From Pseudoalteromonas tunicata (lineage in GTDB: Bacteria; Pseudomonadota; Gammaproteobacteria; Enterobacterales; Alteromonadaceae), in assembly GCF_002310815.1 (NCBI RefSeq), contig NZ_CP011033.1, forward strand, positions 248,001 to 312,000: 64,000 nt of DNA. Direction: 5' to 3'. This document shows positions 1 to 64,000 of the stretch, one piece after another (position 1 is the first letter of the stretch; each line of letters opens with the position of its first letter). The notes under the pieces are model-generated. The model was not told where the DNA came from, did no database searches, and worked only from the letters and a program-made list of their open reading frames with translations. The position numbers were made by a program, and so were the translations under genes.

Positions 1-94
1 CATTCGTTCAAAAACAATAAGCTAGCAAAACTAAATTCAAATTAATAGTGTTTAATTGGCGCGATTTAGATAAACAACCTATTAGGAAATAACC

Positions 95-2146
95 ATGAAA
101 AGCATCGCTCCATTGGCATTATGTATGGCGTATTCTTGTTGCGCATCAGCAAATGAAAACATAACGCAACAAGAGCTAGAAACTATTACTGTGGTCGCAA
201 TTAAAGGAAATGGGATTAAAATTTCATCAACAGCGGTTGTTAATTTACCAGGAACAGCTAATGACCCTATCAAGGGGCTTGAAGCATTGCCCGGCGTTAT
301 TTTAGCCCCATCTAATAGCGGAGGCCCCATTGCGGAGCCTGCTATTAGAGGAAGCTCATCGCAAGATAACCTGTATTTAACTGATGGCTTAGATATGGGT
401 TATGTTTTCCATAATGATGGAGCAAGCGTTTACAATCCATTGCTAATAGAAAGCTTTGAGCTCAAAACTGCGGCTTGGCAGCCAAATTTAACCAATGCTA
501 ATGGTGGCGTTATCTTAACTCAACTGCGTGATGCAGGTAGTTTAGGCAATCAAACTGTATTAGATTTAGGGTTATATCGTAGTGGATTTTTATATGAAAA
601 AGTACTTAGTGAAAGTTTTGCATACTATCTCTCATATCGTGAAAGCTTAGTTCATATTTATGTCGATAACTTTATTGAAGATGAGGAGTTCAGTTTTGCA
701 GTCCCACCTCGTAACCGTGATTATCAAGCAAAGTTTAATTGGCAGTTGAGTGATCAAGATAGTCTTATTTTTGCTGCCAATGGTGCAAAAGACTACATTG
801 AAATTGCATTTGATGAAAACGGGCGTGACATTAATAAAAATCCTGATTTAAAATCAGGTGAACGATATGAAAATTATTACCATAGCCAAGCCATTAGCTG
901 GCAGCGATATAATCAAGAGTATGATTCGAGCAATAGCATAAACTTTTTGCAACAAAAACAGCAAGAAAGAGAGGGAGATATCTTTAGCTGGCAAGCAGAT
1001 ATTGCCAATATTATTATCCGATCCGATACGCGCTATTACGCGGATAATTTTACCTTTGCTGTTGGTGGTTTGATTAAAAGTACGAAAATTGATTACTTCA
1101 ACTCAGGTCGTTTGTTGCCCTGTAATACAGAGTTTGAAATATGCCCAGTCACTTATTTTAGCGATAAATTTAGTGATCAAGGTGATCTTTCGATAGTGGA
1201 CTATTCATTCTATAGCAATATAGAAAGCGATCTAACACCGACAATTAGCTCCCAATTGGGTGCAGCATTTATTGGTTCAGATTTGAACGATGAACAATAT
1301 TTAGAGCCCCGCATTAGAGTATTGTGGCAATTGTATAACAATCATCAATTACATTTTGCTTACGGTGTACATCATACTTGGGTCAACGACTATCGTTTGT
1401 TAGCCAACACTCTGGGTAATAAAAAGTTACACGCCAGTAAATCGAACCAAATAGTGATTGGTTTAAATACAACTCTTAGCAAAAATTGGCAATTAACCAC
1501 CGAGCTTTATTACAAAGATTTTAGTGACTTGGTTATTGCCAACCCATTGGCACAGAAAAGAAATCCACATCAAATTATTAATCCTAGTATTGAGACCTAT
1601 CTTAATGTTGCAAGTGGAGATTCTTATGGTGCTGAATTGATGTTGAATAAGTCATTTAGTGAAGATTGGCTAGGATGGCTAAGTATTGCGTTTAGCAAAA
1701 CAGAGCGAGATAACCCATTAATAGATAAAAAATTTAATAGTGAGTTTGATTTACCTTGGGTAGTAAATCTTGTACTTAATTACCAAATCAATCAGCAGTG
1801 GAGTGCAGGGTTTAAATGGCGTTTTCAATCAGGTCGGCGCTATACAGCTGTCAATTCTGCCACGCCATATTATGAGCAAGACCAACAAGACCCTTTATTT
1901 TATATCCCAGAATATGACAGTTTTAATGCATCGAGTGTCAAAAATTACCATAGATTAGATCTTCGAATTGATTACAAAACACAATTAATGGGACTCGATA
2001 GTAGCATTTACTTCGAATTAATGAATGTATATGCTTTTAAAGCGATTCAAGAATTTGAATACAACAAAGATTACTCTAGTTATGAAAAAGATTATCAATT
2101 TCCTGATATGCCCTTGCCGTCGGTGGGGATGACCCTAAATTTTTGA
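95..2146 (+). CDS. TonB-dependent outer-membrane receptor
   Basis: A 683-residue outer-membrane receptor expected to import a ligand using TonB energy. Residues 1-19 look like a signal peptide (Lys2, hydrophobic core, Ala-Ser-Ala before the likely cut). A TonB-box-like ETITVVA lies at about 29-35. A plug domain follows, with the segment IKGLEALPGV and the AIRGSSSQDNLYLTDG stretch typical of TonB plugs. The rest alternates aromatic and polar residues like beta-barrel strands and ends in a terminal Phe (MTLNF), the usual barrel-assembly signal. The start is supported by AGGAAAT shortly upstream of the ATG. A strong hairpin just after the stop suggests the gene is transcribed alone. The ligand cannot be read from the sequence. 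Uptake of a peptide or siderophore is possible given the NRPS locus, but three unrelated genes lie between them. Confidence 0.85.
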   Translation: MKSIAPLALCMAYSCCASANENITQQELETITVVAIKGNGIKISSTAVVNLPGTANDPIKGLEALPGVILAPSNSGGPIAEPAIRGSSSQDNLYLTDGLDMGYVFHNDGASVYNPLLIESFELKTAAWQPNLTNANGGVILTQLRDAGSLGNQTVLDLGLYRSGFLYEKVLSESFAYYLSYRESLVHIYVDNFIEDEEFSFAVPPRNRDYQAKFNWQLSDQDSLIFAANGAKDYIEIAFDENGRDINKNPDLKSGERYENYYHSQAISWQRYNQEYDSSNSINFLQQKQQEREGDIFSWQADIANIIIRSDTRYYADNFTFAVGGLIKSTKIDYFNSGRLLPCNTEFEICPVTYFSDKFSDQGDLSIVDYSFYSNIESDLTPTISSQLGAAFIGSDLNDEQYLEPRIRVLWQLYNNHQLHFAYGVHHTWVNDYRLLANTLGNKKLHASKSNQIVIGLNTTLSKNWQLTTELYYKDFSDLVIANPLAQKRNPHQIINPSIETYLNVASGDSYGAELMLNKSFSEDWLGWLSIAFSKTERDNPLIDKKFNSEFDLPWVVNLVLNYQINQQWSAGFKWRFQSGRRYTAVNSATPYYEQDQQDPLFYIPEYDSFNASSVKNYHRLDLRIDYKTQLMGLDSSIYFELMNVYAFKAIQEFEYNKDYSSYEKDYQFPDMPLPSVGMTLNF

Positions 2147-2154
2147 TGTCTCAC

Positions 2155-2201
2155 AATGAGTGAAGTGATATACCTTATTTTGGTTTATCACTTCACTCAT
2201 T
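2155..2201 (+). terminator. Hairpin after the TonB receptor gene, terminator-like
   Basis: Perfect 16-bp inverted repeat, AATGAGTGAAGTGATA (2155-2170) and its complement (2186-2201), with a 15-nt loop, starting 9 bp after the receptor stop codon. There is no long T run, so it is a weak intrinsic terminator or a stabilising 3' stem. Confidence 0.55.
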
Positions 2202-2578
2202 TGTGTTTAATGACGCAATGTTTAGCATGAAGAAGCTTTCGTCAAGACGGTGTACTAGCAGGTTATAAATGAAGCAGTGATCAAAGCGAAAGAAAAAAGA
2301 TTAAGGTAGTCCTAATGTAGTTAACTCCTTTTTACATCTCCACATCCCCACATGCTGATTGGGATAAGCCTCTATCGTTTTAATGCATCAACTTGAACAG
2401 GCGACTACTAATGGGCAGGCTGGTATTGAAATTCGAAGACTTGGTGAGTTAACTTTAGGTTTAAGAGCTGCGACAGTGTTGACTTATTCTGGCGACAAAA
2501 TAAATCTACAGTAGAGTCCGCTTAATAGCTTTTTTGCATTACACTGGTACTGATTAAAGCAGTACATTTAAGGGCATT
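2202..2578. other. Intergenic region with a possible gene remnant
   Basis: No convincing gene. One short frame, 2383-2514 (43 codons), contains a protein-like stretch (GIEIRRLGELTLGLRAATVL) but has no ribosome binding site and no recognisable family. It may be the tail of a decayed gene or chance. Ahead of the next gene AAGGG (5 nt from the ATG at 2579) is a good ribosome binding site. Confidence 0.3.
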
Positions 2579-3244
2579 ATGATCACAAAATTACCTCGTT
2601 GGGTTGAATATGGTGCTTTTATTTTGGCCTTAGTCGCGGGCAATGTGAACGCAATAGGGCTAATTGGATTTCAGCATCAATCTATTTCTCACTTATCGGG
2701 ATCTGCAACTTTACTTGGCATTGGTTTAGTTAATGCGTCACTAGAGCAAGTGATTCATTTACTTGGTGTTTTATTGAGTTTTATGCTCGGTGCTGCACTA
2801 TCAGGTCTGATGTTATCGGGTCATTCGTTAAAGCTAGGTCGTCACTATGATTCGTTATTGGTGATAGAGGCGGGACTATTAGCGCTTTCAATTTATTTGC
2901 TCAGTGCAGATTTGTCATGGGGACATTTTAGTGCATCCGCGGCATGTGGTTTACAAAATGCATTAGCGACGACATATAGTGGTGCCATTGTTAGAACGAC
3001 ACATGTAACCGGTATATTTACTGATTTAGGTTTAATGTTTGGGGCCAAACTTCGTGGTGAACCGTTTGATAAGCGTAAAGCAATTTTGTTTTTGTTGATT
3101 ATTATTGGTTTCATTTTAGGGGGCGTACTTGGCGCGTGGCTTTATGCTTACTGGCTTTTTATGGCGCTGGCTGTGCCTGCAACTATTTGTTTACTGCTGG
3201 CACTTGCTTATCGACTTTATAACGCCCGAATTGAGTCAGTTTAG
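2579..3244 (+). CDS. DUF1275 / YoaK-family membrane protein
   Basis: A 221-residue integral inner-membrane protein of the DUF1275 (YoaK) family. The N-terminal part has the family pattern of a small-residue membrane segment followed by a Ser/Thr-Gly motif (GNVNAIGLIGF, then SHLSGSATLLG at about 38-48). Hydrophobic segments are visible near residues 11-32, 57-80, 90-107, 145-160 and 166-212, consistent with about six membrane passes. Length is normal for the family. The start is set by AAGGG five bases before the ATG. The family is widespread in bacteria but its biochemical role is not established, and transport is only a guess. It stands alone between the receptor and the decarboxylase, with no sign of co-transcription with the NRPS genes. 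Confidence 0.75.
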   Translation: MITKLPRWVEYGAFILALVAGNVNAIGLIGFQHQSISHLSGSATLLGIGLVNASLEQVIHLLGVLLSFMLGAALSGLMLSGHSLKLGRHYDSLLVIEAGLLALSIYLLSADLSWGHFSASAACGLQNALATTYSGAIVRTTHVTGIFTDLGLMFGAKLRGEPFDKRKAILFLLIIIGFILGGVLGAWLYAYWLFMALAVPATICLLLALAYRLYNARIESV

Positions 3245-3480
3245 TTTTATTTTTTGAGTTTTTATCTTACCTGACCACATTATTTATTCATCATATAAAC
3301 CATAAGTCACTTAGTTTTTAACTCTGTGACTTATCCCTCATCGACATCAGAAAATTGACTTATTGGTTGTAATAAAAAGCATGGTTTCAGTGTGATTTAA
3401 TTTGATTTTATCTCATTTAACTAATTAATATTTATATGAAATATTTATTAGTTTTCTTGATTTTCATTGAAAAAAACGAG

Positions 3481-3550
3481 CTTGTTAACTACGTTTAACG
3501 CAGGATTTTTTAACCAATGCGCTATTTAGTTGCTCGGTTTAGTTAACAAG
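3481..3550. promoter_or_regulatory. Inverted repeat overlapping the decarboxylase ribosome binding site
   Basis: CTTGTTAACT (3481-3490) and its exact complement AGTTAACAAG (3541-3550) flank 50 nt. Each arm contains the small palindrome GTTAAC. The right arm runs into the ribosome binding site AAGGAAA (3548-3554) of the decarboxylase. It could be a pair of operator sites or an RNA stem that hides the ribosome binding site. The rest of the 319-bp gap (3245-3563) is AT-rich and shows no gene. Confidence 0.35.
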
Positions 3551-3563
3551 GAAAGTCAGAACT

Positions 3564-5327
3564 ATGTATGTTGATAAAAAAACTCAGTTTACTATCCCTT
3601 TTGGGCCCGATTCTCATCCTTGGATCAGTCAAATTCCAGATTTAGCCTATGGTCAATTTGGGGAATTACTGATTACGCCACCCTCAGCCGATCCAGCTAA
3701 AGTGTATGAAGCGCACAACACGTATTTTATCGCTCAGCAACAACATATAAATGAAAAAGATTTACAGTTGCCAGCCGCAGGCCAACAACAAAAACAAGCA
3801 GAAAACCAAGAAAAACTACACCATTATTTACTACAACAAAAAGAACATTTTCTAGGTTATCAAGTAGTGGTGAATACGGATTACAGTGAACTATTTTCAG
3901 CCATGAATACTATGATTAATAATTTAGGCGATCCCTTTACTAATGGCTTTTGTACAGTTAACTCTAAGCCTGCTGAGCGAGCTGTTTTGGATTTTTATGC
4001 TTCAGTATGGCGGGCTAATTGGCCCGCGCAGCGGACTGGAAATCCCGATAGTTACTGGGGTTATGTGCTTAGTATGGGCAGCACAGAAGGCAACATGTAT
4101 GCAATGCTAAGTGCGCGAGATTATTTATCGGGTCATCGTTTAGTCGTTGACCAAAATGATCATCATTTAGTTAAACCTAAACGTCGCAACAGTAATCCTA
4201 ATTATTATAAACCCATCGCTTTTTTTTCTGAAGATACGCATTACTCAATATCAAAAGCGATTCATGCTATGGGCATTCCTTCTTTTTATGATATTGGCAG
4301 TGAGTTTTATCCTAATGAATGCCCTTTAGGTGGGGATTGGCCAAGGCAAGTCCCTTCAGAGCAAGCCAGCAAAGAAGAGCTATATGCTGGAAAATTAGGT
4401 TCGGGCTGTATTGATATTGGCAAGCTGCAATTATTGGTCGAGTTTTTTGCAAAAAAAGGGCATCCGATTTTAATAATACTCAATTATGGCACAACATTTA
4501 AAGGTGCTTACGATGATATTCCTGGAGTTTACAAAGCACTCAAGGATATTTTTATTCAATATGGGTTAGTTAATCGTGAAGTCTGTTTTGGGGATAAGGA
4601 TTCAGATGTGGATATTCGCCAAGGGTATTGGATCCATGTTGATGGTGCATTGGGGGCGTCATTTATGCCATTTATTAACATGGCGATGAAAACAGGAAAA
4701 CTTAATGCAGATAATTTTTTTGAGCATGATTTAGCTTTTCCCGAATTTGATTTTAGTTTGCCTTATATTCATTCAATTGTCACCAGTGGCCACAAGTTCT
4801 TAGGGGCACCCACTCCCTGTGGCATTTATATGAGCAAACAAAAATATCTCGCAACGATGAATAATCCACAATACGTTGGAGCGCCAGATTCAACCTTAGC
4901 AGGATCGCGAAATGGCTTAGCAGCACTGACTTTATGGTCAATGTTAGGTAAAACAGGCTATGCAGAGTTACAAGCAAGGGCCATTCATTCATTGACTATG
5001 ACGCAGACCCTGTACCAACGTTTTAGTGCGTTAGCTAAAATGATCAAGCAGCGTGATGGCATTGATATTTGGCTGCATCGTTCTGCATTTTCACTGTGTA
5101 TTTTGTTTCGCCGCACTAATCCCGCCATTACATTCAAATATTCATTATGTGAAGCACAAGAAGCGGTGAGTATTGATGGGGTTAAATACAATCGACATTA
5201 TGTACATTTATATTGTATGTGGGATCGTAAACAGACAACCCTTGACAGTTTAATGATTGACCTTGCCCAGCCCGGCGCTTTTGATAAAACTGCAGAGATC
5301 ATCTTGAGTAATAGTGCTCTTGGTTAA
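3564..5327 (+). CDS. Group II PLP-dependent amino-acid decarboxylase
   Basis: A 587-residue cytosolic enzyme of the pyridoxal-phosphate group II decarboxylase fold (histidine/glutamate/aromatic amino-acid decarboxylase superfamily), expected to convert an amino acid to its amine and CO2. The PLP-binding lysine is Lys411 in TSGHKFLGAP (nt 4782-4811). The cofactor-contacting Asp is in HVDGALGASF at about 357-366. A Gly/Ser-rich SMGSTEGNMYAML at about 172-184 is the phosphate-binding segment. HYSISKAIHAMG at about 228-239 holds the His that stacks on the cofactor ring. It is longer than classic bacterial histidine decarboxylases (about 380 residues), mostly through an N-terminal extension of some 110 residues. 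Substrate cannot be assigned. The start follows AAGGAAAGTCAGAACT. It lies 1.6 kb upstream of the NRPS genes, with a small gene between; any role in making a building block for the peptide is speculative. Confidence 0.8.
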   Translation: MYVDKKTQFTIPFGPDSHPWISQIPDLAYGQFGELLITPPSADPAKVYEAHNTYFIAQQQHINEKDLQLPAAGQQQKQAENQEKLHHYLLQQKEHFLGYQVVVNTDYSELFSAMNTMINNLGDPFTNGFCTVNSKPAERAVLDFYASVWRANWPAQRTGNPDSYWGYVLSMGSTEGNMYAMLSARDYLSGHRLVVDQNDHHLVKPKRRNSNPNYYKPIAFFSEDTHYSISKAIHAMGIPSFYDIGSEFYPNECPLGGDWPRQVPSEQASKEELYAGKLGSGCIDIGKLQLLVEFFAKKGHPILIILNYGTTFKGAYDDIPGVYKALKDIFIQYGLVNREVCFGDKDSDVDIRQGYWIHVDGALGASFMPFINMAMKTGKLNADNFFEHDLAFPEFDFSLPYIHSIVTSGHKFLGAPTPCGIYMSKQKYLATMNNPQYVGAPDSTLAGSRNGLAALTLWSMLGKTGYAELQARAIHSLTMTQTLYQRFSALAKMIKQRDGIDIWLHRSAFSLCILFRRTNPAITFKYSLCEAQEAVSIDGVKYNRHYVHLYCMWDRKQTTLDSLMIDLAQPGAFDKTAEIILSNSALG

Positions 5328-5878
5328 CTAAATGCAGTTTTCTAAGTCAAAGAGGGAAATAGTTTAAAGCATGTATCGAGCTGACTAAAAATAATTGACC
5401 CTCAGAGATAGGAATGTGAGAATCGATGAAGTATGGAGTTGTAATGGGTACTTTGTTCATAGATTTAAGTAGATATAGTCAAAGTTTAACTTTCTCATTG
5501 GTCAATTGAATGATGAGAGCTCTATTACTACAAGGGTTCAGTGTACAAGTTTCTTGATGTTAGCATTTAAAATCAGTTAATTATTCATAGTTTAAGTTTA
5601 TTAACTCGAATTTAGTCAACTAAGTGTCATGGTAGGGCCATAAAATAAAACTAGCAAAAGACGAGCGTTAAATTATGCAATACATCAGAACACAAAGGGC
5701 CTATTTAGCATCGCAAGCAATCTTTAAGGTGCTGGAGTTTTGTTGATTTTTTGAGGTGAATTACTTCATCATATTGATTTAGTTTAAATTTTTCTTGTAC
5801 CTTTATTTTTAACAAAAATGTAGAAAATAACTTCAGATTATATAATAATGATGCGCGTACAAGAAACAAACTGTTGTA
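5328..5878. other. Intergenic region, no gene seen
   Basis: About 550 bp of AT-rich sequence. Short frames (for example 27 codons near 5426) have no coding character. No clear terminator follows the decarboxylase. A candidate promoter element for the next gene is listed separately. Confidence 0.5.
5819..5846 (+). promoter_or_regulatory. Candidate sigma-70 promoter for the small gene
   Basis: A perfect -10 hexamer TATAAT lies at 5841-5846, about 30 bp before the ATG at 5879. The matching -35 region (TGTAGA, 5819-5824, 16-bp spacer) matches the consensus at only 3 of 6 positions, so the call rests on the -10 box and position. Confidence 0.35.
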
Positions 5879-6118
5879 ATGCTTTTAATATGGACAGATA
5901 AAATGAAAAATGACGCATTAACTGAGTTAAGCAAAAGTCTGAACATTAAAGAAATGGGGCCTGAGAGTATCGATGTACAGTTGGTGCAACATATTTTTAA
6001 GCTTGCCTATGATTTCGGTCATACAGATGGCTGTAGTGGTGTTTATGTTTGCCCTTCTTCTTCTTTTATGTTGTTGAGTGGATATGACGTTGTCACAGGT
6101 AAAGAAGTAACGCTGTAA
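5879..6118 (+). CDS. Small hypothetical protein
   Basis: A 79-codon frame with plausible amino-acid composition. I do not recognise a family. The N-terminal half is charged and helix-like (NDALTELSKSLNIKEMG); the C-terminal half has two cysteines in DGCSGVYVCPSSS (CxxxxxC spacing) followed by a hydrophobic FMLLSGYDVVTG. There is no signal peptide or clear membrane segment. Neither start codon has a good ribosome binding site: ATG at 5879 gives 79 residues, ATG at 5903 gives 71 and better matches the beginning of the charged region. A perfect TATAAT box sits upstream. It is isolated from both neighbours, so context gives no function. Confidence 0.45.
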   Translation: MLLIWTDKMKNDALTELSKSLNIKEMGPESIDVQLVQHIFKLAYDFGHTDGCSGVYVCPSSSFMLLSGYDVVTGKEVTL

Positions 6119-6141
6119 ATAGCCTATATAGCGGCTTTATT
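6118..6141 (+). terminator. Weak hairpin after the small gene
   Basis: AATAGCC and GGCTTTATT can pair around a short loop directly after the stop codon, with a bulge and a short T-rich 3' arm. It is a weak intrinsic-terminator candidate only. Confidence 0.25.
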
Positions 6142-6958
6142 AAGTCGTTGATAAAGTATTTTCCGTATGACTGGATATCGAGTAAAACAATAGCAAGCTT
6201 AAAAAATTATGGTTGCTAGAAAATAATTAGTCTGATTTTTGGATTACAACAATATCCATTTAATCGAAGGCATTTATAGTGTATCAGTACCTAGGGTATG
6301 TTTAGTGATACTTATTTAGAGGGGGATTGCGATGTTTAATTATCAGCTGTTTGCTTAGTAGTGAACATAATAAACATACTGGATCTTTGCTATAAATAAT
6401 GTTTATTAACTTTAATTAAGATACCTTTCTAAATTATTGAACTAGATATTTATTGAGTTCAGTTCACCTGAAAAATGCGAATATAATTATTTTAAATGGA
6501 TTTATTATTCTAAGTTTAGTTTCATTAATCTCACTTATATCAATGGTTTATTTTTCACTACGGGATTTATTTTAAAGTCGCGAACATGTAATACCCCTGA
6601 CATATTAACATACTAGTGTGTAGTTCAATTTTAATATTGTTTAAGACCACTTGTTTAGTCAATTAATCAGGTGTTACTGATTGATAAATAATAAGTTAGT
6701 TTTCCCTCGGCTGCACGAAAAGGGATATTTATTTTTATAAAAATGACAATGTCGAGAGAGGGTGTTAAAGGTCCATAAAAACAAAAAACTAACCTAGATT
6801 AACTTGAGCTCAGATTAAGGATGTTGATTATAAAGATTAAAAAACGTTAAGGTCTTAGGTAGATGAAAATAGTGCAATTGCAGGTTTGCGTCGTTTAAAG
6901 ACTTGTTTGTATCTGTACATTTTATCTTTTTTATAAATTTGATAGCAAAAGCGAAAAT
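6142..6958. other. Long AT-rich leader before the NRPS genes
   Basis: About 820 bp with no credible gene on either strand. It must contain the promoter for the first NRPS gene or a long untranslated leader, but I cannot pick a convincing -35/-10 pair. Short imperfect inverted repeats occur: GTATCA (6281-6286) with TGATAC (6306-6311), and TCCCT with AGGGA near 6700-6725. The sequence directly before the ATG at 6959 has no clear ribosome binding site. Confidence 0.45.
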
Positions 6959-9900
6959 ATGAAACAGTTCTTTTTAAAACTCAGTGAGAAAGGAATAAAG
7001 CTTACTGTAGATGATCAAGGTAAGTTATTAGTAAGGGGCCAGGTTAAGTTATTAACCCAAGACGATAAGGATTTTTTAATTAATAACAAACCAAAAATCA
7101 TTACTGCTATTAAAAATAATCTGCGCGCAAGTTCCAATAAACAGTCATCTATAGTTTCTTGTAATCTAGGTTCACGTTCATCTGTATTATCATTTTCTCA
7201 GCGACGCTTATGGTTTATTGACAAATTACAACAAGGTTCAAGCGAATATAACATTCCTGTTACTTACCATGTTAAGGGCAGCCTTAATATTGCGCTAGTT
7301 GAAAAAACATTAAATGAAATAGTTAAGCGCCACAACGTTTTGCGCACGGTTTACAAAGAGTACTTAGGTGAGCCACAGCAAGAAGTGTTGATGGATACGA
7401 ACGTAACCATTTCCTGTAAAATCTTTAAAAGCGCTGAGGCACAATATCAAGCGTTGCAACAAGAAACTGTCAAACTATTTGATTTGAGTAAAGATGTTAT
7501 GCTGCGTGCTAGTTATCTTCAGCTAGAATGTGATCAAGCAGATAACGGTATTTTGATTTTTAATGTGCATCATATCGCCGCTGATGGCTGGTCGATGGAT
7601 GTATTAACTCGAGAATTTTTAGCTCTTTATCAAGCCTTTGAACAAGGCCATCCGTCTCCTCTTGCGGATTTACCAGTACAATATATGGACTTTGCTGATT
7701 GGCAACAAAAGAAATTCATCGAGTATGGACTGCAAGATCAGATTACATATTGGCAGCGTCAATTGCATCAAATACCTACGCTACATCAAATACCGCTAGA
7801 TCACGAAAGGCCAATGGAAAAGCAGTTTCAAGGTGATTTAGTTACGACAATACTTGATAAATACACTGCGGAAAAACTACTTCAAATCGCAAAAAAATAT
7901 CAGCTAACGCCCTTTATGCTGCTTCACGGTGCATTGGCATTGGTACTGAGCCGCCATAGTGGGAGTGATGATATTGTGATTGGTAGTCCGGTCGCAAATC
8001 GTCAAGAAGCAGTATTGGAGTCATTGATTGGCTTTTTTGTAAATACTCTTGTTTTGAGAGTAAATACTGACCATTGCACTTTGAACGATTATTTTAAGCA
8101 TATTAGGCAAGTGCATTTAGAGGCACAAAGCAATCAGGATGTACCATTTGAACAGTTAGTTGAAGCATTGAATGTACCAAGAAGTAATACTCACAGCCCA
8201 CTGTTCCAAATTTTATTAACAACTAATAATGAGTTTGATGTCGATAACAATTCTATAGAAGAGCTTAAATTGGGTAGTGCTAGTTTACAGCCAATGCATG
8301 AAACATCTCTGACGACGAAGTTCGATCTTGATATTCATATGGCATTAAATGATGAAGGTGTTTCGACGGCGTGGACATATGATGTTTCTTTGTTTAACAA
8401 AGCACACATAGAACAATTGAATCAACATTTATTAAATGTTTTGAAGTCGTTAGCTGATATGGCTGATTCGATGTTTGATATCCCAGAAGAAACATCTCTT
8501 TCAACAGTAAACATGTTTAGTTCACAAGAAGAAACGTTAGCAAATGCGCTTGCTAAGGGACCAAAAATTATCAGTGATTTCTCATCAATGCACGCCATGT
8601 TTGAGTATCAGGCAAGTATTAATCCACATCATGTCGCATTAAAATTTGAAAATAATGAGTTAACATTTCAGGCGTTAAATGAAAAAGCGGATATTATCGC
8701 TGATATTTTGATTGCTCGTTATAAAGTGACTAAAGGTCAGCCAATTGGTTTGTATGGCGAACGTTCGCAGGCAATGATTTGTGGGGTCATCGCGATATTA
8801 AAAGCGGGAGCTGTCTATGTGGCTATGGATGTAAATGCGCCATCGGATAGATTAAACCACATTATTGCCGAGTTAAATTTGTCACTCGTATTATGTAATC
8901 AGCAAATTGATATCCCTTCGAGTTTTTCGAGTTTGACTGTAGTGAGCCTAGATGAACTCACCAATGATAAGGTAGAGATTGGGAGCCCTGTGCGACCAGA
9001 CATTGGAGAGGACGATGCTGCTTATATCTTATATACGTCAGGGTCGACTGGACGTCCAAAAGGAGTCTGTCAAAAACACGGTACCTTAGTGAATTTAGTA
9101 AGTCATCAGGCGAAAATTGACGGAATTACGCAAGCATATAATACACTGCAATTTACGCCATTAACTTTTGATGTATCGGCACAGGAGTTGGCAACCAGCT
9201 GGTTGACAGGAAGTTGTTTAACGTTAATTTCCCAAAAACAAAAAGATCAGTTAGAAAAACTGGCTCAGTTGTTATATCAGTTAAATATCGAGCGCTTATT
9301 TGTCCCTCCAGCTGTGTTTGATTTAATCGCAGAACATGTGAATACCTCAACGAGTAAATTACCCTGTTTAAGGGAAGTATTTGTTGCAGGTGATGTGTTA
9401 AAAATGACAACTAATATTCAGCGATTTATGGCTTCTCACCCGCAATGTGCACTTTATAATCATTACGGCCCGACAGAAACTCATGTTGCAACAACCTACC
9501 GAGTATTCCCTGAGCAGTTAGGAGATATGAGTATTGGGCGTGCTATCGCTAATACTGCATGTTATGTGCTAGATACTCGATTACTCCCTGTGCCAATTGG
9601 CTGCGTAGGAGAATTATTTGTTTCAGGCCCCGGTGTTGCTTTAGGTTATGTCAATAACTCTGAATTGACCGCTGAAAGTTTTATACATCATGAATTATAT
9701 AACGAAGTAATTTATAAGACTGGTGATCTTGTTCGTTACAACCGAGATGGCACACTTCACTTTATTGGCCGAGCTGATAACCAAATTAAAATTCGAGGCT
9801 TTAGAATTGAACTGGGTGAAGTTACCTTCGCAATTGAGGCGCAACCAGACATCGACTCAGCGGTTGTAGTGGTCAACGAATTAGCAGGCAATAAACAATT

Positions 9901-12900
9901 AGTTGCTTATGTTCGACCTTGTCTCACATGTGAGACAGAAGAATCTAAGCAAATTCTGATAGCAACGATTAAAGTCCAACTTACAGATACGCTTGCAAGT
10001 TATATGATCCCAAGTGCTTTTATCGTAATGGATGAATGGCCATTAACGCACAATGGTAAGATAGATAGACGGGCTTTACCGCCAAGTACTTTTTGTCAGC
10101 AAAATGGAGATTTTCTTGCTCCTGAAACCAAAGTTGAACATCAGCTTGTCGAAATTTGGTCACATCTGTTAAATATTGAACAGGGTAAAATATCGACTCA
10201 GGCTGACTTTTTTGAGTTAGGTGGGCATTCGCTCTTGTCGGTAAGGTTAGTATCTGAGATACGTAGTCGGTTAAATATCGAAATAGCTGTAAAGGACATT
10301 TTTACATCGAGTACGATTAAACAATTAGCTAGCGTGATTGAGCAAAGCGATTGCACTATGGTGCGACCTAAAATTTTGCCTATAAGTCGTGACCAAAGCC
10401 AATTTGATTTATCTTTTGCCCAACAACGATTGTGGTTTATCGACCACTTTCAAGGCGGCTCTGCGCAATACAATATGCCGATGGCTTTTACGATAGATGG
10501 AGTATTTGACCTCGCTATCGCAGAGCAAGCGTTAAGCGTTATTGTTGCTCGACACGAAGTGCTCAGAACTATTTATCGAGAAGATGTCGACGGTCCAAAA
10601 CAATGTATCTTGCCAGCACAGCCTTTTAAAATTAAACGACTCGATTTGGGTCACCTTTGTGCAGCGCAGTTTCAGCAAATAGTTGAACAACAACTACTTG
10701 AAGATGCGCAGACTCCTTTTGAGCTTTCTACTGATTTGATGCTCAGATCAACTTATCTTTCTTTATCAGATACTCATGCAGTGCTGATGTTGAACATGCA
10801 TCATATTGCATCAGATGGCTGGTCAATAACCCGATTGAAATATGAATTTTTTACTCTATATCATGCGTTTATTGAAGGAAAACCAAATCCTCTTGCTCAA
10901 CTGGAAATTCAGTACGCTGACTTTGCACAGTGGCAGAGAAACTGGTTGCAAGGTGCTGTATTAGAACAACAGTTGGATTATTGGCAAAGACAACTTCATG
11001 ATGTGCCGAGTGTTCATGCGCTACCATTAGACTCTGTAAGACCAGCAGAAAAGCAATATTTAGGTGCTATGGTGATGAGTCGAGTGTCTTCACCGATAAC
11101 TCAACAGCTGTGTCAATTAGCGACTGATAATCAGATGACCCCTTTTATGCTTTTGCATGGTGCACTGGCGTTGACATTGAGTCGTTACAGTAATACCAGT
11201 GATATTGTGATTGGTACGCCAGTTGCTAACCGAATGCAGAGCGAAGTTGAACCTTTGATAGGATTTTTTGTTAATATTCTTGCGCTGCGAGTTAATACCG
11301 AACAGCCCTCACTCTTAGCTTATTTGGCACATGTTAGAGCGACACATTTAGACGCACAAAACCATCAAGACTTACCATTTGAGCAGTTAGTGGATGCATT
11401 AAAAATATCTAGAGCGAGTGGTATTGCACCATTATGTCAGCTGATGGTCTCATTCAATAGCGAACTTGCTAACCAAGATAACATTGCAAGTACTTTACCA
11501 AATCTAGAACTGACACCTTTGATGACTGATGCCTGTGTCGCCAAATTTGACCTTGAAGTCGAATTTTCCCTGTCTGATTATGGATTACAAATAAACTGGA
11601 TATATGATCAATCCTTATTTACAGACTCGCATATTGAGGAGTTAAGCCAGCACCTTAACTTATTACTGGAGCGTTTGATTGACTCCGATGTCGCTCAGCA
11701 GTTACCTGGAGTGATTAATGCACTGCCAAATGAGCTTATTAACTACTTAGTTAATACGCTTAATGATAACCGTAGTGAATATGACCGTACTTTATGTATT
11801 CATGAAGTATTTGAATTACAAGTACGCTTGAATCCAAAGCACATTGCTTTGGTGTATCAGCAGCAGCAATTGAGTTATGAGCAATTAAACAGTAAGGCCA
11901 ATCAGTTAGCTCATTATTTACTAGAGCATTGTATTATAAAGCCTGACACTCTAGTGGGTATTTGTTTAGATCGCTCCTTGGAAATGATTATTGCGACCCT
12001 TGCGGTACTAAAAGCGGGAGGAGCTTATGTACCGTTAGATCCTAGTTATCCAGAAGCTCGATTGAAATACATGCTAGAAGATTCAGCTATAGTCACAATT
12101 CTTGCTAGTAAAATGAGTATTCTAGGAGTTGATATATCTGCTTATCACGTGATCAACATCGATGGTTTGATTTGCGCTGAAGATCCCTTATTTAGCCAGT
12201 ATAGCGATAAGAATATCGCCACAGAATCATTAGGATTATCAGCAAAGAGCTTAGCCTATGAGATTTATACTTCTGGCTCAACAGGGCAGCCCAAAGGTGT
12301 ATTACTTGAACATCAAGGCATAGTCAATTTAGCTAAAAATCAATTTGATGCTTTTAATATTGAGTCTAGCTCTAAAATATTGCACTTTGCTTCAATGAGT
12401 TTTGATGCGGGTACTTGGGAATATGCTATGGCATTACTCAATGGAGCAACTTTGGTTATTGCAGATAAAGATCAGCGAATTTCGACAAAAGCCATTGAAC
12501 AGTTACTTTATGATGCACAAATTAGTCATATCACTTTACCGCCCGCTTTTCTTGCGATGATGTCTTTTAGAGACGACTTATCACTGCAAGCACTGATTGT
12601 TGCTGGAGAAGCGTGTGAGCAAGAGTTAGTTGATCTTTGGTCGGCACAATACAACTTTTATAATGCTTATGGCCCGACAGAGGCCTCGGTATGTGCTTCA
12701 TACCAAAAACTGTATCCACGTGCACAGCTCAGTATCGGTAAGCCTTTGCATAATGTGAGTTTGTATGTATTGGATAAATTTATGGCGTTAGTACCTCCAG
12801 GCGTAATCGGTGAACTCCATATTGGTGGTGATGGTCTTGCCCGTGGATACCATCTTCAGCCTGAATTGACCGCTGAAAAATTTATTCCTAACCCATTTTA

Positions 12901-13627
12901 TGATTTGTTTGATCATCTTGACAGTGAGTTGCTTTATAAAACTGGTGATTTAGCCAAAGTATTACCAGATGGCAGTATTGAGTTTGTCGGACGTCTTGAT
13001 GCACAAGTAAAAATACGTGGTTTTAGAATCGAACTCAGTGAAATCGAAGCGCAACTTAATCAATGTGTTGAACTGGATTCTGCGCTGGTATTAGTTAAAG
13101 AGGCTAAAAATGGCACTAAATTTTTGGTGGCTTATGTCCATCCAAAAGATTTATCACATAGTCATTTTGAATTAACCACGGCATTACAGACGCAGCTCTT
13201 TGGTAATCTACCTGATTATATGATACCGACTTCTTTTGTGGTGGTTGAACGTTGGCCATTGACACCAAATGGTAAGGTGGACAAGAAAGCGCTACCAGAT
13301 TTAGCTCAAAGTTTGGCACAGACGGTTTATATCGCGCCACAAACAGCTACTGAACATACCTTGATTGAGTTGTGGTCTAGGTTATTGGATTTGGCATACG
13401 AGGATATTGGTTGTCATGCCAAATTCTTTGAAATGGGTGGCAATTCAATTCTCGTAACCAGACTCGAAACTTTGATCCGCAGTACATTTTCGGTTGATTT
13501 TGCTATTAAAGACTTATTTTCCCTAACAATGTTAAAGGATCAAGCATTGCATATTGATTATTTGCTTAGTCGTTCAGTTAGCATGATAGCAGATACCGAG
13601 GAAGAGCTTGAAGAAATGGACTGGTGA
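6959..13627 (+). CDS. NRPS, two modules: dock-C-A-T-C-A-T
   Basis: A 2222-residue synthetase adding two residues. Residues 1-60 form a TubC-type N-terminal docking domain, so it expects a chain from another protein. C1 (about 72-500) has HHIAADGWS near 203 and looks like an L-accepting (LCL) domain. A1 (from about 540) has YILYTSGSTGRPKG near 690; its code reads D-V-Q-F-F-A-H-V-A-K, closest to Pro codes such as DVQFIAHVVK. T1 is FFELGGHSLLS (about 1084). C2 has HHIASDGWS (about 1281). A2 (from about 1611) reads DAWTIAAVCK, one change from the GrsA Phe code. T2 is FFEMGGNSIL (about 2155), with Asn where the other carriers have His. The acidic tail TEEELEEMDW may be a docking tail. A1 contains the CLTCET palindrome insert. 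A 167-bp gap separates it from the next gene. Confidence 0.93.
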   Translation: MKQFFLKLSEKGIKLTVDDQGKLLVRGQVKLLTQDDKDFLINNKPKIITAIKNNLRASSNKQSSIVSCNLGSRSSVLSFSQRRLWFIDKLQQGSSEYNIPVTYHVKGSLNIALVEKTLNEIVKRHNVLRTVYKEYLGEPQQEVLMDTNVTISCKIFKSAEAQYQALQQETVKLFDLSKDVMLRASYLQLECDQADNGILIFNVHHIAADGWSMDVLTREFLALYQAFEQGHPSPLADLPVQYMDFADWQQKKFIEYGLQDQITYWQRQLHQIPTLHQIPLDHERPMEKQFQGDLVTTILDKYTAEKLLQIAKKYQLTPFMLLHGALALVLSRHSGSDDIVIGSPVANRQEAVLESLIGFFVNTLVLRVNTDHCTLNDYFKHIRQVHLEAQSNQDVPFEQLVEALNVPRSNTHSPLFQILLTTNNEFDVDNNSIEELKLGSASLQPMHETSLTTKFDLDIHMALNDEGVSTAWTYDVSLFNKAHIEQLNQHLLNVLKSLADMADSMFDIPEETSLSTVNMFSSQEETLANALAKGPKIISDFSSMHAMFEYQASINPHHVALKFENNELTFQALNEKADIIADILIARYKVTKGQPIGLYGERSQAMICGVIAILKAGAVYVAMDVNAPSDRLNHIIAELNLSLVLCNQQIDIPSSFSSLTVVSLDELTNDKVEIGSPVRPDIGEDDAAYILYTSGSTGRPKGVCQKHGTLVNLVSHQAKIDGITQAYNTLQFTPLTFDVSAQELATSWLTGSCLTLISQKQKDQLEKLAQLLYQLNIERLFVPPAVFDLIAEHVNTSTSKLPCLREVFVAGDVLKMTTNIQRFMASHPQCALYNHYGPTETHVATTYRVFPEQLGDMSIGRAIANTACYVLDTRLLPVPIGCVGELFVSGPGVALGYVNNSELTAESFIHHELYNEVIYKTGDLVRYNRDGTLHFIGRADNQIKIRGFRIELGEVTFAIEAQPDIDSAVVVVNELAGNKQLVAYVRPCLTCETEESKQILIATIKVQLTDTLASYMIPSAFIVMDEWPLTHNGKIDRRALPPSTFCQQNGDFLAPETKVEHQLVEIWSHLLNIEQGKISTQADFFELGGHSLLSVRLVSEIRSRLNIEIAVKDIFTSSTIKQLASVIEQSDCTMVRPKILPISRDQSQFDLSFAQQRLWFIDHFQGGSAQYNMPMAFTIDGVFDLAIAEQALSVIVARHEVLRTIYREDVDGPKQCILPAQPFKIKRLDLGHLCAAQFQQIVEQQLLEDAQTPFELSTDLMLRSTYLSLSDTHAVLMLNMHHIASDGWSITRLKYEFFTLYHAFIEGKPNPLAQLEIQYADFAQWQRNWLQGAVLEQQLDYWQRQLHDVPSVHALPLDSVRPAEKQYLGAMVMSRVSSPITQQLCQLATDNQMTPFMLLHGALALTLSRYSNTSDIVIGTPVANRMQSEVEPLIGFFVNILALRVNTEQPSLLAYLAHVRATHLDAQNHQDLPFEQLVDALKISRASGIAPLCQLMVSFNSELANQDNIASTLPNLELTPLMTDACVAKFDLEVEFSLSDYGLQINWIYDQSLFTDSHIEELSQHLNLLLERLIDSDVAQQLPGVINALPNELINYLVNTLNDNRSEYDRTLCIHEVFELQVRLNPKHIALVYQQQQLSYEQLNSKANQLAHYLLEHCIIKPDTLVGICLDRSLEMIIATLAVLKAGGAYVPLDPSYPEARLKYMLEDSAIVTILASKMSILGVDISAYHVINIDGLICAEDPLFSQYSDKNIATESLGLSAKSLAYEIYTSGSTGQPKGVLLEHQGIVNLAKNQFDAFNIESSSKILHFASMSFDAGTWEYAMALLNGATLVIADKDQRISTKAIEQLLYDAQISHITLPPAFLAMMSFRDDLSLQALIVAGEACEQELVDLWSAQYNFYNAYGPTEASVCASYQKLYPRAQLSIGKPLHNVSLYVLDKFMALVPPGVIGELHIGGDGLARGYHLQPELTAEKFIPNPFYDLFDHLDSELLYKTGDLAKVLPDGSIEFVGRLDAQVKIRGFRIELSEIEAQLNQCVELDSALVLVKEAKNGTKFLVAYVHPKDLSHSHFELTTALQTQLFGNLPDYMIPTSFVVVERWPLTPNGKVDKKALPDLAQSLAQTVYIAPQTATEHTLIELWSRLLDLAYEDIGCHAKFFEMGGNSILVTRLETLIRSTFSVDFAIKDLFSLTMLKDQALHIDYLLSRSVSMIADTEEELEEMDW
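9920..9937. repeat. In-frame 18-bp palindrome (copy 1)
   Basis: TGTCTCACATGTGAGACA is a perfect palindrome. It encodes exactly six residues, CLTCET, in a variable loop of the A domain between the LVAYV strand and the motif before the NGKIDRR lysine motif. It is preceded by CCT in all three copies. Confidence 0.85.
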
Positions 13628-13710
13628 TTAACTGAGTCCTTTTATTTATATGGTTATGTTAGAAATCCTTCCTCATTTGGTAGGGGCAAACAGTGGGGCA
13701 TTTCTCAGGG

Positions 13711-13747
13711 GAAAGTCGCTTAGCCTGTGTTACAGGCACCGACTTTC
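13711..13747 (+). promoter_or_regulatory. Two-tier stem-loop between NRPS genes 1 and 2
   Basis: Outer stem GAAAGTCG (13711-13718) with CGACTTTC (13740-13747); inner stem GCCTGT (13723-13728) with ACAGGC (13732-13737) and a 3-nt loop. No T run follows, so it looks like an mRNA-stabilising, processing or attenuation element rather than a plain terminator. It fills the centre of the 167-bp gap, which holds no gene. Confidence 0.5.
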
Positions 13748-13794
13748 AAAATTAAGAGTATTTAACAAACATAAGTCAGAGTTAGTCATTCATT

Positions 13795-16700
13795 ATGGAA
13801 AATATCAAACAACTACTGGTTGAGCTTGAACGAGCGGGGATCAGGCTATACCTCGATAGCGGGACGTTAAAATCTAAGGCGAAAAGTGGCGCTATTACAG
13901 CCGAGATTGCTGCGAAAATCAAAAAAAATAAAGCAGCCATCGTAGATACACTCGCGCAGCTCACTCAGGTACATACTGTCAGTCAAGTAATACCAAGAGC
14001 CGATCAAACAAGTTATCCAATTTCTTTTGCCCAGCAACGATTGTTTACTTTAGATAAACTTAAAGGTGGGTCGGCTGAGTACCATATGCCAATGGCATTT
14101 AAGATGTCTGGTGATATTGAGTTTTCCATCTTGGAACGAGTCTTTTGCGAGATCATTACCCGGCACCAAGTTCTGCGATCCGTATTTCATTTGAGCGAAG
14201 CGCAATTAGTACAGCATTTACTTGATGCGCAGGATTTTACCATTAAGTATGATCAGCTTGATACATGTGACGAACAACAGCAGACGCTACAAATAGCCAA
14301 CTTTATTGCGCAAGAATCAGAGCAGATATTTGACTTGGAACAGGACTTTATGATCAAGGTGAGTTATCTCACTTTGCCTCAGGGAACAACAAAACAAGGG
14401 GTCTTGTTTATCAATTTGCACCACATTGCGACAGATGGCTGGTCAATGGAGATACTGTTACGGGAGTTTTTTGCTTTATATCAAGCTTATAGTAATGATA
14501 AGAGTAATCCGCTAGGTGAATTACCAATTCAATACAGTGATTTTGCAAAGTGGCAAAGAGATTGGCTAAAGGATGAGGTACTTGAGTCGCAACTTACCTA
14601 TTGGCAACAGCAGTTGAATGATTTACCCGCAGTACATAGTCTGCCACTGGATTATCCAAGAGCTGAAATTAAAGCATACGATGGAGCATTAGTTAGTCGT
14701 CAATTATCGTCGGATATGTGCGCTAAATTACTAGTGCTTGCTCAAAAGTTATCTTTGACTCCGTTTATGTTGGTACATGGTGCTTTGGCATTAGTTCTCT
14801 CACGCAACAGTAATCAGCATGATATCGTCATTGGTACGCCTGTTGCGAATCGAAGACAATTGGAACTTGAGTCGCTTATTGGTTTCTTTGTTAATACGTT
14901 ATTGTTGAGACTTAATACTGAAAACCAGCCGTTAAGCCATTTTTTTGCACAGCTTAGACAGGTTCATTTGGATGCACAATCACATCAGGATTTACCATTT
15001 GAAAAGCTTGTAGAGGTGTTAAAAGTGCCTCGCAGTACGGCTTATAGTCCGCTATTCCAAATTATGCTAACCACTAATTCTGAATATGGCACTCGCAATT
15101 TAGCTACCGAACTTGCTGGAGTAACAATTTCACCACTTTATAATGAAAAAATACTTACGAAGTTCGACCTGGATATTAATGCGACTCTCAGTATGCAGGG
15201 TGGGATAATTGAATGGACGTATGACTTGGCGTTATTTTCTCAAACGCATATCGAATTATTGGCTGACCATTTACAGACTGTATTGAGTTTTTTAGCTGAT
15301 TGGGATGAAAATCAACACTGTACTACAACTTCTATTCCAATGCTTACGGATAAAGAATGTACTCAACTTAATACTTATAATGCACATCAATTGCACTATG
15401 AAAAATCTTTATGTATTCATGAGTTATTTGAAACTCAAGCCAGCGCGCACCCCGAACGCATTGCACTAGAGTGTGCAGGACAAGTTTTAACGTATGAAGC
15501 GCTAAATACTAAGGCGAACCAGCTTGCCCATTATTTGCGATCTGAGCACAATATTGGGCCCGAGAGTTCAGTTGGTTTATGTGTCGAGCGCTCACTTGAT
15601 ATGATTATCGCTATGCTGGCAATTTTGAAAGCTGGTGGCGCTTATGTACCTCTAGACCCCAATTACCCAGCGACACGTTTAGCCTACTTAATAAATGATG
15701 CTCGTTTGTCTGTGGTTTTAAGCCAGCAAGATGTGGTAGAAAAAGTTCCGTTATCTCAAGCTACACTAGTATTACTTAATGGCTTACTTGATGAATCAAA
15801 CAGTCCCTTTTCACTTTATCCAAACAGTAATTTGAACCGAGCCGAAACAGGTATCAATGAAACAAATTTGGCCTATCTTATTTATACATCAGGTTCAACA
15901 GGTAACCCAAAAGGTGTCATGATTGAGCACCGTAATACAGTTGCAATGCTGCATTGGGCGAAACAAGCCTTTAATGACCATGAGTTGGAAAAAGTATTAG
16001 CTTCAACGTCGTTGAACTTTGATCTTTCAGTCTTTGAGATTTTCTTGCCAATCTGTTTTGGTTTTCAGTGCGTGATAGTGAAAAATGCATTGGCTTTGAC
16101 TGAGCATTCATTGGATGTCAGTATGATTAATACAGTTCCTTCAGCTATGAAAGCACTGCTTGAGGTGGGAGCACTGCCCGAGAGTCTTAAAGTGGTTAAT
16201 TTGGCTGGTGAACCATTAACGGCGCAACAAGTTAATCAAATTTTCGCTATTCTCCCTGATGTTGCGGTTTGCAACCTCTACGGTCCCTCAGAAGACACAA
16301 CATATTCAACCTATGCTCGATTCACTTCACATCTAAATCGGGTACCAGATATTGGTAAAGTGATAGCGAATAGTCAGGCATATATTCTTGGTAATGCACA
16401 ACAATTACTGCCAATCGGCACGGTAGGTGAATTGTATCTGGGAGGTTCGGGTGTGGCTCGTGGTTATTTGAATCTCCCAGAATTGACTGCTGAACGTTTT
16501 ATTAATAATCCTTATTTTGAACCCAACGGCGTAAACTCAAGTCCTCGATTATATCGAACGGGTGATTTGGTACGTTATCGTAATGACGGTAGTATCGAAT
16601 TTATTGGTCGTATTGATGATCAAGTTAAAGTTCGGGGTTTTAGAATTGAATTAGGAGAAATAGAACACGCTCTTAATCAATTGTCGGAAATTGCAACTTC

Positions 16701-19700
16701 GTTAGTCATTGCGCGTAAACTTCCTGATGGTGCACAACAACTCGTAGCATATATCCAACCTTGTCTCACGTGTGAGACAGTAACAAATTCAGACCAAAAT
16801 ACCTTGTTGTCAGCAATAAAGGATGCACTTAGTGCGACGATCCCAAGTTATATGATGCCTAGTCAGTATGTTTTTTTAACCCAATGGCCATTGACACCAA
16901 ACGGTAAGATAGATAAAAACGCTTTGCCAGCCCCAAATGGAATATTGGTTGGACAAGAGTATGTTGCACCTAACAGTGATATTGAGTTTTTGCTTACTGA
17001 AATATGGGGAGAGTTGTTAGGCCTTCAGGCTGAGCAGATAAGTACCACAGCTAACTTTTTTGAACTAGGTGGTCATTCTTTACTTATCATGCAATTACTC
17101 GCAAAACTTCAGCACCATAAGTTAGTTTGTTCCGCTCAGCAATTGTTTCAGGCTGGGAGCTTAGCGGCGATGGCGCAACACATTTCAATAGCCCCTCATG
17201 CACTCGATACTTTTGAAGTACCTGACAATCTGATCCCAAAAGAATGTAATTATATTACACCGGCTATGCTTCCTTTAGTTGAGTTATCGCAAGAGGAAAT
17301 AGAACAAATAGCTAATACTGTTAGCGGTAACATGGAAAATATTCAAGATATTTACCCGTTAGCACCACTTCAGGAGGGAGTACTGTTTGTTCATACTATG
17401 AATTCAAAACATGATCCTTATGTGACCACAGCAAGCTTTGAATTTGATAGTGATATGGCCTTGACTGAGTTTGTTCAACAACTTGAATGGTTAATCGAAC
17501 GTCATGATGTTCTGAGAACCGCGATTTTATGGCGTGGTCGTGCACAAGCGCTGCAGGTCGTGCAGCGTCGAGCATACTTGCCAGTGACAAGGTTAGATTT
17601 ATCGGGCTCTGATTTAAAATCGGCATTTGAAACCTATGTTGCACAAGGGGCGCACGGTTTTGAGCTTGAAACAGCCCCGTTAATTGAGCTCGTTGTGACA
17701 CCCACGGATGAGCAGGGGCGGATTTTTGCCTTGTTAAAATTCCACCATCTGATTACTGACCACGTTTCGTTGGATATTTTGATGTCTGAACTCAGTGCAC
17801 CGGATTTGACGCAGTTGCCTCCTCCTTTACCTTATCGTGAATTCATCGCCCGCTCATTGCATAACACCGCCAACTTGAATGTAGCCGAGTTCTTTAGTGA
17901 AAAACTCGGTGACATTGATACACCTACCTTACCATTTGATTTAGCACACGTAGCATCAGATGGTAATGATGTTGTTGAGTATGGTGATGAAGTGGCACTC
18001 ACTCAATCTGAGGATATTCGCCGCCTAGCAAAACGCCATCAATGTAGCCCCGCAGCGTTGTTTCACCTTGCTTGGGCGCAGGTATTAAGTGCCTGCTGTG
18101 GCCGTGATGATGTGGTTTTTGGTACTGTGATGTCGGGTCGTATGAATGGCATGCCAGGTATTGAGCGCATGATGGGGATGTTGATTAATACCTTACCGCT
18201 GCGTTTACCGTTAAAAAACCTTCAGGTGACAGACGCGTTACGGCTGGTGAATCAGGAACTGCAAGCATTGCTGCCTTATGAGCAAGTCTCGTTGGCTCAA
18301 GCGCAAAGTTACAGTGGAATTGGCGGCAATACACCGCTGTTTAGTGCCATCTTAAACTACCGTCATCAGGCGCAAGCGCCAGCGCAATCAAGCTCAATGC
18401 CCGAGCAAGCAAGTGCGAGGCTGCTGAGCACACGAGAGCGGACGAATTATCCCTTTGAGCTTTCAGTGAATGACCAAGGAGAAGGGCATTGTTTTACACT
18501 GGACTTTCAGATTGAACGCCGTATTGAGGCAAAGCGCATCGCGGTTTATATGCAGACAGCGCTCAATAGCTTAGTCACGGCACTGTTAAATGACTCTAAT
18601 AGTCCAGTGACCGAATTAACGGTGTTGCCACATGCAGAACGAACACAACAATTGATTGATTGGCAAGCGGCGTCTGCGATCTATCCGAAAAAGGCTTGTA
18701 TTCATGAGGTCTTTGAACAACGGGTCGCTGACACCCCCGATGCCATAGCGCTCAGTTGTAATGAGCAAGTCTTGAGCTACCGGCAATTAAACGAGCGAGC
18801 GAATCAAGTCGCACATTACCTTCAAGATAGGCATCAAATTGGCGCCAATAGCCGTGTGGGTTTATGTATTGGGCGCTCAGTTGAGATGATTATTGGTACG
18901 TTAGCGATTTTAAAAGCAGGGGCCGCTTATGTGCCGCTCGACCCACAGGCGCCCCAATCACGTTTAGCCTACATGCTTGAAGACACCGCAGTGAGTGTGA
19001 TACTGACAGCGGAATCACAGGCAACAGCACTGCACTTTAGTGATGTGCCGCAAATTTGTTTAGACCAACATGATGCGCTCATATCGCAGCAAAGCAGCAA
19101 TAACCTCAGCCGAGCAACTGGGCTCAGTAGCGAGTCACTTGCCTATGTGATTTATACCTCGGGTTCTACAGGGCATCCTAAAGGCGTCATGACCCCTCAT
19201 CGGGCGGTTAATCGTTTAGTCTGCTCACCGAATTTCATGACGTTAGACAAAGAGACGGTTTTTTTACAATGTGCCACCATTGCCTTTGATGCTGCCACAT
19301 TAGAAATCTGGGGGCCATTGTTAAATGGCGGGCGCTGTGTCTTGTTCCCAGACGAATTAATCACGCTAGAGCGCCTGAACGCGGTACTGGCAGCGCAGCA
19401 GGTGACGGCGATGTGGTTAACATCGGGCTTATTTACGCAGTGGAGTACAGCCTGTCAACCGGGGCTTGCATTGGAGTATGTGCTTGCTGGAGGCGATGTA
19501 CTCAATCCGCAAGCAGTTAAAGCCGTACAACAGGCGTTGCCAGATGTGAGCGTTATCAACGGGTATGGGCCGACAGAAAATACCACCTTTACGTGTTGTT
19601 ACCCGATACCACGTGGCCAGGATTTATCCGCAGGTGTTCCGATAGGGCAAGGCGTACAAGGGGATGTGGTGCTAATTTTATCAGCACAAGGCAGCTTAGT

Positions 19701-20550
19701 ACCCGCAGGCGTGATAGGCGAATTATGTGTCGGCGGTGATGGTCTGGCACTAGGTTACCTCAATCAACAGGCGCAGACGCAGCAGCAATTTGTCGCAAAT
19801 CCGTATAGTCGTATTTTGGGTCGGGCAGAGCGATTGTACAAAACGGGTGATTTAGTCCGTTATACGACAGATGGTTTAATCGAATATGTGGGGCGAGTAG
19901 ACGACCAAATTAAAATCCGCGGATTTCGGGTTGAATTAGGTGAAATCCAACGCAAATTAGATGGTTGTGAAAACGTTGCTAGCTCTTTGATAATCGTGAA
20001 AGCAAATGAAAGCAATGACAAAAAATTAGTCGCTTATGTTGAGTTAAAACAGCCATTAGAGCCGAGTCAAGAACGAGGTAAAGCGCTGAGTTTAGCCGAA
20101 CAGCTGTTAACTGAGTTACCAACTTACATGATCCCTGCTGTTTTTGTTTTTGTTCAACAGTGGCCATTAACCACCAATGGTAAAGTTAATAGAAAAGCAC
20201 TACCAGAACCGGATTTCAGTTTGATGCAGGCTTGTTATGTGGCACCACTGAATGAGTTCGAAAGTCGGTTAGTTGTAATTTGGAGTGAGTTATTACAAAT
20301 AGACTCATCTGTCATTGGGACAACCACTAATTTCTTTGAACTCGGCGGCCATTCACTTTTGGTTATGAAACTATTACAGCGAATTAATAATGAATTTGAT
20401 ATTGAGTTACAAATATCCGATCTCTACCGTTGTGAGAATATTCAACAAATAGCCGGATTTATTGAATCTATTTTGGCAATTCACACTCAGGATGTAGAAC
20501 TTGAAAAACGTGAGCAAGAAAACATTGAATTTGAGGACTTTGAGCTATGA
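13795..20550 (+). CDS. NRPS, two modules: dock-C-A-T-E/C-A-T
   Basis: A 2251-residue synthetase. Residues 1-60 are a TubC-type docking domain. C1 (about 74-500) is LCL-like with HHIATDGWS near 209. A1 (from about 540; YLIYTSGSTGNPKG near 695) reads DLFNNALTYK, which I recall as an Ala code. It carries the CLTCET insert. T1 is FFELGGHSLLI (about 1089). Then comes a dual E/C-type condensation domain (about 1142-1600) with the linker VPDNLIPKEC, NIQDIYPLAPLQEG, VHTMNSKHDPY and HHLITDH (about 1317); it predicts D-Ala. A2 (from about 1635) reads DALWLGGTFK, a Val-type code. T2 is FFELGGHSLLV (about 2180). The acidic tail ENIEFEDFEL may dock to the next protein. From about 17490 to 19950 the DNA is visibly more GC-rich and is repeated elsewhere. 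The stop overlaps the next start (ATGA), implying translational coupling. Confidence 0.93.
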   Translation: MENIKQLLVELERAGIRLYLDSGTLKSKAKSGAITAEIAAKIKKNKAAIVDTLAQLTQVHTVSQVIPRADQTSYPISFAQQRLFTLDKLKGGSAEYHMPMAFKMSGDIEFSILERVFCEIITRHQVLRSVFHLSEAQLVQHLLDAQDFTIKYDQLDTCDEQQQTLQIANFIAQESEQIFDLEQDFMIKVSYLTLPQGTTKQGVLFINLHHIATDGWSMEILLREFFALYQAYSNDKSNPLGELPIQYSDFAKWQRDWLKDEVLESQLTYWQQQLNDLPAVHSLPLDYPRAEIKAYDGALVSRQLSSDMCAKLLVLAQKLSLTPFMLVHGALALVLSRNSNQHDIVIGTPVANRRQLELESLIGFFVNTLLLRLNTENQPLSHFFAQLRQVHLDAQSHQDLPFEKLVEVLKVPRSTAYSPLFQIMLTTNSEYGTRNLATELAGVTISPLYNEKILTKFDLDINATLSMQGGIIEWTYDLALFSQTHIELLADHLQTVLSFLADWDENQHCTTTSIPMLTDKECTQLNTYNAHQLHYEKSLCIHELFETQASAHPERIALECAGQVLTYEALNTKANQLAHYLRSEHNIGPESSVGLCVERSLDMIIAMLAILKAGGAYVPLDPNYPATRLAYLINDARLSVVLSQQDVVEKVPLSQATLVLLNGLLDESNSPFSLYPNSNLNRAETGINETNLAYLIYTSGSTGNPKGVMIEHRNTVAMLHWAKQAFNDHELEKVLASTSLNFDLSVFEIFLPICFGFQCVIVKNALALTEHSLDVSMINTVPSAMKALLEVGALPESLKVVNLAGEPLTAQQVNQIFAILPDVAVCNLYGPSEDTTYSTYARFTSHLNRVPDIGKVIANSQAYILGNAQQLLPIGTVGELYLGGSGVARGYLNLPELTAERFINNPYFEPNGVNSSPRLYRTGDLVRYRNDGSIEFIGRIDDQVKVRGFRIELGEIEHALNQLSEIATSLVIARKLPDGAQQLVAYIQPCLTCETVTNSDQNTLLSAIKDALSATIPSYMMPSQYVFLTQWPLTPNGKIDKNALPAPNGILVGQEYVAPNSDIEFLLTEIWGELLGLQAEQISTTANFFELGGHSLLIMQLLAKLQHHKLVCSAQQLFQAGSLAAMAQHISIAPHALDTFEVPDNLIPKECNYITPAMLPLVELSQEEIEQIANTVSGNMENIQDIYPLAPLQEGVLFVHTMNSKHDPYVTTASFEFDSDMALTEFVQQLEWLIERHDVLRTAILWRGRAQALQVVQRRAYLPVTRLDLSGSDLKSAFETYVAQGAHGFELETAPLIELVVTPTDEQGRIFALLKFHHLITDHVSLDILMSELSAPDLTQLPPPLPYREFIARSLHNTANLNVAEFFSEKLGDIDTPTLPFDLAHVASDGNDVVEYGDEVALTQSEDIRRLAKRHQCSPAALFHLAWAQVLSACCGRDDVVFGTVMSGRMNGMPGIERMMGMLINTLPLRLPLKNLQVTDALRLVNQELQALLPYEQVSLAQAQSYSGIGGNTPLFSAILNYRHQAQAPAQSSSMPEQASARLLSTRERTNYPFELSVNDQGEGHCFTLDFQIERRIEAKRIAVYMQTALNSLVTALLNDSNSPVTELTVLPHAERTQQLIDWQAASAIYPKKACIHEVFEQRVADTPDAIALSCNEQVLSYRQLNERANQVAHYLQDRHQIGANSRVGLCIGRSVEMIIGTLAILKAGAAYVPLDPQAPQSRLAYMLEDTAVSVILTAESQATALHFSDVPQICLDQHDALISQQSSNNLSRATGLSSESLAYVIYTSGSTGHPKGVMTPHRAVNRLVCSPNFMTLDKETVFLQCATIAFDAATLEIWGPLLNGGRCVLFPDELITLERLNAVLAAQQVTAMWLTSGLFTQWSTACQPGLALEYVLAGGDVLNPQAVKAVQQALPDVSVINGYGPTENTTFTCCYPIPRGQDLSAGVPIGQGVQGDVVLILSAQGSLVPAGVIGELCVGGDGLALGYLNQQAQTQQQFVANPYSRILGRAERLYKTGDLVRYTTDGLIEYVGRVDDQIKIRGFRVELGEIQRKLDGCENVASSLIIVKANESNDKKLVAYVELKQPLEPSQERGKALSLAEQLLTELPTYMIPAVFVFVQQWPLTTNGKVNRKALPEPDFSLMQACYVAPLNEFESRLVVIWSELLQIDSSVIGTTTNFFELGGHSLLVMKLLQRINNEFDIELQISDLYRCENIQQIAGFIESILAIHTQDVELEKREQENIEFEDFEL
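16762..16779. repeat. In-frame 18-bp inverted repeat (copy 2)
   Basis: TGTCTCACGTGTGAGACA: 8-bp arms TGTCTCAC/GTGAGACA around GT. It encodes CLTCET at the same site of the A domain as copy 1. Confidence 0.85.
17492..17918 (+). repeat. E/C-domain repeat, copy 1
   Basis: Nearly identical to 63574-64000 with a constant offset of 46,082 bp and no indels. The match starts sharply inside the ERHDVLRTAI segment of the E/C domain and is cut by the window end, so its true length is unknown. Confidence 0.85.
18646..19950 (+). repeat. Val-type adenylation-domain repeat, copy 1
   Basis: About 1305 bp nearly identical to 34599-35903 (constant offset 15,953 bp). It begins at QQLIDWQAA in the C-A linker and ends at ELGEIQ, just before the small C-terminal subdomain, so it covers the substrate-binding core only. 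Confidence 0.9.
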
Positions 20551-23500
20551 GTGTTGAGTCGCTTTTTCAACAGCTGCAACAAGCGGGCGTTATTTTTAAA
20601 GCCGAAAATGATAAAATCACCCTAAAGCTCCCAAAGGAATTAGACGGTGATCTCAAAAAATCATTGGCATCTAATAAAGACGCGCTAAGAAACTTTTTAC
20701 AGCAGCTATACCAGCGGGGTAATAAAAAGCCACGATTATGCCGTGCAGCAGATGGACAAGATAGCCTTTCTTTTGCGCAGCAAAGACTGTGGCTAATCGA
20801 TCAACTTCAGGGTTCGTCTGCTGAATATAATATGCCACAAACCTATCAGGTCCGTGGTGAGCTGGATCTTAAACTAGTTGAACAAGCATTCACTGAGATC
20901 ATTAAACGTCATGAGATCTTAAGAACTATTTATCTTCAAAGTGGCACTCAGGTAATTCAAAAGGTACAGCAGGACGTTAACTTTTCTTTGAGTCGTTATG
21001 ATTTAACTGCGGTCAGTGAACATCAACAAGCCCAAGCACTCGATTCGCTGATGCAAAAGGATGCACAAACCCCGTTTGATTTAAGTAATGATTTAATGTT
21101 GCGTGTTACCTATGTCGCACTTAATAAGCGCACCACAGGTTCACCGCAACGTGGATATTTGCTATTTAACATGCATCATATCGCTTCAGATGGCTGGTCA
21201 ATGAGCATACTCAGCCAAGAATTTTTCTCTCTATACGCTGCTTTATCACAAGGAGCAGGGGAGTTAGCATTATTACCTGAATTACCAATACAGTATCGTG
21301 ATTATGCACAGTGGCAAAGAAAGTGGTTATCGGCAGATGTATTAAACTCGCAATTGGATTACTGGCGGACTCAGTTGTCGGATTTACCTGTATTGCATAG
21401 TTTACCCTTAAGTTATCACCGCCCTAAACAAAAACAGTATGAGGGGGGGTTATTATCAACGTCTTTGACAAGTAATGTGGCGCAACAACTCCATCAATTG
21501 GCGCAGCAATATCAGTTGACTGACTTTATGGTTTTACATGCTGCACTGGCGTTGACGCTTTCTCGTTTTTCTACCAATAACGATATTGTGATAGGTACTC
21601 CTATTGCCAATCGCAGTGAAGCAGACCTTCAGAACGTGATTGGTTTTTTTGTTAACTCTTTAGTGCTTCGGGTTAATACAAAACATCATTCACTTGATGA
21701 TTATCTTAGCCATATTCGTAGCGTTCATCAGCAGGCTCAATCAAATCAGGATGTGCCATTTGAGCAGATTGTCGAAGCACTTAATGCGCCTCGTAATGCC
21801 TCCTATAGTCCTTTATTCCAGATAGTATTAACAACCAATTCTGATTATGGTCTCGATACAAATAAAGAGCTAGCTGTTGAGCTCAATGAGTTGACTATGG
21901 AGCCTGTTGTTTGTGATACACCGATTTGTAAATTCGATCTTGAATTGAATCTCAGCATTCACAATGATGGCATAGAAATCAGTTGGATTTATGATAAAGC
22001 CTTATTCAGCGAGCAGCTTATTTCACGTTTTAATAACCAGTTAAATATTGTATTGGAGCGCATGGCGCAAAGTGCTGGCAAAGCAACTTACCTTGCACTG
22101 AGCCAAGTTACGGCGCTACATCCAGATGAAGAGGCACACTTACAGTCTTTATTGCAACCAACACCCACGGCTTTTTCGGATAATGCCACAATCACTGAAT
22201 TATTCGCATCATGTGTGAGTGCCACACCAGAAAAAATTGCTTTGATCTGTGCGCAGCAAAAGCTTAGTTATGCTGAGCTTGATGCTGCTTCTAATAATTT
22301 AGCTCGATATCTAAGAGCGCAAAAGCACCTGCGTATAAACAAAAATATTGGCTTATTACTTCCTCGCTCGACGCAGATGATAGTTGCTATGTTGGCTGTG
22401 TTAAAAGCAGGTTGTACTTATGTACCACTTAATCCTGACTACCCAGAAGCTAGATTGAATTATATTCTTGAAGATGCCAATGTTGAGCTTGTCATTACTA
22501 CGGATAGCTTAACTTTATTGCTGACCAAAGTAGGTATTTCAACAGTTATATTAAATGATGAACTGTCGGTTAAGCTTTTAGCAGGGGAAGATGTAAGTCA
22601 GAACGAGAGCGAAGGTTTAGAATTTGAGCCGTCAGTCGTTAGTGAGCCTGCTTATGTAATATATACTTCTGGTTCAACAGGGCAACCCAAAGGTGTGGTA
22701 GTGCCACATCGGGCAGTGATCCGCTTGGTGACAGAGCCTAATTTTATGACGCTTAACCAAGATACGGTATTTTTACAAGCGGCTAATGTCGCGTTTGATG
22801 CAGCGACATTAGAAATTTGGGGACCGTTACTTAATGGCGGGCAATGTGTGATTTATCCAGAGCGTTACATTGAGCTCGAACAATTGAATCAAATCATTGT
22901 TCGTCATAAAGTGAATGCACTATGGTTAACTGCAGGTTTGTTCAGTGAGTGGAGTAAAGAGTGTCCGGTGGAACTCCCGCTTCAGTATGTCCTTGCCGGT
23001 GGCGACGTACTTGACCCTGCTGCTGTTTGCCGTGTTCAGCAGAGATTACCTAAAGTACAAGTTATTAATGGTTATGGGCCAACTGAAAATACAACCTTTA
23101 CTTGCTGTTATCCTGTTCCTGCAAATTTTGATTCGAGTAAAAGTGTACCGATTGGTTACCCCCTGCAAGGTGATCAAGTCATGTTGCTTTCTGATAATGA
23201 GCTGGTACCTTATGGTTGTGTGGGTGAATTGTGTGTCAGTGGCGCTGGCTTGGCTCAGGGTTATCTGAATCAGGCCGAGCTAACAGAGCAGAAGTTTGCG
23301 TTAAATCCTTTTTATTTAGACTCTGGTTCAATACGCTATCAAAAACTATATCGCACCGGAGACTTAGCTCGCTACAATGCACAAGGAGTTATTGAATATG
23401 TTGGCCGCATTGATGATCAAATCAAAATACGTGGCTTTAGAGTTGAACTTGGCGAAATTGAACAGCAGATTTCACAACTCAACGAAGTATCCAGTGCGTT

Positions 23501-26500
23501 AGTGATGGTCTGCGAGGATAAACACATTAAACGTTTAGTCGCGTATGTTGAATTGAGCTCCTTCGCTCAACAAGGGGTTTCGGACCGAAGCTATGACCTA
23601 GCACAATTGGCAGATGAACTTAAGCAGCGTTTGCCTGACTATATGGTGCCTTCAGCTTTTGTGATTATCGATGCTTGGCCACTTACGAATAATGGAAAGA
23701 TTGACCGAAGAGCATTACCTCAAGCTGATTTTTCAGTCCTTCAAGATTGTTACATTGCGCCTCGCAATCAAGAAGAACAAGTATTAGTCGACATTTGGTC
23801 AGACTTACTAACTATTGAGCCGAAAACACTCAGTACTTCAGCTAACTTTTTTGCTTTAGGCGGTCATTCTTTATTGGTCATTCAGTTAATTGCTCAGCTA
23901 AAGAGGCGCGGTTATGGCGTTAATACTCAAGCAATATTTGCCAGCGAAAGTTTACAAACAATGGCTCAGTTACTTCAATTTGATAGCCATGCAGATGAAG
24001 TCTTTTTGGTTCCAGATAACTTAATCCCAACTAAATGTGAATACATTAATCCTGAGATGTTGAACTTGATTGATTTATCTCAAGAGGAAATCGATGAAAT
24101 AATCGCTCAAGTTCCTGGTGGCGTGAGCAATATTCAGGACATGTATCCACTTGCTCCACTGCAGCAAGGTATGTTGGCAATGCATACCTTGACAGATGGT
24201 CGTGATCCATATGTTACTACCGTCGCCTTTGAATTTAGTCAAAGACCATTGTTAGATATTTTACTTAATCAACTCAATACCATGATCGCCCGTCATGATG
24301 TTCTTCGCACTGGTGTTTACTGGCGTGGTCGAAATGAAGCTGTTCAAGTTGTCTTGCGCAATGCTTATGTCGAACTTGAATGGCTTCCCGTGACTAAAAA
24401 TGAACAAGTGAAAGACTTATTTACCAATTATGTTGAATATGGCGCTCATCGAATTGAGCTTGAATCAGCTCCTTTGATGCAATTGCAGGCAATGGATGAT
24501 CAAGGTAATGGGCGTATTTATGTTGTACTGAAAGTCCATCATTTGCTGATTGATCATGTATCTTTAGATATTTTAATGGAAGAGTTGGCATTGATTGATG
24601 CAGACGCTCATCATCAGTTACCTGATGTAACACCTTATAGGCATTTTATAGCTCGAATATTAAATAATAATCAATCGCTGGCGAGCTCTGTTTATTTTCG
24701 TGACATGCTTAGCAGTTATATCCAACCTTCTTATCCGTTTGGCTTAAGCGAAATTAATGGCGATGGTTCACAGATACGGGAATACAAGGCAAGATTATCA
24801 ACCGATCAATCTAAGCAGATCCGCAGCCTAACACAGGCAAACAACATGAGTCCGGCAGCGTTATTTCATTTGGCCTGGGCTATGGTTGTCGCCGCATGTT
24901 CAGGGCAAAAAGATGTTGTTTTTGGTACTGTTTTATCGGGGCGTATGCAAGGAGGGCCAGGGATAGAGCGAATGTTAGGTATGATGATTAATACCTTGCC
25001 TATTCGAGTCACTCTAGGTAATAAAAGTGCGCTTGCCCTGCTTAATTTGGTTAATGAGGCACTGCAATCTCTGCTTACGTATGAACAAGCCTCTTTATCT
25101 GAAGCAATGAGAGAAAGTGGTCTAGAGGGGAATGTGCCTCTTTTTAGTGCAGTGCTTAATTATCGCCACTCCCATGACGTCACAACGATTGATGAACAGG
25201 CAGATTTAAAGTTACTCGGGGTCAAAGAGCGTACGAATTATCCATTTGTATTGTCGGTGGATGATTTAGGCTTGGGATTTACTCTTACTTTACAAGTTAA
25301 TGCTAAAATTCGCCCTCATAGCATTATGGCTTATACCATGAAGGCATTAGATCAACTTTTGATTGCTTTAGCTCAAAATAATGATGCATCAGTGGCTAGC
25401 TGGTCTGTGGTTAATGACGCCGAGCGCCAGCAGCAGCTGGTAGATTGGAACAATACTGCGCTGAGCTACCCTAAAGAATTGTGCATTCATGAATTATTTG
25501 AAGCGCAAGTGCAACACGCACCAGAGCGCACCGCGGTATGGTTTGAAGAACAATGTTTAAGTTATGGCGAACTCAATGCCAAAGCCAACCAGTTGGCACA
25601 TTATTTACGCGCTGAGCATGGTGTTGGGCCCGATAGTTTAGTGGGCTTATGCACTGAGCGCTCATTGGAAATGGTCATCGGGATTTGGGGGATTTTAAAA
25701 GCCGGCGGCGCTTATGTGCCATTGGACCCCGAGTTACCGTCTGCTCGATTGCAGTATTTGGTCAGTGATACCCTGGCCAATGTGGTATTAAGTACCCAAG
25801 CCCTTAAAGAGCACATCACGTTAGGCGAAGCACAAGTGGTCTATCTTGATGGCTTGGGGAGTCAGGTTACGCATCCGTTTAGCGAGTATAGCGAAGAGAA
25901 TATTAATCTAAAGGAAATAGGGTTAACGTCACAGCACCTTGCCTACATGATTTACACCTCAGGGTCTACAGGTCAACCAAAAGGCGTATTGTTGGCCCAT
26001 CAAGCCTTGCACAACCGTATTGATTGGATGGACCGAGAATATGGCTGTGACAGCCTAGATGTTATTTTACAAAAGACCCCGTACAGTTTTGATGTGTCGG
26101 TCTGGGAATTTATTTGGCCCATGCTAAAGGGCGCAAAACTAGTGGTAGCCAAACCGCAAGGACACAAAGACCCAAGTTACCTCACCGAACTGATAGTTGC
26201 CACCGGCGTGACCAAATTGCATTTTGTGCCTTCCATGTTAGGCGTGATGTTAGCCCATGGTGACTTGCGTCGATGTCAGTCACTGAAACAGGTTTTTTGT
26301 AGTGGTGAAGCGTTACAAATCAGCCATGTTGAACAATTTAGATATCAGTTACCAGAGGTTGGATTACATAACTTATATGGCCCAACAGAGGCAGCCATTG
26401 ATGTGAGCTACTGGGATTGCTCGCAGCCACTGGGCAGCAGTGTGCCGATAGGAAAACCAATACAAAACATCCAGCTCTATATATTGGATGACGAATTAAA

Positions 26501-28049
26501 TCTATTACCACAAGGAGCCTGTGGCGAGTTACATATTGGTGGAGACGGCTTAGCCCGCGGCTATTTAAATCGGCCAGAGCTGACACAAGAGCGGTTTATC
26601 GCCAACCCATTTTATCAAGCAGAAGAAGCCAACAGCAGTGAGCGCTTATATAAAACAGGAGATTTGGTGCGCTACAAAGAAGATGGCAACATAGAATACA
26701 TGGGGCGTTTAGACCATCAAGTGAAGATAAGAGGCTTTCGCATAGAGCTGGGTGAAATAGAATATCAGGTCGCACAACATAAGCAAATAGACTCAGCGCT
26801 GGTTGTTGCCCAAGCGGATAAAGCAGGTAATCAACGGCTGATAGCCTATGGCAAAACCGTGCAAGCAGACGCCCCAAAAGAGGACGTTATTACCTCATTA
26901 AAAGCTGAGTTAGCGGCAGTATTACCAGAATACATGGTGCCAGCGAACGTTATTTTGGTCTCAGAATGGCCATTGACGCCAAATGGTAAAATAGACCGCA
27001 GAGGACTGCCCTCGGTGGATGAGAGTATCGATAGCACAGCGTATGTCGCGCCACACGGTGAGACAGAAGTGATGCTAGCAGAAGTATGGGCTCATGTATT
27101 AAAACTTGATGTTGCACGAATAAGCCGTAACGCCAATTTCTTTGAACTTGGCGGGCATTCACTATTAGTCATGAAGTTGGTGCAATCTATCGATCAAGTA
27201 TTTAAAACGCGCGGTATGGAAATTAACAAAGTCGCTCAGATGCCATCTCTCGCAGCTATGGCAACTGCTATCGAGACTCATAATGCCTATGAGTGGCAAG
27301 CTGTGAGGCCAATCCTTGATTCGAGTATTTCATCATCGGCTGTTATTTATTTAGCGCCTGGTGCCGGAATGACAAGTGGTGGTTATATGGATTTAGCCAG
27401 AGCAATGCCACAGGTCCAGTTTATGAGCCTTGAACCGGTTGGTATGAATCAGAATGATCCGCAAATTCAGGATTGGGATGCGCTTTTAACATGTTATGTG
27501 GAGGCAATTGTCTGCCATCGTCAAACATTGCACCATTGTCCTGATAAGATTTACTTGATGGGACATAGCTCAGGTGGGGCTGTGGCATTTGATACAGCTC
27601 TGAGGCTTGAGTCATTAGGTTGTAAAGTAGAAGTGCTATTGTGTGAATGTTTAGTTGCGACAGATGATGAGGCCGAATTTCAGATTAGTAATGAGGATAA
27701 ACAGGAATTGATGTTGTCTTATGCTCGACAACTTAAGCCGGAGGACTCTGATGACAAGCTCTTATCATGGCTTAATTTACCTATGACCCAGCGTTTGTTT
27801 GGTATGTATTTCCGTCAAGTTGATTGGGCTCGATGTTATAGACCACAACAACAGTTACAGGGCCTACTTACTATGATAGTGACTCCTGAATTAGGCATGG
27901 AGTATTGGGAAAATAAGCAAATGCAATTAGCGCCGCATGTCAGGTTACCAGTCAAGATGGTGCAGGCCCAAGGAAAGCATGTGACTATGATAAAAAGTCC
28001 TTATGCAATGAACTTAGCGACAATGTTAAATCGAATGTTGTCTGCATGA
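20547..28049 (+). CDS. Terminating NRPS: dock-C-A-T-E/C-A-T-TE
   Basis: A 2500-residue synthetase that releases the product. It has a TubC-type docking domain at 1-58 and an LCL-like C1 with HHIASDGWS (about 210). A1 (from about 548; YVIYTSGSTGQPKG near 702) reads DALWLGGTFK, Val-type. T1 is FFALGGHSLLV (about 1102). The E/C-type domain (about 1155-1600) has MHTLTDGRDPY and HHLLIDH (about 1331), predicting D-Val. A2 (from about 1646) reads DVWHFSLIDK, a Ser code. T2 is FFELGGHSLLV (about 2199). The C-terminal type I thioesterase (about 2266-2500) has the nucleophile motif GHSSGG near 2339 and a likely catalytic His in GKHVTMIKSP near 2478. It can hydrolyse or cyclise the chain; which one cannot be told here. 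The start overlaps the preceding stop by 4 bp. An exporter gene follows. Confidence 0.94.
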   Translation: MSVESLFQQLQQAGVIFKAENDKITLKLPKELDGDLKKSLASNKDALRNFLQQLYQRGNKKPRLCRAADGQDSLSFAQQRLWLIDQLQGSSAEYNMPQTYQVRGELDLKLVEQAFTEIIKRHEILRTIYLQSGTQVIQKVQQDVNFSLSRYDLTAVSEHQQAQALDSLMQKDAQTPFDLSNDLMLRVTYVALNKRTTGSPQRGYLLFNMHHIASDGWSMSILSQEFFSLYAALSQGAGELALLPELPIQYRDYAQWQRKWLSADVLNSQLDYWRTQLSDLPVLHSLPLSYHRPKQKQYEGGLLSTSLTSNVAQQLHQLAQQYQLTDFMVLHAALALTLSRFSTNNDIVIGTPIANRSEADLQNVIGFFVNSLVLRVNTKHHSLDDYLSHIRSVHQQAQSNQDVPFEQIVEALNAPRNASYSPLFQIVLTTNSDYGLDTNKELAVELNELTMEPVVCDTPICKFDLELNLSIHNDGIEISWIYDKALFSEQLISRFNNQLNIVLERMAQSAGKATYLALSQVTALHPDEEAHLQSLLQPTPTAFSDNATITELFASCVSATPEKIALICAQQKLSYAELDAASNNLARYLRAQKHLRINKNIGLLLPRSTQMIVAMLAVLKAGCTYVPLNPDYPEARLNYILEDANVELVITTDSLTLLLTKVGISTVILNDELSVKLLAGEDVSQNESEGLEFEPSVVSEPAYVIYTSGSTGQPKGVVVPHRAVIRLVTEPNFMTLNQDTVFLQAANVAFDAATLEIWGPLLNGGQCVIYPERYIELEQLNQIIVRHKVNALWLTAGLFSEWSKECPVELPLQYVLAGGDVLDPAAVCRVQQRLPKVQVINGYGPTENTTFTCCYPVPANFDSSKSVPIGYPLQGDQVMLLSDNELVPYGCVGELCVSGAGLAQGYLNQAELTEQKFALNPFYLDSGSIRYQKLYRTGDLARYNAQGVIEYVGRIDDQIKIRGFRVELGEIEQQISQLNEVSSALVMVCEDKHIKRLVAYVELSSFAQQGVSDRSYDLAQLADELKQRLPDYMVPSAFVIIDAWPLTNNGKIDRRALPQADFSVLQDCYIAPRNQEEQVLVDIWSDLLTIEPKTLSTSANFFALGGHSLLVIQLIAQLKRRGYGVNTQAIFASESLQTMAQLLQFDSHADEVFLVPDNLIPTKCEYINPEMLNLIDLSQEEIDEIIAQVPGGVSNIQDMYPLAPLQQGMLAMHTLTDGRDPYVTTVAFEFSQRPLLDILLNQLNTMIARHDVLRTGVYWRGRNEAVQVVLRNAYVELEWLPVTKNEQVKDLFTNYVEYGAHRIELESAPLMQLQAMDDQGNGRIYVVLKVHHLLIDHVSLDILMEELALIDADAHHQLPDVTPYRHFIARILNNNQSLASSVYFRDMLSSYIQPSYPFGLSEINGDGSQIREYKARLSTDQSKQIRSLTQANNMSPAALFHLAWAMVVAACSGQKDVVFGTVLSGRMQGGPGIERMLGMMINTLPIRVTLGNKSALALLNLVNEALQSLLTYEQASLSEAMRESGLEGNVPLFSAVLNYRHSHDVTTIDEQADLKLLGVKERTNYPFVLSVDDLGLGFTLTLQVNAKIRPHSIMAYTMKALDQLLIALAQNNDASVASWSVVNDAERQQQLVDWNNTALSYPKELCIHELFEAQVQHAPERTAVWFEEQCLSYGELNAKANQLAHYLRAEHGVGPDSLVGLCTERSLEMVIGIWGILKAGGAYVPLDPELPSARLQYLVSDTLANVVLSTQALKEHITLGEAQVVYLDGLGSQVTHPFSEYSEENINLKEIGLTSQHLAYMIYTSGSTGQPKGVLLAHQALHNRIDWMDREYGCDSLDVILQKTPYSFDVSVWEFIWPMLKGAKLVVAKPQGHKDPSYLTELIVATGVTKLHFVPSMLGVMLAHGDLRRCQSLKQVFCSGEALQISHVEQFRYQLPEVGLHNLYGPTEAAIDVSYWDCSQPLGSSVPIGKPIQNIQLYILDDELNLLPQGACGELHIGGDGLARGYLNRPELTQERFIANPFYQAEEANSSERLYKTGDLVRYKEDGNIEYMGRLDHQVKIRGFRIELGEIEYQVAQHKQIDSALVVAQADKAGNQRLIAYGKTVQADAPKEDVITSLKAELAAVLPEYMVPANVILVSEWPLTPNGKIDRRGLPSVDESIDSTAYVAPHGETEVMLAEVWAHVLKLDVARISRNANFFELGGHSLLVMKLVQSIDQVFKTRGMEINKVAQMPSLAAMATAIETHNAYEWQAVRPILDSSISSSAVIYLAPGAGMTSGGYMDLARAMPQVQFMSLEPVGMNQNDPQIQDWDALLTCYVEAIVCHRQTLHHCPDKIYLMGHSSGGAVAFDTALRLESLGCKVEVLLCECLVATDDEAEFQISNEDKQELMLSYARQLKPEDSDDKLLSWLNLPMTQRLFGMYFRQVDWARCYRPQQQLQGLLTMIVTPELGMEYWENKQMQLAPHVRLPVKMVQAQGKHVTMIKSPYAMNLATMLNRMLSA
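25411..27162 (+). repeat. Ser adenylation-module repeat, copy 1
   Basis: Almost identical to 48095-49752, 54647-56398 and 61418-63161, with no indels seen (offsets: 36,000 bp to the last copy, 29,236 bp to the third). It spans the C-A linker, the whole Ser A domain and the first part of the T domain through GGHS. Confidence 0.9.
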
Positions 28050-28060
28050 ATTAATTGACG

Positions 28061-28103
28061 TCCCTAGGTGATTTAAGCTCAATAAAAGGCGACTACTTAG
28101 GGA
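28061..28103 (+). promoter_or_regulatory. Hairpin after the thioesterase gene
   Basis: TCCCTAGGT (28061-28069) pairs with ACTTAGGGA (28095-28103), nine pairs including one G-U, loop 25 nt, 12 bp after the stop codon. There is no T tail; it may be a weak terminator or a 3'-end stem. Confidence 0.4.
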
Positions 28104-28161
28104 TAATTATTTGAAATCATCAACGCTTACCTTTCGTTTATTGCGTTTTTGATCTCAGACC

Positions 28162-28200
28162 GTTATCAAAAGAAGCGGTTTAAACGCCGTTTCTCATAAC
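28162..28200 (+). promoter_or_regulatory. Hairpin just before the exporter gene
   Basis: GTTAT (28162-28166) with ATAAC (28196-28200) encloses AGAAGCGG (28171-28178) paired to CCGTTTCT (28187-28194, one G-U), with an 8-nt loop. It ends 17 nt before the exporter ATG and close to its AAGG ribosome binding site, so it could tune translation or readthrough. Confidence 0.4.
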
Positions 28201-28217
28201 TATTACAAGGCTGTTTT

Positions 28218-29885
28218 ATGTTATACAGGTTAGTTCTATTACATAAGAAACTACTTATTATTGCAACACTGTTGAGTGTTGTTAGTGCGTTATTTGGTAT
28301 TGGCATCATTTCGTTGGTCAATTCAGAAATTGAGCATGTTAGTGACTCATCATCGAATGTAATTGAAGGGTTATTATTCTTTTTTGCTGCTTTGACTGCG
28401 TTTCTTACTTTCAGTGTGATCTCTCAATACATGTTGACCAAGTTGTCGGTACAGATAATGGTCAGTATCAGAGAAAATATGGTGCAACGAATTCTATCTA
28501 CCAGCTATGAGCAGATTGAGAAAGTGGGAGGGCATCGAATCTTTGCTACCTTAACTAAAGATATCGAAGCACTTACCGCCACATTAAGTGCGGTACCTCA
28601 TGTAGCCTATAATTTATCCACGGTACTACTCTGTTTTGCTTATATGGGCTATCAGTCTTGGCAGTTATTTTTATGGGTAGGAGGGGTGCTGATCTTTGCT
28701 ATGGTGGTGGCGCAATTACTGATGAATATTGGTATAGGGCGGTTTAAAGCGGTACGTGAATTAGATGACAGTTTATTTAAAAATTTTCGTGCTTTAATCG
28801 ATGGCGGCAAAGAGCTTAATATTAATTTCAATCGAAAACGCTTTTTTTATAAAGATGTGATTACACCAAATATTGAACAAATAAAAAAATCGACCATTTC
28901 AGCTCACCTAATTTTTATTGTACTGAGTAACTGGACTAATCTCGTTTTATTTCTGGCACTTGGTTCGGTCGTTTTTGCTTCACAGTTATTTTTAGCCGGT
29001 ATTGCTACTGAAGTGGTGGTGAGCTTTGTACTGACTTTGGTCTATCTGATTGGCCCAATGACGGTATTGTTTAATACCTTTTCGGTGGTCGCTGAAGGGA
29101 TTGTATCGAGTCAAAAAATTGAGAATTTACAACTTTCTGAGGATGTTCTTTTTGAGCGATTAGACCATACCTTAACGCCTTCACATGATTGGCAGCACCT
29201 TGAAATTAAGTCAGTTGCTTATGAATATATCCGAGATGGCAGTGATGAGTATAAATTCTCCATTGGGCCTATTAACTTGAGCGTATCGCGAGGTGAAGTC
29301 ATTTTCCTCATTGGTGGTAATGGTTGTGGTAAGTCAACTTTTGCCAAAGTATTGTGTGGGCTTTATACGCCTACCAGTGGTGAGATTCGTTTAGATGGTA
29401 AGCTAGCGACCGCAGATATGGATAGGTATCGCTGTCATTTTAGTACCATTTTTTCAGATTTTTATTTGTTCGATCAGGTTATTGATGCCCAGGGAATGTT
29501 AGCTGATGACCATAAGATTGTTGAGTATCTCGTTAAGCTTAAACTGGATAAAAAAGTGACAGTGAATAATGGCATCCTGTCGACAACAGAATTATCTCAT
29601 GGCCAACGTAAAAGATTAGGGCTGTTGCTGTCTTACATGGAAGATGCGCCAATATATATTTTTGACGAATGGGCGGCAGATCAAGACCCTTACTTTAGAA
29701 ACTTCTTCTATTGCGAATTATTAGCGCAGCTTAAAGCACTTGGGAAAACGGTGTTCGTGATCAGTCATGATGAGCACTATTTTACTTTTTCAGATCGCAT
29801 TTTGAAATTTGATAGTGGTGAGATGGAAGAATTACCTCGAAAGTTGCCAGCCAAAGCAGCTACTGATCTGGCAGCGTTAGTATAG
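28218..29885 (+). CDS. Cyclic-peptide-type ABC exporter (SyrD/PvdE-like)
   Basis: A 555-residue half-transporter with the permease and ATPase fused in one chain, as in the cyclic-peptide exporter family typified by SyrD and PvdE. The N-terminal part (about 1-290) has membrane segments near 12-33, 48-72, 128-150, 155-175, 230-255 and 262-290. The ATPase carries Walker A GGNGCGKST near 366, a signature LSHGQRKRL near 459, Walker B IYIFDEWAADQDP near 480 and the H-loop ISHDEHYF near 515. The LSxGQRKRL form and the D-E-W-A-A-D-Q-D-P stretch are typical of this family. It probably moves the finished or precursor peptide across the inner membrane. It sits between the thioesterase-bearing synthetase and the starter synthetase, supporting one pathway. 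The start is preceded by ACAAGG at a suitable distance. Confidence 0.88.
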   Translation: MLYRLVLLHKKLLIIATLLSVVSALFGIGIISLVNSEIEHVSDSSSNVIEGLLFFFAALTAFLTFSVISQYMLTKLSVQIMVSIRENMVQRILSTSYEQIEKVGGHRIFATLTKDIEALTATLSAVPHVAYNLSTVLLCFAYMGYQSWQLFLWVGGVLIFAMVVAQLLMNIGIGRFKAVRELDDSLFKNFRALIDGGKELNINFNRKRFFYKDVITPNIEQIKKSTISAHLIFIVLSNWTNLVLFLALGSVVFASQLFLAGIATEVVVSFVLTLVYLIGPMTVLFNTFSVVAEGIVSSQKIENLQLSEDVLFERLDHTLTPSHDWQHLEIKSVAYEYIRDGSDEYKFSIGPINLSVSRGEVIFLIGGNGCGKSTFAKVLCGLYTPTSGEIRLDGKLATADMDRYRCHFSTIFSDFYLFDQVIDAQGMLADDHKIVEYLVKLKLDKKVTVNNGILSTTELSHGQRKRLGLLLSYMEDAPIYIFDEWAADQDPYFRNFFYCELLAQLKALGKTVFVISHDEHYFTFSDRILKFDSGEMEELPRKLPAKAATDLAALV

Positions 29886-29900
29886 CAACAATCTGATGAT

Positions 29901-29915
29901 GGCTGCCTCGCAGCC
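29901..29915 (+). promoter_or_regulatory. Compact GC hairpin between exporter and starter NRPS
   Basis: GGCTGC (29901-29906), loop CTC, GCAGCC (29910-29915), starting 15 bp after the exporter stop. It is followed by A-rich rather than T-rich DNA. A second short stem, CCGC/GCGG, lies at 29958-29972. Neither is a clear terminator. Confidence 0.4.
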
Positions 29916-29996
29916 AAATAAATATTCGCCTTAATATGGGCTTGAAAGTTATATACCCCGCGCTATCTGCGGCCAGTGAGTATGGATTGACCAATA

Positions 29997-32900
29997 ATGA
30001 ATAAATTACACTACCCTTTGACATCTTCCCAGCAGCCTGTTTGGATGGAGCAAGTCTTCAAGCCTGAATCTCCTTTGTATAATATCGGCGGTCGATATGA
30101 ATTGCATGGGCCTATTAATCTTAAGCGATTACAATATGCGTTGGATTACGTGATTGCTCATACCGATGCACTAAAAATCAATATAACGAGTCAAGGCCTA
30201 CAAACAAACCAATACATTAATCATGAGCTTAAATACAAATTACCATGCATAGACTTTTCTGCTTATAACGATGCCAAAGAGCGAGCTATTGACTATTGTC
30301 AGACTCAAATGGCGATACCCTTTGATGTGATGAGCGATTGTTTATGGCGGCTACATTGGTTAAAAATATCACCCAATGAAAGTGCGTTGTGTGTGGTTTT
30401 TCATCATTTGATTGTTGATGGAACTGGAGGAAGTTTATTCTTAGAGTTCCTCAGCGAGACGTATACCAAAATGGATGAAAATGGCAATTTTATTGATGAA
30501 ATGCCTGTGCGACCTTCCTATTTAAATTTTGTCGACAAAGATATTTCTTATAGAAATTCAGCCAAATTTGAAACAGATCAGCTGTACTGGCAAACTAAAT
30601 TTAAGTCGTTACCAGACCCTGTATTACTGAAAAAGACGAATCAATATAATGACCAGCCTTTTATTAAACGAGAATTTGAGCTAACTCAGCAACAATTTGA
30701 CCAGATCCAGACGGTGGCGTCACAATTTGAATGTTCACCGACCCATTTTTTTACCACTTTAATTGCTGTCTATTTTTCGCTGATGAACGATGGCCGAAAT
30801 TTAGTTAATATTGGCATGCCAGTACATAACCGCGGTTCTGCACAATTGCGTAAAACAATTGGCATGATGGCATCTGTTATTCCAGTTGCCGTTGAATTTG
30901 AACGCAACAATAGCTTTGCTGATACTTTTATTGCGGTGGCGGCAGAGTTAAAACGTGCTTATAAACATCAAAAATATCCATTACATGAAATTATTCGTCA
31001 GCTTCGGCCGTTAAATGAAGGGAAAAACCAACTGTTCGATATTCAACTATCAGTTGAAAATTATCCATCCGATAACCTGTTTTGTAATGTTCCAAGCCGC
31101 AAGATGCCGCTTAATAGTGGTTATGGTTCTCATCCATTATCAATTTATGTCCGTAACCAAGAAAAAGTAAATAATGTTCAAATTGAATTTAATTTTGACC
31201 GTAATTATTTTGATAACGAAGAGGTTTCTCTTCATGTAAGCCGTTTAACCACCATGATAGCAACAGTCGTTGAGACGCCAACTATGCTGATTGGTGATTA
31301 CACATTAGCGACAGAAGCCGAAATAAAACAACAGCTATTTAATTGGAATGATTGCCAGAGCGAATATGACGCAGAGGCAATGATCCATCAGATATTTGAG
31401 CATTATGTTGAGCAAAGCCCTGATCAAACAGCGGTTGTATTTGGCTCTCAATCAATGTCATATGCACAATTGAACGCGCATGCTAATAAATTAGCGCATT
31501 ACTTAATTGAGCAACACGGTGTTAAGTCTGGAAACTATATTGGTATTTGTTTAAACCGTTCAATTGAAATGATGATAGCCATTTTAGCGACTTTAAAGGC
31601 TGGCGGTATCTATGTTGCTTTGGATCCAAATTATCCTAGCGACCGGTTGGCATACATGATGGAAGATTCCGGTGTTTCATTACTATTATCAAATTCTGCA
31701 TGTCGACAATCACTTAATTTTTCAAAATACCAAGTCATTGAATTAAATGATGTAATGATAGAGTCATCTGATGCGCCTTGGCTAAACTATACCGCTAGTA
31801 ATTTGACAGATCTGTTATCACAGCAATCTGATGAACTTGCTTATTTGATTTATACCTCAGGCTCAACTGGGCAGCCTAAAGGTGTAATGTGTACTCATCG
31901 GGGCATAGTTAATTTAGCGCACAATCAGCGCTTACTCTTTAATATCAGTGCGACGAGTAAAGTCTTGCATTATGCGTCAATCAGTTTTGATGCGGGCACA
32001 TGGGATTGGGTCATGGCACTGCTTAATGGCGCGACCTTGGTAGTTAGTAGTGAAAGTGAACGTATAGACCCCAAAAGAATTGAGCAACTGTTTAAAATTC
32101 AGCAAATCACACATGTAACTCTGCCTCCAGCTTTTCTTGCCAATATTGCGTGTACTGATGACTATGCGTTGCAATGTTTGATTGTCGCAGGAGAAGCTTG
32201 TGAACAAGACTTGATGGCGTTATGGGCAGAAAAATATGGTTTTTATAATGCTTATGGTCCTTCAGAAGCATCGGTATGTGCAACGGTATGTAAATTATCG
32301 TCCGATTCTGAAGTTCATATAGGTAGGCCTTTGGGTAATGTGTCGGTTTTTGTACTGGATGAATATCAAAAAATGTTACCAATAGGTTCTATTGGTCAAT
32401 TGTATATTGGAGGTGTGGGTCTTGCTCATGGGTACCTTAATAAACCTGAGTTAACGGCAGAAAAATTCATTAGCAATCCTTTTTTTGCTGCCAATCCAAG
32501 TAGTGGTGAGCGTTTGTATCGCAGCGGCGACTTAGTACGTTATTTACCCTCGGGAGAACTGAAGTTTGTTGGTCGTGCTGATGATCAGGTTAAAGTCAGA
32601 GGATTTAGGGTTGAACTAGGCGAGATTGAGCATGCTTTAAATCAATTGGAAGCAGTACATTCGTCCGTGGTACTGACAAAGCGTCAAAGTGGTACAAATC
32701 AACTGATCGCATATGTTATTCCTGAGCAAATAGTATCTGAGCAACAAGCTGCGGAATTTGTTTTTTCACTGCAAAGTGAGCTTGAAAAACATTTACCAGC
32801 ACATATGGTGCCTGGCAGTTTTTCTTTAATAGATAAGTGGCCAGTCACACCAAATGGAAAAATAGATAAAAAGGCATTATTGACACAAAACATTATTACT

Positions 32901-35900
32901 TTACAAGGCGAATATATTGCTCCAGAGACAGAAACTGAGCGCTATTTAGCGCAAATGTGGTCTGAAATACTCGGTGTTGAGCAAATTAGTGCCGCTGCAA
33001 ACTTCTTTCAATTAGGAGGACACTCACTGTTGTTGATGCAGCTAGCGAGTAAATTGCAAAGTATTGGTAAAGGGGTAAAGGTGCATACCTTATTTACTAT
33101 CCCGATACTCAGAGAAATGGCTAGTTACCTTGATTCATACACCCATGAGGAACCGGAATTTAAGGTGCCAAAAAATGGTATCGCCCATAATTGTGATTAT
33201 ATTACGCCACATATGTTGCCCTTAATTGAGTTATCTCAGTTAGAAATTGATGCTATCGCAGATAAAGTACCGGATAGCTACCGTAATATTCAAGATATTT
33301 ATCCACTGGCTCCATTGCAAGAAGGTGTTTTGTTTGTTCACACATTAAACCCTCATCAAGACCCTTATGTAACAACTGCGGCCTTTGAATTTGCCGATGT
33401 TTCACAGTTTGACCAATTTAAACATGCGTTAGATGCTGTTATCGCAAGACACGATGTACTCAGAACTGCAATTTTTTGGCAGGGCAGAGAAAATCCACTA
33501 CAAGTTGTATTACGAACAGTGTCATTGCCCGTTTTACCCCTTGTTTTAAATAGCAAAAATACGCTTAAACAAGCGTTTATGTCTTATGTTGAGGAGCACC
33601 AGCCAAGTTTAGATTTAGAAGCGGCACCGCTGATGAAACTAGAAGTAACAGAGTCTGATGCTGAAGGTCAATGTTATGCATTATTGACCTTCCATCATCT
33701 AATTACAGATCATGTCTCGCTAGATATTTTAGTGACGCAATTGCAGCAAAAATGCACAATGGCTGATTTTGAAATTGAGACCCCACAACTCTATCGCGAG
33801 TTTATTGCGCGTACTTTAGCGCATAAGGATGAACTAGATATTGCTGCGTTTTTTAAGGATAAGTTGGGTGATATCGAGACGCCAACATTACCTTTTCAAT
33901 TAACTGAAGTGACAGGGAACGGTGGTGCTATTGATGATTTGCATCTTAGCTTAGCACCACAATTAAGTGCTGATATTCGTGCAATTTCTCGTCAGCATCA
34001 GCTCAGTCCCGCTGCGTTATTTCATCTTGCTTGGGCTAAGGTGATTGCTACTTGTTGTGCCAGCGATGATGTTGTTTTTGGTACTGTATTATCCGGTCGT
34101 ATGAGCGGTATGCTAGGTATCGAGAAGATGATGGGAATGATGATTAATACGCTGCCGCTTAGAGTGAATATGCAACAAGGAAGCCTATTACAGCAACTTC
34201 AACAGGTTGATTTTGAAATAAAAGCGTTAATACCGTATGAGCAAGTTTCATTGGCTCAAGCGCAAAGGTTCAGTGGTATTGATGGAAATGGGACGCTGTT
34301 TAGCGCGATATTGAACTATCGCCATTCTGTTGCAGAGCAAGATAACATCTTGGCACAAAATGGTCACAGGCAATGGACTCTGCTCAGCGCTAAAGAAAGA
34401 ACCAATTATCCATTTGGGGTGTCGGTGAATGATTTTGGTCATGATTTCTCGCTCGAGTTCCAAATTGACAAAGCCGTTGGTGCGCAATCGATAGCCGCTT
34501 ATATGCAAACTGCCCTACAAAATCTTGTAGCTCAATTATTAGGTCGTTCTGATAACTGTGAGCTTTCGAACTGTGTGCTGTCAGAAAACGAACTCAAACA
34601 ACAATTGATTGATTGGCAAGCGGCGCCTGCGACCTATCCGAAAAAGGCTTGTATTCATGAGGTCTTTGAACAACGGGTCGCTGACACCCCCGATGCCATA
34701 GCGCTCAGTTGTAATGAGCAAGTCCTGAGCTACCGGCAACTAAACGAGCGAGCGAATCAAGTCGCACATTACCTTCAAAATAGGCATCAAATTGGCGCCA
34801 ATAGCCGTGTTGGTTTATGTATTGGGCGCTCAGTTGAGATGATTATTGGTACGTTAGCGATTTTAAAAGCAGGAGCAGCTTATGTGCCGCTCGACCCACA
34901 GGCGCCTCAATCACGTTTAGCCTACATGCTTGAAGACACCGCAGTGAGTGTGATACTGACAGCGGAATCACAGGCAACAGCACTGCACTTTAGTGATGTG
35001 CCGCAAATTTGTTTAGACCAACATGATGCGCTCATATCGCAGCAAAGCAGCAATAACCTCAGCCGAGCAACTGGGCTCAGTAGCGAGTCACTTGCCTATG
35101 TGATTTATACCTCGGGTTCTACAGGGCATCCTAAAGGCGTCATGACCCCTCATCGGGCGGTTAATCGCTTAGTCTGCTCACCGAATTTCATGACGTTAGA
35201 CAAAGAGACGGTTTTTTTACAATGTGCCACCATTGCCTTTGATGCTGCCACATTAGAAATCTGGGGGCCATTGTTAAATGGCGGGCGCTGTGTCTTGTTC
35301 CCAGACGAATTAATCACGCTAGAGCGCCTGAACGCGGTACTGGCAGCGCAGCAGGTGACGGCGATGTGGTTAACATCGGGCTTATTTACGCAGTGGAGTA
35401 CAGCCTGTCAACCGGGGCTTGCATTGGAGTATGTGCTTGCTGGAGGCGATGTACTCAATCCGCAAGCAGTTAAAGCCGTACAACAGGCGTTGCCAGATGT
35501 GAGCGTTATCAACGGGTATGGGCCGACAGAAAATACCACCTTTACGTGTTGTTACCCGATACCACGTGGCCAGGATTTATCCGCAGGTGTTCCGATAGGG
35601 CAAGGCGTACAAGGGGATGTGGTGCTAATTTTATCAGCACAAGGCAGCTTAGTACCCGCAGGCGTGATAGGCGAATTATGTGTCGGCGGTGATGGTCTGG
35701 CACTAGGTTACCTCAATCAACAGGCGCAGACGCAGCAGCAATTTGTCGCAAATCTGTATAGTCGTATTTTGGGTCGGGCAGAGCGATTGTACAAAACGGG
35801 CGATTTAGTCCGTTATACGACAGATGGTTTAATCGAATATGTGGGGCGAGTAGACGACCAAATTAAAATCCGCGGATTTCGGGTTGAATTAGGTGAAATC

Positions 35901-38900
35901 CAAAACAGGATCAATGCGTTGGATGATGTCGAACAGTCTTTGGTGGTGTGCCGTAAAGATCAGAGCGATAATGCCAGTATTGTTGCTTACGTTGAACTGA
36001 AACAGGCAACACCGAGCGATCAGCATGCAACTGACGCAAACCAAATTGCTAGCGAGTTACAAAGTGCATTACCTGCTTATATGGTGCCCAGCACTTTTGT
36101 TTTTGTTCAAGAATGGCCATTGACATCAAATGGGAAGATAGACAAACGAGCGCTCCCTGAACCTGACCTCAGTTTTAGACTACAAAGCTATGTTGCACCG
36201 TCAGGATTAAAGCAGTTGTTGCTTACGAAAATCTGGTCTGAATTACTGGGCATAGATGCCAGTAAAATCAGCAGTGAAGCAAACTTTTTTGAACTAGGGG
36301 GTCACTCATTATTGATGATGAAAATTCATGCGCAATTAAAAAAAGCAGGATTTGAGGGAGAAACTCAAGCGATTTTTAAGGCTCAGACTTTAGCCGATAT
36401 GGCCTTGGCATTAAGAGCATCCGGTGAGACCGTTGCTTATCAAGTCCCAGCAAATATTATTCCAGTTGATGCAGACTCAATCACTCCACAAATGCTGCCA
36501 CTCATTGAACTAACACAACATGAATTAGAAAAAGTTTGTCAACGAGTCCCTGGCGGTGCAAAAAATATTCAGGATATTTATCCACTTGCTTCATTGCAAC
36601 AAGGTATTTTATTTGCTCATACTTTAGAGCAAGAATTTGACCCTTATGTTATTTCGGCTTCTTTAACGTTTAATGATCGATTGCAATTTACGCGATTTGT
36701 TGATGCGCTTACTGAGGTGGTTGCTCGACATGACATTTTACGTAGTCTGATACTGTGGCGTGGCCTTGAAAAAGCGGTTCAGGTAGTACAGCGAAATGTG
36801 GGATCTTTGGTCGAATATCTCGAGTTTGCTGCAGAAGCAGATATCTACACTGCGTTTACACAATTTGTTGTAAGCGGTAATCATAAGATTGATATTGAAC
36901 AAGCACCATTACTGCGTTTGCAGGTAGTTGAGGATAAAAGTAGTGGTCAGGTGTTTGCGTTGTTTAAACATCATCACATTATTACAGATCACGTCTCTGT
37001 TGAATTAATCCTTGAAGAATTGTCCAAAATCATTGAGGGACGTACAACTGAGCTCTTACCGTCAGTTCCGTATCGGGAATTTGTGGCTAAGTCTTTACAT
37101 AAATCAAAAGTACTAGACAGTGATGCTTTTTTTAAGTCACAACTTGGCAATGTAGAAGAGCCAACTTTACCTTTTGGTTTTGCCAATATATTAGGTGATG
37201 GCTCTAATTCAAAAGAGCTTAGTTATCCATTAAATTCTATATTAAGCCAACAGCTCCGTACTCTTGCAAAACAGCAACATATTAGCCCCGCGGTATTATT
37301 TCATGGCGCTTGGGCTATGGTATTGTCTCATTGTTGCAATATGAGCGAAGTTGTTTTTGGTACTGTTTTTTCTGGACGAATGAGTGGTGAAGAGGGCGTT
37401 GATCAGATGTTAGGTATGCTGATTAATACTTTGCCTATCAAACTCAACTTGGCTAACGTAACAACATCAGCGTTTTTAGAGCAAATTCGCCATCAATTAC
37501 AAGCTCTGATCCCCTATGAGCAAATCTCTTTGGCCGATGCTCAGCGCCATAGTCAAGTAGCGCCAAGTACACCCTTGTTTAGCACAACATTAAATTTTCG
37601 TCATTCTCAGAAGATGGCTAAAAGCGACTTTGAACCGCTGTATCAGATTGATGCGGTACATGAACGTAGTAATTATCCATTGGATTTATCGGTAAATGAC
37701 TATGGCGATGAGTTTACTCTCGATTTTCAAGCCGATGTCCGTGTACCACTAGATTTAGTGTCTGACTTGATGACTACCGCATTGACGAGCTTGGTTACAG
37801 ATATGCAACAGCTAGCTGCAACGCAAGTAGCTCAGCTTGCTGTTTATCCTTCAGAGCGAGAGCAGGCTTTACTGGCGATGCAGTGTGGGCCGAAACGAGA
37901 ACTGGCCTGGTGCTGCGCGCATCATCTGATAGCGCAGCAGGTTAAAAAATCACTCGGACGGGTGGCGGTGACCAATGGTGAGCAATTCCTAAGTTATCGT
38001 ATGTTAGATGAACGTGCTAATCAGCTGGCCCATTATCTGCGCGAGCACCATAACGTTGGCCCCGATACCTTGGTTGGTCTGTGTGTTGAGCGCTCGCTTG
38101 AGATGATGGTGGGGGTGCTGGCTATCTTAAAGGCAGGTGGGGCTTATGTGCCGCTAGACCCTGCTTATCCTAAAGAGCGTCTGGCGTTTATGGTGCAGGA
38201 TACGGGCCTGACTGTGGTGCTGACACAACAAAAAGTGGCCACGTTACTGGATGGTTTTAACGTGACTACGGTGCCTATTTGTACCCTACAGCATTTTAAT
38301 GATTACGCGACTGATGCCCCCGATGTACCGGGACTGACTCCTGCGAATTTGGCGTATGTGATGTACACCTCTGGCTCAACGGGTACGCCAAAAGGAGTGA
38401 TGGTTACGCATCGTAACTTAGTTAATTTTGCCGCCAACTGTGAGCTGCGTTACGACATCACCGAGGCTGATAATGTCTTGCAATTTTCAACGATGAACTT
38501 TGACATTTTTGTTGAAGAATGGCTGGCGTCCCTAAGCCGCGGTGCGAGTTTGGTACTGCGTCACGAAGCGGTCTCGTTGAGTCGCGAAGCCTTTATTGAT
38601 TTTTGTCAGCAGCATGCCATCAGTGTGGCCAGTTTGCCAACCGCATTTTGGCATCAGTTGGCACTCAGTGAAGAAGAGTTGGCCCGTCTGTCACTGCGCT
38701 TGGTGATTGTTGGCGGCGAAGCGTTGGATAAAAAATCGGTGGCAAGTTTAAAACCAGGTTTTTGTTTGCTCAATTCCTATGGCCCAACTGAAACCACTGT
38801 CACCGCCTCAGGCTTTGCGATTGACAGTGATTACGCCGAGTCTCGTGCGGTGCCAATTGGTCGTGCGAATGCCAATACTGCTTGTTTGGTTTTATCAGAG

Positions 38901-41900
38901 CAACTGACACTGTGTCCGCCGGGCGTAATGGGCGAGCTTTACATCAGTGGTCAGGGGTTGGCCAAAGGGTATTTGAATCAACCGGCACTCACCGCAGAGC
39001 GTTTTATCGATAACCCTTATTATGACAAGAGCAACCTCGCACTCAGTGAGCGCTTGTATAAAACCGGCGATTGGGTCCGTTTGTCTGGCGATGGTGAGTT
39101 AGTCTTTATGGGGCGCATCGATGACCAAGTAAAAATACGCGGTTTTCGGGTTGAATTAGGTGAAATTGTTAATCAGTTAATGGCTGACGAAACCGTCGAG
39201 CTTGCGGTGGTGCTTGCTGAGCCTGGGCATGATGGAGGTAAAACGTTACGAGCTTATGTTCAACCACAGCAGAGCCTTGATGAAGCACAGCACAGCCAGT
39301 GGCTGCAATCGTTGCAACAATCATTAAGCGCGAGCTTACCCAATTATATGGTGCCAGCCACCTTCAGCGTGGTGGTGCAATGGCCGGTCACCACCAATGG
39401 TAAAGTAGATAAACAGGCCTTGCTCGCACTGCCAGCAGTCGTTTTATTGCAGGAATATCAAGCGCCGCAAAGCGCGCAGGAGCACTGGCTGGTTGAATTT
39501 TGTAGTCAGCATTTAGCGTTACCAACTAACCAAATTAGTGTCACCGCGAACTTTTTTGCGTTGGGAGGGCACTCATTATTGATAATGCAATTGGTGAGTC
39601 AGCTGAGAAAAAGTGAGCTTCAAGCAGACGTCCAAGCGTTATTCAAAGCGCATTCGTTGCAAGACATGGCACGGCAGATACAGCCATTGAACACAGCTGA
39701 ATTCATCAATGTGCCCGCCAATGGGATCCCAGCAGATTGCCAACACATCACACCCGAGATGCTCACCTTAACGCAGCTCAGTGAGGCAGAGATTGCGGAT
39801 ATTGCGGCAGTTATTCCCGGAGGAATGGCCAATATTCAAGATATTTACCCCCTAGCACCACTGCAAGAAGGGGTCTTATTCATTCACACCATGAGCGAGC
39901 AATACGACCCATATGTCACCAGCAGCACGTTTGAGTTTGATGATGACGCGAGTTTGGCGAGCTTTTTAGCCGCGTTGCAACAACTGATTGCCAGACATGA
40001 TGTACTGCGTACCGCCATCGTGTGGCGTAACCGGACAACCGCGCTGCAAGTGGTTCAGCGAGAAGCCCAACTAGCAGTGAGTCAACTAGCGTTTAACGAC
40101 AGTGAGGATGTGTACCAAGCATTTATAGACTTTGTAGCGCAGGCCGATTATTGGATTGATTTAGAAACTGCGCCGTTACTGCAGCTGTCGGTATGTGAAG
40201 ATACGGTACGAGGCAAGCATTATGCACTCTTGAGCGAGCATCACCTGATATCAGACCATGTATCGTTAGAGGTTTTAGTCGAAGAGCTGAGCGTACTGTT
40301 ACATACTCCACACGCAGAGCTTGCACCGCCCGTTCCTTATCGCGAGTTTGTAGGACGTACCTTACAGCGCAGTGGCGAACTCGATACCGCCGCGTTTTTC
40401 AGCCAACAACTTGGTGAGGTGAGTGAGCCGACCCTGCCTTATGGGTTAAGCGATGTACTGAATGATGGTAAAGCGGTCACGAGTGTCAAAGTCCGATTGG
40501 ACAAAGCCCAAGCGCAACAGGTACGGCAGTTAATGCGTGAGCACAACAGCAGCCCAGCAGCGTTGTTTCACTTAGTATGGGCCAAAGTGTTATCGGTGTG
40601 CAGCGGTCAGTCACAAGTGGTGTTTGGCACGGTTTTATCAGGACGCATGAATGGGCTCCCCGGCATAGAACGCATGATGGGGATGTTAATCAACACCTTG
40701 CCATTAAAAGTGGACTTAGGCAGTCACAGAGCCGCAACGTTATTAAGCCAACTGAACAGCGACTTACAAGACTTAGTACCGTATGAGCAAGTTTCATTAG
40801 CAGAAGCACAACGTTACAGCGGCGTCAGTGGACAACTGCCGTTATTCAGCGCGATGTTAAATTACCGTCACTCAGCAATAGCAGAGCAAGGCGCAGAAGC
40901 ACAGGCGGGATTTCGGGTCCTTGAGAGCCAAGAGCGAACCAACTACCCGTTTAACTTATTAGTGGATGATTTTGGTGATGGCTTTGCATTTGAAGTGCAA
41001 ATAGATACACGGGTCCCAGCGCAGCAGATAGCGGCGTATGTACAGGTTACACTGACAAACGTACTCGATTTATTAGCAAAAGACTCAATACAATCCGTGC
41101 ACAGTGTGTGTGTATTATCAGACGCCGAGCGCCAGCAGCAGCTGATAGATTGGAACAATACTGCGCTGAGCTACCCTAAAGAATTGTGCATTCATGAATT
41201 ATTTGAAGCGCAAGTGCAACACGCACCAGAGCGCACCGCGGTATGGTTTGAAGAGCAGTGTTTAAGTTATGGCGAACTTAATGCCAAAGCCAACCAGTTG
41301 GCACATTATTTACGCGCTGAGCATGGTGTTGGGCCCGACAGTTTAGTGGGCTTATGCACTGAGCGCTCATTGGAAATGGTCATCGGGATTTGGGGGATTT
41401 TAAAAGCCGGCGGCGCTTATGTGCCATTGGACCCTGATTATCCTCAGGCTAGACTTGCCTACTTGATTGAAGATGCCGCTTTATCTGTGGTACTAACTCA
41501 GTATGACGTATCCAAACGTATAAATTTAGGTCAATCATCGACAGTATTACTTGATGGATTGATTGATAAGTCTGATAGTCAATTTTTACAATACCCTGAA
41601 TATGATTTAAGTACAGAGGAAACAGGTGTCTGTGAATCAAACTTGGCATATTTAATTTATACCTCAGGTTCAACAGGTAATCCTAAGGGAGTCATGATTG
41701 AGCACCGTAATACAGTAGCGATGCTGCAATGGGCTAAACAAGCTTATTGTGATTTAGAATTAGATCGCGTACTGGCATCAACCTCATTAAATTTTGATTT
41801 ATCTGTCTATGAACTCTTTTTACCATTATGTTTTGGTTATCAAAGTGTGATTGTGAAAAACGCGCTTGCCCTGACCGAGCAGAAATTGCACATCAGCATG

Positions 41901-43040
41901 ATTAATACAGTGCCTTCTGCAATGAAAGCTTTACTGGAAGTTAATGCGATTCCACGTGGAGTGAAGGTCATCAATCTTGCAGGAGAACCCCTCACTGCAC
42001 AGCTTGTGAATCAGATTTTAGAGGCACTACCAGGTGTTGCAGTATGTAATCTTTATGGCCCATCAGAAGATACAACTTATTCAACCTATGCTCGGTTTAA
42101 TGAACCGTTAACCTCAGTACCCGATATAGGTAGGTTGATTTCAAATAGTCAAGGGTATATATTGGGCGGCGCGCAAGAGTTATTACCATTAGGCAGTGTT
42201 GGTGAGCTCTATATCGGGGGGGCAGGCCTTGCTCGCGGTTATTTAAATCGCCCTGATTTGACAATTGAACGCTTTATAGATAATCCGTATTTTGAACCTA
42301 ATACTGTTAATTCTAGCCCTCGAATCTATCGCACTGGTGATTTGGTGCGTTATCGTGAGGATGGCAGAATAGAATTTATCGGTCGAATCGATCATCAGGT
42401 TAAAATTCGTGGTTTTAGAATTGAGTTAGGAGAAATTGAGCATCGCTTAAATAGTCTGCAAGATATTGTTACTTCACAGGTGATACCTTGTACTCAAACC
42501 GATGGGACTCAGTACTTAGTCGCCTATATAGAACCTTGTCTCACGTGTGAGACAATCTGGAGTGAAGAACGGCAACAAGATTGGTTAGCAGATGTTAAAG
42601 CAGCATTAGTTGTTGTTTTGCCAAGTTATATGGTTCCAAGCTTATTTGTCATTATGAACAAGTGGCCTTTAACACCTAATGGCAAGATAGATAAAAAAGC
42701 ATTACCAGCACCAACAGTATTGTCGGCTGGGCAGCAGTATGTAGCGCCTGAAACGGAAATAGAGCAAACACTGGCGCTTATTTGGTCATCCTTACTTGGG
42801 TTGGAAGCAGAACAAATAAGTGCAACGGCCAACTTTTTTGAATTGGGTGGTCATTCACTTTATCTAATTAAGCTCTCAGGCAATATTAAAGCAACATTTG
42901 ATATTGAGCTGAGCTTACGGGAGATTTTTGAAGCCCCTGAATTAGCATTACTTTCACAAGTCATTGAAAGTAAAAAGGCGCAAAAATATCTTATTACTAA
43001 AAAAGCCAATGAATCGGTAATTATGAGTGGAACTTTATAA
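29997..43040 (+). CDS. Four-module NRPS with starter-like C: C-A-T-(E/C-A-T)x3
   Basis: A 4347-residue synthetase, the longest in the window. It has no docking domain and opens at residue 4 with YPLTSSQQPVWMEQ, a C domain resembling starter or EntF-type domains, with HHLIVDG at 136-142. It is therefore a good candidate to begin a chain, perhaps with an acyl group. A1 (from about 462) reads DAWTIAAVCK, Phe-like. T1 is FFQLGGHSLLL (about 1002). E/C1 has VHTLNPHQDPY and HHLITDH (about 1233). A2 (from about 1552) reads DALWLGGTFK, Val-type. E/C2 has HHIITDH (about 2325). A3 (from about 2625) reads DIESIGSVTK, closest to a Lys code I recall (DAESIGSVCK). E/C3 has HHLISDH (about 3415). A4 (from about 3731) reads DLYNNALTYK, Ala-like, is chimeric and contains the CLTCET insert. 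T4 is FFELGGHSLYL (about 4280). The E/C domains predict D-configuration for the first three residues. The next gene overlaps by TAATG. Confidence 0.93.
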   Translation: MNKLHYPLTSSQQPVWMEQVFKPESPLYNIGGRYELHGPINLKRLQYALDYVIAHTDALKINITSQGLQTNQYINHELKYKLPCIDFSAYNDAKERAIDYCQTQMAIPFDVMSDCLWRLHWLKISPNESALCVVFHHLIVDGTGGSLFLEFLSETYTKMDENGNFIDEMPVRPSYLNFVDKDISYRNSAKFETDQLYWQTKFKSLPDPVLLKKTNQYNDQPFIKREFELTQQQFDQIQTVASQFECSPTHFFTTLIAVYFSLMNDGRNLVNIGMPVHNRGSAQLRKTIGMMASVIPVAVEFERNNSFADTFIAVAAELKRAYKHQKYPLHEIIRQLRPLNEGKNQLFDIQLSVENYPSDNLFCNVPSRKMPLNSGYGSHPLSIYVRNQEKVNNVQIEFNFDRNYFDNEEVSLHVSRLTTMIATVVETPTMLIGDYTLATEAEIKQQLFNWNDCQSEYDAEAMIHQIFEHYVEQSPDQTAVVFGSQSMSYAQLNAHANKLAHYLIEQHGVKSGNYIGICLNRSIEMMIAILATLKAGGIYVALDPNYPSDRLAYMMEDSGVSLLLSNSACRQSLNFSKYQVIELNDVMIESSDAPWLNYTASNLTDLLSQQSDELAYLIYTSGSTGQPKGVMCTHRGIVNLAHNQRLLFNISATSKVLHYASISFDAGTWDWVMALLNGATLVVSSESERIDPKRIEQLFKIQQITHVTLPPAFLANIACTDDYALQCLIVAGEACEQDLMALWAEKYGFYNAYGPSEASVCATVCKLSSDSEVHIGRPLGNVSVFVLDEYQKMLPIGSIGQLYIGGVGLAHGYLNKPELTAEKFISNPFFAANPSSGERLYRSGDLVRYLPSGELKFVGRADDQVKVRGFRVELGEIEHALNQLEAVHSSVVLTKRQSGTNQLIAYVIPEQIVSEQQAAEFVFSLQSELEKHLPAHMVPGSFSLIDKWPVTPNGKIDKKALLTQNIITLQGEYIAPETETERYLAQMWSEILGVEQISAAANFFQLGGHSLLLMQLASKLQSIGKGVKVHTLFTIPILREMASYLDSYTHEEPEFKVPKNGIAHNCDYITPHMLPLIELSQLEIDAIADKVPDSYRNIQDIYPLAPLQEGVLFVHTLNPHQDPYVTTAAFEFADVSQFDQFKHALDAVIARHDVLRTAIFWQGRENPLQVVLRTVSLPVLPLVLNSKNTLKQAFMSYVEEHQPSLDLEAAPLMKLEVTESDAEGQCYALLTFHHLITDHVSLDILVTQLQQKCTMADFEIETPQLYREFIARTLAHKDELDIAAFFKDKLGDIETPTLPFQLTEVTGNGGAIDDLHLSLAPQLSADIRAISRQHQLSPAALFHLAWAKVIATCCASDDVVFGTVLSGRMSGMLGIEKMMGMMINTLPLRVNMQQGSLLQQLQQVDFEIKALIPYEQVSLAQAQRFSGIDGNGTLFSAILNYRHSVAEQDNILAQNGHRQWTLLSAKERTNYPFGVSVNDFGHDFSLEFQIDKAVGAQSIAAYMQTALQNLVAQLLGRSDNCELSNCVLSENELKQQLIDWQAAPATYPKKACIHEVFEQRVADTPDAIALSCNEQVLSYRQLNERANQVAHYLQNRHQIGANSRVGLCIGRSVEMIIGTLAILKAGAAYVPLDPQAPQSRLAYMLEDTAVSVILTAESQATALHFSDVPQICLDQHDALISQQSSNNLSRATGLSSESLAYVIYTSGSTGHPKGVMTPHRAVNRLVCSPNFMTLDKETVFLQCATIAFDAATLEIWGPLLNGGRCVLFPDELITLERLNAVLAAQQVTAMWLTSGLFTQWSTACQPGLALEYVLAGGDVLNPQAVKAVQQALPDVSVINGYGPTENTTFTCCYPIPRGQDLSAGVPIGQGVQGDVVLILSAQGSLVPAGVIGELCVGGDGLALGYLNQQAQTQQQFVANLYSRILGRAERLYKTGDLVRYTTDGLIEYVGRVDDQIKIRGFRVELGEIQNRINALDDVEQSLVVCRKDQSDNASIVAYVELKQATPSDQHATDANQIASELQSALPAYMVPSTFVFVQEWPLTSNGKIDKRALPEPDLSFRLQSYVAPSGLKQLLLTKIWSELLGIDASKISSEANFFELGGHSLLMMKIHAQLKKAGFEGETQAIFKAQTLADMALALRASGETVAYQVPANIIPVDADSITPQMLPLIELTQHELEKVCQRVPGGAKNIQDIYPLASLQQGILFAHTLEQEFDPYVISASLTFNDRLQFTRFVDALTEVVARHDILRSLILWRGLEKAVQVVQRNVGSLVEYLEFAAEADIYTAFTQFVVSGNHKIDIEQAPLLRLQVVEDKSSGQVFALFKHHHIITDHVSVELILEELSKIIEGRTTELLPSVPYREFVAKSLHKSKVLDSDAFFKSQLGNVEEPTLPFGFANILGDGSNSKELSYPLNSILSQQLRTLAKQQHISPAVLFHGAWAMVLSHCCNMSEVVFGTVFSGRMSGEEGVDQMLGMLINTLPIKLNLANVTTSAFLEQIRHQLQALIPYEQISLADAQRHSQVAPSTPLFSTTLNFRHSQKMAKSDFEPLYQIDAVHERSNYPLDLSVNDYGDEFTLDFQADVRVPLDLVSDLMTTALTSLVTDMQQLAATQVAQLAVYPSEREQALLAMQCGPKRELAWCCAHHLIAQQVKKSLGRVAVTNGEQFLSYRMLDERANQLAHYLREHHNVGPDTLVGLCVERSLEMMVGVLAILKAGGAYVPLDPAYPKERLAFMVQDTGLTVVLTQQKVATLLDGFNVTTVPICTLQHFNDYATDAPDVPGLTPANLAYVMYTSGSTGTPKGVMVTHRNLVNFAANCELRYDITEADNVLQFSTMNFDIFVEEWLASLSRGASLVLRHEAVSLSREAFIDFCQQHAISVASLPTAFWHQLALSEEELARLSLRLVIVGGEALDKKSVASLKPGFCLLNSYGPTETTVTASGFAIDSDYAESRAVPIGRANANTACLVLSEQLTLCPPGVMGELYISGQGLAKGYLNQPALTAERFIDNPYYDKSNLALSERLYKTGDWVRLSGDGELVFMGRIDDQVKIRGFRVELGEIVNQLMADETVELAVVLAEPGHDGGKTLRAYVQPQQSLDEAQHSQWLQSLQQSLSASLPNYMVPATFSVVVQWPVTTNGKVDKQALLALPAVVLLQEYQAPQSAQEHWLVEFCSQHLALPTNQISVTANFFALGGHSLLIMQLVSQLRKSELQADVQALFKAHSLQDMARQIQPLNTAEFINVPANGIPADCQHITPEMLTLTQLSEAEIADIAAVIPGGMANIQDIYPLAPLQEGVLFIHTMSEQYDPYVTSSTFEFDDDASLASFLAALQQLIARHDVLRTAIVWRNRTTALQVVQREAQLAVSQLAFNDSEDVYQAFIDFVAQADYWIDLETAPLLQLSVCEDTVRGKHYALLSEHHLISDHVSLEVLVEELSVLLHTPHAELAPPVPYREFVGRTLQRSGELDTAAFFSQQLGEVSEPTLPYGLSDVLNDGKAVTSVKVRLDKAQAQQVRQLMREHNSSPAALFHLVWAKVLSVCSGQSQVVFGTVLSGRMNGLPGIERMMGMLINTLPLKVDLGSHRAATLLSQLNSDLQDLVPYEQVSLAEAQRYSGVSGQLPLFSAMLNYRHSAIAEQGAEAQAGFRVLESQERTNYPFNLLVDDFGDGFAFEVQIDTRVPAQQIAAYVQVTLTNVLDLLAKDSIQSVHSVCVLSDAERQQQLIDWNNTALSYPKELCIHELFEAQVQHAPERTAVWFEEQCLSYGELNAKANQLAHYLRAEHGVGPDSLVGLCTERSLEMVIGIWGILKAGGAYVPLDPDYPQARLAYLIEDAALSVVLTQYDVSKRINLGQSSTVLLDGLIDKSDSQFLQYPEYDLSTEETGVCESNLAYLIYTSGSTGNPKGVMIEHRNTVAMLQWAKQAYCDLELDRVLASTSLNFDLSVYELFLPLCFGYQSVIVKNALALTEQKLHISMINTVPSAMKALLEVNAIPRGVKVINLAGEPLTAQLVNQILEALPGVAVCNLYGPSEDTTYSTYARFNEPLTSVPDIGRLISNSQGYILGGAQELLPLGSVGELYIGGAGLARGYLNRPDLTIERFIDNPYFEPNTVNSSPRIYRTGDLVRYREDGRIEFIGRIDHQVKIRGFRIELGEIEHRLNSLQDIVTSQVIPCTQTDGTQYLVAYIEPCLTCETIWSEERQQDWLADVKAALVVVLPSYMVPSLFVIMNKWPLTPNGKIDKKALPAPTVLSAGQQYVAPETEIEQTLALIWSSLLGLEAEQISATANFFELGGHSLYLIKLSGNIKATFDIELSLREIFEAPELALLSQVIESKKAQKYLITKKANESVIMSGTL
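34599..35903 (+). repeat. Val-type adenylation-domain repeat, copy 2
   Basis: Partner of 18646-19950. Only scattered substitutions are seen (for example Pro to Leu in the FVANP segment near 35755). Flanking E/C and T domains are clearly different from those around copy 1, so only the A core is shared. Confidence 0.9.
37866..41434 (+). repeat. Basic-residue A-T-E/C block, copy 1
   Basis: About 3.57 kb nearly identical to 58161-61729, constant offset 20,295 bp from end to end, so no indels. It covers A3, T3, E/C3 and the first third of the next A domain. It is visibly more GC-rich than the DNA before it. Confidence 0.9.
41121..41434 (+). repeat. Ser-module repeat, 5' fragment
   Basis: About 314 bp identical in kind to the start of the Ser module repeats, ending at the VPLDP motif, after which the sequence becomes Ala-type. 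It forms the front part of a chimeric adenylation domain. Confidence 0.88.
42537..42554. repeat. In-frame 18-bp inverted repeat (copy 3)
   Basis: TGTCTCACGTGTGAGACA, same sequence as copy 2 and same reading frame (CLTCET). Here the arms extend by one more pair (TTGTCTCAC/GTGAGACAA). Confidence 0.85.
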
Positions 43041-46000
43041 TGATCGCACAATTAATACAGTCGGCAGCAGATCAAGGTGTATATCTGTATGTCAAAGAGA
43101 ATACATTGCATTTTGATTTAACTGTAGCGGAGTTTCCACTACAGTTAAAACAGCAAATTGTTGACCACAAAGCAGAGATCATAGATTTTCTATCGCAGTT
43201 CGTTGCGAACTTGGACAATAAAATACAACCAATCCGAGGGCATTATCCACAAGGTTGCCAGTTGTCATTTACCCAGCAAAGGTTTTGGTTACTTGAACAA
43301 ATGCAGTCTGGGAGCAGTCAATATAATATGCCTGTTGCCTTAAATGTAGTGGGTACGCTAGAACTGAATTTAGTAGAAAAAGTGCTAACCACAATCATTT
43401 CACGCCACCAGATCCTTCGCACGATTTATTTGCAAAGTGACGACCAAGTGTTACAGCTAGTGAAAGATGATGTTGAATTCGCTTTAGGGTATGAAGATCT
43501 GAGTCGGATTGCTAAACCGCAGCGAGAAGCTGAGCTGTCACAGTGCTTGCTTGCAGAAGCAAGTCGCTCGTTTGATTTAAGCAAAGATTTGGCGATTCGC
43601 GCAAAATATTTGCAACTTAGCGAATCTGAGCAAGATCCTCAGCGAGGAGTGTTATTACTGACACTTCATCATATCGCCTCAGATGGATGGTCGATGGAAG
43701 TATTAGTGAATGAGTTTGTCACTTTATATCGTGCTTACACTTTAAATCAGGCTAATCCTCTGCCTGAGTTAGACCTGCAATATGCTGATTTTGCTGTTTG
43801 GCAAAGAAAAGAGCTACAAGGTGCAGAGCTCGAAAAGCAAAAAGAATATTGGATGCGTACTCTAGATGCTGCGCCTATTTTACAAGGACTGCCGTTACAG
43901 CACTCTCGACCAACAATAAAACAAACTATTGGTGCTAGCATCAAAGGTAATCTAAATACGGCAATTTCTGAGCGACTAAGCGAAATAGCAAAACAGTTTA
44001 ATTTAAGTCCGTTTATGCTTTTGCATGCGGTTTTAGCTATTGTACTAAGTCGCCATAGTAATCAATCAGATATTGTTATTGGTACCCCTGTGGCTAATCG
44101 TGTAGAAGCTGCTTTTAATAGCATGATAGGTTGTTTTGTTAATACCTTAGCACTGCGATTAAATACCTGTCAGGCAACGATCGGTGATTATTTAGCCCAT
44201 GTTCGTCAAGTACATCTAAATGCTCAAGTTAATCAGGATATTCCATTTGAGCAACTGATAGATGCGCTTAATTTACCCAGAAGTTCTGCATATACACCAT
44301 TAGTGCAAATTATGCTGACGACCAATGACAAATTTGCCGTACAACATGAACAACACTCACTCTTAGATTTGCCGAATTTAAGTTTAACACCGCTAGAAGG
44401 AGGGCATCCCGCTGTTAAGTTCGATTTGGAAATTGCACTCAATATAACCGAACAAGGTCTCGAAACTAGTTGGAGTTATGATGTCGCTTTATTTGAGCAA
44501 GGTTTTGTTGAACAGTTAAGTGAACATTTTAATAATGCGCTGCTTGCTTTGACGCAGATTGCGGATGAACAATTAGAAGCTATGCCATTAAATCGCTTAT
44601 CGATATTGGGTGAAAAACTAGAAGAGTATTTAGTTAATGGTCTCAATAACCATAGTCAGGATTATCCTAATCACCTGTGTATTCAACAAATATTTGAACA
44701 ACAGGTATTACGGACCCCCGATAATATAGCGGTAAAATTGGGTAAGAATAGTCTGACTTATAAAGAGCTGAATGAAAGAGCCAATCAGTTAGCGCATTTT
44801 TTAATTCGGGAATATCAGATAACCCCAGATACTTTTATTGGCTTATGTGTTGAGCGCTCACTGGAAATGGTAATAGGGACGTTGGCTATACTCAAAGCGG
44901 GTGCCGCATATGTTCCTCTAGACCCTGCGTATCCTCGACAGCGGCTCACTTATATGATGTCAAACTCGGGTGTTAAAATTATTTTATCGACGCACTTTAT
45001 CATTAAACAGCTCGATTTAACTGATTACAGTAGTGTATGCATTGATGGTTTGAGTTATGCACAAACGGTTAAAACATTTGCCAACTACCCTAAACATAAT
45101 TTAGGCGATTTAGTCTCTGGGTTGTCATCTAATCACCTCGCGTATGCTATCTATACCTCTGGCTCAACAGGTCAACCTAAAGGTGTGTTGTTGGAACATA
45201 AAGGGATCGTGAATGTTGCATTTAACCATCGTGATTACCTTGAAGTGGATCACACGAGCAAAGTACTTCATTTTGCATCAATGAGTTTTGACGCCGGTAC
45301 TTGGGAATACATTATGGCGTTGTTAAATGGTGCAACATTAATTATTGCAGATAGTATTGAGCGGCTATCACCCGAGAGCATCAGTCAATTATTGTATGCA
45401 GAAGCAATTACCCATGTCACCTTGCCACCTGCATTTTTGGCTATGATGGAATATCGCGATGATTTAGCACTAAAAGCGTTAATTGTGGGTGGCGAAGCTT
45501 GTGATCAGGAACTTGTTAATCTTTGGGTGCGGCAATATCGGATGATCAATGCGTATGGGCCAACAGAAATATCAATTTGCGCGACTTGGGCTGAATTAAA
45601 ACCTAACAGTAAAGTGACGATTGGAAAACCACTTAAAAATACCAGCGCTTTTATATTAGATAATTCATTGGCATTATTATCACCAGGTGTAGTGGGAGAG
45701 TTATATATTAGTGGTGTCGGCTTAGCCCGCGGCTATCATCAACTACCAAGACAAACAGCGGAACGTTTTGTTTTAAATCCTTATTTTATTGAGGATAAAA
45801 ATAAATGTGTCACGCAATACCTGTATAAAACAGGGGACTTAGTACGTTATTTACCTGAAGGTGAACTCGAATATCTAGGGCGTATCGACGAGCAAGTTAA
45901 AATTCGAGGTTTTAGAATCGAAATTAGTGAGATCGAAGGTGTTATCGTTGCTTGTCCTGAAGTTAATGCCGTGGTTGTAACTGTGATCAGTAGTGCCACA

Positions 46001-46543
46001 GGTTCTAAGCATCTACTCGCTTATGTTCAATTGTATGATAAAAGCGCAGATGAAAATAATACTGCACAAGCAATCATTAATATCAAAAAGCAAGTAGCAG
46101 CTCAGTTACCCGATTATATGATGCCGAGTAATTTTGTTGAAGTTGAACAATGGCCATTAACCAGTAACGGAAAAATAGATAAACGTGCATTGCCTGCTGT
46201 CGATTTAAGTGGTGAAGAAGAGTACGTTGCGGCTACGACTGATACAGAACATAGATTAGTGACCATTTGGGCTGAACTTCTGAATCTGCCTGAAGAAAAA
46301 ATTAGTGTAAAAGCAAACTTTTTTACACTTGGAGGGCACTCTTTACTCGTGAGTCGATTGGTTCGAGCAATTACATCGGATAGTAAGATAAATATAGAAC
46401 ACATTGAGATGAGTGATATTTTTTCAGCTCAGTCACTTGTCGAACTGGCAGAGAAAATTGATTTCATGCGCCTAAAACAGGCTAACAGACAAGTTGTGGA
46501 CAATATCTGTGACCAAAATTTAGTTGAGGAAGGTGAGATTTAA
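43040..46543 (+). CDS. Single-module NRPS: dock-C-A-T
   Basis: A 1167-residue synthetase adding one residue. Residues 1-60 are a TubC-type docking domain (starting MIAQLIQSAADQGVYLYV). The C domain (from about 72, CQLSFTQQRFWLLEQ) is LCL-like with HHIASDGWS near 210, so the preceding Ala-type residue should stay L. The A domain (from about 547; YAIYTSGSTGQPKG near 700) reads DAWTIGAICK, one change from the GrsA Phe code at position 301 (Ala to Gly), which may widen the pocket for a larger aromatic residue. T is FFTLGGHSLLV (about 1094). The C-terminal tail LVEEGEI is acidic and may dock to the next protein. Its start overlaps the previous stop by one base, and its own stop overlaps the next start in the same way. 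Confidence 0.93.
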   Translation: MIAQLIQSAADQGVYLYVKENTLHFDLTVAEFPLQLKQQIVDHKAEIIDFLSQFVANLDNKIQPIRGHYPQGCQLSFTQQRFWLLEQMQSGSSQYNMPVALNVVGTLELNLVEKVLTTIISRHQILRTIYLQSDDQVLQLVKDDVEFALGYEDLSRIAKPQREAELSQCLLAEASRSFDLSKDLAIRAKYLQLSESEQDPQRGVLLLTLHHIASDGWSMEVLVNEFVTLYRAYTLNQANPLPELDLQYADFAVWQRKELQGAELEKQKEYWMRTLDAAPILQGLPLQHSRPTIKQTIGASIKGNLNTAISERLSEIAKQFNLSPFMLLHAVLAIVLSRHSNQSDIVIGTPVANRVEAAFNSMIGCFVNTLALRLNTCQATIGDYLAHVRQVHLNAQVNQDIPFEQLIDALNLPRSSAYTPLVQIMLTTNDKFAVQHEQHSLLDLPNLSLTPLEGGHPAVKFDLEIALNITEQGLETSWSYDVALFEQGFVEQLSEHFNNALLALTQIADEQLEAMPLNRLSILGEKLEEYLVNGLNNHSQDYPNHLCIQQIFEQQVLRTPDNIAVKLGKNSLTYKELNERANQLAHFLIREYQITPDTFIGLCVERSLEMVIGTLAILKAGAAYVPLDPAYPRQRLTYMMSNSGVKIILSTHFIIKQLDLTDYSSVCIDGLSYAQTVKTFANYPKHNLGDLVSGLSSNHLAYAIYTSGSTGQPKGVLLEHKGIVNVAFNHRDYLEVDHTSKVLHFASMSFDAGTWEYIMALLNGATLIIADSIERLSPESISQLLYAEAITHVTLPPAFLAMMEYRDDLALKALIVGGEACDQELVNLWVRQYRMINAYGPTEISICATWAELKPNSKVTIGKPLKNTSAFILDNSLALLSPGVVGELYISGVGLARGYHQLPRQTAERFVLNPYFIEDKNKCVTQYLYKTGDLVRYLPEGELEYLGRIDEQVKIRGFRIEISEIEGVIVACPEVNAVVVTVISSATGSKHLLAYVQLYDKSADENNTAQAIINIKKQVAAQLPDYMMPSNFVEVEQWPLTSNGKIDKRALPAVDLSGEEEYVAATTDTEHRLVTIWAELLNLPEEKISVKANFFTLGGHSLLVSRLVRAITSDSKINIEHIEMSDIFSAQSLVELAEKIDFMRLKQANRQVVDNICDQNLVEEGEI

Positions 46544-49500
46544 TGAATGTACATCAGGCATTTGAGTTAGCGGTATCACAGGGCGTTTACCTGTATGTTG
46601 AAGAAGGAAAACTCAAATTTAAAGCAGCCAAGGGAAGCATGTCCGATATACTAAAAAGTGCGCTCCAACAAAATAAAGAACAACTTATTGAGCTGCTTAG
46701 TAATCAACACGTAATACCAAATACCTCAAAAAGTATTCCGAAACTGAATCTAGTTGAAGCTGAGTTGTCCTTTTCTCAACAACGATTATGGTTTTTGGAA
46801 CAACTCCGTGGACCTTCAGCTGAATATAATATCCCCCTTGCATTAGATGTGCAGGGCAGCTTAGATATCTCGGTGGTAGAAGCAGCATTCAATTACATTA
46901 TTAATCGACATGCCATTCTTCGGTCATGTTATTTTGAAGCTGAGGATGGGGTCCGCCAAAGAACTAGAGAGCAGGTCGAGTTTAAGGTTGAAGTAATTGA
47001 CCTGATTGATAGTCAAAATAAAGATGCACGATTAGAGCAATACATCGCACAGGATGCAAGCACGGCATTTAATTTGAGCGAAGACTTATTGTTTAGAGTC
47101 ACTTATATCCAAGTAAAAAAGAGCGAAGCCGGATCAGAAAGTCACGCAGTACTGCTTCTCAATATGCATCATATTGTTTCAGACGGCTGGTCTATGGAGG
47201 TGCTTATAGGTGAATTTGTAACAGCTTATCGGGCGTTGCTCCAAGGAGAAGCCTTTGAATTACCTGACCTTAAATTACAATATACGGATTACGCTCATTG
47301 GCAACGCACCACTTTAACCCAGCAATCACTGGCTGAACAAATTGACCATTGGCAGCAGGTACTTGCTGATGTACCTGCGCTGCATGGAATTACCCCCGAT
47401 TTTGACCGACCAAATGAGAAATGTTTACAAGGCGATACTATTGGGGCTAGTTTGCCTCCATCGGTGGCACAAAGTTTATTAGATTTAGCAAAAAATATGC
47501 AGCTGACACCGTTTATGTTGGTCCATGCTGCCTTGGCCTTGGTCCTTGCTCGCCATAGTAATTGCCACGATATTGTCATTGGTACACCGATAGCTAATCG
47601 AAACTTACCTGAGCTTGAAGCGCTGATAGGTTATTTCGCCAATACTTTGATATTACGTGTAGATACTAAACAAACCGATATTAGCCAGTATTTACAACAC
47701 ATTAAAAAGGTCAATCAACAGGCTCAAGCACATCAAGATGTACCGTTTGAGCAACTGGTAGAAAGACTGAATGTTCCTCGAAGTAGCGCGCACTCCCCAA
47801 TATTCCAAATTATGCTGACAACTAATTCAGATTATGGTGTGCGAGATACCCGTATTGGGTTTGACGGTCTGACAATTAATCAACGCCAAGTGAATACCGT
47901 TATTACTAAGTTTGACCTCGAAATTGAAGTTGTTATTAGCGATCAAGGTGTAAAAATTGAGTGGAATTACGATTGTGCTTTATTTAAGGCATCTCGTATT
48001 TCGTTATTTACCCAGCATCTACAAGCTGTTTTACAGCACATGGCTCAGTTATCACCGCAGCATCTATCGCAGAGTTTAAGCGCTTTACCTATGCTTAATG
48101 ACGCCGAGCGCCAGCAGCAGCTGGTAGATTGGAACAATACTGCGCTGAGCTACCCTAAAGAATTGTGCATTCATGAATTATTTGAAGCGCAAGTGCAACA
48201 CGCGCCAGAGCGCACCGCGGTATGGTTTGAAGAGCAGTGTTTAAGTTATGGCGAACTTAATGCCAAAGCCAACCAGTTGGCACATTATTTACGCGCTGAG
48301 CATGGTGTTGGGCCTGACAGTTTAGTGGGCTTATGCACTGAGCGCTCATTGGAAATGGTCATCGGGATTTGGGGGATTTTAAAAGCCGGCGGCGCTTATG
48401 TGCCATTGGACCCGGAGTTACCGTCTGCTCGATTGCAGTATTTGGTCAGTGATACCCAGGCCAATGTGGTATTAAGTACCCAAGCCCTTAAAGAGCACAT
48501 CACGTTAGGCGAAGCACAAGTGGTCTATCTTGATGGCTTGGGGAGTCAGGTTACGCATCCGTTTAGCGAGTATAGCGAAGAGAATATTAATCTAAAGGAA
48601 ATAGGGTTAACGTCACAGCACCTTGCCTACATGATTTACACCTCAGGGTCTACAGGTCAACCAAAAGGCGTATTGTTGGCCCATCAAGCCTTGCACAACC
48701 GTATTGATTGGATGGACCGAGAATATGGCTGTGACAGCCTAGATGTTATTTTACAAAAGACCCCGTACAGTTTTGATGTGTCGGTCTGGGAATTTATTTG
48801 GCCCATGCTAAAGGGCGCAAAACTAGTGGTAGCCAAACCGCAAGGACACAAAGACCCAAGTTACCTCACCGAACTGATAGTTGCCACCGGCGTGACCAAA
48901 TTGCATTTTGTGCCTTCCATGTTAGGCGTGATGTTAGCCCATGGTGACTTGCGTCGATGTCAGTCACTGAAACAGGTTTTTTGTAGTGGTGAAGCGTTAC
49001 AAATCAGCCATGTTGAACAATTTAGACATCAGTTACCAGAGGTTGGATTACATAACTTATATGGCCCAACAGAGGCCGCTATTGATGTGAGCTACTGGGA
49101 TTGCTCGCAGCCACTGGGCAGCAGTGTGCCGATAGGAAAACCAATACAAAACATCCAGCTCTATATATTGGATGACGAATTAAATCTATTACCACAAGGA
49201 GCCTGTGGCGAGTTACATATTGGTGGAGACGGCTTAGCCCGCGGCTATTTAAATCGGCCAGAGCTGACACAAGAGCGGTTTATCGCCAACCCATTTTATC
49301 AAGCAGAAGAAGGCAACAGCAGTGAGCGCTTGTATAAAACAGGAGATTTGGTGCGCTACAAAGAAGATGGCAACATAGAATACATGGGGCGTTTAGACCA
49401 TCAAGTGAAGATAAGAGGCTTTCGCATAGAGTTGGGCGAAATAGAATATCAGGTCGCACAACATAAGCAAATAGACTCAGCGCTGGTTGTTGCCCAAGCG

Positions 49501-52500
49501 GATAAAGCAGGCAATCAACGGCTGATAGCCTATGCCAAAACCGTGCAAGCAGACGCGTCAAAAGAGGACGTTATTGCCTCATTAAAAGCTGAGTTAGCGG
49601 CGGTATTACCAGAATACATGGTGCCAGCGAACGTTATTTTGGTCTCAGAATGGCCATTGACGCCAAATGGTAAAATAGACCGCAGAGGACTGCCCTCGGT
49701 GGATGAGAGTATCGATAGCACAGCGTATGTCGCGCCACACGGTGAGACAGAATTGATGCTGGTTGAGATTTGTGCTGAACTTTTAAGAATCAATAAATTA
49801 GAAATTAGTATTATGGCTAATTTCTTTGAGTTGGGTGGCCACTCTTTGATGATTATGGATTTAGTTAGCCGCCTAAAAAAACGCGGTTTTAGTACATCAG
49901 TTCAGTCTTTATTTGCGGCAAAAGTATTAAAAGAGATGACCCTAGAGCTAGTGCCTAATAAAGAGATCCAGAGTGACGCATTACTACCTGAAAATTTAAT
50001 CCCTGCAGCGTGTACATATTTAACACCTCAGATGGTCAACCTTGCTTCAGTGTCTCAACAAGAGCTTGATAAGATTAGTACTTTAGTACCTGGCGGGGCA
50101 CAAAACATTCAAGATATTTATCCGTTGGCGCCGTTACAAGAAAGCATCTTTTTGATCCATTGTGCCACAGAAGGAACAGATCCTTATGTGACAATTATTA
50201 CGTTAGAATTTGCTACCGAAGCTGCAATTGAGCAATTTGTTGTGCGCTTAAATAAAGTGATTAAACGCCATGACATCTTAAGAACAATGATAAGTTGGCG
50301 TGGTTGTCCACAGCCGCTGCAAGTAGTTTTACGTGATGTTACATTAATACCAAGCTGGTTACCGTTTTCAGGCGAGAAGAATATCGATCAATTGCTCAGT
50401 GATTATGTTGAGCATGGTGAGCATCGAATGGATTTGGAGCAGGCACCTTTATTGCAACTTGAGTTGGCGTACGATGCCGCAGCGAATAAGTACTTTGCGG
50501 TATTAAAAGAGCATCATATATTATTAGATCACACTTCGGTTGAGATGATCATGCATGAGATGGCTCTACAAGAGCATGAATATGCGCAGCTACCATCGAC
50601 ATTACCTTACCGTAACTTTATCGCCCAAACATTAGCACGTAGTTCACAATTAAATATTAGTGATTTTTTTAGTGAAAAATTAGGTGATATCGATACGCCA
50701 TGTCAGCCTTTTGGTCTAACTAATCAAACAAATGCCCACAGCCAAATTAATGAGTTAAATCTGGAGTTAACAGCATCACAATCACAAAGCATTAGAGCCT
50801 TGATGAAACAGCAAGGTTCAAGCCCCGCAGCGTTTTTTCATCTTGCGTGGGCGATGGTGATAGCGGCATGTAGCCAAACACGTGATGTTGTTTTTGGTAC
50901 TGTTTTATCTGGGCGCATGAGCGACCTAGATGGTATCGAGCAAATGATGGGGATGATGATCAATACGCTGCCATTAAGAATCAACTTAGGTGATTATTGT
51001 GCTGCCGATTTGATTAGGCAAGTGAATCAGGAGTTGCTTGAGTTGATGCCATTTGAGCAAGTTTCGCTCACTCAAGCTCAAGCGTGTAGTGGTGTGTCTG
51101 GGCAAACGTCATTATTTAGTGCCATTTTTAATTATCGTCACTCTAGGCTAGGCACTAAAGGCGCCGAGGGAGAGGCGCAGGCTATTTCAGCAAAAGAAAG
51201 AACCAATTATCCTTTTAATCTGTGTGTAGATGACTGGGGGCAATTATTCTCGTGCAACTTACAAATTGATCACTCTGTCTCAATTGAAGCTGTGGCAGAG
51301 TATGTTTCTTGCGCAATTAATCAACTATTGGATGCATTGAGTAGTAATAGCGCTGCGCCTGTAGCGCATTTGTCTGTCTTGCCAATAAAGGAGCAACAAG
51401 CTTTACTTGCACCGGTGTGCAATGACTATGTTGCTGACAATAGCCAGTTATGTATTCATGAGTTGTTTGAGCTGCAAGTTGAGCTAGTTCCAAATAACAC
51501 GGCCGTTGTATTTCAAAACCAAGCAATTAGTTATCAAACACTTAATGAACAGGCTAACCGTTTGGCACATTATTTAGTGCAAAATTATGATATTAAACCA
51601 GACACTTTAATCGGTTTATGTCTTAATCGTAGCGTAAACATGATGGTAGGAATTTTAGCTATTCTTAAAGCCGGTGGAGCGTATGTGCCACTTGATCCTA
51701 CTTATCCGCAAGAGCGTTTGAACTTCATTTTCGATGATGCTTCGCTTGATTTGGTTTTGACGCAATCATGCTTGTGTAACACATTAACTTTGGATGATAA
51801 CAAACTACTTTGTTTAGATAGTGCTCAATTGGAGTCAGCATTAGTTTGTTATCCAACTTCGAATATCAGTAAAGATTCATTAGCTTTAACCGCGGCTCAT
51901 TTAGCGTATGTCATTTACACCTCAGGTTCTACAGGACAACCTAAAGGTGTACTTCAGAGCCACGAAAATGTACGTAGATTATTTTATGTTACTCAACCTG
52001 ATTTTAATTTTACAGCACAAGATTGCTGGTGTGTATTTCACTCTTACGCCTTTGACTTCAGTGTTTGGGAGATGTGGGGAGCACTTTTTTATGGTGGCAA
52101 GTTACTAGTACCTACCCTGGATGAAGTAAAAGATACCCGGTTGTTTATTGAACTATGTCACAAAGAAAAGCTGACTATCCTTAATCAAACGCCAAGTGCG
52201 TTTAAACAACTAACCGAGTACCTAGTGAGCATTGGCCAAGCTTTGCCCACTTTACGCACAATAGTGTTTGGTGGTGAAGGTCTAGTTGAGAGTCATTTAG
52301 CATTATGGTGGCAAAATTTTGCGGATCATTCGGCTGAACTTATTAATATGTATGGTATTACAGAAACCACAGTGCATGTAACCTACAAGGTCCTTGGCCA
52401 AGGTAGCAGGATTACCATTGGTAAGCCATTACGGGATCAACATATCTTATTGTTAGATGAATCACTGAATTTAGTCCCTAAGGGATGTGCAGGGGAGATT

Positions 52501-55500
52501 TATGTTGCTGGAGCTGGTTTAGCGCGAGGTTATCTTAATCGCGAAGCACTTAGTGCAGAGCGCTTTATCGCAAATCCTTATTATCATGAGGCTGGTGCAT
52601 GGTTAGGCGAGCGCCTTTATAAAGCCGGTGATTTAGCTCGATATGATGCTGAAGGTGAATTGCATTATTTAGGGCGTTTAGATGATCAAGTTAAAATCAG
52701 AGGCCACCGAATTGAGTTGGGAGAAGTTGAAAGTCGCATAACGCAATTAGAGATGGTCGATTCTGCATTAGTGCTGGCATTACCTGGCGTAGATGCTCAG
52801 TTGCAATTGGTTGCTTATGTAAAAGTAATTGATACCTTCAAAGAGGGTGATTGGCAGGCCCAATTAAAACAGACCCTTAGTCAGCAATTACAGGCTTATA
52901 TGTTACCTAGTGTGATTGTTCCAATCACACAATGGCCATTAACTAATAATGGTAAAGTAGATAAAAAGGCCTTACCTGCAATTGAAACGGGTACTGATCA
53001 CACTAATTTTGAAGCTCCCACCACAGCTACTGAGCAGACAGTAACTGAGATTTGGAGTGAACTACTTAATATAGCGGTTGATAGAATAGGAATTAATACT
53101 AACTTTTTTGAGTTAGGTGGACATTCTTTATTGTTGATGAAGTTACTGGCTGGTATTCGAAAGCGTTTAAATCGAGAGTTAACAGTTAAAGATATCTTTT
53201 CTGCTGCCACGGTTAAACAGCAAGCCGCGAAAATTGACCAGCAAATACATGCTAATCTTCGCCCTCAAATTATGCCTCAGGTACGAAATAAAGGTGAGTT
53301 ATTACCATTATCTTATGCCCAGCAAAGATTATGGTTTATCGATCAACTTAATGGCGAGAGCCCAGAATATAACATGCCAGTGGCATTTGATATTGTGGGG
53401 CATCTAGATTTAGACGTTGTAGAAGAGGCAATCAATCAGCTGCTTGAACGCCATGAAGTTTTAAGGACAGTTTTCCTTAATCAAAGTGAAGGCCCAAAAC
53501 AGCAAGTTATAGATCACTTTAGCTTTAAACTCACTTTATTCGATTTAAGTGAAGTAGAAGGTATAAAAAAACAACAGCTGTTAAGCGATACGCTGAAAAA
53601 AGAGGCTCTTCAACCCTTTAATTTAGAGTGTGATTTGATGTTAAGAGCATCTTATGTACTTCTTGATTACGCCAGCGATAACGCTCAGCAGCATGGAGTG
53701 CTGATGTTTAATATGCATCATATTGCTTGCGATGGTTGGTCTTTAGAGTTGATGTCTAATGAATTTTTAAGGTTATATCAGTCTATTACTACTGAAAACC
53801 CAGAACCGTTAGCCCCGATCACGATTCAATACGCTGACTACGCCGCATGGCAAAGAGAGTGGTTAAGTGATGAATTATTAACCGCTCAGCTTGATTATTG
53901 GCGTGAGCAACTGGCCGATGTACCACCAGTTCATAGCTTACGGCTTGATAAGTTAAGGCCCGAAGAAAAGCAATATAACGCGGCATCTTATCGCAGCCGA
54001 TTACCAAAAGAGGTGAGTGCGCAGTTACAACAACTGGCTGAAATCGCGAACGTAACACCTTTTATGTTAGTGCATAGTGCGCTTGCTTATGTTTTATCAA
54101 AACATAGTAATAATCACGATGTTGTGATTGGAACTCCGGTCGCTAATCGCGCACAAGCTGAAGTAGCTGCTTTGGTGGGATATTTTGCCAATACATTAGT
54201 CTTGAGGGTCAATACTCGTCATGCTGAGCTTCAAGAGTATCTCAATCATGTTAAGTCAGTTCATATTGGTGCGCAGTCGAACCAAGATGTGCCATTTGAG
54301 CAACTAGTTGATGCCCTCAAAACGCCTCGTTCGACAGCTTACAGTCCGATTTTCCAGATTATGCTAACTATGAACTCTGATTTTGCTCTTACAGATAAAC
54401 GAGTATGCGAGTTAGCTGGATTACAGTTCACAGCTCGAACTCCTGAAACGACTACAACCAAATTTGATCTTGAGGTTAATATTGAGCTGAGCGACGTAGG
54501 AGTAAATGTAACTTGGACCTACGACAAAGTGTTATTTAATGAGACACATGTCGCCATGTTTGCCCAGCATCTACAAGCTGTTTTACAGCACATGGCTCAG
54601 TTATCACCGCAGCATTTATCGCAGAGTTTAAGCGCTTTACCTATGCTTAATGACGCCGAGCGCCAGCAGCAGCTGGTAGATTGGAACAATACTGCGCTGA
54701 GCTACCCTAAAGAATTGTGCATTCATGAATTATTTGAAGCGCAAGTGCAACACGCACCAGAGCGCACCGCGGTATGGTTTGAAGAGCAGTGTTTAAGTTA
54801 TGGCGAACTCAATGCCAAAGCCAACCAGTTGGCGCATTATTTACGCGCTGAGCATGGTGTTGGGCCCGACAGTTTAGTGGGCTTATGCACTGAGCGCTCA
54901 TTGGAAATGGTCATCGGGATTTGGGGGATTTTAAAAGCCGGCGGCGCTTATGTGCCATTGGACCCCGAGTTACCGTCTGCTCGATTGCAGTATTTGGTCA
55001 GTGATACCCAGGCCAATGTGGTATTAAGTACCCAAGCCCTTAAAGAGCACATCACGTTAGGCGAAGCACAAGTGGTCTATCTTGATGGCTTGGGGAGTCA
55101 GGTTACGCATCCGTTTAGCGAGTATAGCGAAGAGAATATTAATCTAAAGGAAATAGGGTTAACGTCACAGCACCTTGCCTACATGATTTACACCTCAGGG
55201 TCTACAGGCCAACCCAAAGGCGTATTGTTGGCCCATCAAGCCTTGCACAACCGTATTGATTGGATGGACCGAGAATATGGCTGTGACAGCCTAGATGTTA
55301 TTTTACAAAAGACCCCGTACAGTTTTGATGTGTCGGTCTGGGAATTTATTTGGCCCATGCTAAAGGGCGCAAAACTAGTGGTAGCCAAACCGCAAGGACA
55401 CAAAGACCCAAGTTACCTCACCGAACTGATAGTTGCCACCGGCGTGACCAAATTGCATTTTGTGCCTTCCATGTTAGGCGTGATGTTAGCCCATGGTGAC

Positions 55501-56580
55501 TTGCGTCGATGTCAGTCACTGAAACAGGTTTTTTGTAGTGGTGAAGCGTTACAAATCAGCCATGTTGAACAATTTAGACATCAGTTACCAGAGGTTGGAT
55601 TACATAACTTATATGGCCCAACAGAGGCAGCCATTGATGTGAGCTACTGGGATTGCTCGCAGCCACTGGGCAGCAGTGTGCCGATAGGAAAACCAATACA
55701 AAACATCCAGCTCTATATATTGGATGACGAATTAAATCTATTACCACAAGGAGCCTGTGGCGAGTTACATATTGGTGGAGACGGCTTAGCCCGCGGCTAT
55801 TTAAATCGGCCAGAGCTGACACAAGAGCGGTTTATCGCCAACCCATTTTATCAAGCAGAAGAAGCCAACAGCAGTGAGCGCTTATATAAAACAGGAGATT
55901 TGGTGCGCTACAAAGAGGATGGCAACATAGAATACATGGGGCGTTTAGACCATCAAGTGAAGATAAGAGGCTTTCGCATAGAGTTGGGCGAAATAGAATA
56001 TCAGGTCGCACAACATAAGCAAATAGACTCAGCGCTGGTTGTTGCCCAAGCGGATAAAGCAGGCAATCAACGGCTGATAGCCTATGGCAAAACCGTGCAA
56101 GCAGAAGCGTCAAAAGAGGACGTTATTGCCTCATTAAAAGCTGAGTTAGCTGCGGTATTACCAGAATACATGGTGCCAGCGAACGTTATTTTGGTCTCAG
56201 AATGGCCATTGACGCCAAATGGTAAAATAGACCGCAGAGGACTGCCCTCGGTGGATGAGAGTATCGATAGCACAGCGTATGTCGCGCCACACGGTGAGAC
56301 AGAAGTGATGCTAGCAGAAGTATGGGCTCATGTATTAAAACTTGATGTTGCACGAATAAGCCGTAACGCCAATTTCTTTGAACTTGGCGGGCATTCATTA
56401 TTAGTGATCAAGGCGATGAAAGAAATCGATTTACGATTCTCTATTCAGTTAAATATCAAAGACTTGTTTAAATATACTTCAGTTTCAGACCTAGCAAAGC
56501 AGATAGATTTCATGTTGGCAAAACAGGAATTGAAAGCAAAATTAAAGCAATCAGACAATGTAGAAAGGATCGTGTTTTAA
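46543..56580 (+). CDS. Three-module NRPS: dock-C-A-T-E/C-A-T-C-A-T
   Basis: A 3345-residue synthetase. It has a TubC-type docking domain at 1-58 and an LCL-like C1 with HHIVSDGWS (about 208). A1 (from about 542) reads DVWHFSLIDK, Ser. T1 is FFELGGHSLMI (about 1094). The E/C-type domain (about 1149-1600) has IHCATEGTDPY and HHILLDH (about 1324), predicting D-Ser. A2 (from about 1636; YVIYTSGSTGQPKG near 1789) reads DFWNVGMVHK, a clear Thr code. T2 is FFELGGHSLLL (about 2187). C2 is LCL-like with HHIACDGWS (about 2391), so Thr stays L. A3 (from about 2726) is Ser again and nearly identical to A1. T3 is FFELGGHSLLV (about 3279). The two Ser regions form a direct repeat 6,552 bp apart. The ribosome binding site AGGAAGGTGA precedes the start, which overlaps the previous stop. 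Confidence 0.94.
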   Translation: MNVHQAFELAVSQGVYLYVEEGKLKFKAAKGSMSDILKSALQQNKEQLIELLSNQHVIPNTSKSIPKLNLVEAELSFSQQRLWFLEQLRGPSAEYNIPLALDVQGSLDISVVEAAFNYIINRHAILRSCYFEAEDGVRQRTREQVEFKVEVIDLIDSQNKDARLEQYIAQDASTAFNLSEDLLFRVTYIQVKKSEAGSESHAVLLLNMHHIVSDGWSMEVLIGEFVTAYRALLQGEAFELPDLKLQYTDYAHWQRTTLTQQSLAEQIDHWQQVLADVPALHGITPDFDRPNEKCLQGDTIGASLPPSVAQSLLDLAKNMQLTPFMLVHAALALVLARHSNCHDIVIGTPIANRNLPELEALIGYFANTLILRVDTKQTDISQYLQHIKKVNQQAQAHQDVPFEQLVERLNVPRSSAHSPIFQIMLTTNSDYGVRDTRIGFDGLTINQRQVNTVITKFDLEIEVVISDQGVKIEWNYDCALFKASRISLFTQHLQAVLQHMAQLSPQHLSQSLSALPMLNDAERQQQLVDWNNTALSYPKELCIHELFEAQVQHAPERTAVWFEEQCLSYGELNAKANQLAHYLRAEHGVGPDSLVGLCTERSLEMVIGIWGILKAGGAYVPLDPELPSARLQYLVSDTQANVVLSTQALKEHITLGEAQVVYLDGLGSQVTHPFSEYSEENINLKEIGLTSQHLAYMIYTSGSTGQPKGVLLAHQALHNRIDWMDREYGCDSLDVILQKTPYSFDVSVWEFIWPMLKGAKLVVAKPQGHKDPSYLTELIVATGVTKLHFVPSMLGVMLAHGDLRRCQSLKQVFCSGEALQISHVEQFRHQLPEVGLHNLYGPTEAAIDVSYWDCSQPLGSSVPIGKPIQNIQLYILDDELNLLPQGACGELHIGGDGLARGYLNRPELTQERFIANPFYQAEEGNSSERLYKTGDLVRYKEDGNIEYMGRLDHQVKIRGFRIELGEIEYQVAQHKQIDSALVVAQADKAGNQRLIAYAKTVQADASKEDVIASLKAELAAVLPEYMVPANVILVSEWPLTPNGKIDRRGLPSVDESIDSTAYVAPHGETELMLVEICAELLRINKLEISIMANFFELGGHSLMIMDLVSRLKKRGFSTSVQSLFAAKVLKEMTLELVPNKEIQSDALLPENLIPAACTYLTPQMVNLASVSQQELDKISTLVPGGAQNIQDIYPLAPLQESIFLIHCATEGTDPYVTIITLEFATEAAIEQFVVRLNKVIKRHDILRTMISWRGCPQPLQVVLRDVTLIPSWLPFSGEKNIDQLLSDYVEHGEHRMDLEQAPLLQLELAYDAAANKYFAVLKEHHILLDHTSVEMIMHEMALQEHEYAQLPSTLPYRNFIAQTLARSSQLNISDFFSEKLGDIDTPCQPFGLTNQTNAHSQINELNLELTASQSQSIRALMKQQGSSPAAFFHLAWAMVIAACSQTRDVVFGTVLSGRMSDLDGIEQMMGMMINTLPLRINLGDYCAADLIRQVNQELLELMPFEQVSLTQAQACSGVSGQTSLFSAIFNYRHSRLGTKGAEGEAQAISAKERTNYPFNLCVDDWGQLFSCNLQIDHSVSIEAVAEYVSCAINQLLDALSSNSAAPVAHLSVLPIKEQQALLAPVCNDYVADNSQLCIHELFELQVELVPNNTAVVFQNQAISYQTLNEQANRLAHYLVQNYDIKPDTLIGLCLNRSVNMMVGILAILKAGGAYVPLDPTYPQERLNFIFDDASLDLVLTQSCLCNTLTLDDNKLLCLDSAQLESALVCYPTSNISKDSLALTAAHLAYVIYTSGSTGQPKGVLQSHENVRRLFYVTQPDFNFTAQDCWCVFHSYAFDFSVWEMWGALFYGGKLLVPTLDEVKDTRLFIELCHKEKLTILNQTPSAFKQLTEYLVSIGQALPTLRTIVFGGEGLVESHLALWWQNFADHSAELINMYGITETTVHVTYKVLGQGSRITIGKPLRDQHILLLDESLNLVPKGCAGEIYVAGAGLARGYLNREALSAERFIANPYYHEAGAWLGERLYKAGDLARYDAEGELHYLGRLDDQVKIRGHRIELGEVESRITQLEMVDSALVLALPGVDAQLQLVAYVKVIDTFKEGDWQAQLKQTLSQQLQAYMLPSVIVPITQWPLTNNGKVDKKALPAIETGTDHTNFEAPTTATEQTVTEIWSELLNIAVDRIGINTNFFELGGHSLLLMKLLAGIRKRLNRELTVKDIFSAATVKQQAAKIDQQIHANLRPQIMPQVRNKGELLPLSYAQQRLWFIDQLNGESPEYNMPVAFDIVGHLDLDVVEEAINQLLERHEVLRTVFLNQSEGPKQQVIDHFSFKLTLFDLSEVEGIKKQQLLSDTLKKEALQPFNLECDLMLRASYVLLDYASDNAQQHGVLMFNMHHIACDGWSLELMSNEFLRLYQSITTENPEPLAPITIQYADYAAWQREWLSDELLTAQLDYWREQLADVPPVHSLRLDKLRPEEKQYNAASYRSRLPKEVSAQLQQLAEIANVTPFMLVHSALAYVLSKHSNNHDVVIGTPVANRAQAEVAALVGYFANTLVLRVNTRHAELQEYLNHVKSVHIGAQSNQDVPFEQLVDALKTPRSTAYSPIFQIMLTMNSDFALTDKRVCELAGLQFTARTPETTTTKFDLEVNIELSDVGVNVTWTYDKVLFNETHVAMFAQHLQAVLQHMAQLSPQHLSQSLSALPMLNDAERQQQLVDWNNTALSYPKELCIHELFEAQVQHAPERTAVWFEEQCLSYGELNAKANQLAHYLRAEHGVGPDSLVGLCTERSLEMVIGIWGILKAGGAYVPLDPELPSARLQYLVSDTQANVVLSTQALKEHITLGEAQVVYLDGLGSQVTHPFSEYSEENINLKEIGLTSQHLAYMIYTSGSTGQPKGVLLAHQALHNRIDWMDREYGCDSLDVILQKTPYSFDVSVWEFIWPMLKGAKLVVAKPQGHKDPSYLTELIVATGVTKLHFVPSMLGVMLAHGDLRRCQSLKQVFCSGEALQISHVEQFRHQLPEVGLHNLYGPTEAAIDVSYWDCSQPLGSSVPIGKPIQNIQLYILDDELNLLPQGACGELHIGGDGLARGYLNRPELTQERFIANPFYQAEEANSSERLYKTGDLVRYKEDGNIEYMGRLDHQVKIRGFRIELGEIEYQVAQHKQIDSALVVAQADKAGNQRLIAYGKTVQAEASKEDVIASLKAELAAVLPEYMVPANVILVSEWPLTPNGKIDRRGLPSVDESIDSTAYVAPHGETEVMLAEVWAHVLKLDVARISRNANFFELGGHSLLVIKAMKEIDLRFSIQLNIKDLFKYTSVSDLAKQIDFMLAKQELKAKLKQSDNVERIVF
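48011..49752 (+). repeat. Ser adenylation-module repeat, copy 2
   Basis: Identity with copy 3 begins earlier than with the others, at CCCAGCATCTACAAGC inside the end of the C domain, and ends at the A-T linker (HGETE), before the T domain. Offset to copy 3 is 6,552 bp. Confidence 0.9.
54563..56398 (+). repeat. Ser adenylation-module repeat, copy 3
   Basis: Shares its 5' extension with copy 2 and its 3' part (into the T domain through GGHS) with copies 1 and 4. It is thus a composite of the two repeat types. Confidence 0.9.
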
Positions 56581-59500
56581 TGAAAGCGGAACAAATAATA
56601 AAGCAACTACAAGATAAATTTATCTTAGTGAGCGTCTCGGATGGTTCGCTTGTTGTCGAAGCTGAAAGTGGGGCGGTTACGGCAGAAATCGCACAACTCA
56701 TTAGAAGTAATAAAGATCAATTAGTTACTTATTTGAGTGAAAGCAAAGAAGAGCCAAAGCGTCAAACGGTCACAAAAAGAGCGGCTGAGTATAATGACAC
56801 CGCCCCGCTGTCTTTCTCACAGCGGCGATTGTGGTTTATTGCCCAGCTTCGAAAAGAGTCGGCAGAATATAACATGCCAGCATTTCTTGAAGTTAATGGA
56901 TTGCTTGATTTGGATTTAGTTGAACGTGTATGCCGCGAGATTATTCGACGTCATGAAATATTACGTACAGTTATTATCGAAGGTGAGTTCGAGGCGCAGC
57001 AGCATATTTGTGCCGATTTCAATTTTTCTTTACGCCGAATTGATCTCAGTATGGTTAAAGCTGAGCAGCAATTAGAGCAGCTTGAAACTCTTATTGTTGA
57101 TGAACTGAATACACCTTTTAATTTATCCAAAGATCTGATGATCCGAGTCAGTTATGTTTTATTAGAGCAAAGTGCAATGGGGTCACAGCGTGGTGTCTTA
57201 CTGTTTAATATGCATCATATTGCATCTGACGGTTGGTCAATCGAATTGCTCAGTCGAGAGTTTATGCTTTTATATCAAGCATTCAGTGATAATAGCGTGA
57301 CTCCACTGCCTGATCTTAGCATTCAATATGCAGACTATGCTGTTTGGCAAAAAGAGTGGCTACAGGATAATTTACTTGAAGAACAAATGACGTATTGGCA
57401 GCATCAGCTCAAAGGTATTCCTACTGTTCATAGTTTGCCACTCAAACAAGCTAGAGCGATTGAAAAACAAAGTGATGCAGACTTTTTGTCTTATCGTTTG
57501 CCTGAAACAGTCAGTTCACAAATAACGTTCACTGCCCAGCAATATAAGTTATCGGCCTTTATGTTTTTTCATGCGGTGTTGGGATTACTATTATCACGCC
57601 ATAGTAATAGTCATGATATTGTAGTGGGCACACCGGTAGCAAATAGACTCCAGCAAGAACTTGAGCCTTTAATTGGCTTTTTTGTTAATAATTTAGTACT
57701 GCGAGTTGATACTCAACATGCAACGATTGGCGATTATTTGACTCACGTCGCAATAGTACATCGGGATGCTCAAGCTAATCAAGATATACCGTTTGAGCAA
57801 CTCGTTGAACGTCTGAATGTTGAGCGCAATTTATCCCATGATCCGATCTTTCAGATCATGTTATCAATGAACACGGATTTTGGTGTTTCACAACAACAAG
57901 ACGCCCAACTAGCTGGATTATCGTTTAAAAAATACGACCGTGAGGTGGTTTCTCTTAAATTCGATATTGATATTGATATTAATTATAGTGATTCAGAAAT
58001 TGAGCTGAAATGGACTTACGATACATCGCTTTTTGAACATAACTATATTGAAACGCTAAATCAAAACTTTTGTCATTTATTACAAGAGTTTATGCTTTAT
58101 TCTGCCGCACCTGAGACTAAACTTAGTCAACTGTCATTACTCACTCAAGCAGAGCAAGATGCTTTACTGGCGATGCAGTGTGGGCCGAAACGAGAACTGG
58201 CCTGGTGCTGCGCGCATCATCTGATAGCGCAGCAGGTTAAAAAATCACTCGGACGGGTGGCAGTGACCAATGGTGAGCAATTCCTAAGTTATCGTATGTT
58301 AGACGAACGTGCTAATCAGCTGGCCCATTATCTGCGCGAGCACCATAACGTTGGCCCCGATACCTTGGTTGGTCTGTGTGTTGAGCGCTCGCTTGAGATG
58401 ATGGTGGGGGTGCTGGCTATCTTAAAGGCAGGTGGGGCTTATGTGCCGCTAGACCCTGCTTATCCTAAAGAGCGTCTGGCGTTTATGGTGCAGGATACGG
58501 GCCTGACTGTGGTGCTGACACAACAAAAAGTGGCCACGTTACTGGATGGTTTTAACGTGACTGCGGTGCCTATTTGTACCCTACAGCATTTTAATGATTA
58601 CGCGACTGATGCCCCCGATGTACCGGGACTGACTCCTGCGAATTTGGCGTATGTGATGTACACCTCTGGCTCAACGGGTACGCCAAAAGGAGTGATGGTT
58701 ACGCATCGTAACTTAGTTAATTTTGCCGCCAACTGTGAGCTGCGTTACGACATCACCGAGGCTGATAATGTCTTGCAATTTTCAACGATGAACTTTGACA
58801 TTTTTGTTGAAGAATGGCTGGCGTCCCTAAGCCGCGGTGCGAGTTTGGTACTGCGTCACGAAGCGGTCTCGTTGAGTCGCGAAGCCTTTATTGATTTTTG
58901 TCAGCAGCATGCCATCAGTGTGGCCAATTTGCCAACCGCATTTTGGCATCAGTTGGCACTCAGTGAAGAAGAGTTGGCCCGTCTGTCACTGCGCTTGGTG
59001 ATTGTTGGCGGCGAAGCGTTGGATAAAAAATCGGTGGCAAGTTTAAAACCAGGTTTTTGTTTGCTCAATTCCTATGGCCCAACTGAAACCACTGTCACCG
59101 CCTCAGGCTTTGCGATTGACAGTGATTACGCCGAGTCTCGTGCGGTGCCAATTGGTCGTGCGAATGCCAATACTGCTTGTTTGGTTTTATCAGAGCAACT
59201 GACACTGTGTCCGCCGGGCGTAATGGGCGAGCTTTACATCAGTGGTCAGGGGTTGGCCAAAGGGTATTTGAATCAACCGGCACTCACCGCAGAGCGTTTT
59301 ATCGATAACCCTTATTATGACAAGAGCAACCTCGCACTCAGTGAGCGCTTGTATAAAACCGGCGATTGGGTCCGTTTGTCTGGCGATGGTGAGTTAGTCT
59401 TTATGGGGCGCATCGATGACCAAGTAAAAATACGCGGTTTTCGGGTTGAATTAGGTGAAATTGTTAATCAGTTAATGGCTGACGAAACCGTCGAGCTTGC

Positions 59501-62500
59501 GGTGGTGCTTGCTGAGCCTGGGCATGATGGAGGTAAAACGTTACGAGCTTATGTTCAACCACAGCAGAGCCTTGATGAAGCACAGCACAGCCAGTGGCTG
59601 CAATCGTTGCAACAATCATTAAGCGCGAGCTTACCCAATTATATGGTGCCAGCCACCTTCAGCGTGGTGGTGCAATGGCCGGTCACCACCAATGGTAAAG
59701 TAGATAAACAGGCCTTGCTCGCACTGCCAGCAGTCGTTTTATTGCAGGAATATCAAGCGCCGCAAAGCGCGCAGGAGCACTGGCTGGTTGAATTTTGTAG
59801 TCAGCATTTAGCGTTACCAACCAACCAAATTAGTGTCACCGCGAACTTTTTTGCGTTGGGAGGGCACTCATTATTGATAATGCAATTGGTGAGTCAGCTG
59901 AGAAAAAGTGAGCTTCAAGCAGACGTCCAAGCGTTATTCAAAGCGCATTCGTTGCAAGACATGGCACGGCAGATACAGCCATTGAACACAGCTGAATTTA
60001 TCAATGTGCCCGCCAATGGGATCCCAGCAGATTGCCAACACATCACACCCGAGATGCTCACCTTAACGCAGCTCAGTGAGGCAGAGATTGCGGATATTGC
60101 GGCAGTTATTCCCGGAGGAATGGCCAATATTCAAGATATTTACCCCCTAGCACCACTGCAAGAAGGGGTCTTATTCATTCACACCATGAGCGAGCAATAC
60201 GACCCATATGTCACCAGCAGCACGTTTGAGTTTGATGATGACGCGAGTTTGGCGAGCTTTTTAGCCGCGTTGCAACAACTGATTGCCAGACATGATGTAC
60301 TGCGTACCGCCATCGTGTGGCGTAACCGGACAACCGCGCTGCAAGTGGTTCAGCGAGAAGCCCAACTAGCAGTGAGTCAACTAGCGTTTAACGACAGTGA
60401 GGATGTGTACCAAGCATTTATAGACTTTGTAGCGCAGGCCGATTATTGGATTGATTTAGAAACTGCGCCGTTACTGCAGCTGTCGGTATGTGAAGATACG
60501 GTACGAGGCAAGCATTATGCACTCTTGAGCGAGCATCACCTGATATCAGACCATGTATCGTTAGAGGTTTTAGTCGAAGAGCTGAGCGTACTGTTACATA
60601 CTCCACACGCAGAGCTTGCACCGCCCGTTCCTTATCGCGAGTTTGTAGGACGTACCTTACAGCGCAGTGGCGAACTCGATACCGCCGCGTTTTTCAGCCA
60701 ACAACTTGGTGAGGTGAGTGAGCCGACCCTGCCTTATGGGTTAAGCGATGTACTGAATGATGGTAAAGCGGTCACGAGTGTCAAAGTCAGATTGGACAAA
60801 GCCCAAGCGCAACAGGTACGGCAGTTAATGCGTGAGCACAACAGCAGCCCAGCAGCGTTGTTTCACTTAGTATGGGCCAAAGTGTTATCGGTGTGCAGCG
60901 GTCAGTCACAAGTGGTGTTTGGCACGGTTTTATCAGGACGCATGAATGGGCTCCCCGGCATAGAACGCATGATGGGGATGTTAATCAACACCTTGCCATT
61001 AAAAGTGGACTTAGGCAGTCACAGAGCCGCAACGTTATTAAGCCAACTGAACAGCGACTTACAAGACTTAGTACCGTATGAGCAAGTTTCATTAGCAGAA
61101 GCACAACGTTACAGCGGCGTCAGTGGACAACTGCCGTTATTCAGCGCGATGTTAAATTACCGTCACTCAGCAATAGCAGAGCAAGGCGCAGAAGCACAGG
61201 CGGGATTTCGGGTCCTTGAAAGCCAAGAGCGAACCAACTACCCGTTTAACTTATTAGTGGATGATTTTGGTGATGGCTTTGCATTTGAAGTGCAAATAGA
61301 TACACGGGTCCCAGCGCAGCAGATAGCGGCGTATGTACAGGTTACACTGACAAACGTACTCGATTTATTAGCAAAAGACTCAATACAATCCGTGCACAGT
61401 GTGTGTGTATTATCAGAGGCCGAGCGCCAGCAGCAGCTGGTAGATTGGAACAATACTGCGCTGAGCTACCCTAAAGAATTGTGCATTCATGAATTATTTG
61501 AAGCGCAAGTGCAACACGCGCCAGAGCGCACCGCGGTATGGTTTGAAGAGCAGTGTTTAAGTTATGGCGAACTTAATGCCAAAGCCAACCAGTTGGCACA
61601 TTATTTACGCGCTGAGCATGGTGTTGGGCCTGACAGTTTAGTGGGCTTATGCACTGAGCGCTCATTGGAAATGGTCATCGGGATTTGGGGGATTTTAAAA
61701 GCCGGCGGCGCTTATGTACCATTGGACCCCGAGTTACCGTCTGCTCGATTGCAGTATTTGGTCAGTGATACCCAGGCCAATGTGGTATTAAGTACCCAAG
61801 CCCTTAAAGAGCACATCACGTTAGGCGAAGCACAAGTGGTCTATCTTGATGGCTTGGGGAGTCAGGTTACACATTCGTTTAGCGAGTATAGCGAAGAGAA
61901 TATTAATCTAAAGGAAATAGGGTTAACGTCACAGCACCTTGCCTACATGATTTACACCTCAGGATCTACAGGCCAACCAAAAGGCGTATTGTTGGCCCAT
62001 CAAGCCTTGCACAACCGTATTGATTGGATGGACCGAGAATATGGCTGTGACAACCTAGATGTTATTTTACAAAAGACCCCGTACAGTTTTGATGTGTCGG
62101 TCTGGGAATTTATTTGGCCCATGCTAAAGGGCGCAAAACTAGTGGTAGCCAAACCGCAAGGACACAAAGACCCAAGTTACCTAACCGAACTGATAGTTGC
62201 CACCGGCGTGACCAAACTGCATTTTGTGCCTTCCATGTTAGGCGTGATGTTAGCCCATGGCGACTTGCGTCGATGTCAGTCACTGAAACAGGTTTTTTGT
62301 AGTGGTGAAGCGTTACAAATCAGCCATGTTGAACAATTTAGACATCAGTTACCAGAGGTTGGATTACATAACTTATATGGCCCAACAGAGGCAGCTATTG
62401 ATGTGAGCTACTGGGATTGCTCGCAGCCACTGGGCAGCAGTGTGCCGATAGGAAAACCAATACAAAACATCCAGCTCCATATATTGGATGACGAATTAAA

Positions 62501-64000
62501 TCTATTACCACAAGGAGCCTGTGGCGAGTTACATATTGGTGGAGACGGCTTAGCCCGCGGCTATTTAAATCGGCCAGAGCTGACACAAGAGCGGTTTATC
62601 GCCAACCCATTTTATCAAGCAGAAGAAGCCAACAGCAGTGAGCGCTTATATAAAACAGGAGATTTGGTGCGCTACAAAGAGGATGGCAACATAGAATACA
62701 TGGGGCGTTTAGACCATCAAGTGAAGATAAGAGGCTTTCGCATAGAGTTGGGCGAAATAGAATATCAGGTCGCACAACATAAGCAAATAGACTCAGCGCT
62801 GGTTGTTGCCCAAGCGGATAAAGCAGGCAATCAACGGCTGATAGCCTATGGCAAAACCGTGCAAGCAGACGCCCCAAAAGAGGATGTTATTACCTCATTA
62901 AAAGCTGAGTTAGCGGCGGTATTACCAGAATACATGGTGCCAGCGAACGTTATTTTGGTCTCAGAATGGCCATTGACGCCAAATGGTAAAATAGACCGCA
63001 GAGGACTGCCCTCGGTGGATGAGAGTATCGATAGCACAGCGTATGTCGCGCCACATGGTGAGACAGAAGTGATGCTAGCAGAAGTATGGGCTCATGTATT
63101 AAAACTTGATGTTGCACGAATAAGCCGTAACGCTAATTTCTTTGAACTTGGCGGGCATTCGCTTCTGATAATGCAGTTGATTACCAGCCTCAAACAGCAG
63201 GGTTATCAATGTCATGCTCAGGCAATGTTTAAAGCTGTAAATTTACAAGCAATGGCCGATCAATTGGATTCAAATACCGATCCGATATGCGACTTTATTG
63301 TGCCAGATTACGTTATACCAGAAAATGTCTTACAACTTAGCCCAGATATGTTTCCTTTAGTTCAGCTGGAACAAGATAAACTGGACGAAATTGTAGCAAA
63401 AGTACCTGGCGGTGCGTCAAATATTCAGGATATTTACCCATTAGCACCTTTGCAAGAAGGAGTGCTCTTTATTCATACTATTAATAAAGAGCATGATCCA
63501 TATGTAAGTACCATGGCTTTTGAGTTGGCTAATGAACAATTGTTGATGCGATTACGAGCGGACTTAACTTTTGTAATCGAACGTCATGATGTTCTGAGAA
63601 CCGCGATTTTATGGCGTGGTCGTGCTCAAGCGCTGCAGGTCGTGCAGCGTCGAGCATACTTGCCAGTGACAAGATTAGATTTATCGGGCTCTGATATAAA
63701 ATCGGCATTTGAAACCTATGTTGCACAAGGGGCGCACGGTTTTGAGCTTGAAACAGCCCCGTTAATTGAGCTCGTTGTGACACCCACGGATGAGCAGGGG
63801 CGGATTTTTGCCTTGTTAAAATTCCACCATCTGATTACTGACCACGTTTCGTTGGATATTCTGATGTCTGAACTCAGTGCACCGGATTTGACGCAGTTGC
63901 CTCCTCCTTTACCTTATCGTGAATTCATCGCCCGCTCATTGCATAACACCGCGAACTTGAATGTAGCTGAGTTCTTTAGTGAAAAACTCGGTGACATTGA
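56580..64000 (+). CDS. NRPS, incomplete at window end: dock-C-A-T-E/C-A-T-E/C...
   Basis: An open frame of at least 2473 codons that runs off the right edge. The start overlaps the previous stop (TAATG) and is preceded by GAAAGGAT. Residues 1-58 are a TubC-type docking domain (MKAEQIIKQLQDKF). C1 is LCL-like with HHIASDGWS near 208. A1 (from about 528; YVMYTSGSTGTPKG near 691) is nearly identical to the third A domain of the starter synthetase, but its code reads DIENIGSVTK because codon 58926-58928 is AAT (Asn) instead of AGT (Ser). T1 is FFALGGHSLLI (about 1089). E/C1 has IHTMSEQYDPY and HHLISDH (about 1319). A2 (from about 1635) is a Ser-type copy. T2 is FFELGGHSLLI (about 2187). E/C2 (from about 2241) has IHTINKEHDPY and reaches HHLITDH. 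Most of this gene after 58161 is built from repeated blocks. Confidence 0.92.
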   Translation, partial: MKAEQIIKQLQDKFILVSVSDGSLVVEAESGAVTAEIAQLIRSNKDQLVTYLSESKEEPKRQTVTKRAAEYNDTAPLSFSQRRLWFIAQLRKESAEYNMPAFLEVNGLLDLDLVERVCREIIRRHEILRTVIIEGEFEAQQHICADFNFSLRRIDLSMVKAEQQLEQLETLIVDELNTPFNLSKDLMIRVSYVLLEQSAMGSQRGVLLFNMHHIASDGWSIELLSREFMLLYQAFSDNSVTPLPDLSIQYADYAVWQKEWLQDNLLEEQMTYWQHQLKGIPTVHSLPLKQARAIEKQSDADFLSYRLPETVSSQITFTAQQYKLSAFMFFHAVLGLLLSRHSNSHDIVVGTPVANRLQQELEPLIGFFVNNLVLRVDTQHATIGDYLTHVAIVHRDAQANQDIPFEQLVERLNVERNLSHDPIFQIMLSMNTDFGVSQQQDAQLAGLSFKKYDREVVSLKFDIDIDINYSDSEIELKWTYDTSLFEHNYIETLNQNFCHLLQEFMLYSAAPETKLSQLSLLTQAEQDALLAMQCGPKRELAWCCAHHLIAQQVKKSLGRVAVTNGEQFLSYRMLDERANQLAHYLREHHNVGPDTLVGLCVERSLEMMVGVLAILKAGGAYVPLDPAYPKERLAFMVQDTGLTVVLTQQKVATLLDGFNVTAVPICTLQHFNDYATDAPDVPGLTPANLAYVMYTSGSTGTPKGVMVTHRNLVNFAANCELRYDITEADNVLQFSTMNFDIFVEEWLASLSRGASLVLRHEAVSLSREAFIDFCQQHAISVANLPTAFWHQLALSEEELARLSLRLVIVGGEALDKKSVASLKPGFCLLNSYGPTETTVTASGFAIDSDYAESRAVPIGRANANTACLVLSEQLTLCPPGVMGELYISGQGLAKGYLNQPALTAERFIDNPYYDKSNLALSERLYKTGDWVRLSGDGELVFMGRIDDQVKIRGFRVELGEIVNQLMADETVELAVVLAEPGHDGGKTLRAYVQPQQSLDEAQHSQWLQSLQQSLSASLPNYMVPATFSVVVQWPVTTNGKVDKQALLALPAVVLLQEYQAPQSAQEHWLVEFCSQHLALPTNQISVTANFFALGGHSLLIMQLVSQLRKSELQADVQALFKAHSLQDMARQIQPLNTAEFINVPANGIPADCQHITPEMLTLTQLSEAEIADIAAVIPGGMANIQDIYPLAPLQEGVLFIHTMSEQYDPYVTSSTFEFDDDASLASFLAALQQLIARHDVLRTAIVWRNRTTALQVVQREAQLAVSQLAFNDSEDVYQAFIDFVAQADYWIDLETAPLLQLSVCEDTVRGKHYALLSEHHLISDHVSLEVLVEELSVLLHTPHAELAPPVPYREFVGRTLQRSGELDTAAFFSQQLGEVSEPTLPYGLSDVLNDGKAVTSVKVRLDKAQAQQVRQLMREHNSSPAALFHLVWAKVLSVCSGQSQVVFGTVLSGRMNGLPGIERMMGMLINTLPLKVDLGSHRAATLLSQLNSDLQDLVPYEQVSLAEAQRYSGVSGQLPLFSAMLNYRHSAIAEQGAEAQAGFRVLESQERTNYPFNLLVDDFGDGFAFEVQIDTRVPAQQIAAYVQVTLTNVLDLLAKDSIQSVHSVCVLSEAERQQQLVDWNNTALSYPKELCIHELFEAQVQHAPERTAVWFEEQCLSYGELNAKANQLAHYLRAEHGVGPDSLVGLCTERSLEMVIGIWGILKAGGAYVPLDPELPSARLQYLVSDTQANVVLSTQALKEHITLGEAQVVYLDGLGSQVTHSFSEYSEENINLKEIGLTSQHLAYMIYTSGSTGQPKGVLLAHQALHNRIDWMDREYGCDNLDVILQKTPYSFDVSVWEFIWPMLKGAKLVVAKPQGHKDPSYLTELIVATGVTKLHFVPSMLGVMLAHGDLRRCQSLKQVFCSGEALQISHVEQFRHQLPEVGLHNLYGPTEAAIDVSYWDCSQPLGSSVPIGKPIQNIQLHILDDELNLLPQGACGELHIGGDGLARGYLNRPELTQERFIANPFYQAEEANSSERLYKTGDLVRYKEDGNIEYMGRLDHQVKIRGFRIELGEIEYQVAQHKQIDSALVVAQADKAGNQRLIAYGKTVQADAPKEDVITSLKAELAAVLPEYMVPANVILVSEWPLTPNGKIDRRGLPSVDESIDSTAYVAPHGETEVMLAEVWAHVLKLDVARISRNANFFELGGHSLLIMQLITSLKQQGYQCHAQAMFKAVNLQAMADQLDSNTDPICDFIVPDYVIPENVLQLSPDMFPLVQLEQDKLDEIVAKVPGGASNIQDIYPLAPLQEGVLFIHTINKEHDPYVSTMAFELANEQLLMRLRADLTFVIERHDVLRTAILWRGRAQALQVVQRRAYLPVTRLDLSGSDIKSAFETYVAQGAHGFELETAPLIELVVTPTDEQGRIFALLKFHHLITDHVSLDILMSELSAPDLTQLPPPLPYREFIARSLHNTANLNVAEFFSEKLGDI
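58161..61729 (+). repeat. Basic-residue A-T-E/C block, copy 2
   Basis: Partner of 37866-41434 at a constant 20,295 bp offset, same reading phase. Few substitutions are seen, including the Ser-to-Asn change at 58926-58928. Confidence 0.9.
61418..63161 (+). repeat. Ser adenylation-module repeat, copy 4
   Basis: Exactly 36,000 bp from copy 1 without indels. It follows directly on the basic-residue block, and the identity stops at GGHS in the T domain. Confidence 0.9.
63574..64000 (+). repeat. E/C-domain repeat, copy 2 (cut by window end)
   Basis: Nearly identical to 17492-17918 and still matching at the last base. Upstream of 63574 the two E/C domains differ clearly. Confidence 0.85.

Follow-up and report, generated by a model that had tools for sequence, protein, structure and literature searches.

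The window, the whole 64,000-nucleotide stretch of DNA analysed here, covers positions 248001-312000 of a 980475-base contig in a 4.96 Mb Pseudoalteromonas tunicata genome of two contigs; we also examined 60 kb to its right and the readable part of 20 kb to its left. Seven nonribosomal peptide synthetase (NRPS) genes run along its forward strand, which we call A (6959), B (13795), C (20547), D (29997), E (43040), F (46543) and G (56580). They are listed below with their features and neighbors (in the domain strings, C is condensation, A AMP-binding, T carrier and TE thioesterase):

5903..6118, + strand, small protein gene of about 71 amino acids upstream of gene A, with a predicted start codon within the open reading frame 5879-6118
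6959..13627, + strand, gene A, docking-C-A-T-C-A-T, modules 12-13 of the predicted line
6959..7132, + strand, docking domain of gene A, putative acceptor for the 56580 protein; below the Pfam cut-off, recognized by model and fold match
13601..13624, + strand, putative donor-type C-terminal tail of gene A, EELEEMDW
13795..20550, + strand, gene B, docking-C-A-T-C-A-T, modules 14-15
20547..28049, + strand, gene C, docking-C-A-T-C-A-T-TE, modules 16-17 and release
27345..27995, + strand, thioesterase domain of gene C, motif GHSSG
28218..29885, + strand, ABC exporter of the cyclic-peptide type, between thioesterase gene C and starter gene D
29997..43040, + strand, gene D, C(starter type)-A-T and three more C-A-T, modules 1-4, without a docking domain
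30009..31331, + strand, starter-type condensation domain of gene D, HHLIVDG
43040..46543, + strand, gene E, docking-C-A-T, module 5
46543..56580, + strand, gene F, docking and three C-A-T, modules 6-8
56580..64000, and on to 66620 beyond the window, + strand, gene G, docking and three C-A-T, modules 9-11
66594-66617, + strand, tail of gene G, DDEEVLEF, after the final T domain; no thioesterase

The repeating C-A-T units, the carrier serine and HHxxxD identify a modular type I NRPS with 17 C, 17 A and 17 T domains, in which GGHS or GGNS is intact in every T domain and HHxxxD in every C domain (17/17 each). Genes D, E, F and G overlap by one base each, and the product of G is 3346 amino acids long. 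The exporter matches TIGR01194 (cyclic peptide export) at 409.7 bits, passing the cut-off of 286.2; PRK10522 scores higher (440.4), yet stays under its own cut-off of 604. After the end of G at 66620 follow a 227-amino-acid gene with no Pfam or NCBIfam match, which looks like a lipoprotein by its N-terminus, and a ParB-like gene (68492-69556 in window coordinates, right of the window, + strand; TIGR00180, 32.6 bits, below the cut-off of 58.45). The opposite strand in this region encodes a 258-amino-acid type II thioesterase, a GGDEF protein and a histidine kinase. No MbtH match was found, and the phosphopantetheinyl transferase family (PF01648) has four matches elsewhere in the genome.

Left of the cluster, 95-5327 holds TonB-receptor-like, DUF1275 and PLP-decarboxylase genes. 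Because no counterparts were found in the examined regions of nine relatives, these genes probably lie outside the cluster proper. The small protein gene at 5903-6118 is present in all 10 clusters; it has a match in each of the nine relatives (57-72 residues aligned at 64-72%), and its differences from them fall mostly at third codon positions. An Rfam scan of 5328-7000 gave no match up to E 0.5.

Counts across the readable genome reveal one start and one end. All 17 condensation-domain matches (PF00668) lie within the seven NRPS genes, and 17 of the 25 AMP-binding matches (PF00501) lie in this cluster. PF00975 matches five times, and the only match embedded in an NRPS stands at the end of gene C. 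TubC_N has six matches, at the N-terminus of every NRPS gene but D. Neither the 57 kb beyond G nor the readable left flank yielded further NRPS domains. D is the sole start without a docking domain and C the sole end with a thioesterase, and six donor tails face six docking domains. With one start and one end, this inventory leads to a single closure, 29997>43040>46543>56580>6959>13795>20547, of 17 modules. A lacks a donor and G an acceptor, and in the readable genome neither has any free partner but the other, so that we infer the 56580-to-6959 hand-over by elimination.

Much of this had been anticipated in the original prediction, drawn from the letters of the window. It placed a docking domain at the N-terminus of 6959 with no NRPS before it, a thioesterase at the close of the third gene (20547-28049) and none in the genes downstream of 29997, and it gave 29997 a starter/EntF-like first condensation domain and no docking domain. 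Each of these points holds: no NRPS was found in the readable part of the 20 kb left flank, and 43040, 46543 and 56580, the last followed to its end at 66620, lack a thioesterase. Its first proposal, that synthesis starts at 29997 and returns to 6959-28049 for release, gains support from the absence of a second NRPS-embedded thioesterase in the readable genome; the return route is further favored by the lack of condensation domains outside the cluster, the conserved donor-type tail of G, and the docking domain and elongation-type first C domain of A. The predicted product of more than 16 residues can be refined to 17 by module count. To the right of the window, where the prediction had sought a check, G closes with a carrier domain followed by a short conserved tail of the donor type; neither a thioesterase ending the downstream genes nor, in the readable part, an NRPS just to the left was found.

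Two other candidates for release were rejected. The 258-amino-acid type II thioesterase (69734-70510, - strand), which in this genome lies 3 kb to the right of G, is the only other PF00975 match near the cluster; it was dismissed as the regular release enzyme because it was not found in the examined regions of relatives. A thioesterase with a docking domain of its own was discarded because the genome's six docking-domain matches are all on NRPS genes.

By alignment, identity and tree, the 17 C domains fall into three groups. The first domain of D stands alone: it is 16-20% identical to the other 16 and was flagged as a long branch in the tree. A second group comprises eight domains with HHIxxDGWS, including the opening C domain of each of A, B, C, E, F and G, and a third comprises eight with HH(L/I)xxDH(V/T)S (modules 2, 3, 4, 7, 10, 11, 15 and 17). 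The first C domain of A shares 41-45% identity with the seven others of its group and 17% with the starter domain of D, and by its sequence it is of the elongation type. We classify the first domain of D as a starter domain, since it is first in line, has no docking domain before it and is distinct from the elongation C domains. Its relatives in the PDB include EntF and CDA synthetase I, neither of which is the best match, and it may acylate residue 1 with a fatty acid.

Judging from their motif, the third-group domains resemble dual epimerization/condensation domains; they form one group in a tree of the 17 cluster C domains, built without outside references. The N-terminal motif of dual domains given in the available part of PMC1894796, HH[I/L]xxxxGD, occurs in 0/8 of them, and the corresponding stretch, compared by eye, reads xH[T/C]xxxxxxD in 8/8. 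Because the published motif is missing from all eight, a D-configuration of residues 1, 2, 3, 6, 9, 10, 14 and 16 is only a guess.

The docking domain of A scores 22.9 bits against Pfam TubC_N in the genome search and 17.6 bits in the protein scan, missing the cut-off of 26; that of C also falls under the cut-off in the protein scan (19.0 bits). An AlphaFold model of the A domain, aligned with the five others, has a mean pLDDT of 82.8 and runs helix-strand-strand-helix-helix, and we thus assign it the predicted α1-β1-β2-α2-α3 order of solved docking domains. Its best ten fold matches in the PDB are EpoB (three), AerJ (one), Kj12 docking entries (four) and 6cgo (two), with E-values of 0.03-0.72 and none at or below 0.001. 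6cgo is the enacyloxin condensation protein, which also carries such a docking domain. A PDB sequence search with the A domain returned 10 weak matches and no docking domain.

In the solved Kj12 complex, as described in the accessible portion of PMC6195595, binding involves just the five C-terminal donor residues, which form a strand along β2 with the terminal side chain buried, and affinity is set by two salt bridges. The six donor-type C-terminal tails of our cluster end in leucine (D and B), isoleucine (E), phenylalanine (F and G) or tryptophan (A); the hydrophobic last residue of the G tail resembles the one in that complex (PMC6195595, in the same portion). We compared the tails with those of relatives without gaps, setting the last eight residues against the 24 before. 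Identity is 6 of 8 against 13 of 24 for E, 8 of 8 against 12-14 for F, 6 of 8 against 9-11 for G (five relatives) and 5-7 of 8 against 12-15 for A. The D tail, with 7 of 8 against 19-20, shows little extra conservation over the preceding stretch, and in B a length change exaggerates the contrast between 7-8 of 8 and 3-4 of 24.

Under a salt-bridge rule that considers two positions, mapped by hand, the proposed pairing scores 7, which is the maximum and is equaled by 60 of 720 pairings. With the docking domain of A, the G tail scores 1 and does not clash, compared with 2 for each of the E, A and B tails. When pairings were ranked by net charge, using three tail lengths and two strand lengths, the proposed one was at the optimum in two of six combinations and near it in four. 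Docking chemistry therefore permits the G-to-A link without singling it out; it is elimination that does so. The relay of seven proteins, whose tails and docking domains belong to two charge classes, provides a clean natural test of docking rules.

The terminal thioesterase has an orthologue in 10 of 108 genomes of the genus (E 1e-10 or better). A collinear cousin outside the genus was sought in vain, as among 394 evenly sampled genomes of the order only this genome itself matched the thioesterase (E 1e-30 or better). Among the 108, starter-domain orthologues (66-100%) are confined to the 10 genomes with the thioesterase, and three further genomes have matches at 32-39%. As far as it could be read, the order A-B-C(TE)-exporter-D-E-F-G is kept in 10/10 clusters. 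Seven of these could be followed beyond G; in the other three the contig breaks off within D (G001 and G095) or within G (G106). None of the seven (0/7) has a thioesterase on G or a further NRPS gene within flanks of 57 kb here and 9-16 kb in the six relatives. The relatives' exporters are 79-86% identical to this one, and A, B and C are 60-72% identical. Across the five unbroken clusters (this one, G051, G052, G053 and G054), 11 of the 17 ten-letter residue codes are identical, and the codes of modules 2, 3, 5, 9, 12 and 14 vary; the six codes of A, B and C in G001 are the same as here. Frames are split in three of the 10 clusters, G007 (A), G062 (B, C and E) and G106 (C), through either sequencing error or decay. 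Among 80 exporter loci, we found the arrangement thioesterase-exporter-starter only in P. rubra S2676 (L022), in a survey that used two single-sequence thioesterase queries and flanks of at most 10 kb, so that misses are likely.

We consider it very probable that the seven genes constitute one permuted NRPS assembly line making one 17-residue lipopeptide, because the parts close into a single path, the first C domain of A is of the elongation type, gene order is conserved, thioesterase and starter domain co-occur, G has a conserved tail, the pairing reaches the maximum salt-bridge score and polymyxin offers a precedent. Two independent lines sharing one exporter, with D-E-F-G yielding 11 residues and A-B-C six, would fit the separation of the two blocks by an exporter gene, and the free-standing type II thioesterase near the right end could in principle hydrolyse the product of G. 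Yet A lacks a loading module and carries an N-terminal docking domain followed by an elongation-type C domain, G ends in a conserved tail of the donor type instead of a thioesterase, both blocks occur together in 10/10 genomes, and the type II thioesterase was not found in the examined regions of nine relatives, six of which reach past G. Terminator-like sites at 28040-30000 number 0 against a mean of 1.5 in shuffles, which is weak evidence against separate lines, and a promoter scan between C and D found 5 sites against 5.9 in shuffles. Two products with one exporter, the alternative offered in the original prediction, thus seem improbable.

We assign an equally small chance to promiscuous docking, in which the E tail would also feed A and a family of products, including an 11-residue D+E+A+B+C peptide, would arise beside the 17-mer. 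Rhabdopeptide synthetases interact stochastically via such domains, according to the available text of PMC6195595, and the E tail scores 2 with the A domain where the G tail scores 1. However, the E tail fits the domain of F equally well (2), F is its neighbor, and the one-base overlaps from D to G suggest coupled production. That A-B-C is a decaying remnant, or accepts an acyl chain from an unknown non-NRPS donor, is barely credible: although 3/10 clusters have broken frames in A, B, C or E and the docking domain of A is the weakest Pfam match, all 17 carrier motifs, all 17 HHxxxD motifs and the thioesterase GHSSG are intact here, and A, B and C are well matched in relatives (60-72%) with mostly conserved codes.

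In the single permuted line, synthesis would start on the 29997 protein, whose N-terminal C domain may acylate residue 1, and the chain would pass through 43040, 46543 and 56580. The last residues of 56580, EVLEF, would then add a strand to the β-hairpin docking domain of the 6959 protein, and the chain would move on to 13795 and 20547, where the thioesterase would free the product by cyclisation or hydrolysis. The ABC protein encoded mid-cluster is the likely exporter. Residue codes were read for all 17 modules, two of which are putatively of the Lys type. From these codes, the predicted peptide is Phe-Val-Lys-Ala-(Phe-like)-Ser-Thr-Ser-Lys-Ser-Val-Pro-Phe-Ala-Val-Val-Ser, putatively N-acylated. 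For Phe (module 1) and Thr (module 7), the codes agree at 7 of 8 positions with those tabulated in the accessible part of PMC3708778.

We found no description of the cluster or its product among the open-licence papers listed, nor in the available portions of PMC12819058, PMC13097078 and PMC6581688. A genome survey (PMC4359443, accessible part) reports 56 C domains for one P. rubra strain; if that strain has the cluster, the survey will have included it unnamed.

The layout has a close parallel in the polymyxin synthetase of Paenibacillus, whose genes lie in the order pmxA, pmxB with the thioesterase, transporters pmxC and pmxD, and pmxE with the starter, and which works non-collinearly as pmxE-pmxA-pmxB (PMC3708778, available text). 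Here, too, the starter-type gene follows the thioesterase gene and comes last, with a transporter between them. Polymyxin synthetase has 10 modules on three proteins and two separate epimerization domains (PMC3708778, same text), whereas our cluster has 17 modules on seven proteins and β-hairpin docking domains, and host and peptide are unrelated. The docking fold predicted for A, α1-β1-β2-α2-α3, is that of rhabdopeptide Kj12ABC, whose solved domains are among the fold matches of the A model. By contrast, the Kj12 proteins are single modules that act stochastically (PMC6195595, in the part available), and the seven proteins here, multi- or single-module, would each be used once. Long lipopeptide lines with several modules per protein are also found in Pseudomonas cyclic lipopeptide synthetases such as that of xantholysin (XtlA-B-C), where the synthetases are co-linear, a tandem thioesterase forms the end and the gene for initiation sits at a separate genomic location (PMC3656897, accessible part). 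Ogipeptins and alterins are likewise cyclic lipopeptides from Pseudoalteromonas, and the available text of PMC12819058 gives them a shared cationic heptapeptide ring, in contrast to the 17 modules here.

At this locus, gene order by itself would suggest two products or a wrong sequence. The starts, ends, docking domains and tails point instead to one 17-residue lipopeptide, from a cluster kept in 10/108 Pseudoalteromonas genomes. This is a sound correction to the naive gene-order reading rather than a new principle, as the arrangement is of a known kind.

The flanks bear on the origin of the permuted order. Here the genes run A-B-C-exporter-D-E-F-G-lipoprotein-ParB-like, with the ParB-like gene right of G, whereas in 9/9 relatives it lies left of A, in the same orientation and 73-77% identical. 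The lipoprotein-like gene stands right of G in all six relatives read there. Other flanking genes within 12 kb have no matches in the relatives save a 35% GGDEF match. Both placements of the ParB-like gene are rotations of one circle, and it is conceivable, if rather unlikely, that the cluster moves as a circular island and that the permuted order is a frozen cut point. If so, the line would be collinear on the circle, D-E-F-G-(lipoprotein, ParB-like)-A-B-C. A move of the ParB-like gene on its own accounts for both orders equally well.

Within the cluster, DNA of the C-to-A linkers is 95-100% alike at 25405-25715, 41110-41420, 48089-48399, 54641-54951 and 61405-61715 (modules 17, 4, 6, 8 and 10), and a sixth copy at 15346 is 60% alike. 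Other near-identical pairs are 37866/58161 (99%), 17492/63574 (99%) and 18622/34575 (94%). At the protein level, the C domains of modules 4 and 10 are 100% identical and those of 11 and 15 are 92% identical. The pattern resembles recent gene conversion that spans the two blocks. In Pseudoalteromonas sp. SMS1, a free-standing 280-amino-acid thioesterase (L099:9145-9987) has a TubC-type docking domain of its own (30.2 bits, cut-off 26) and adjoins an exporter gene; it perhaps releases its product in trans by docking.
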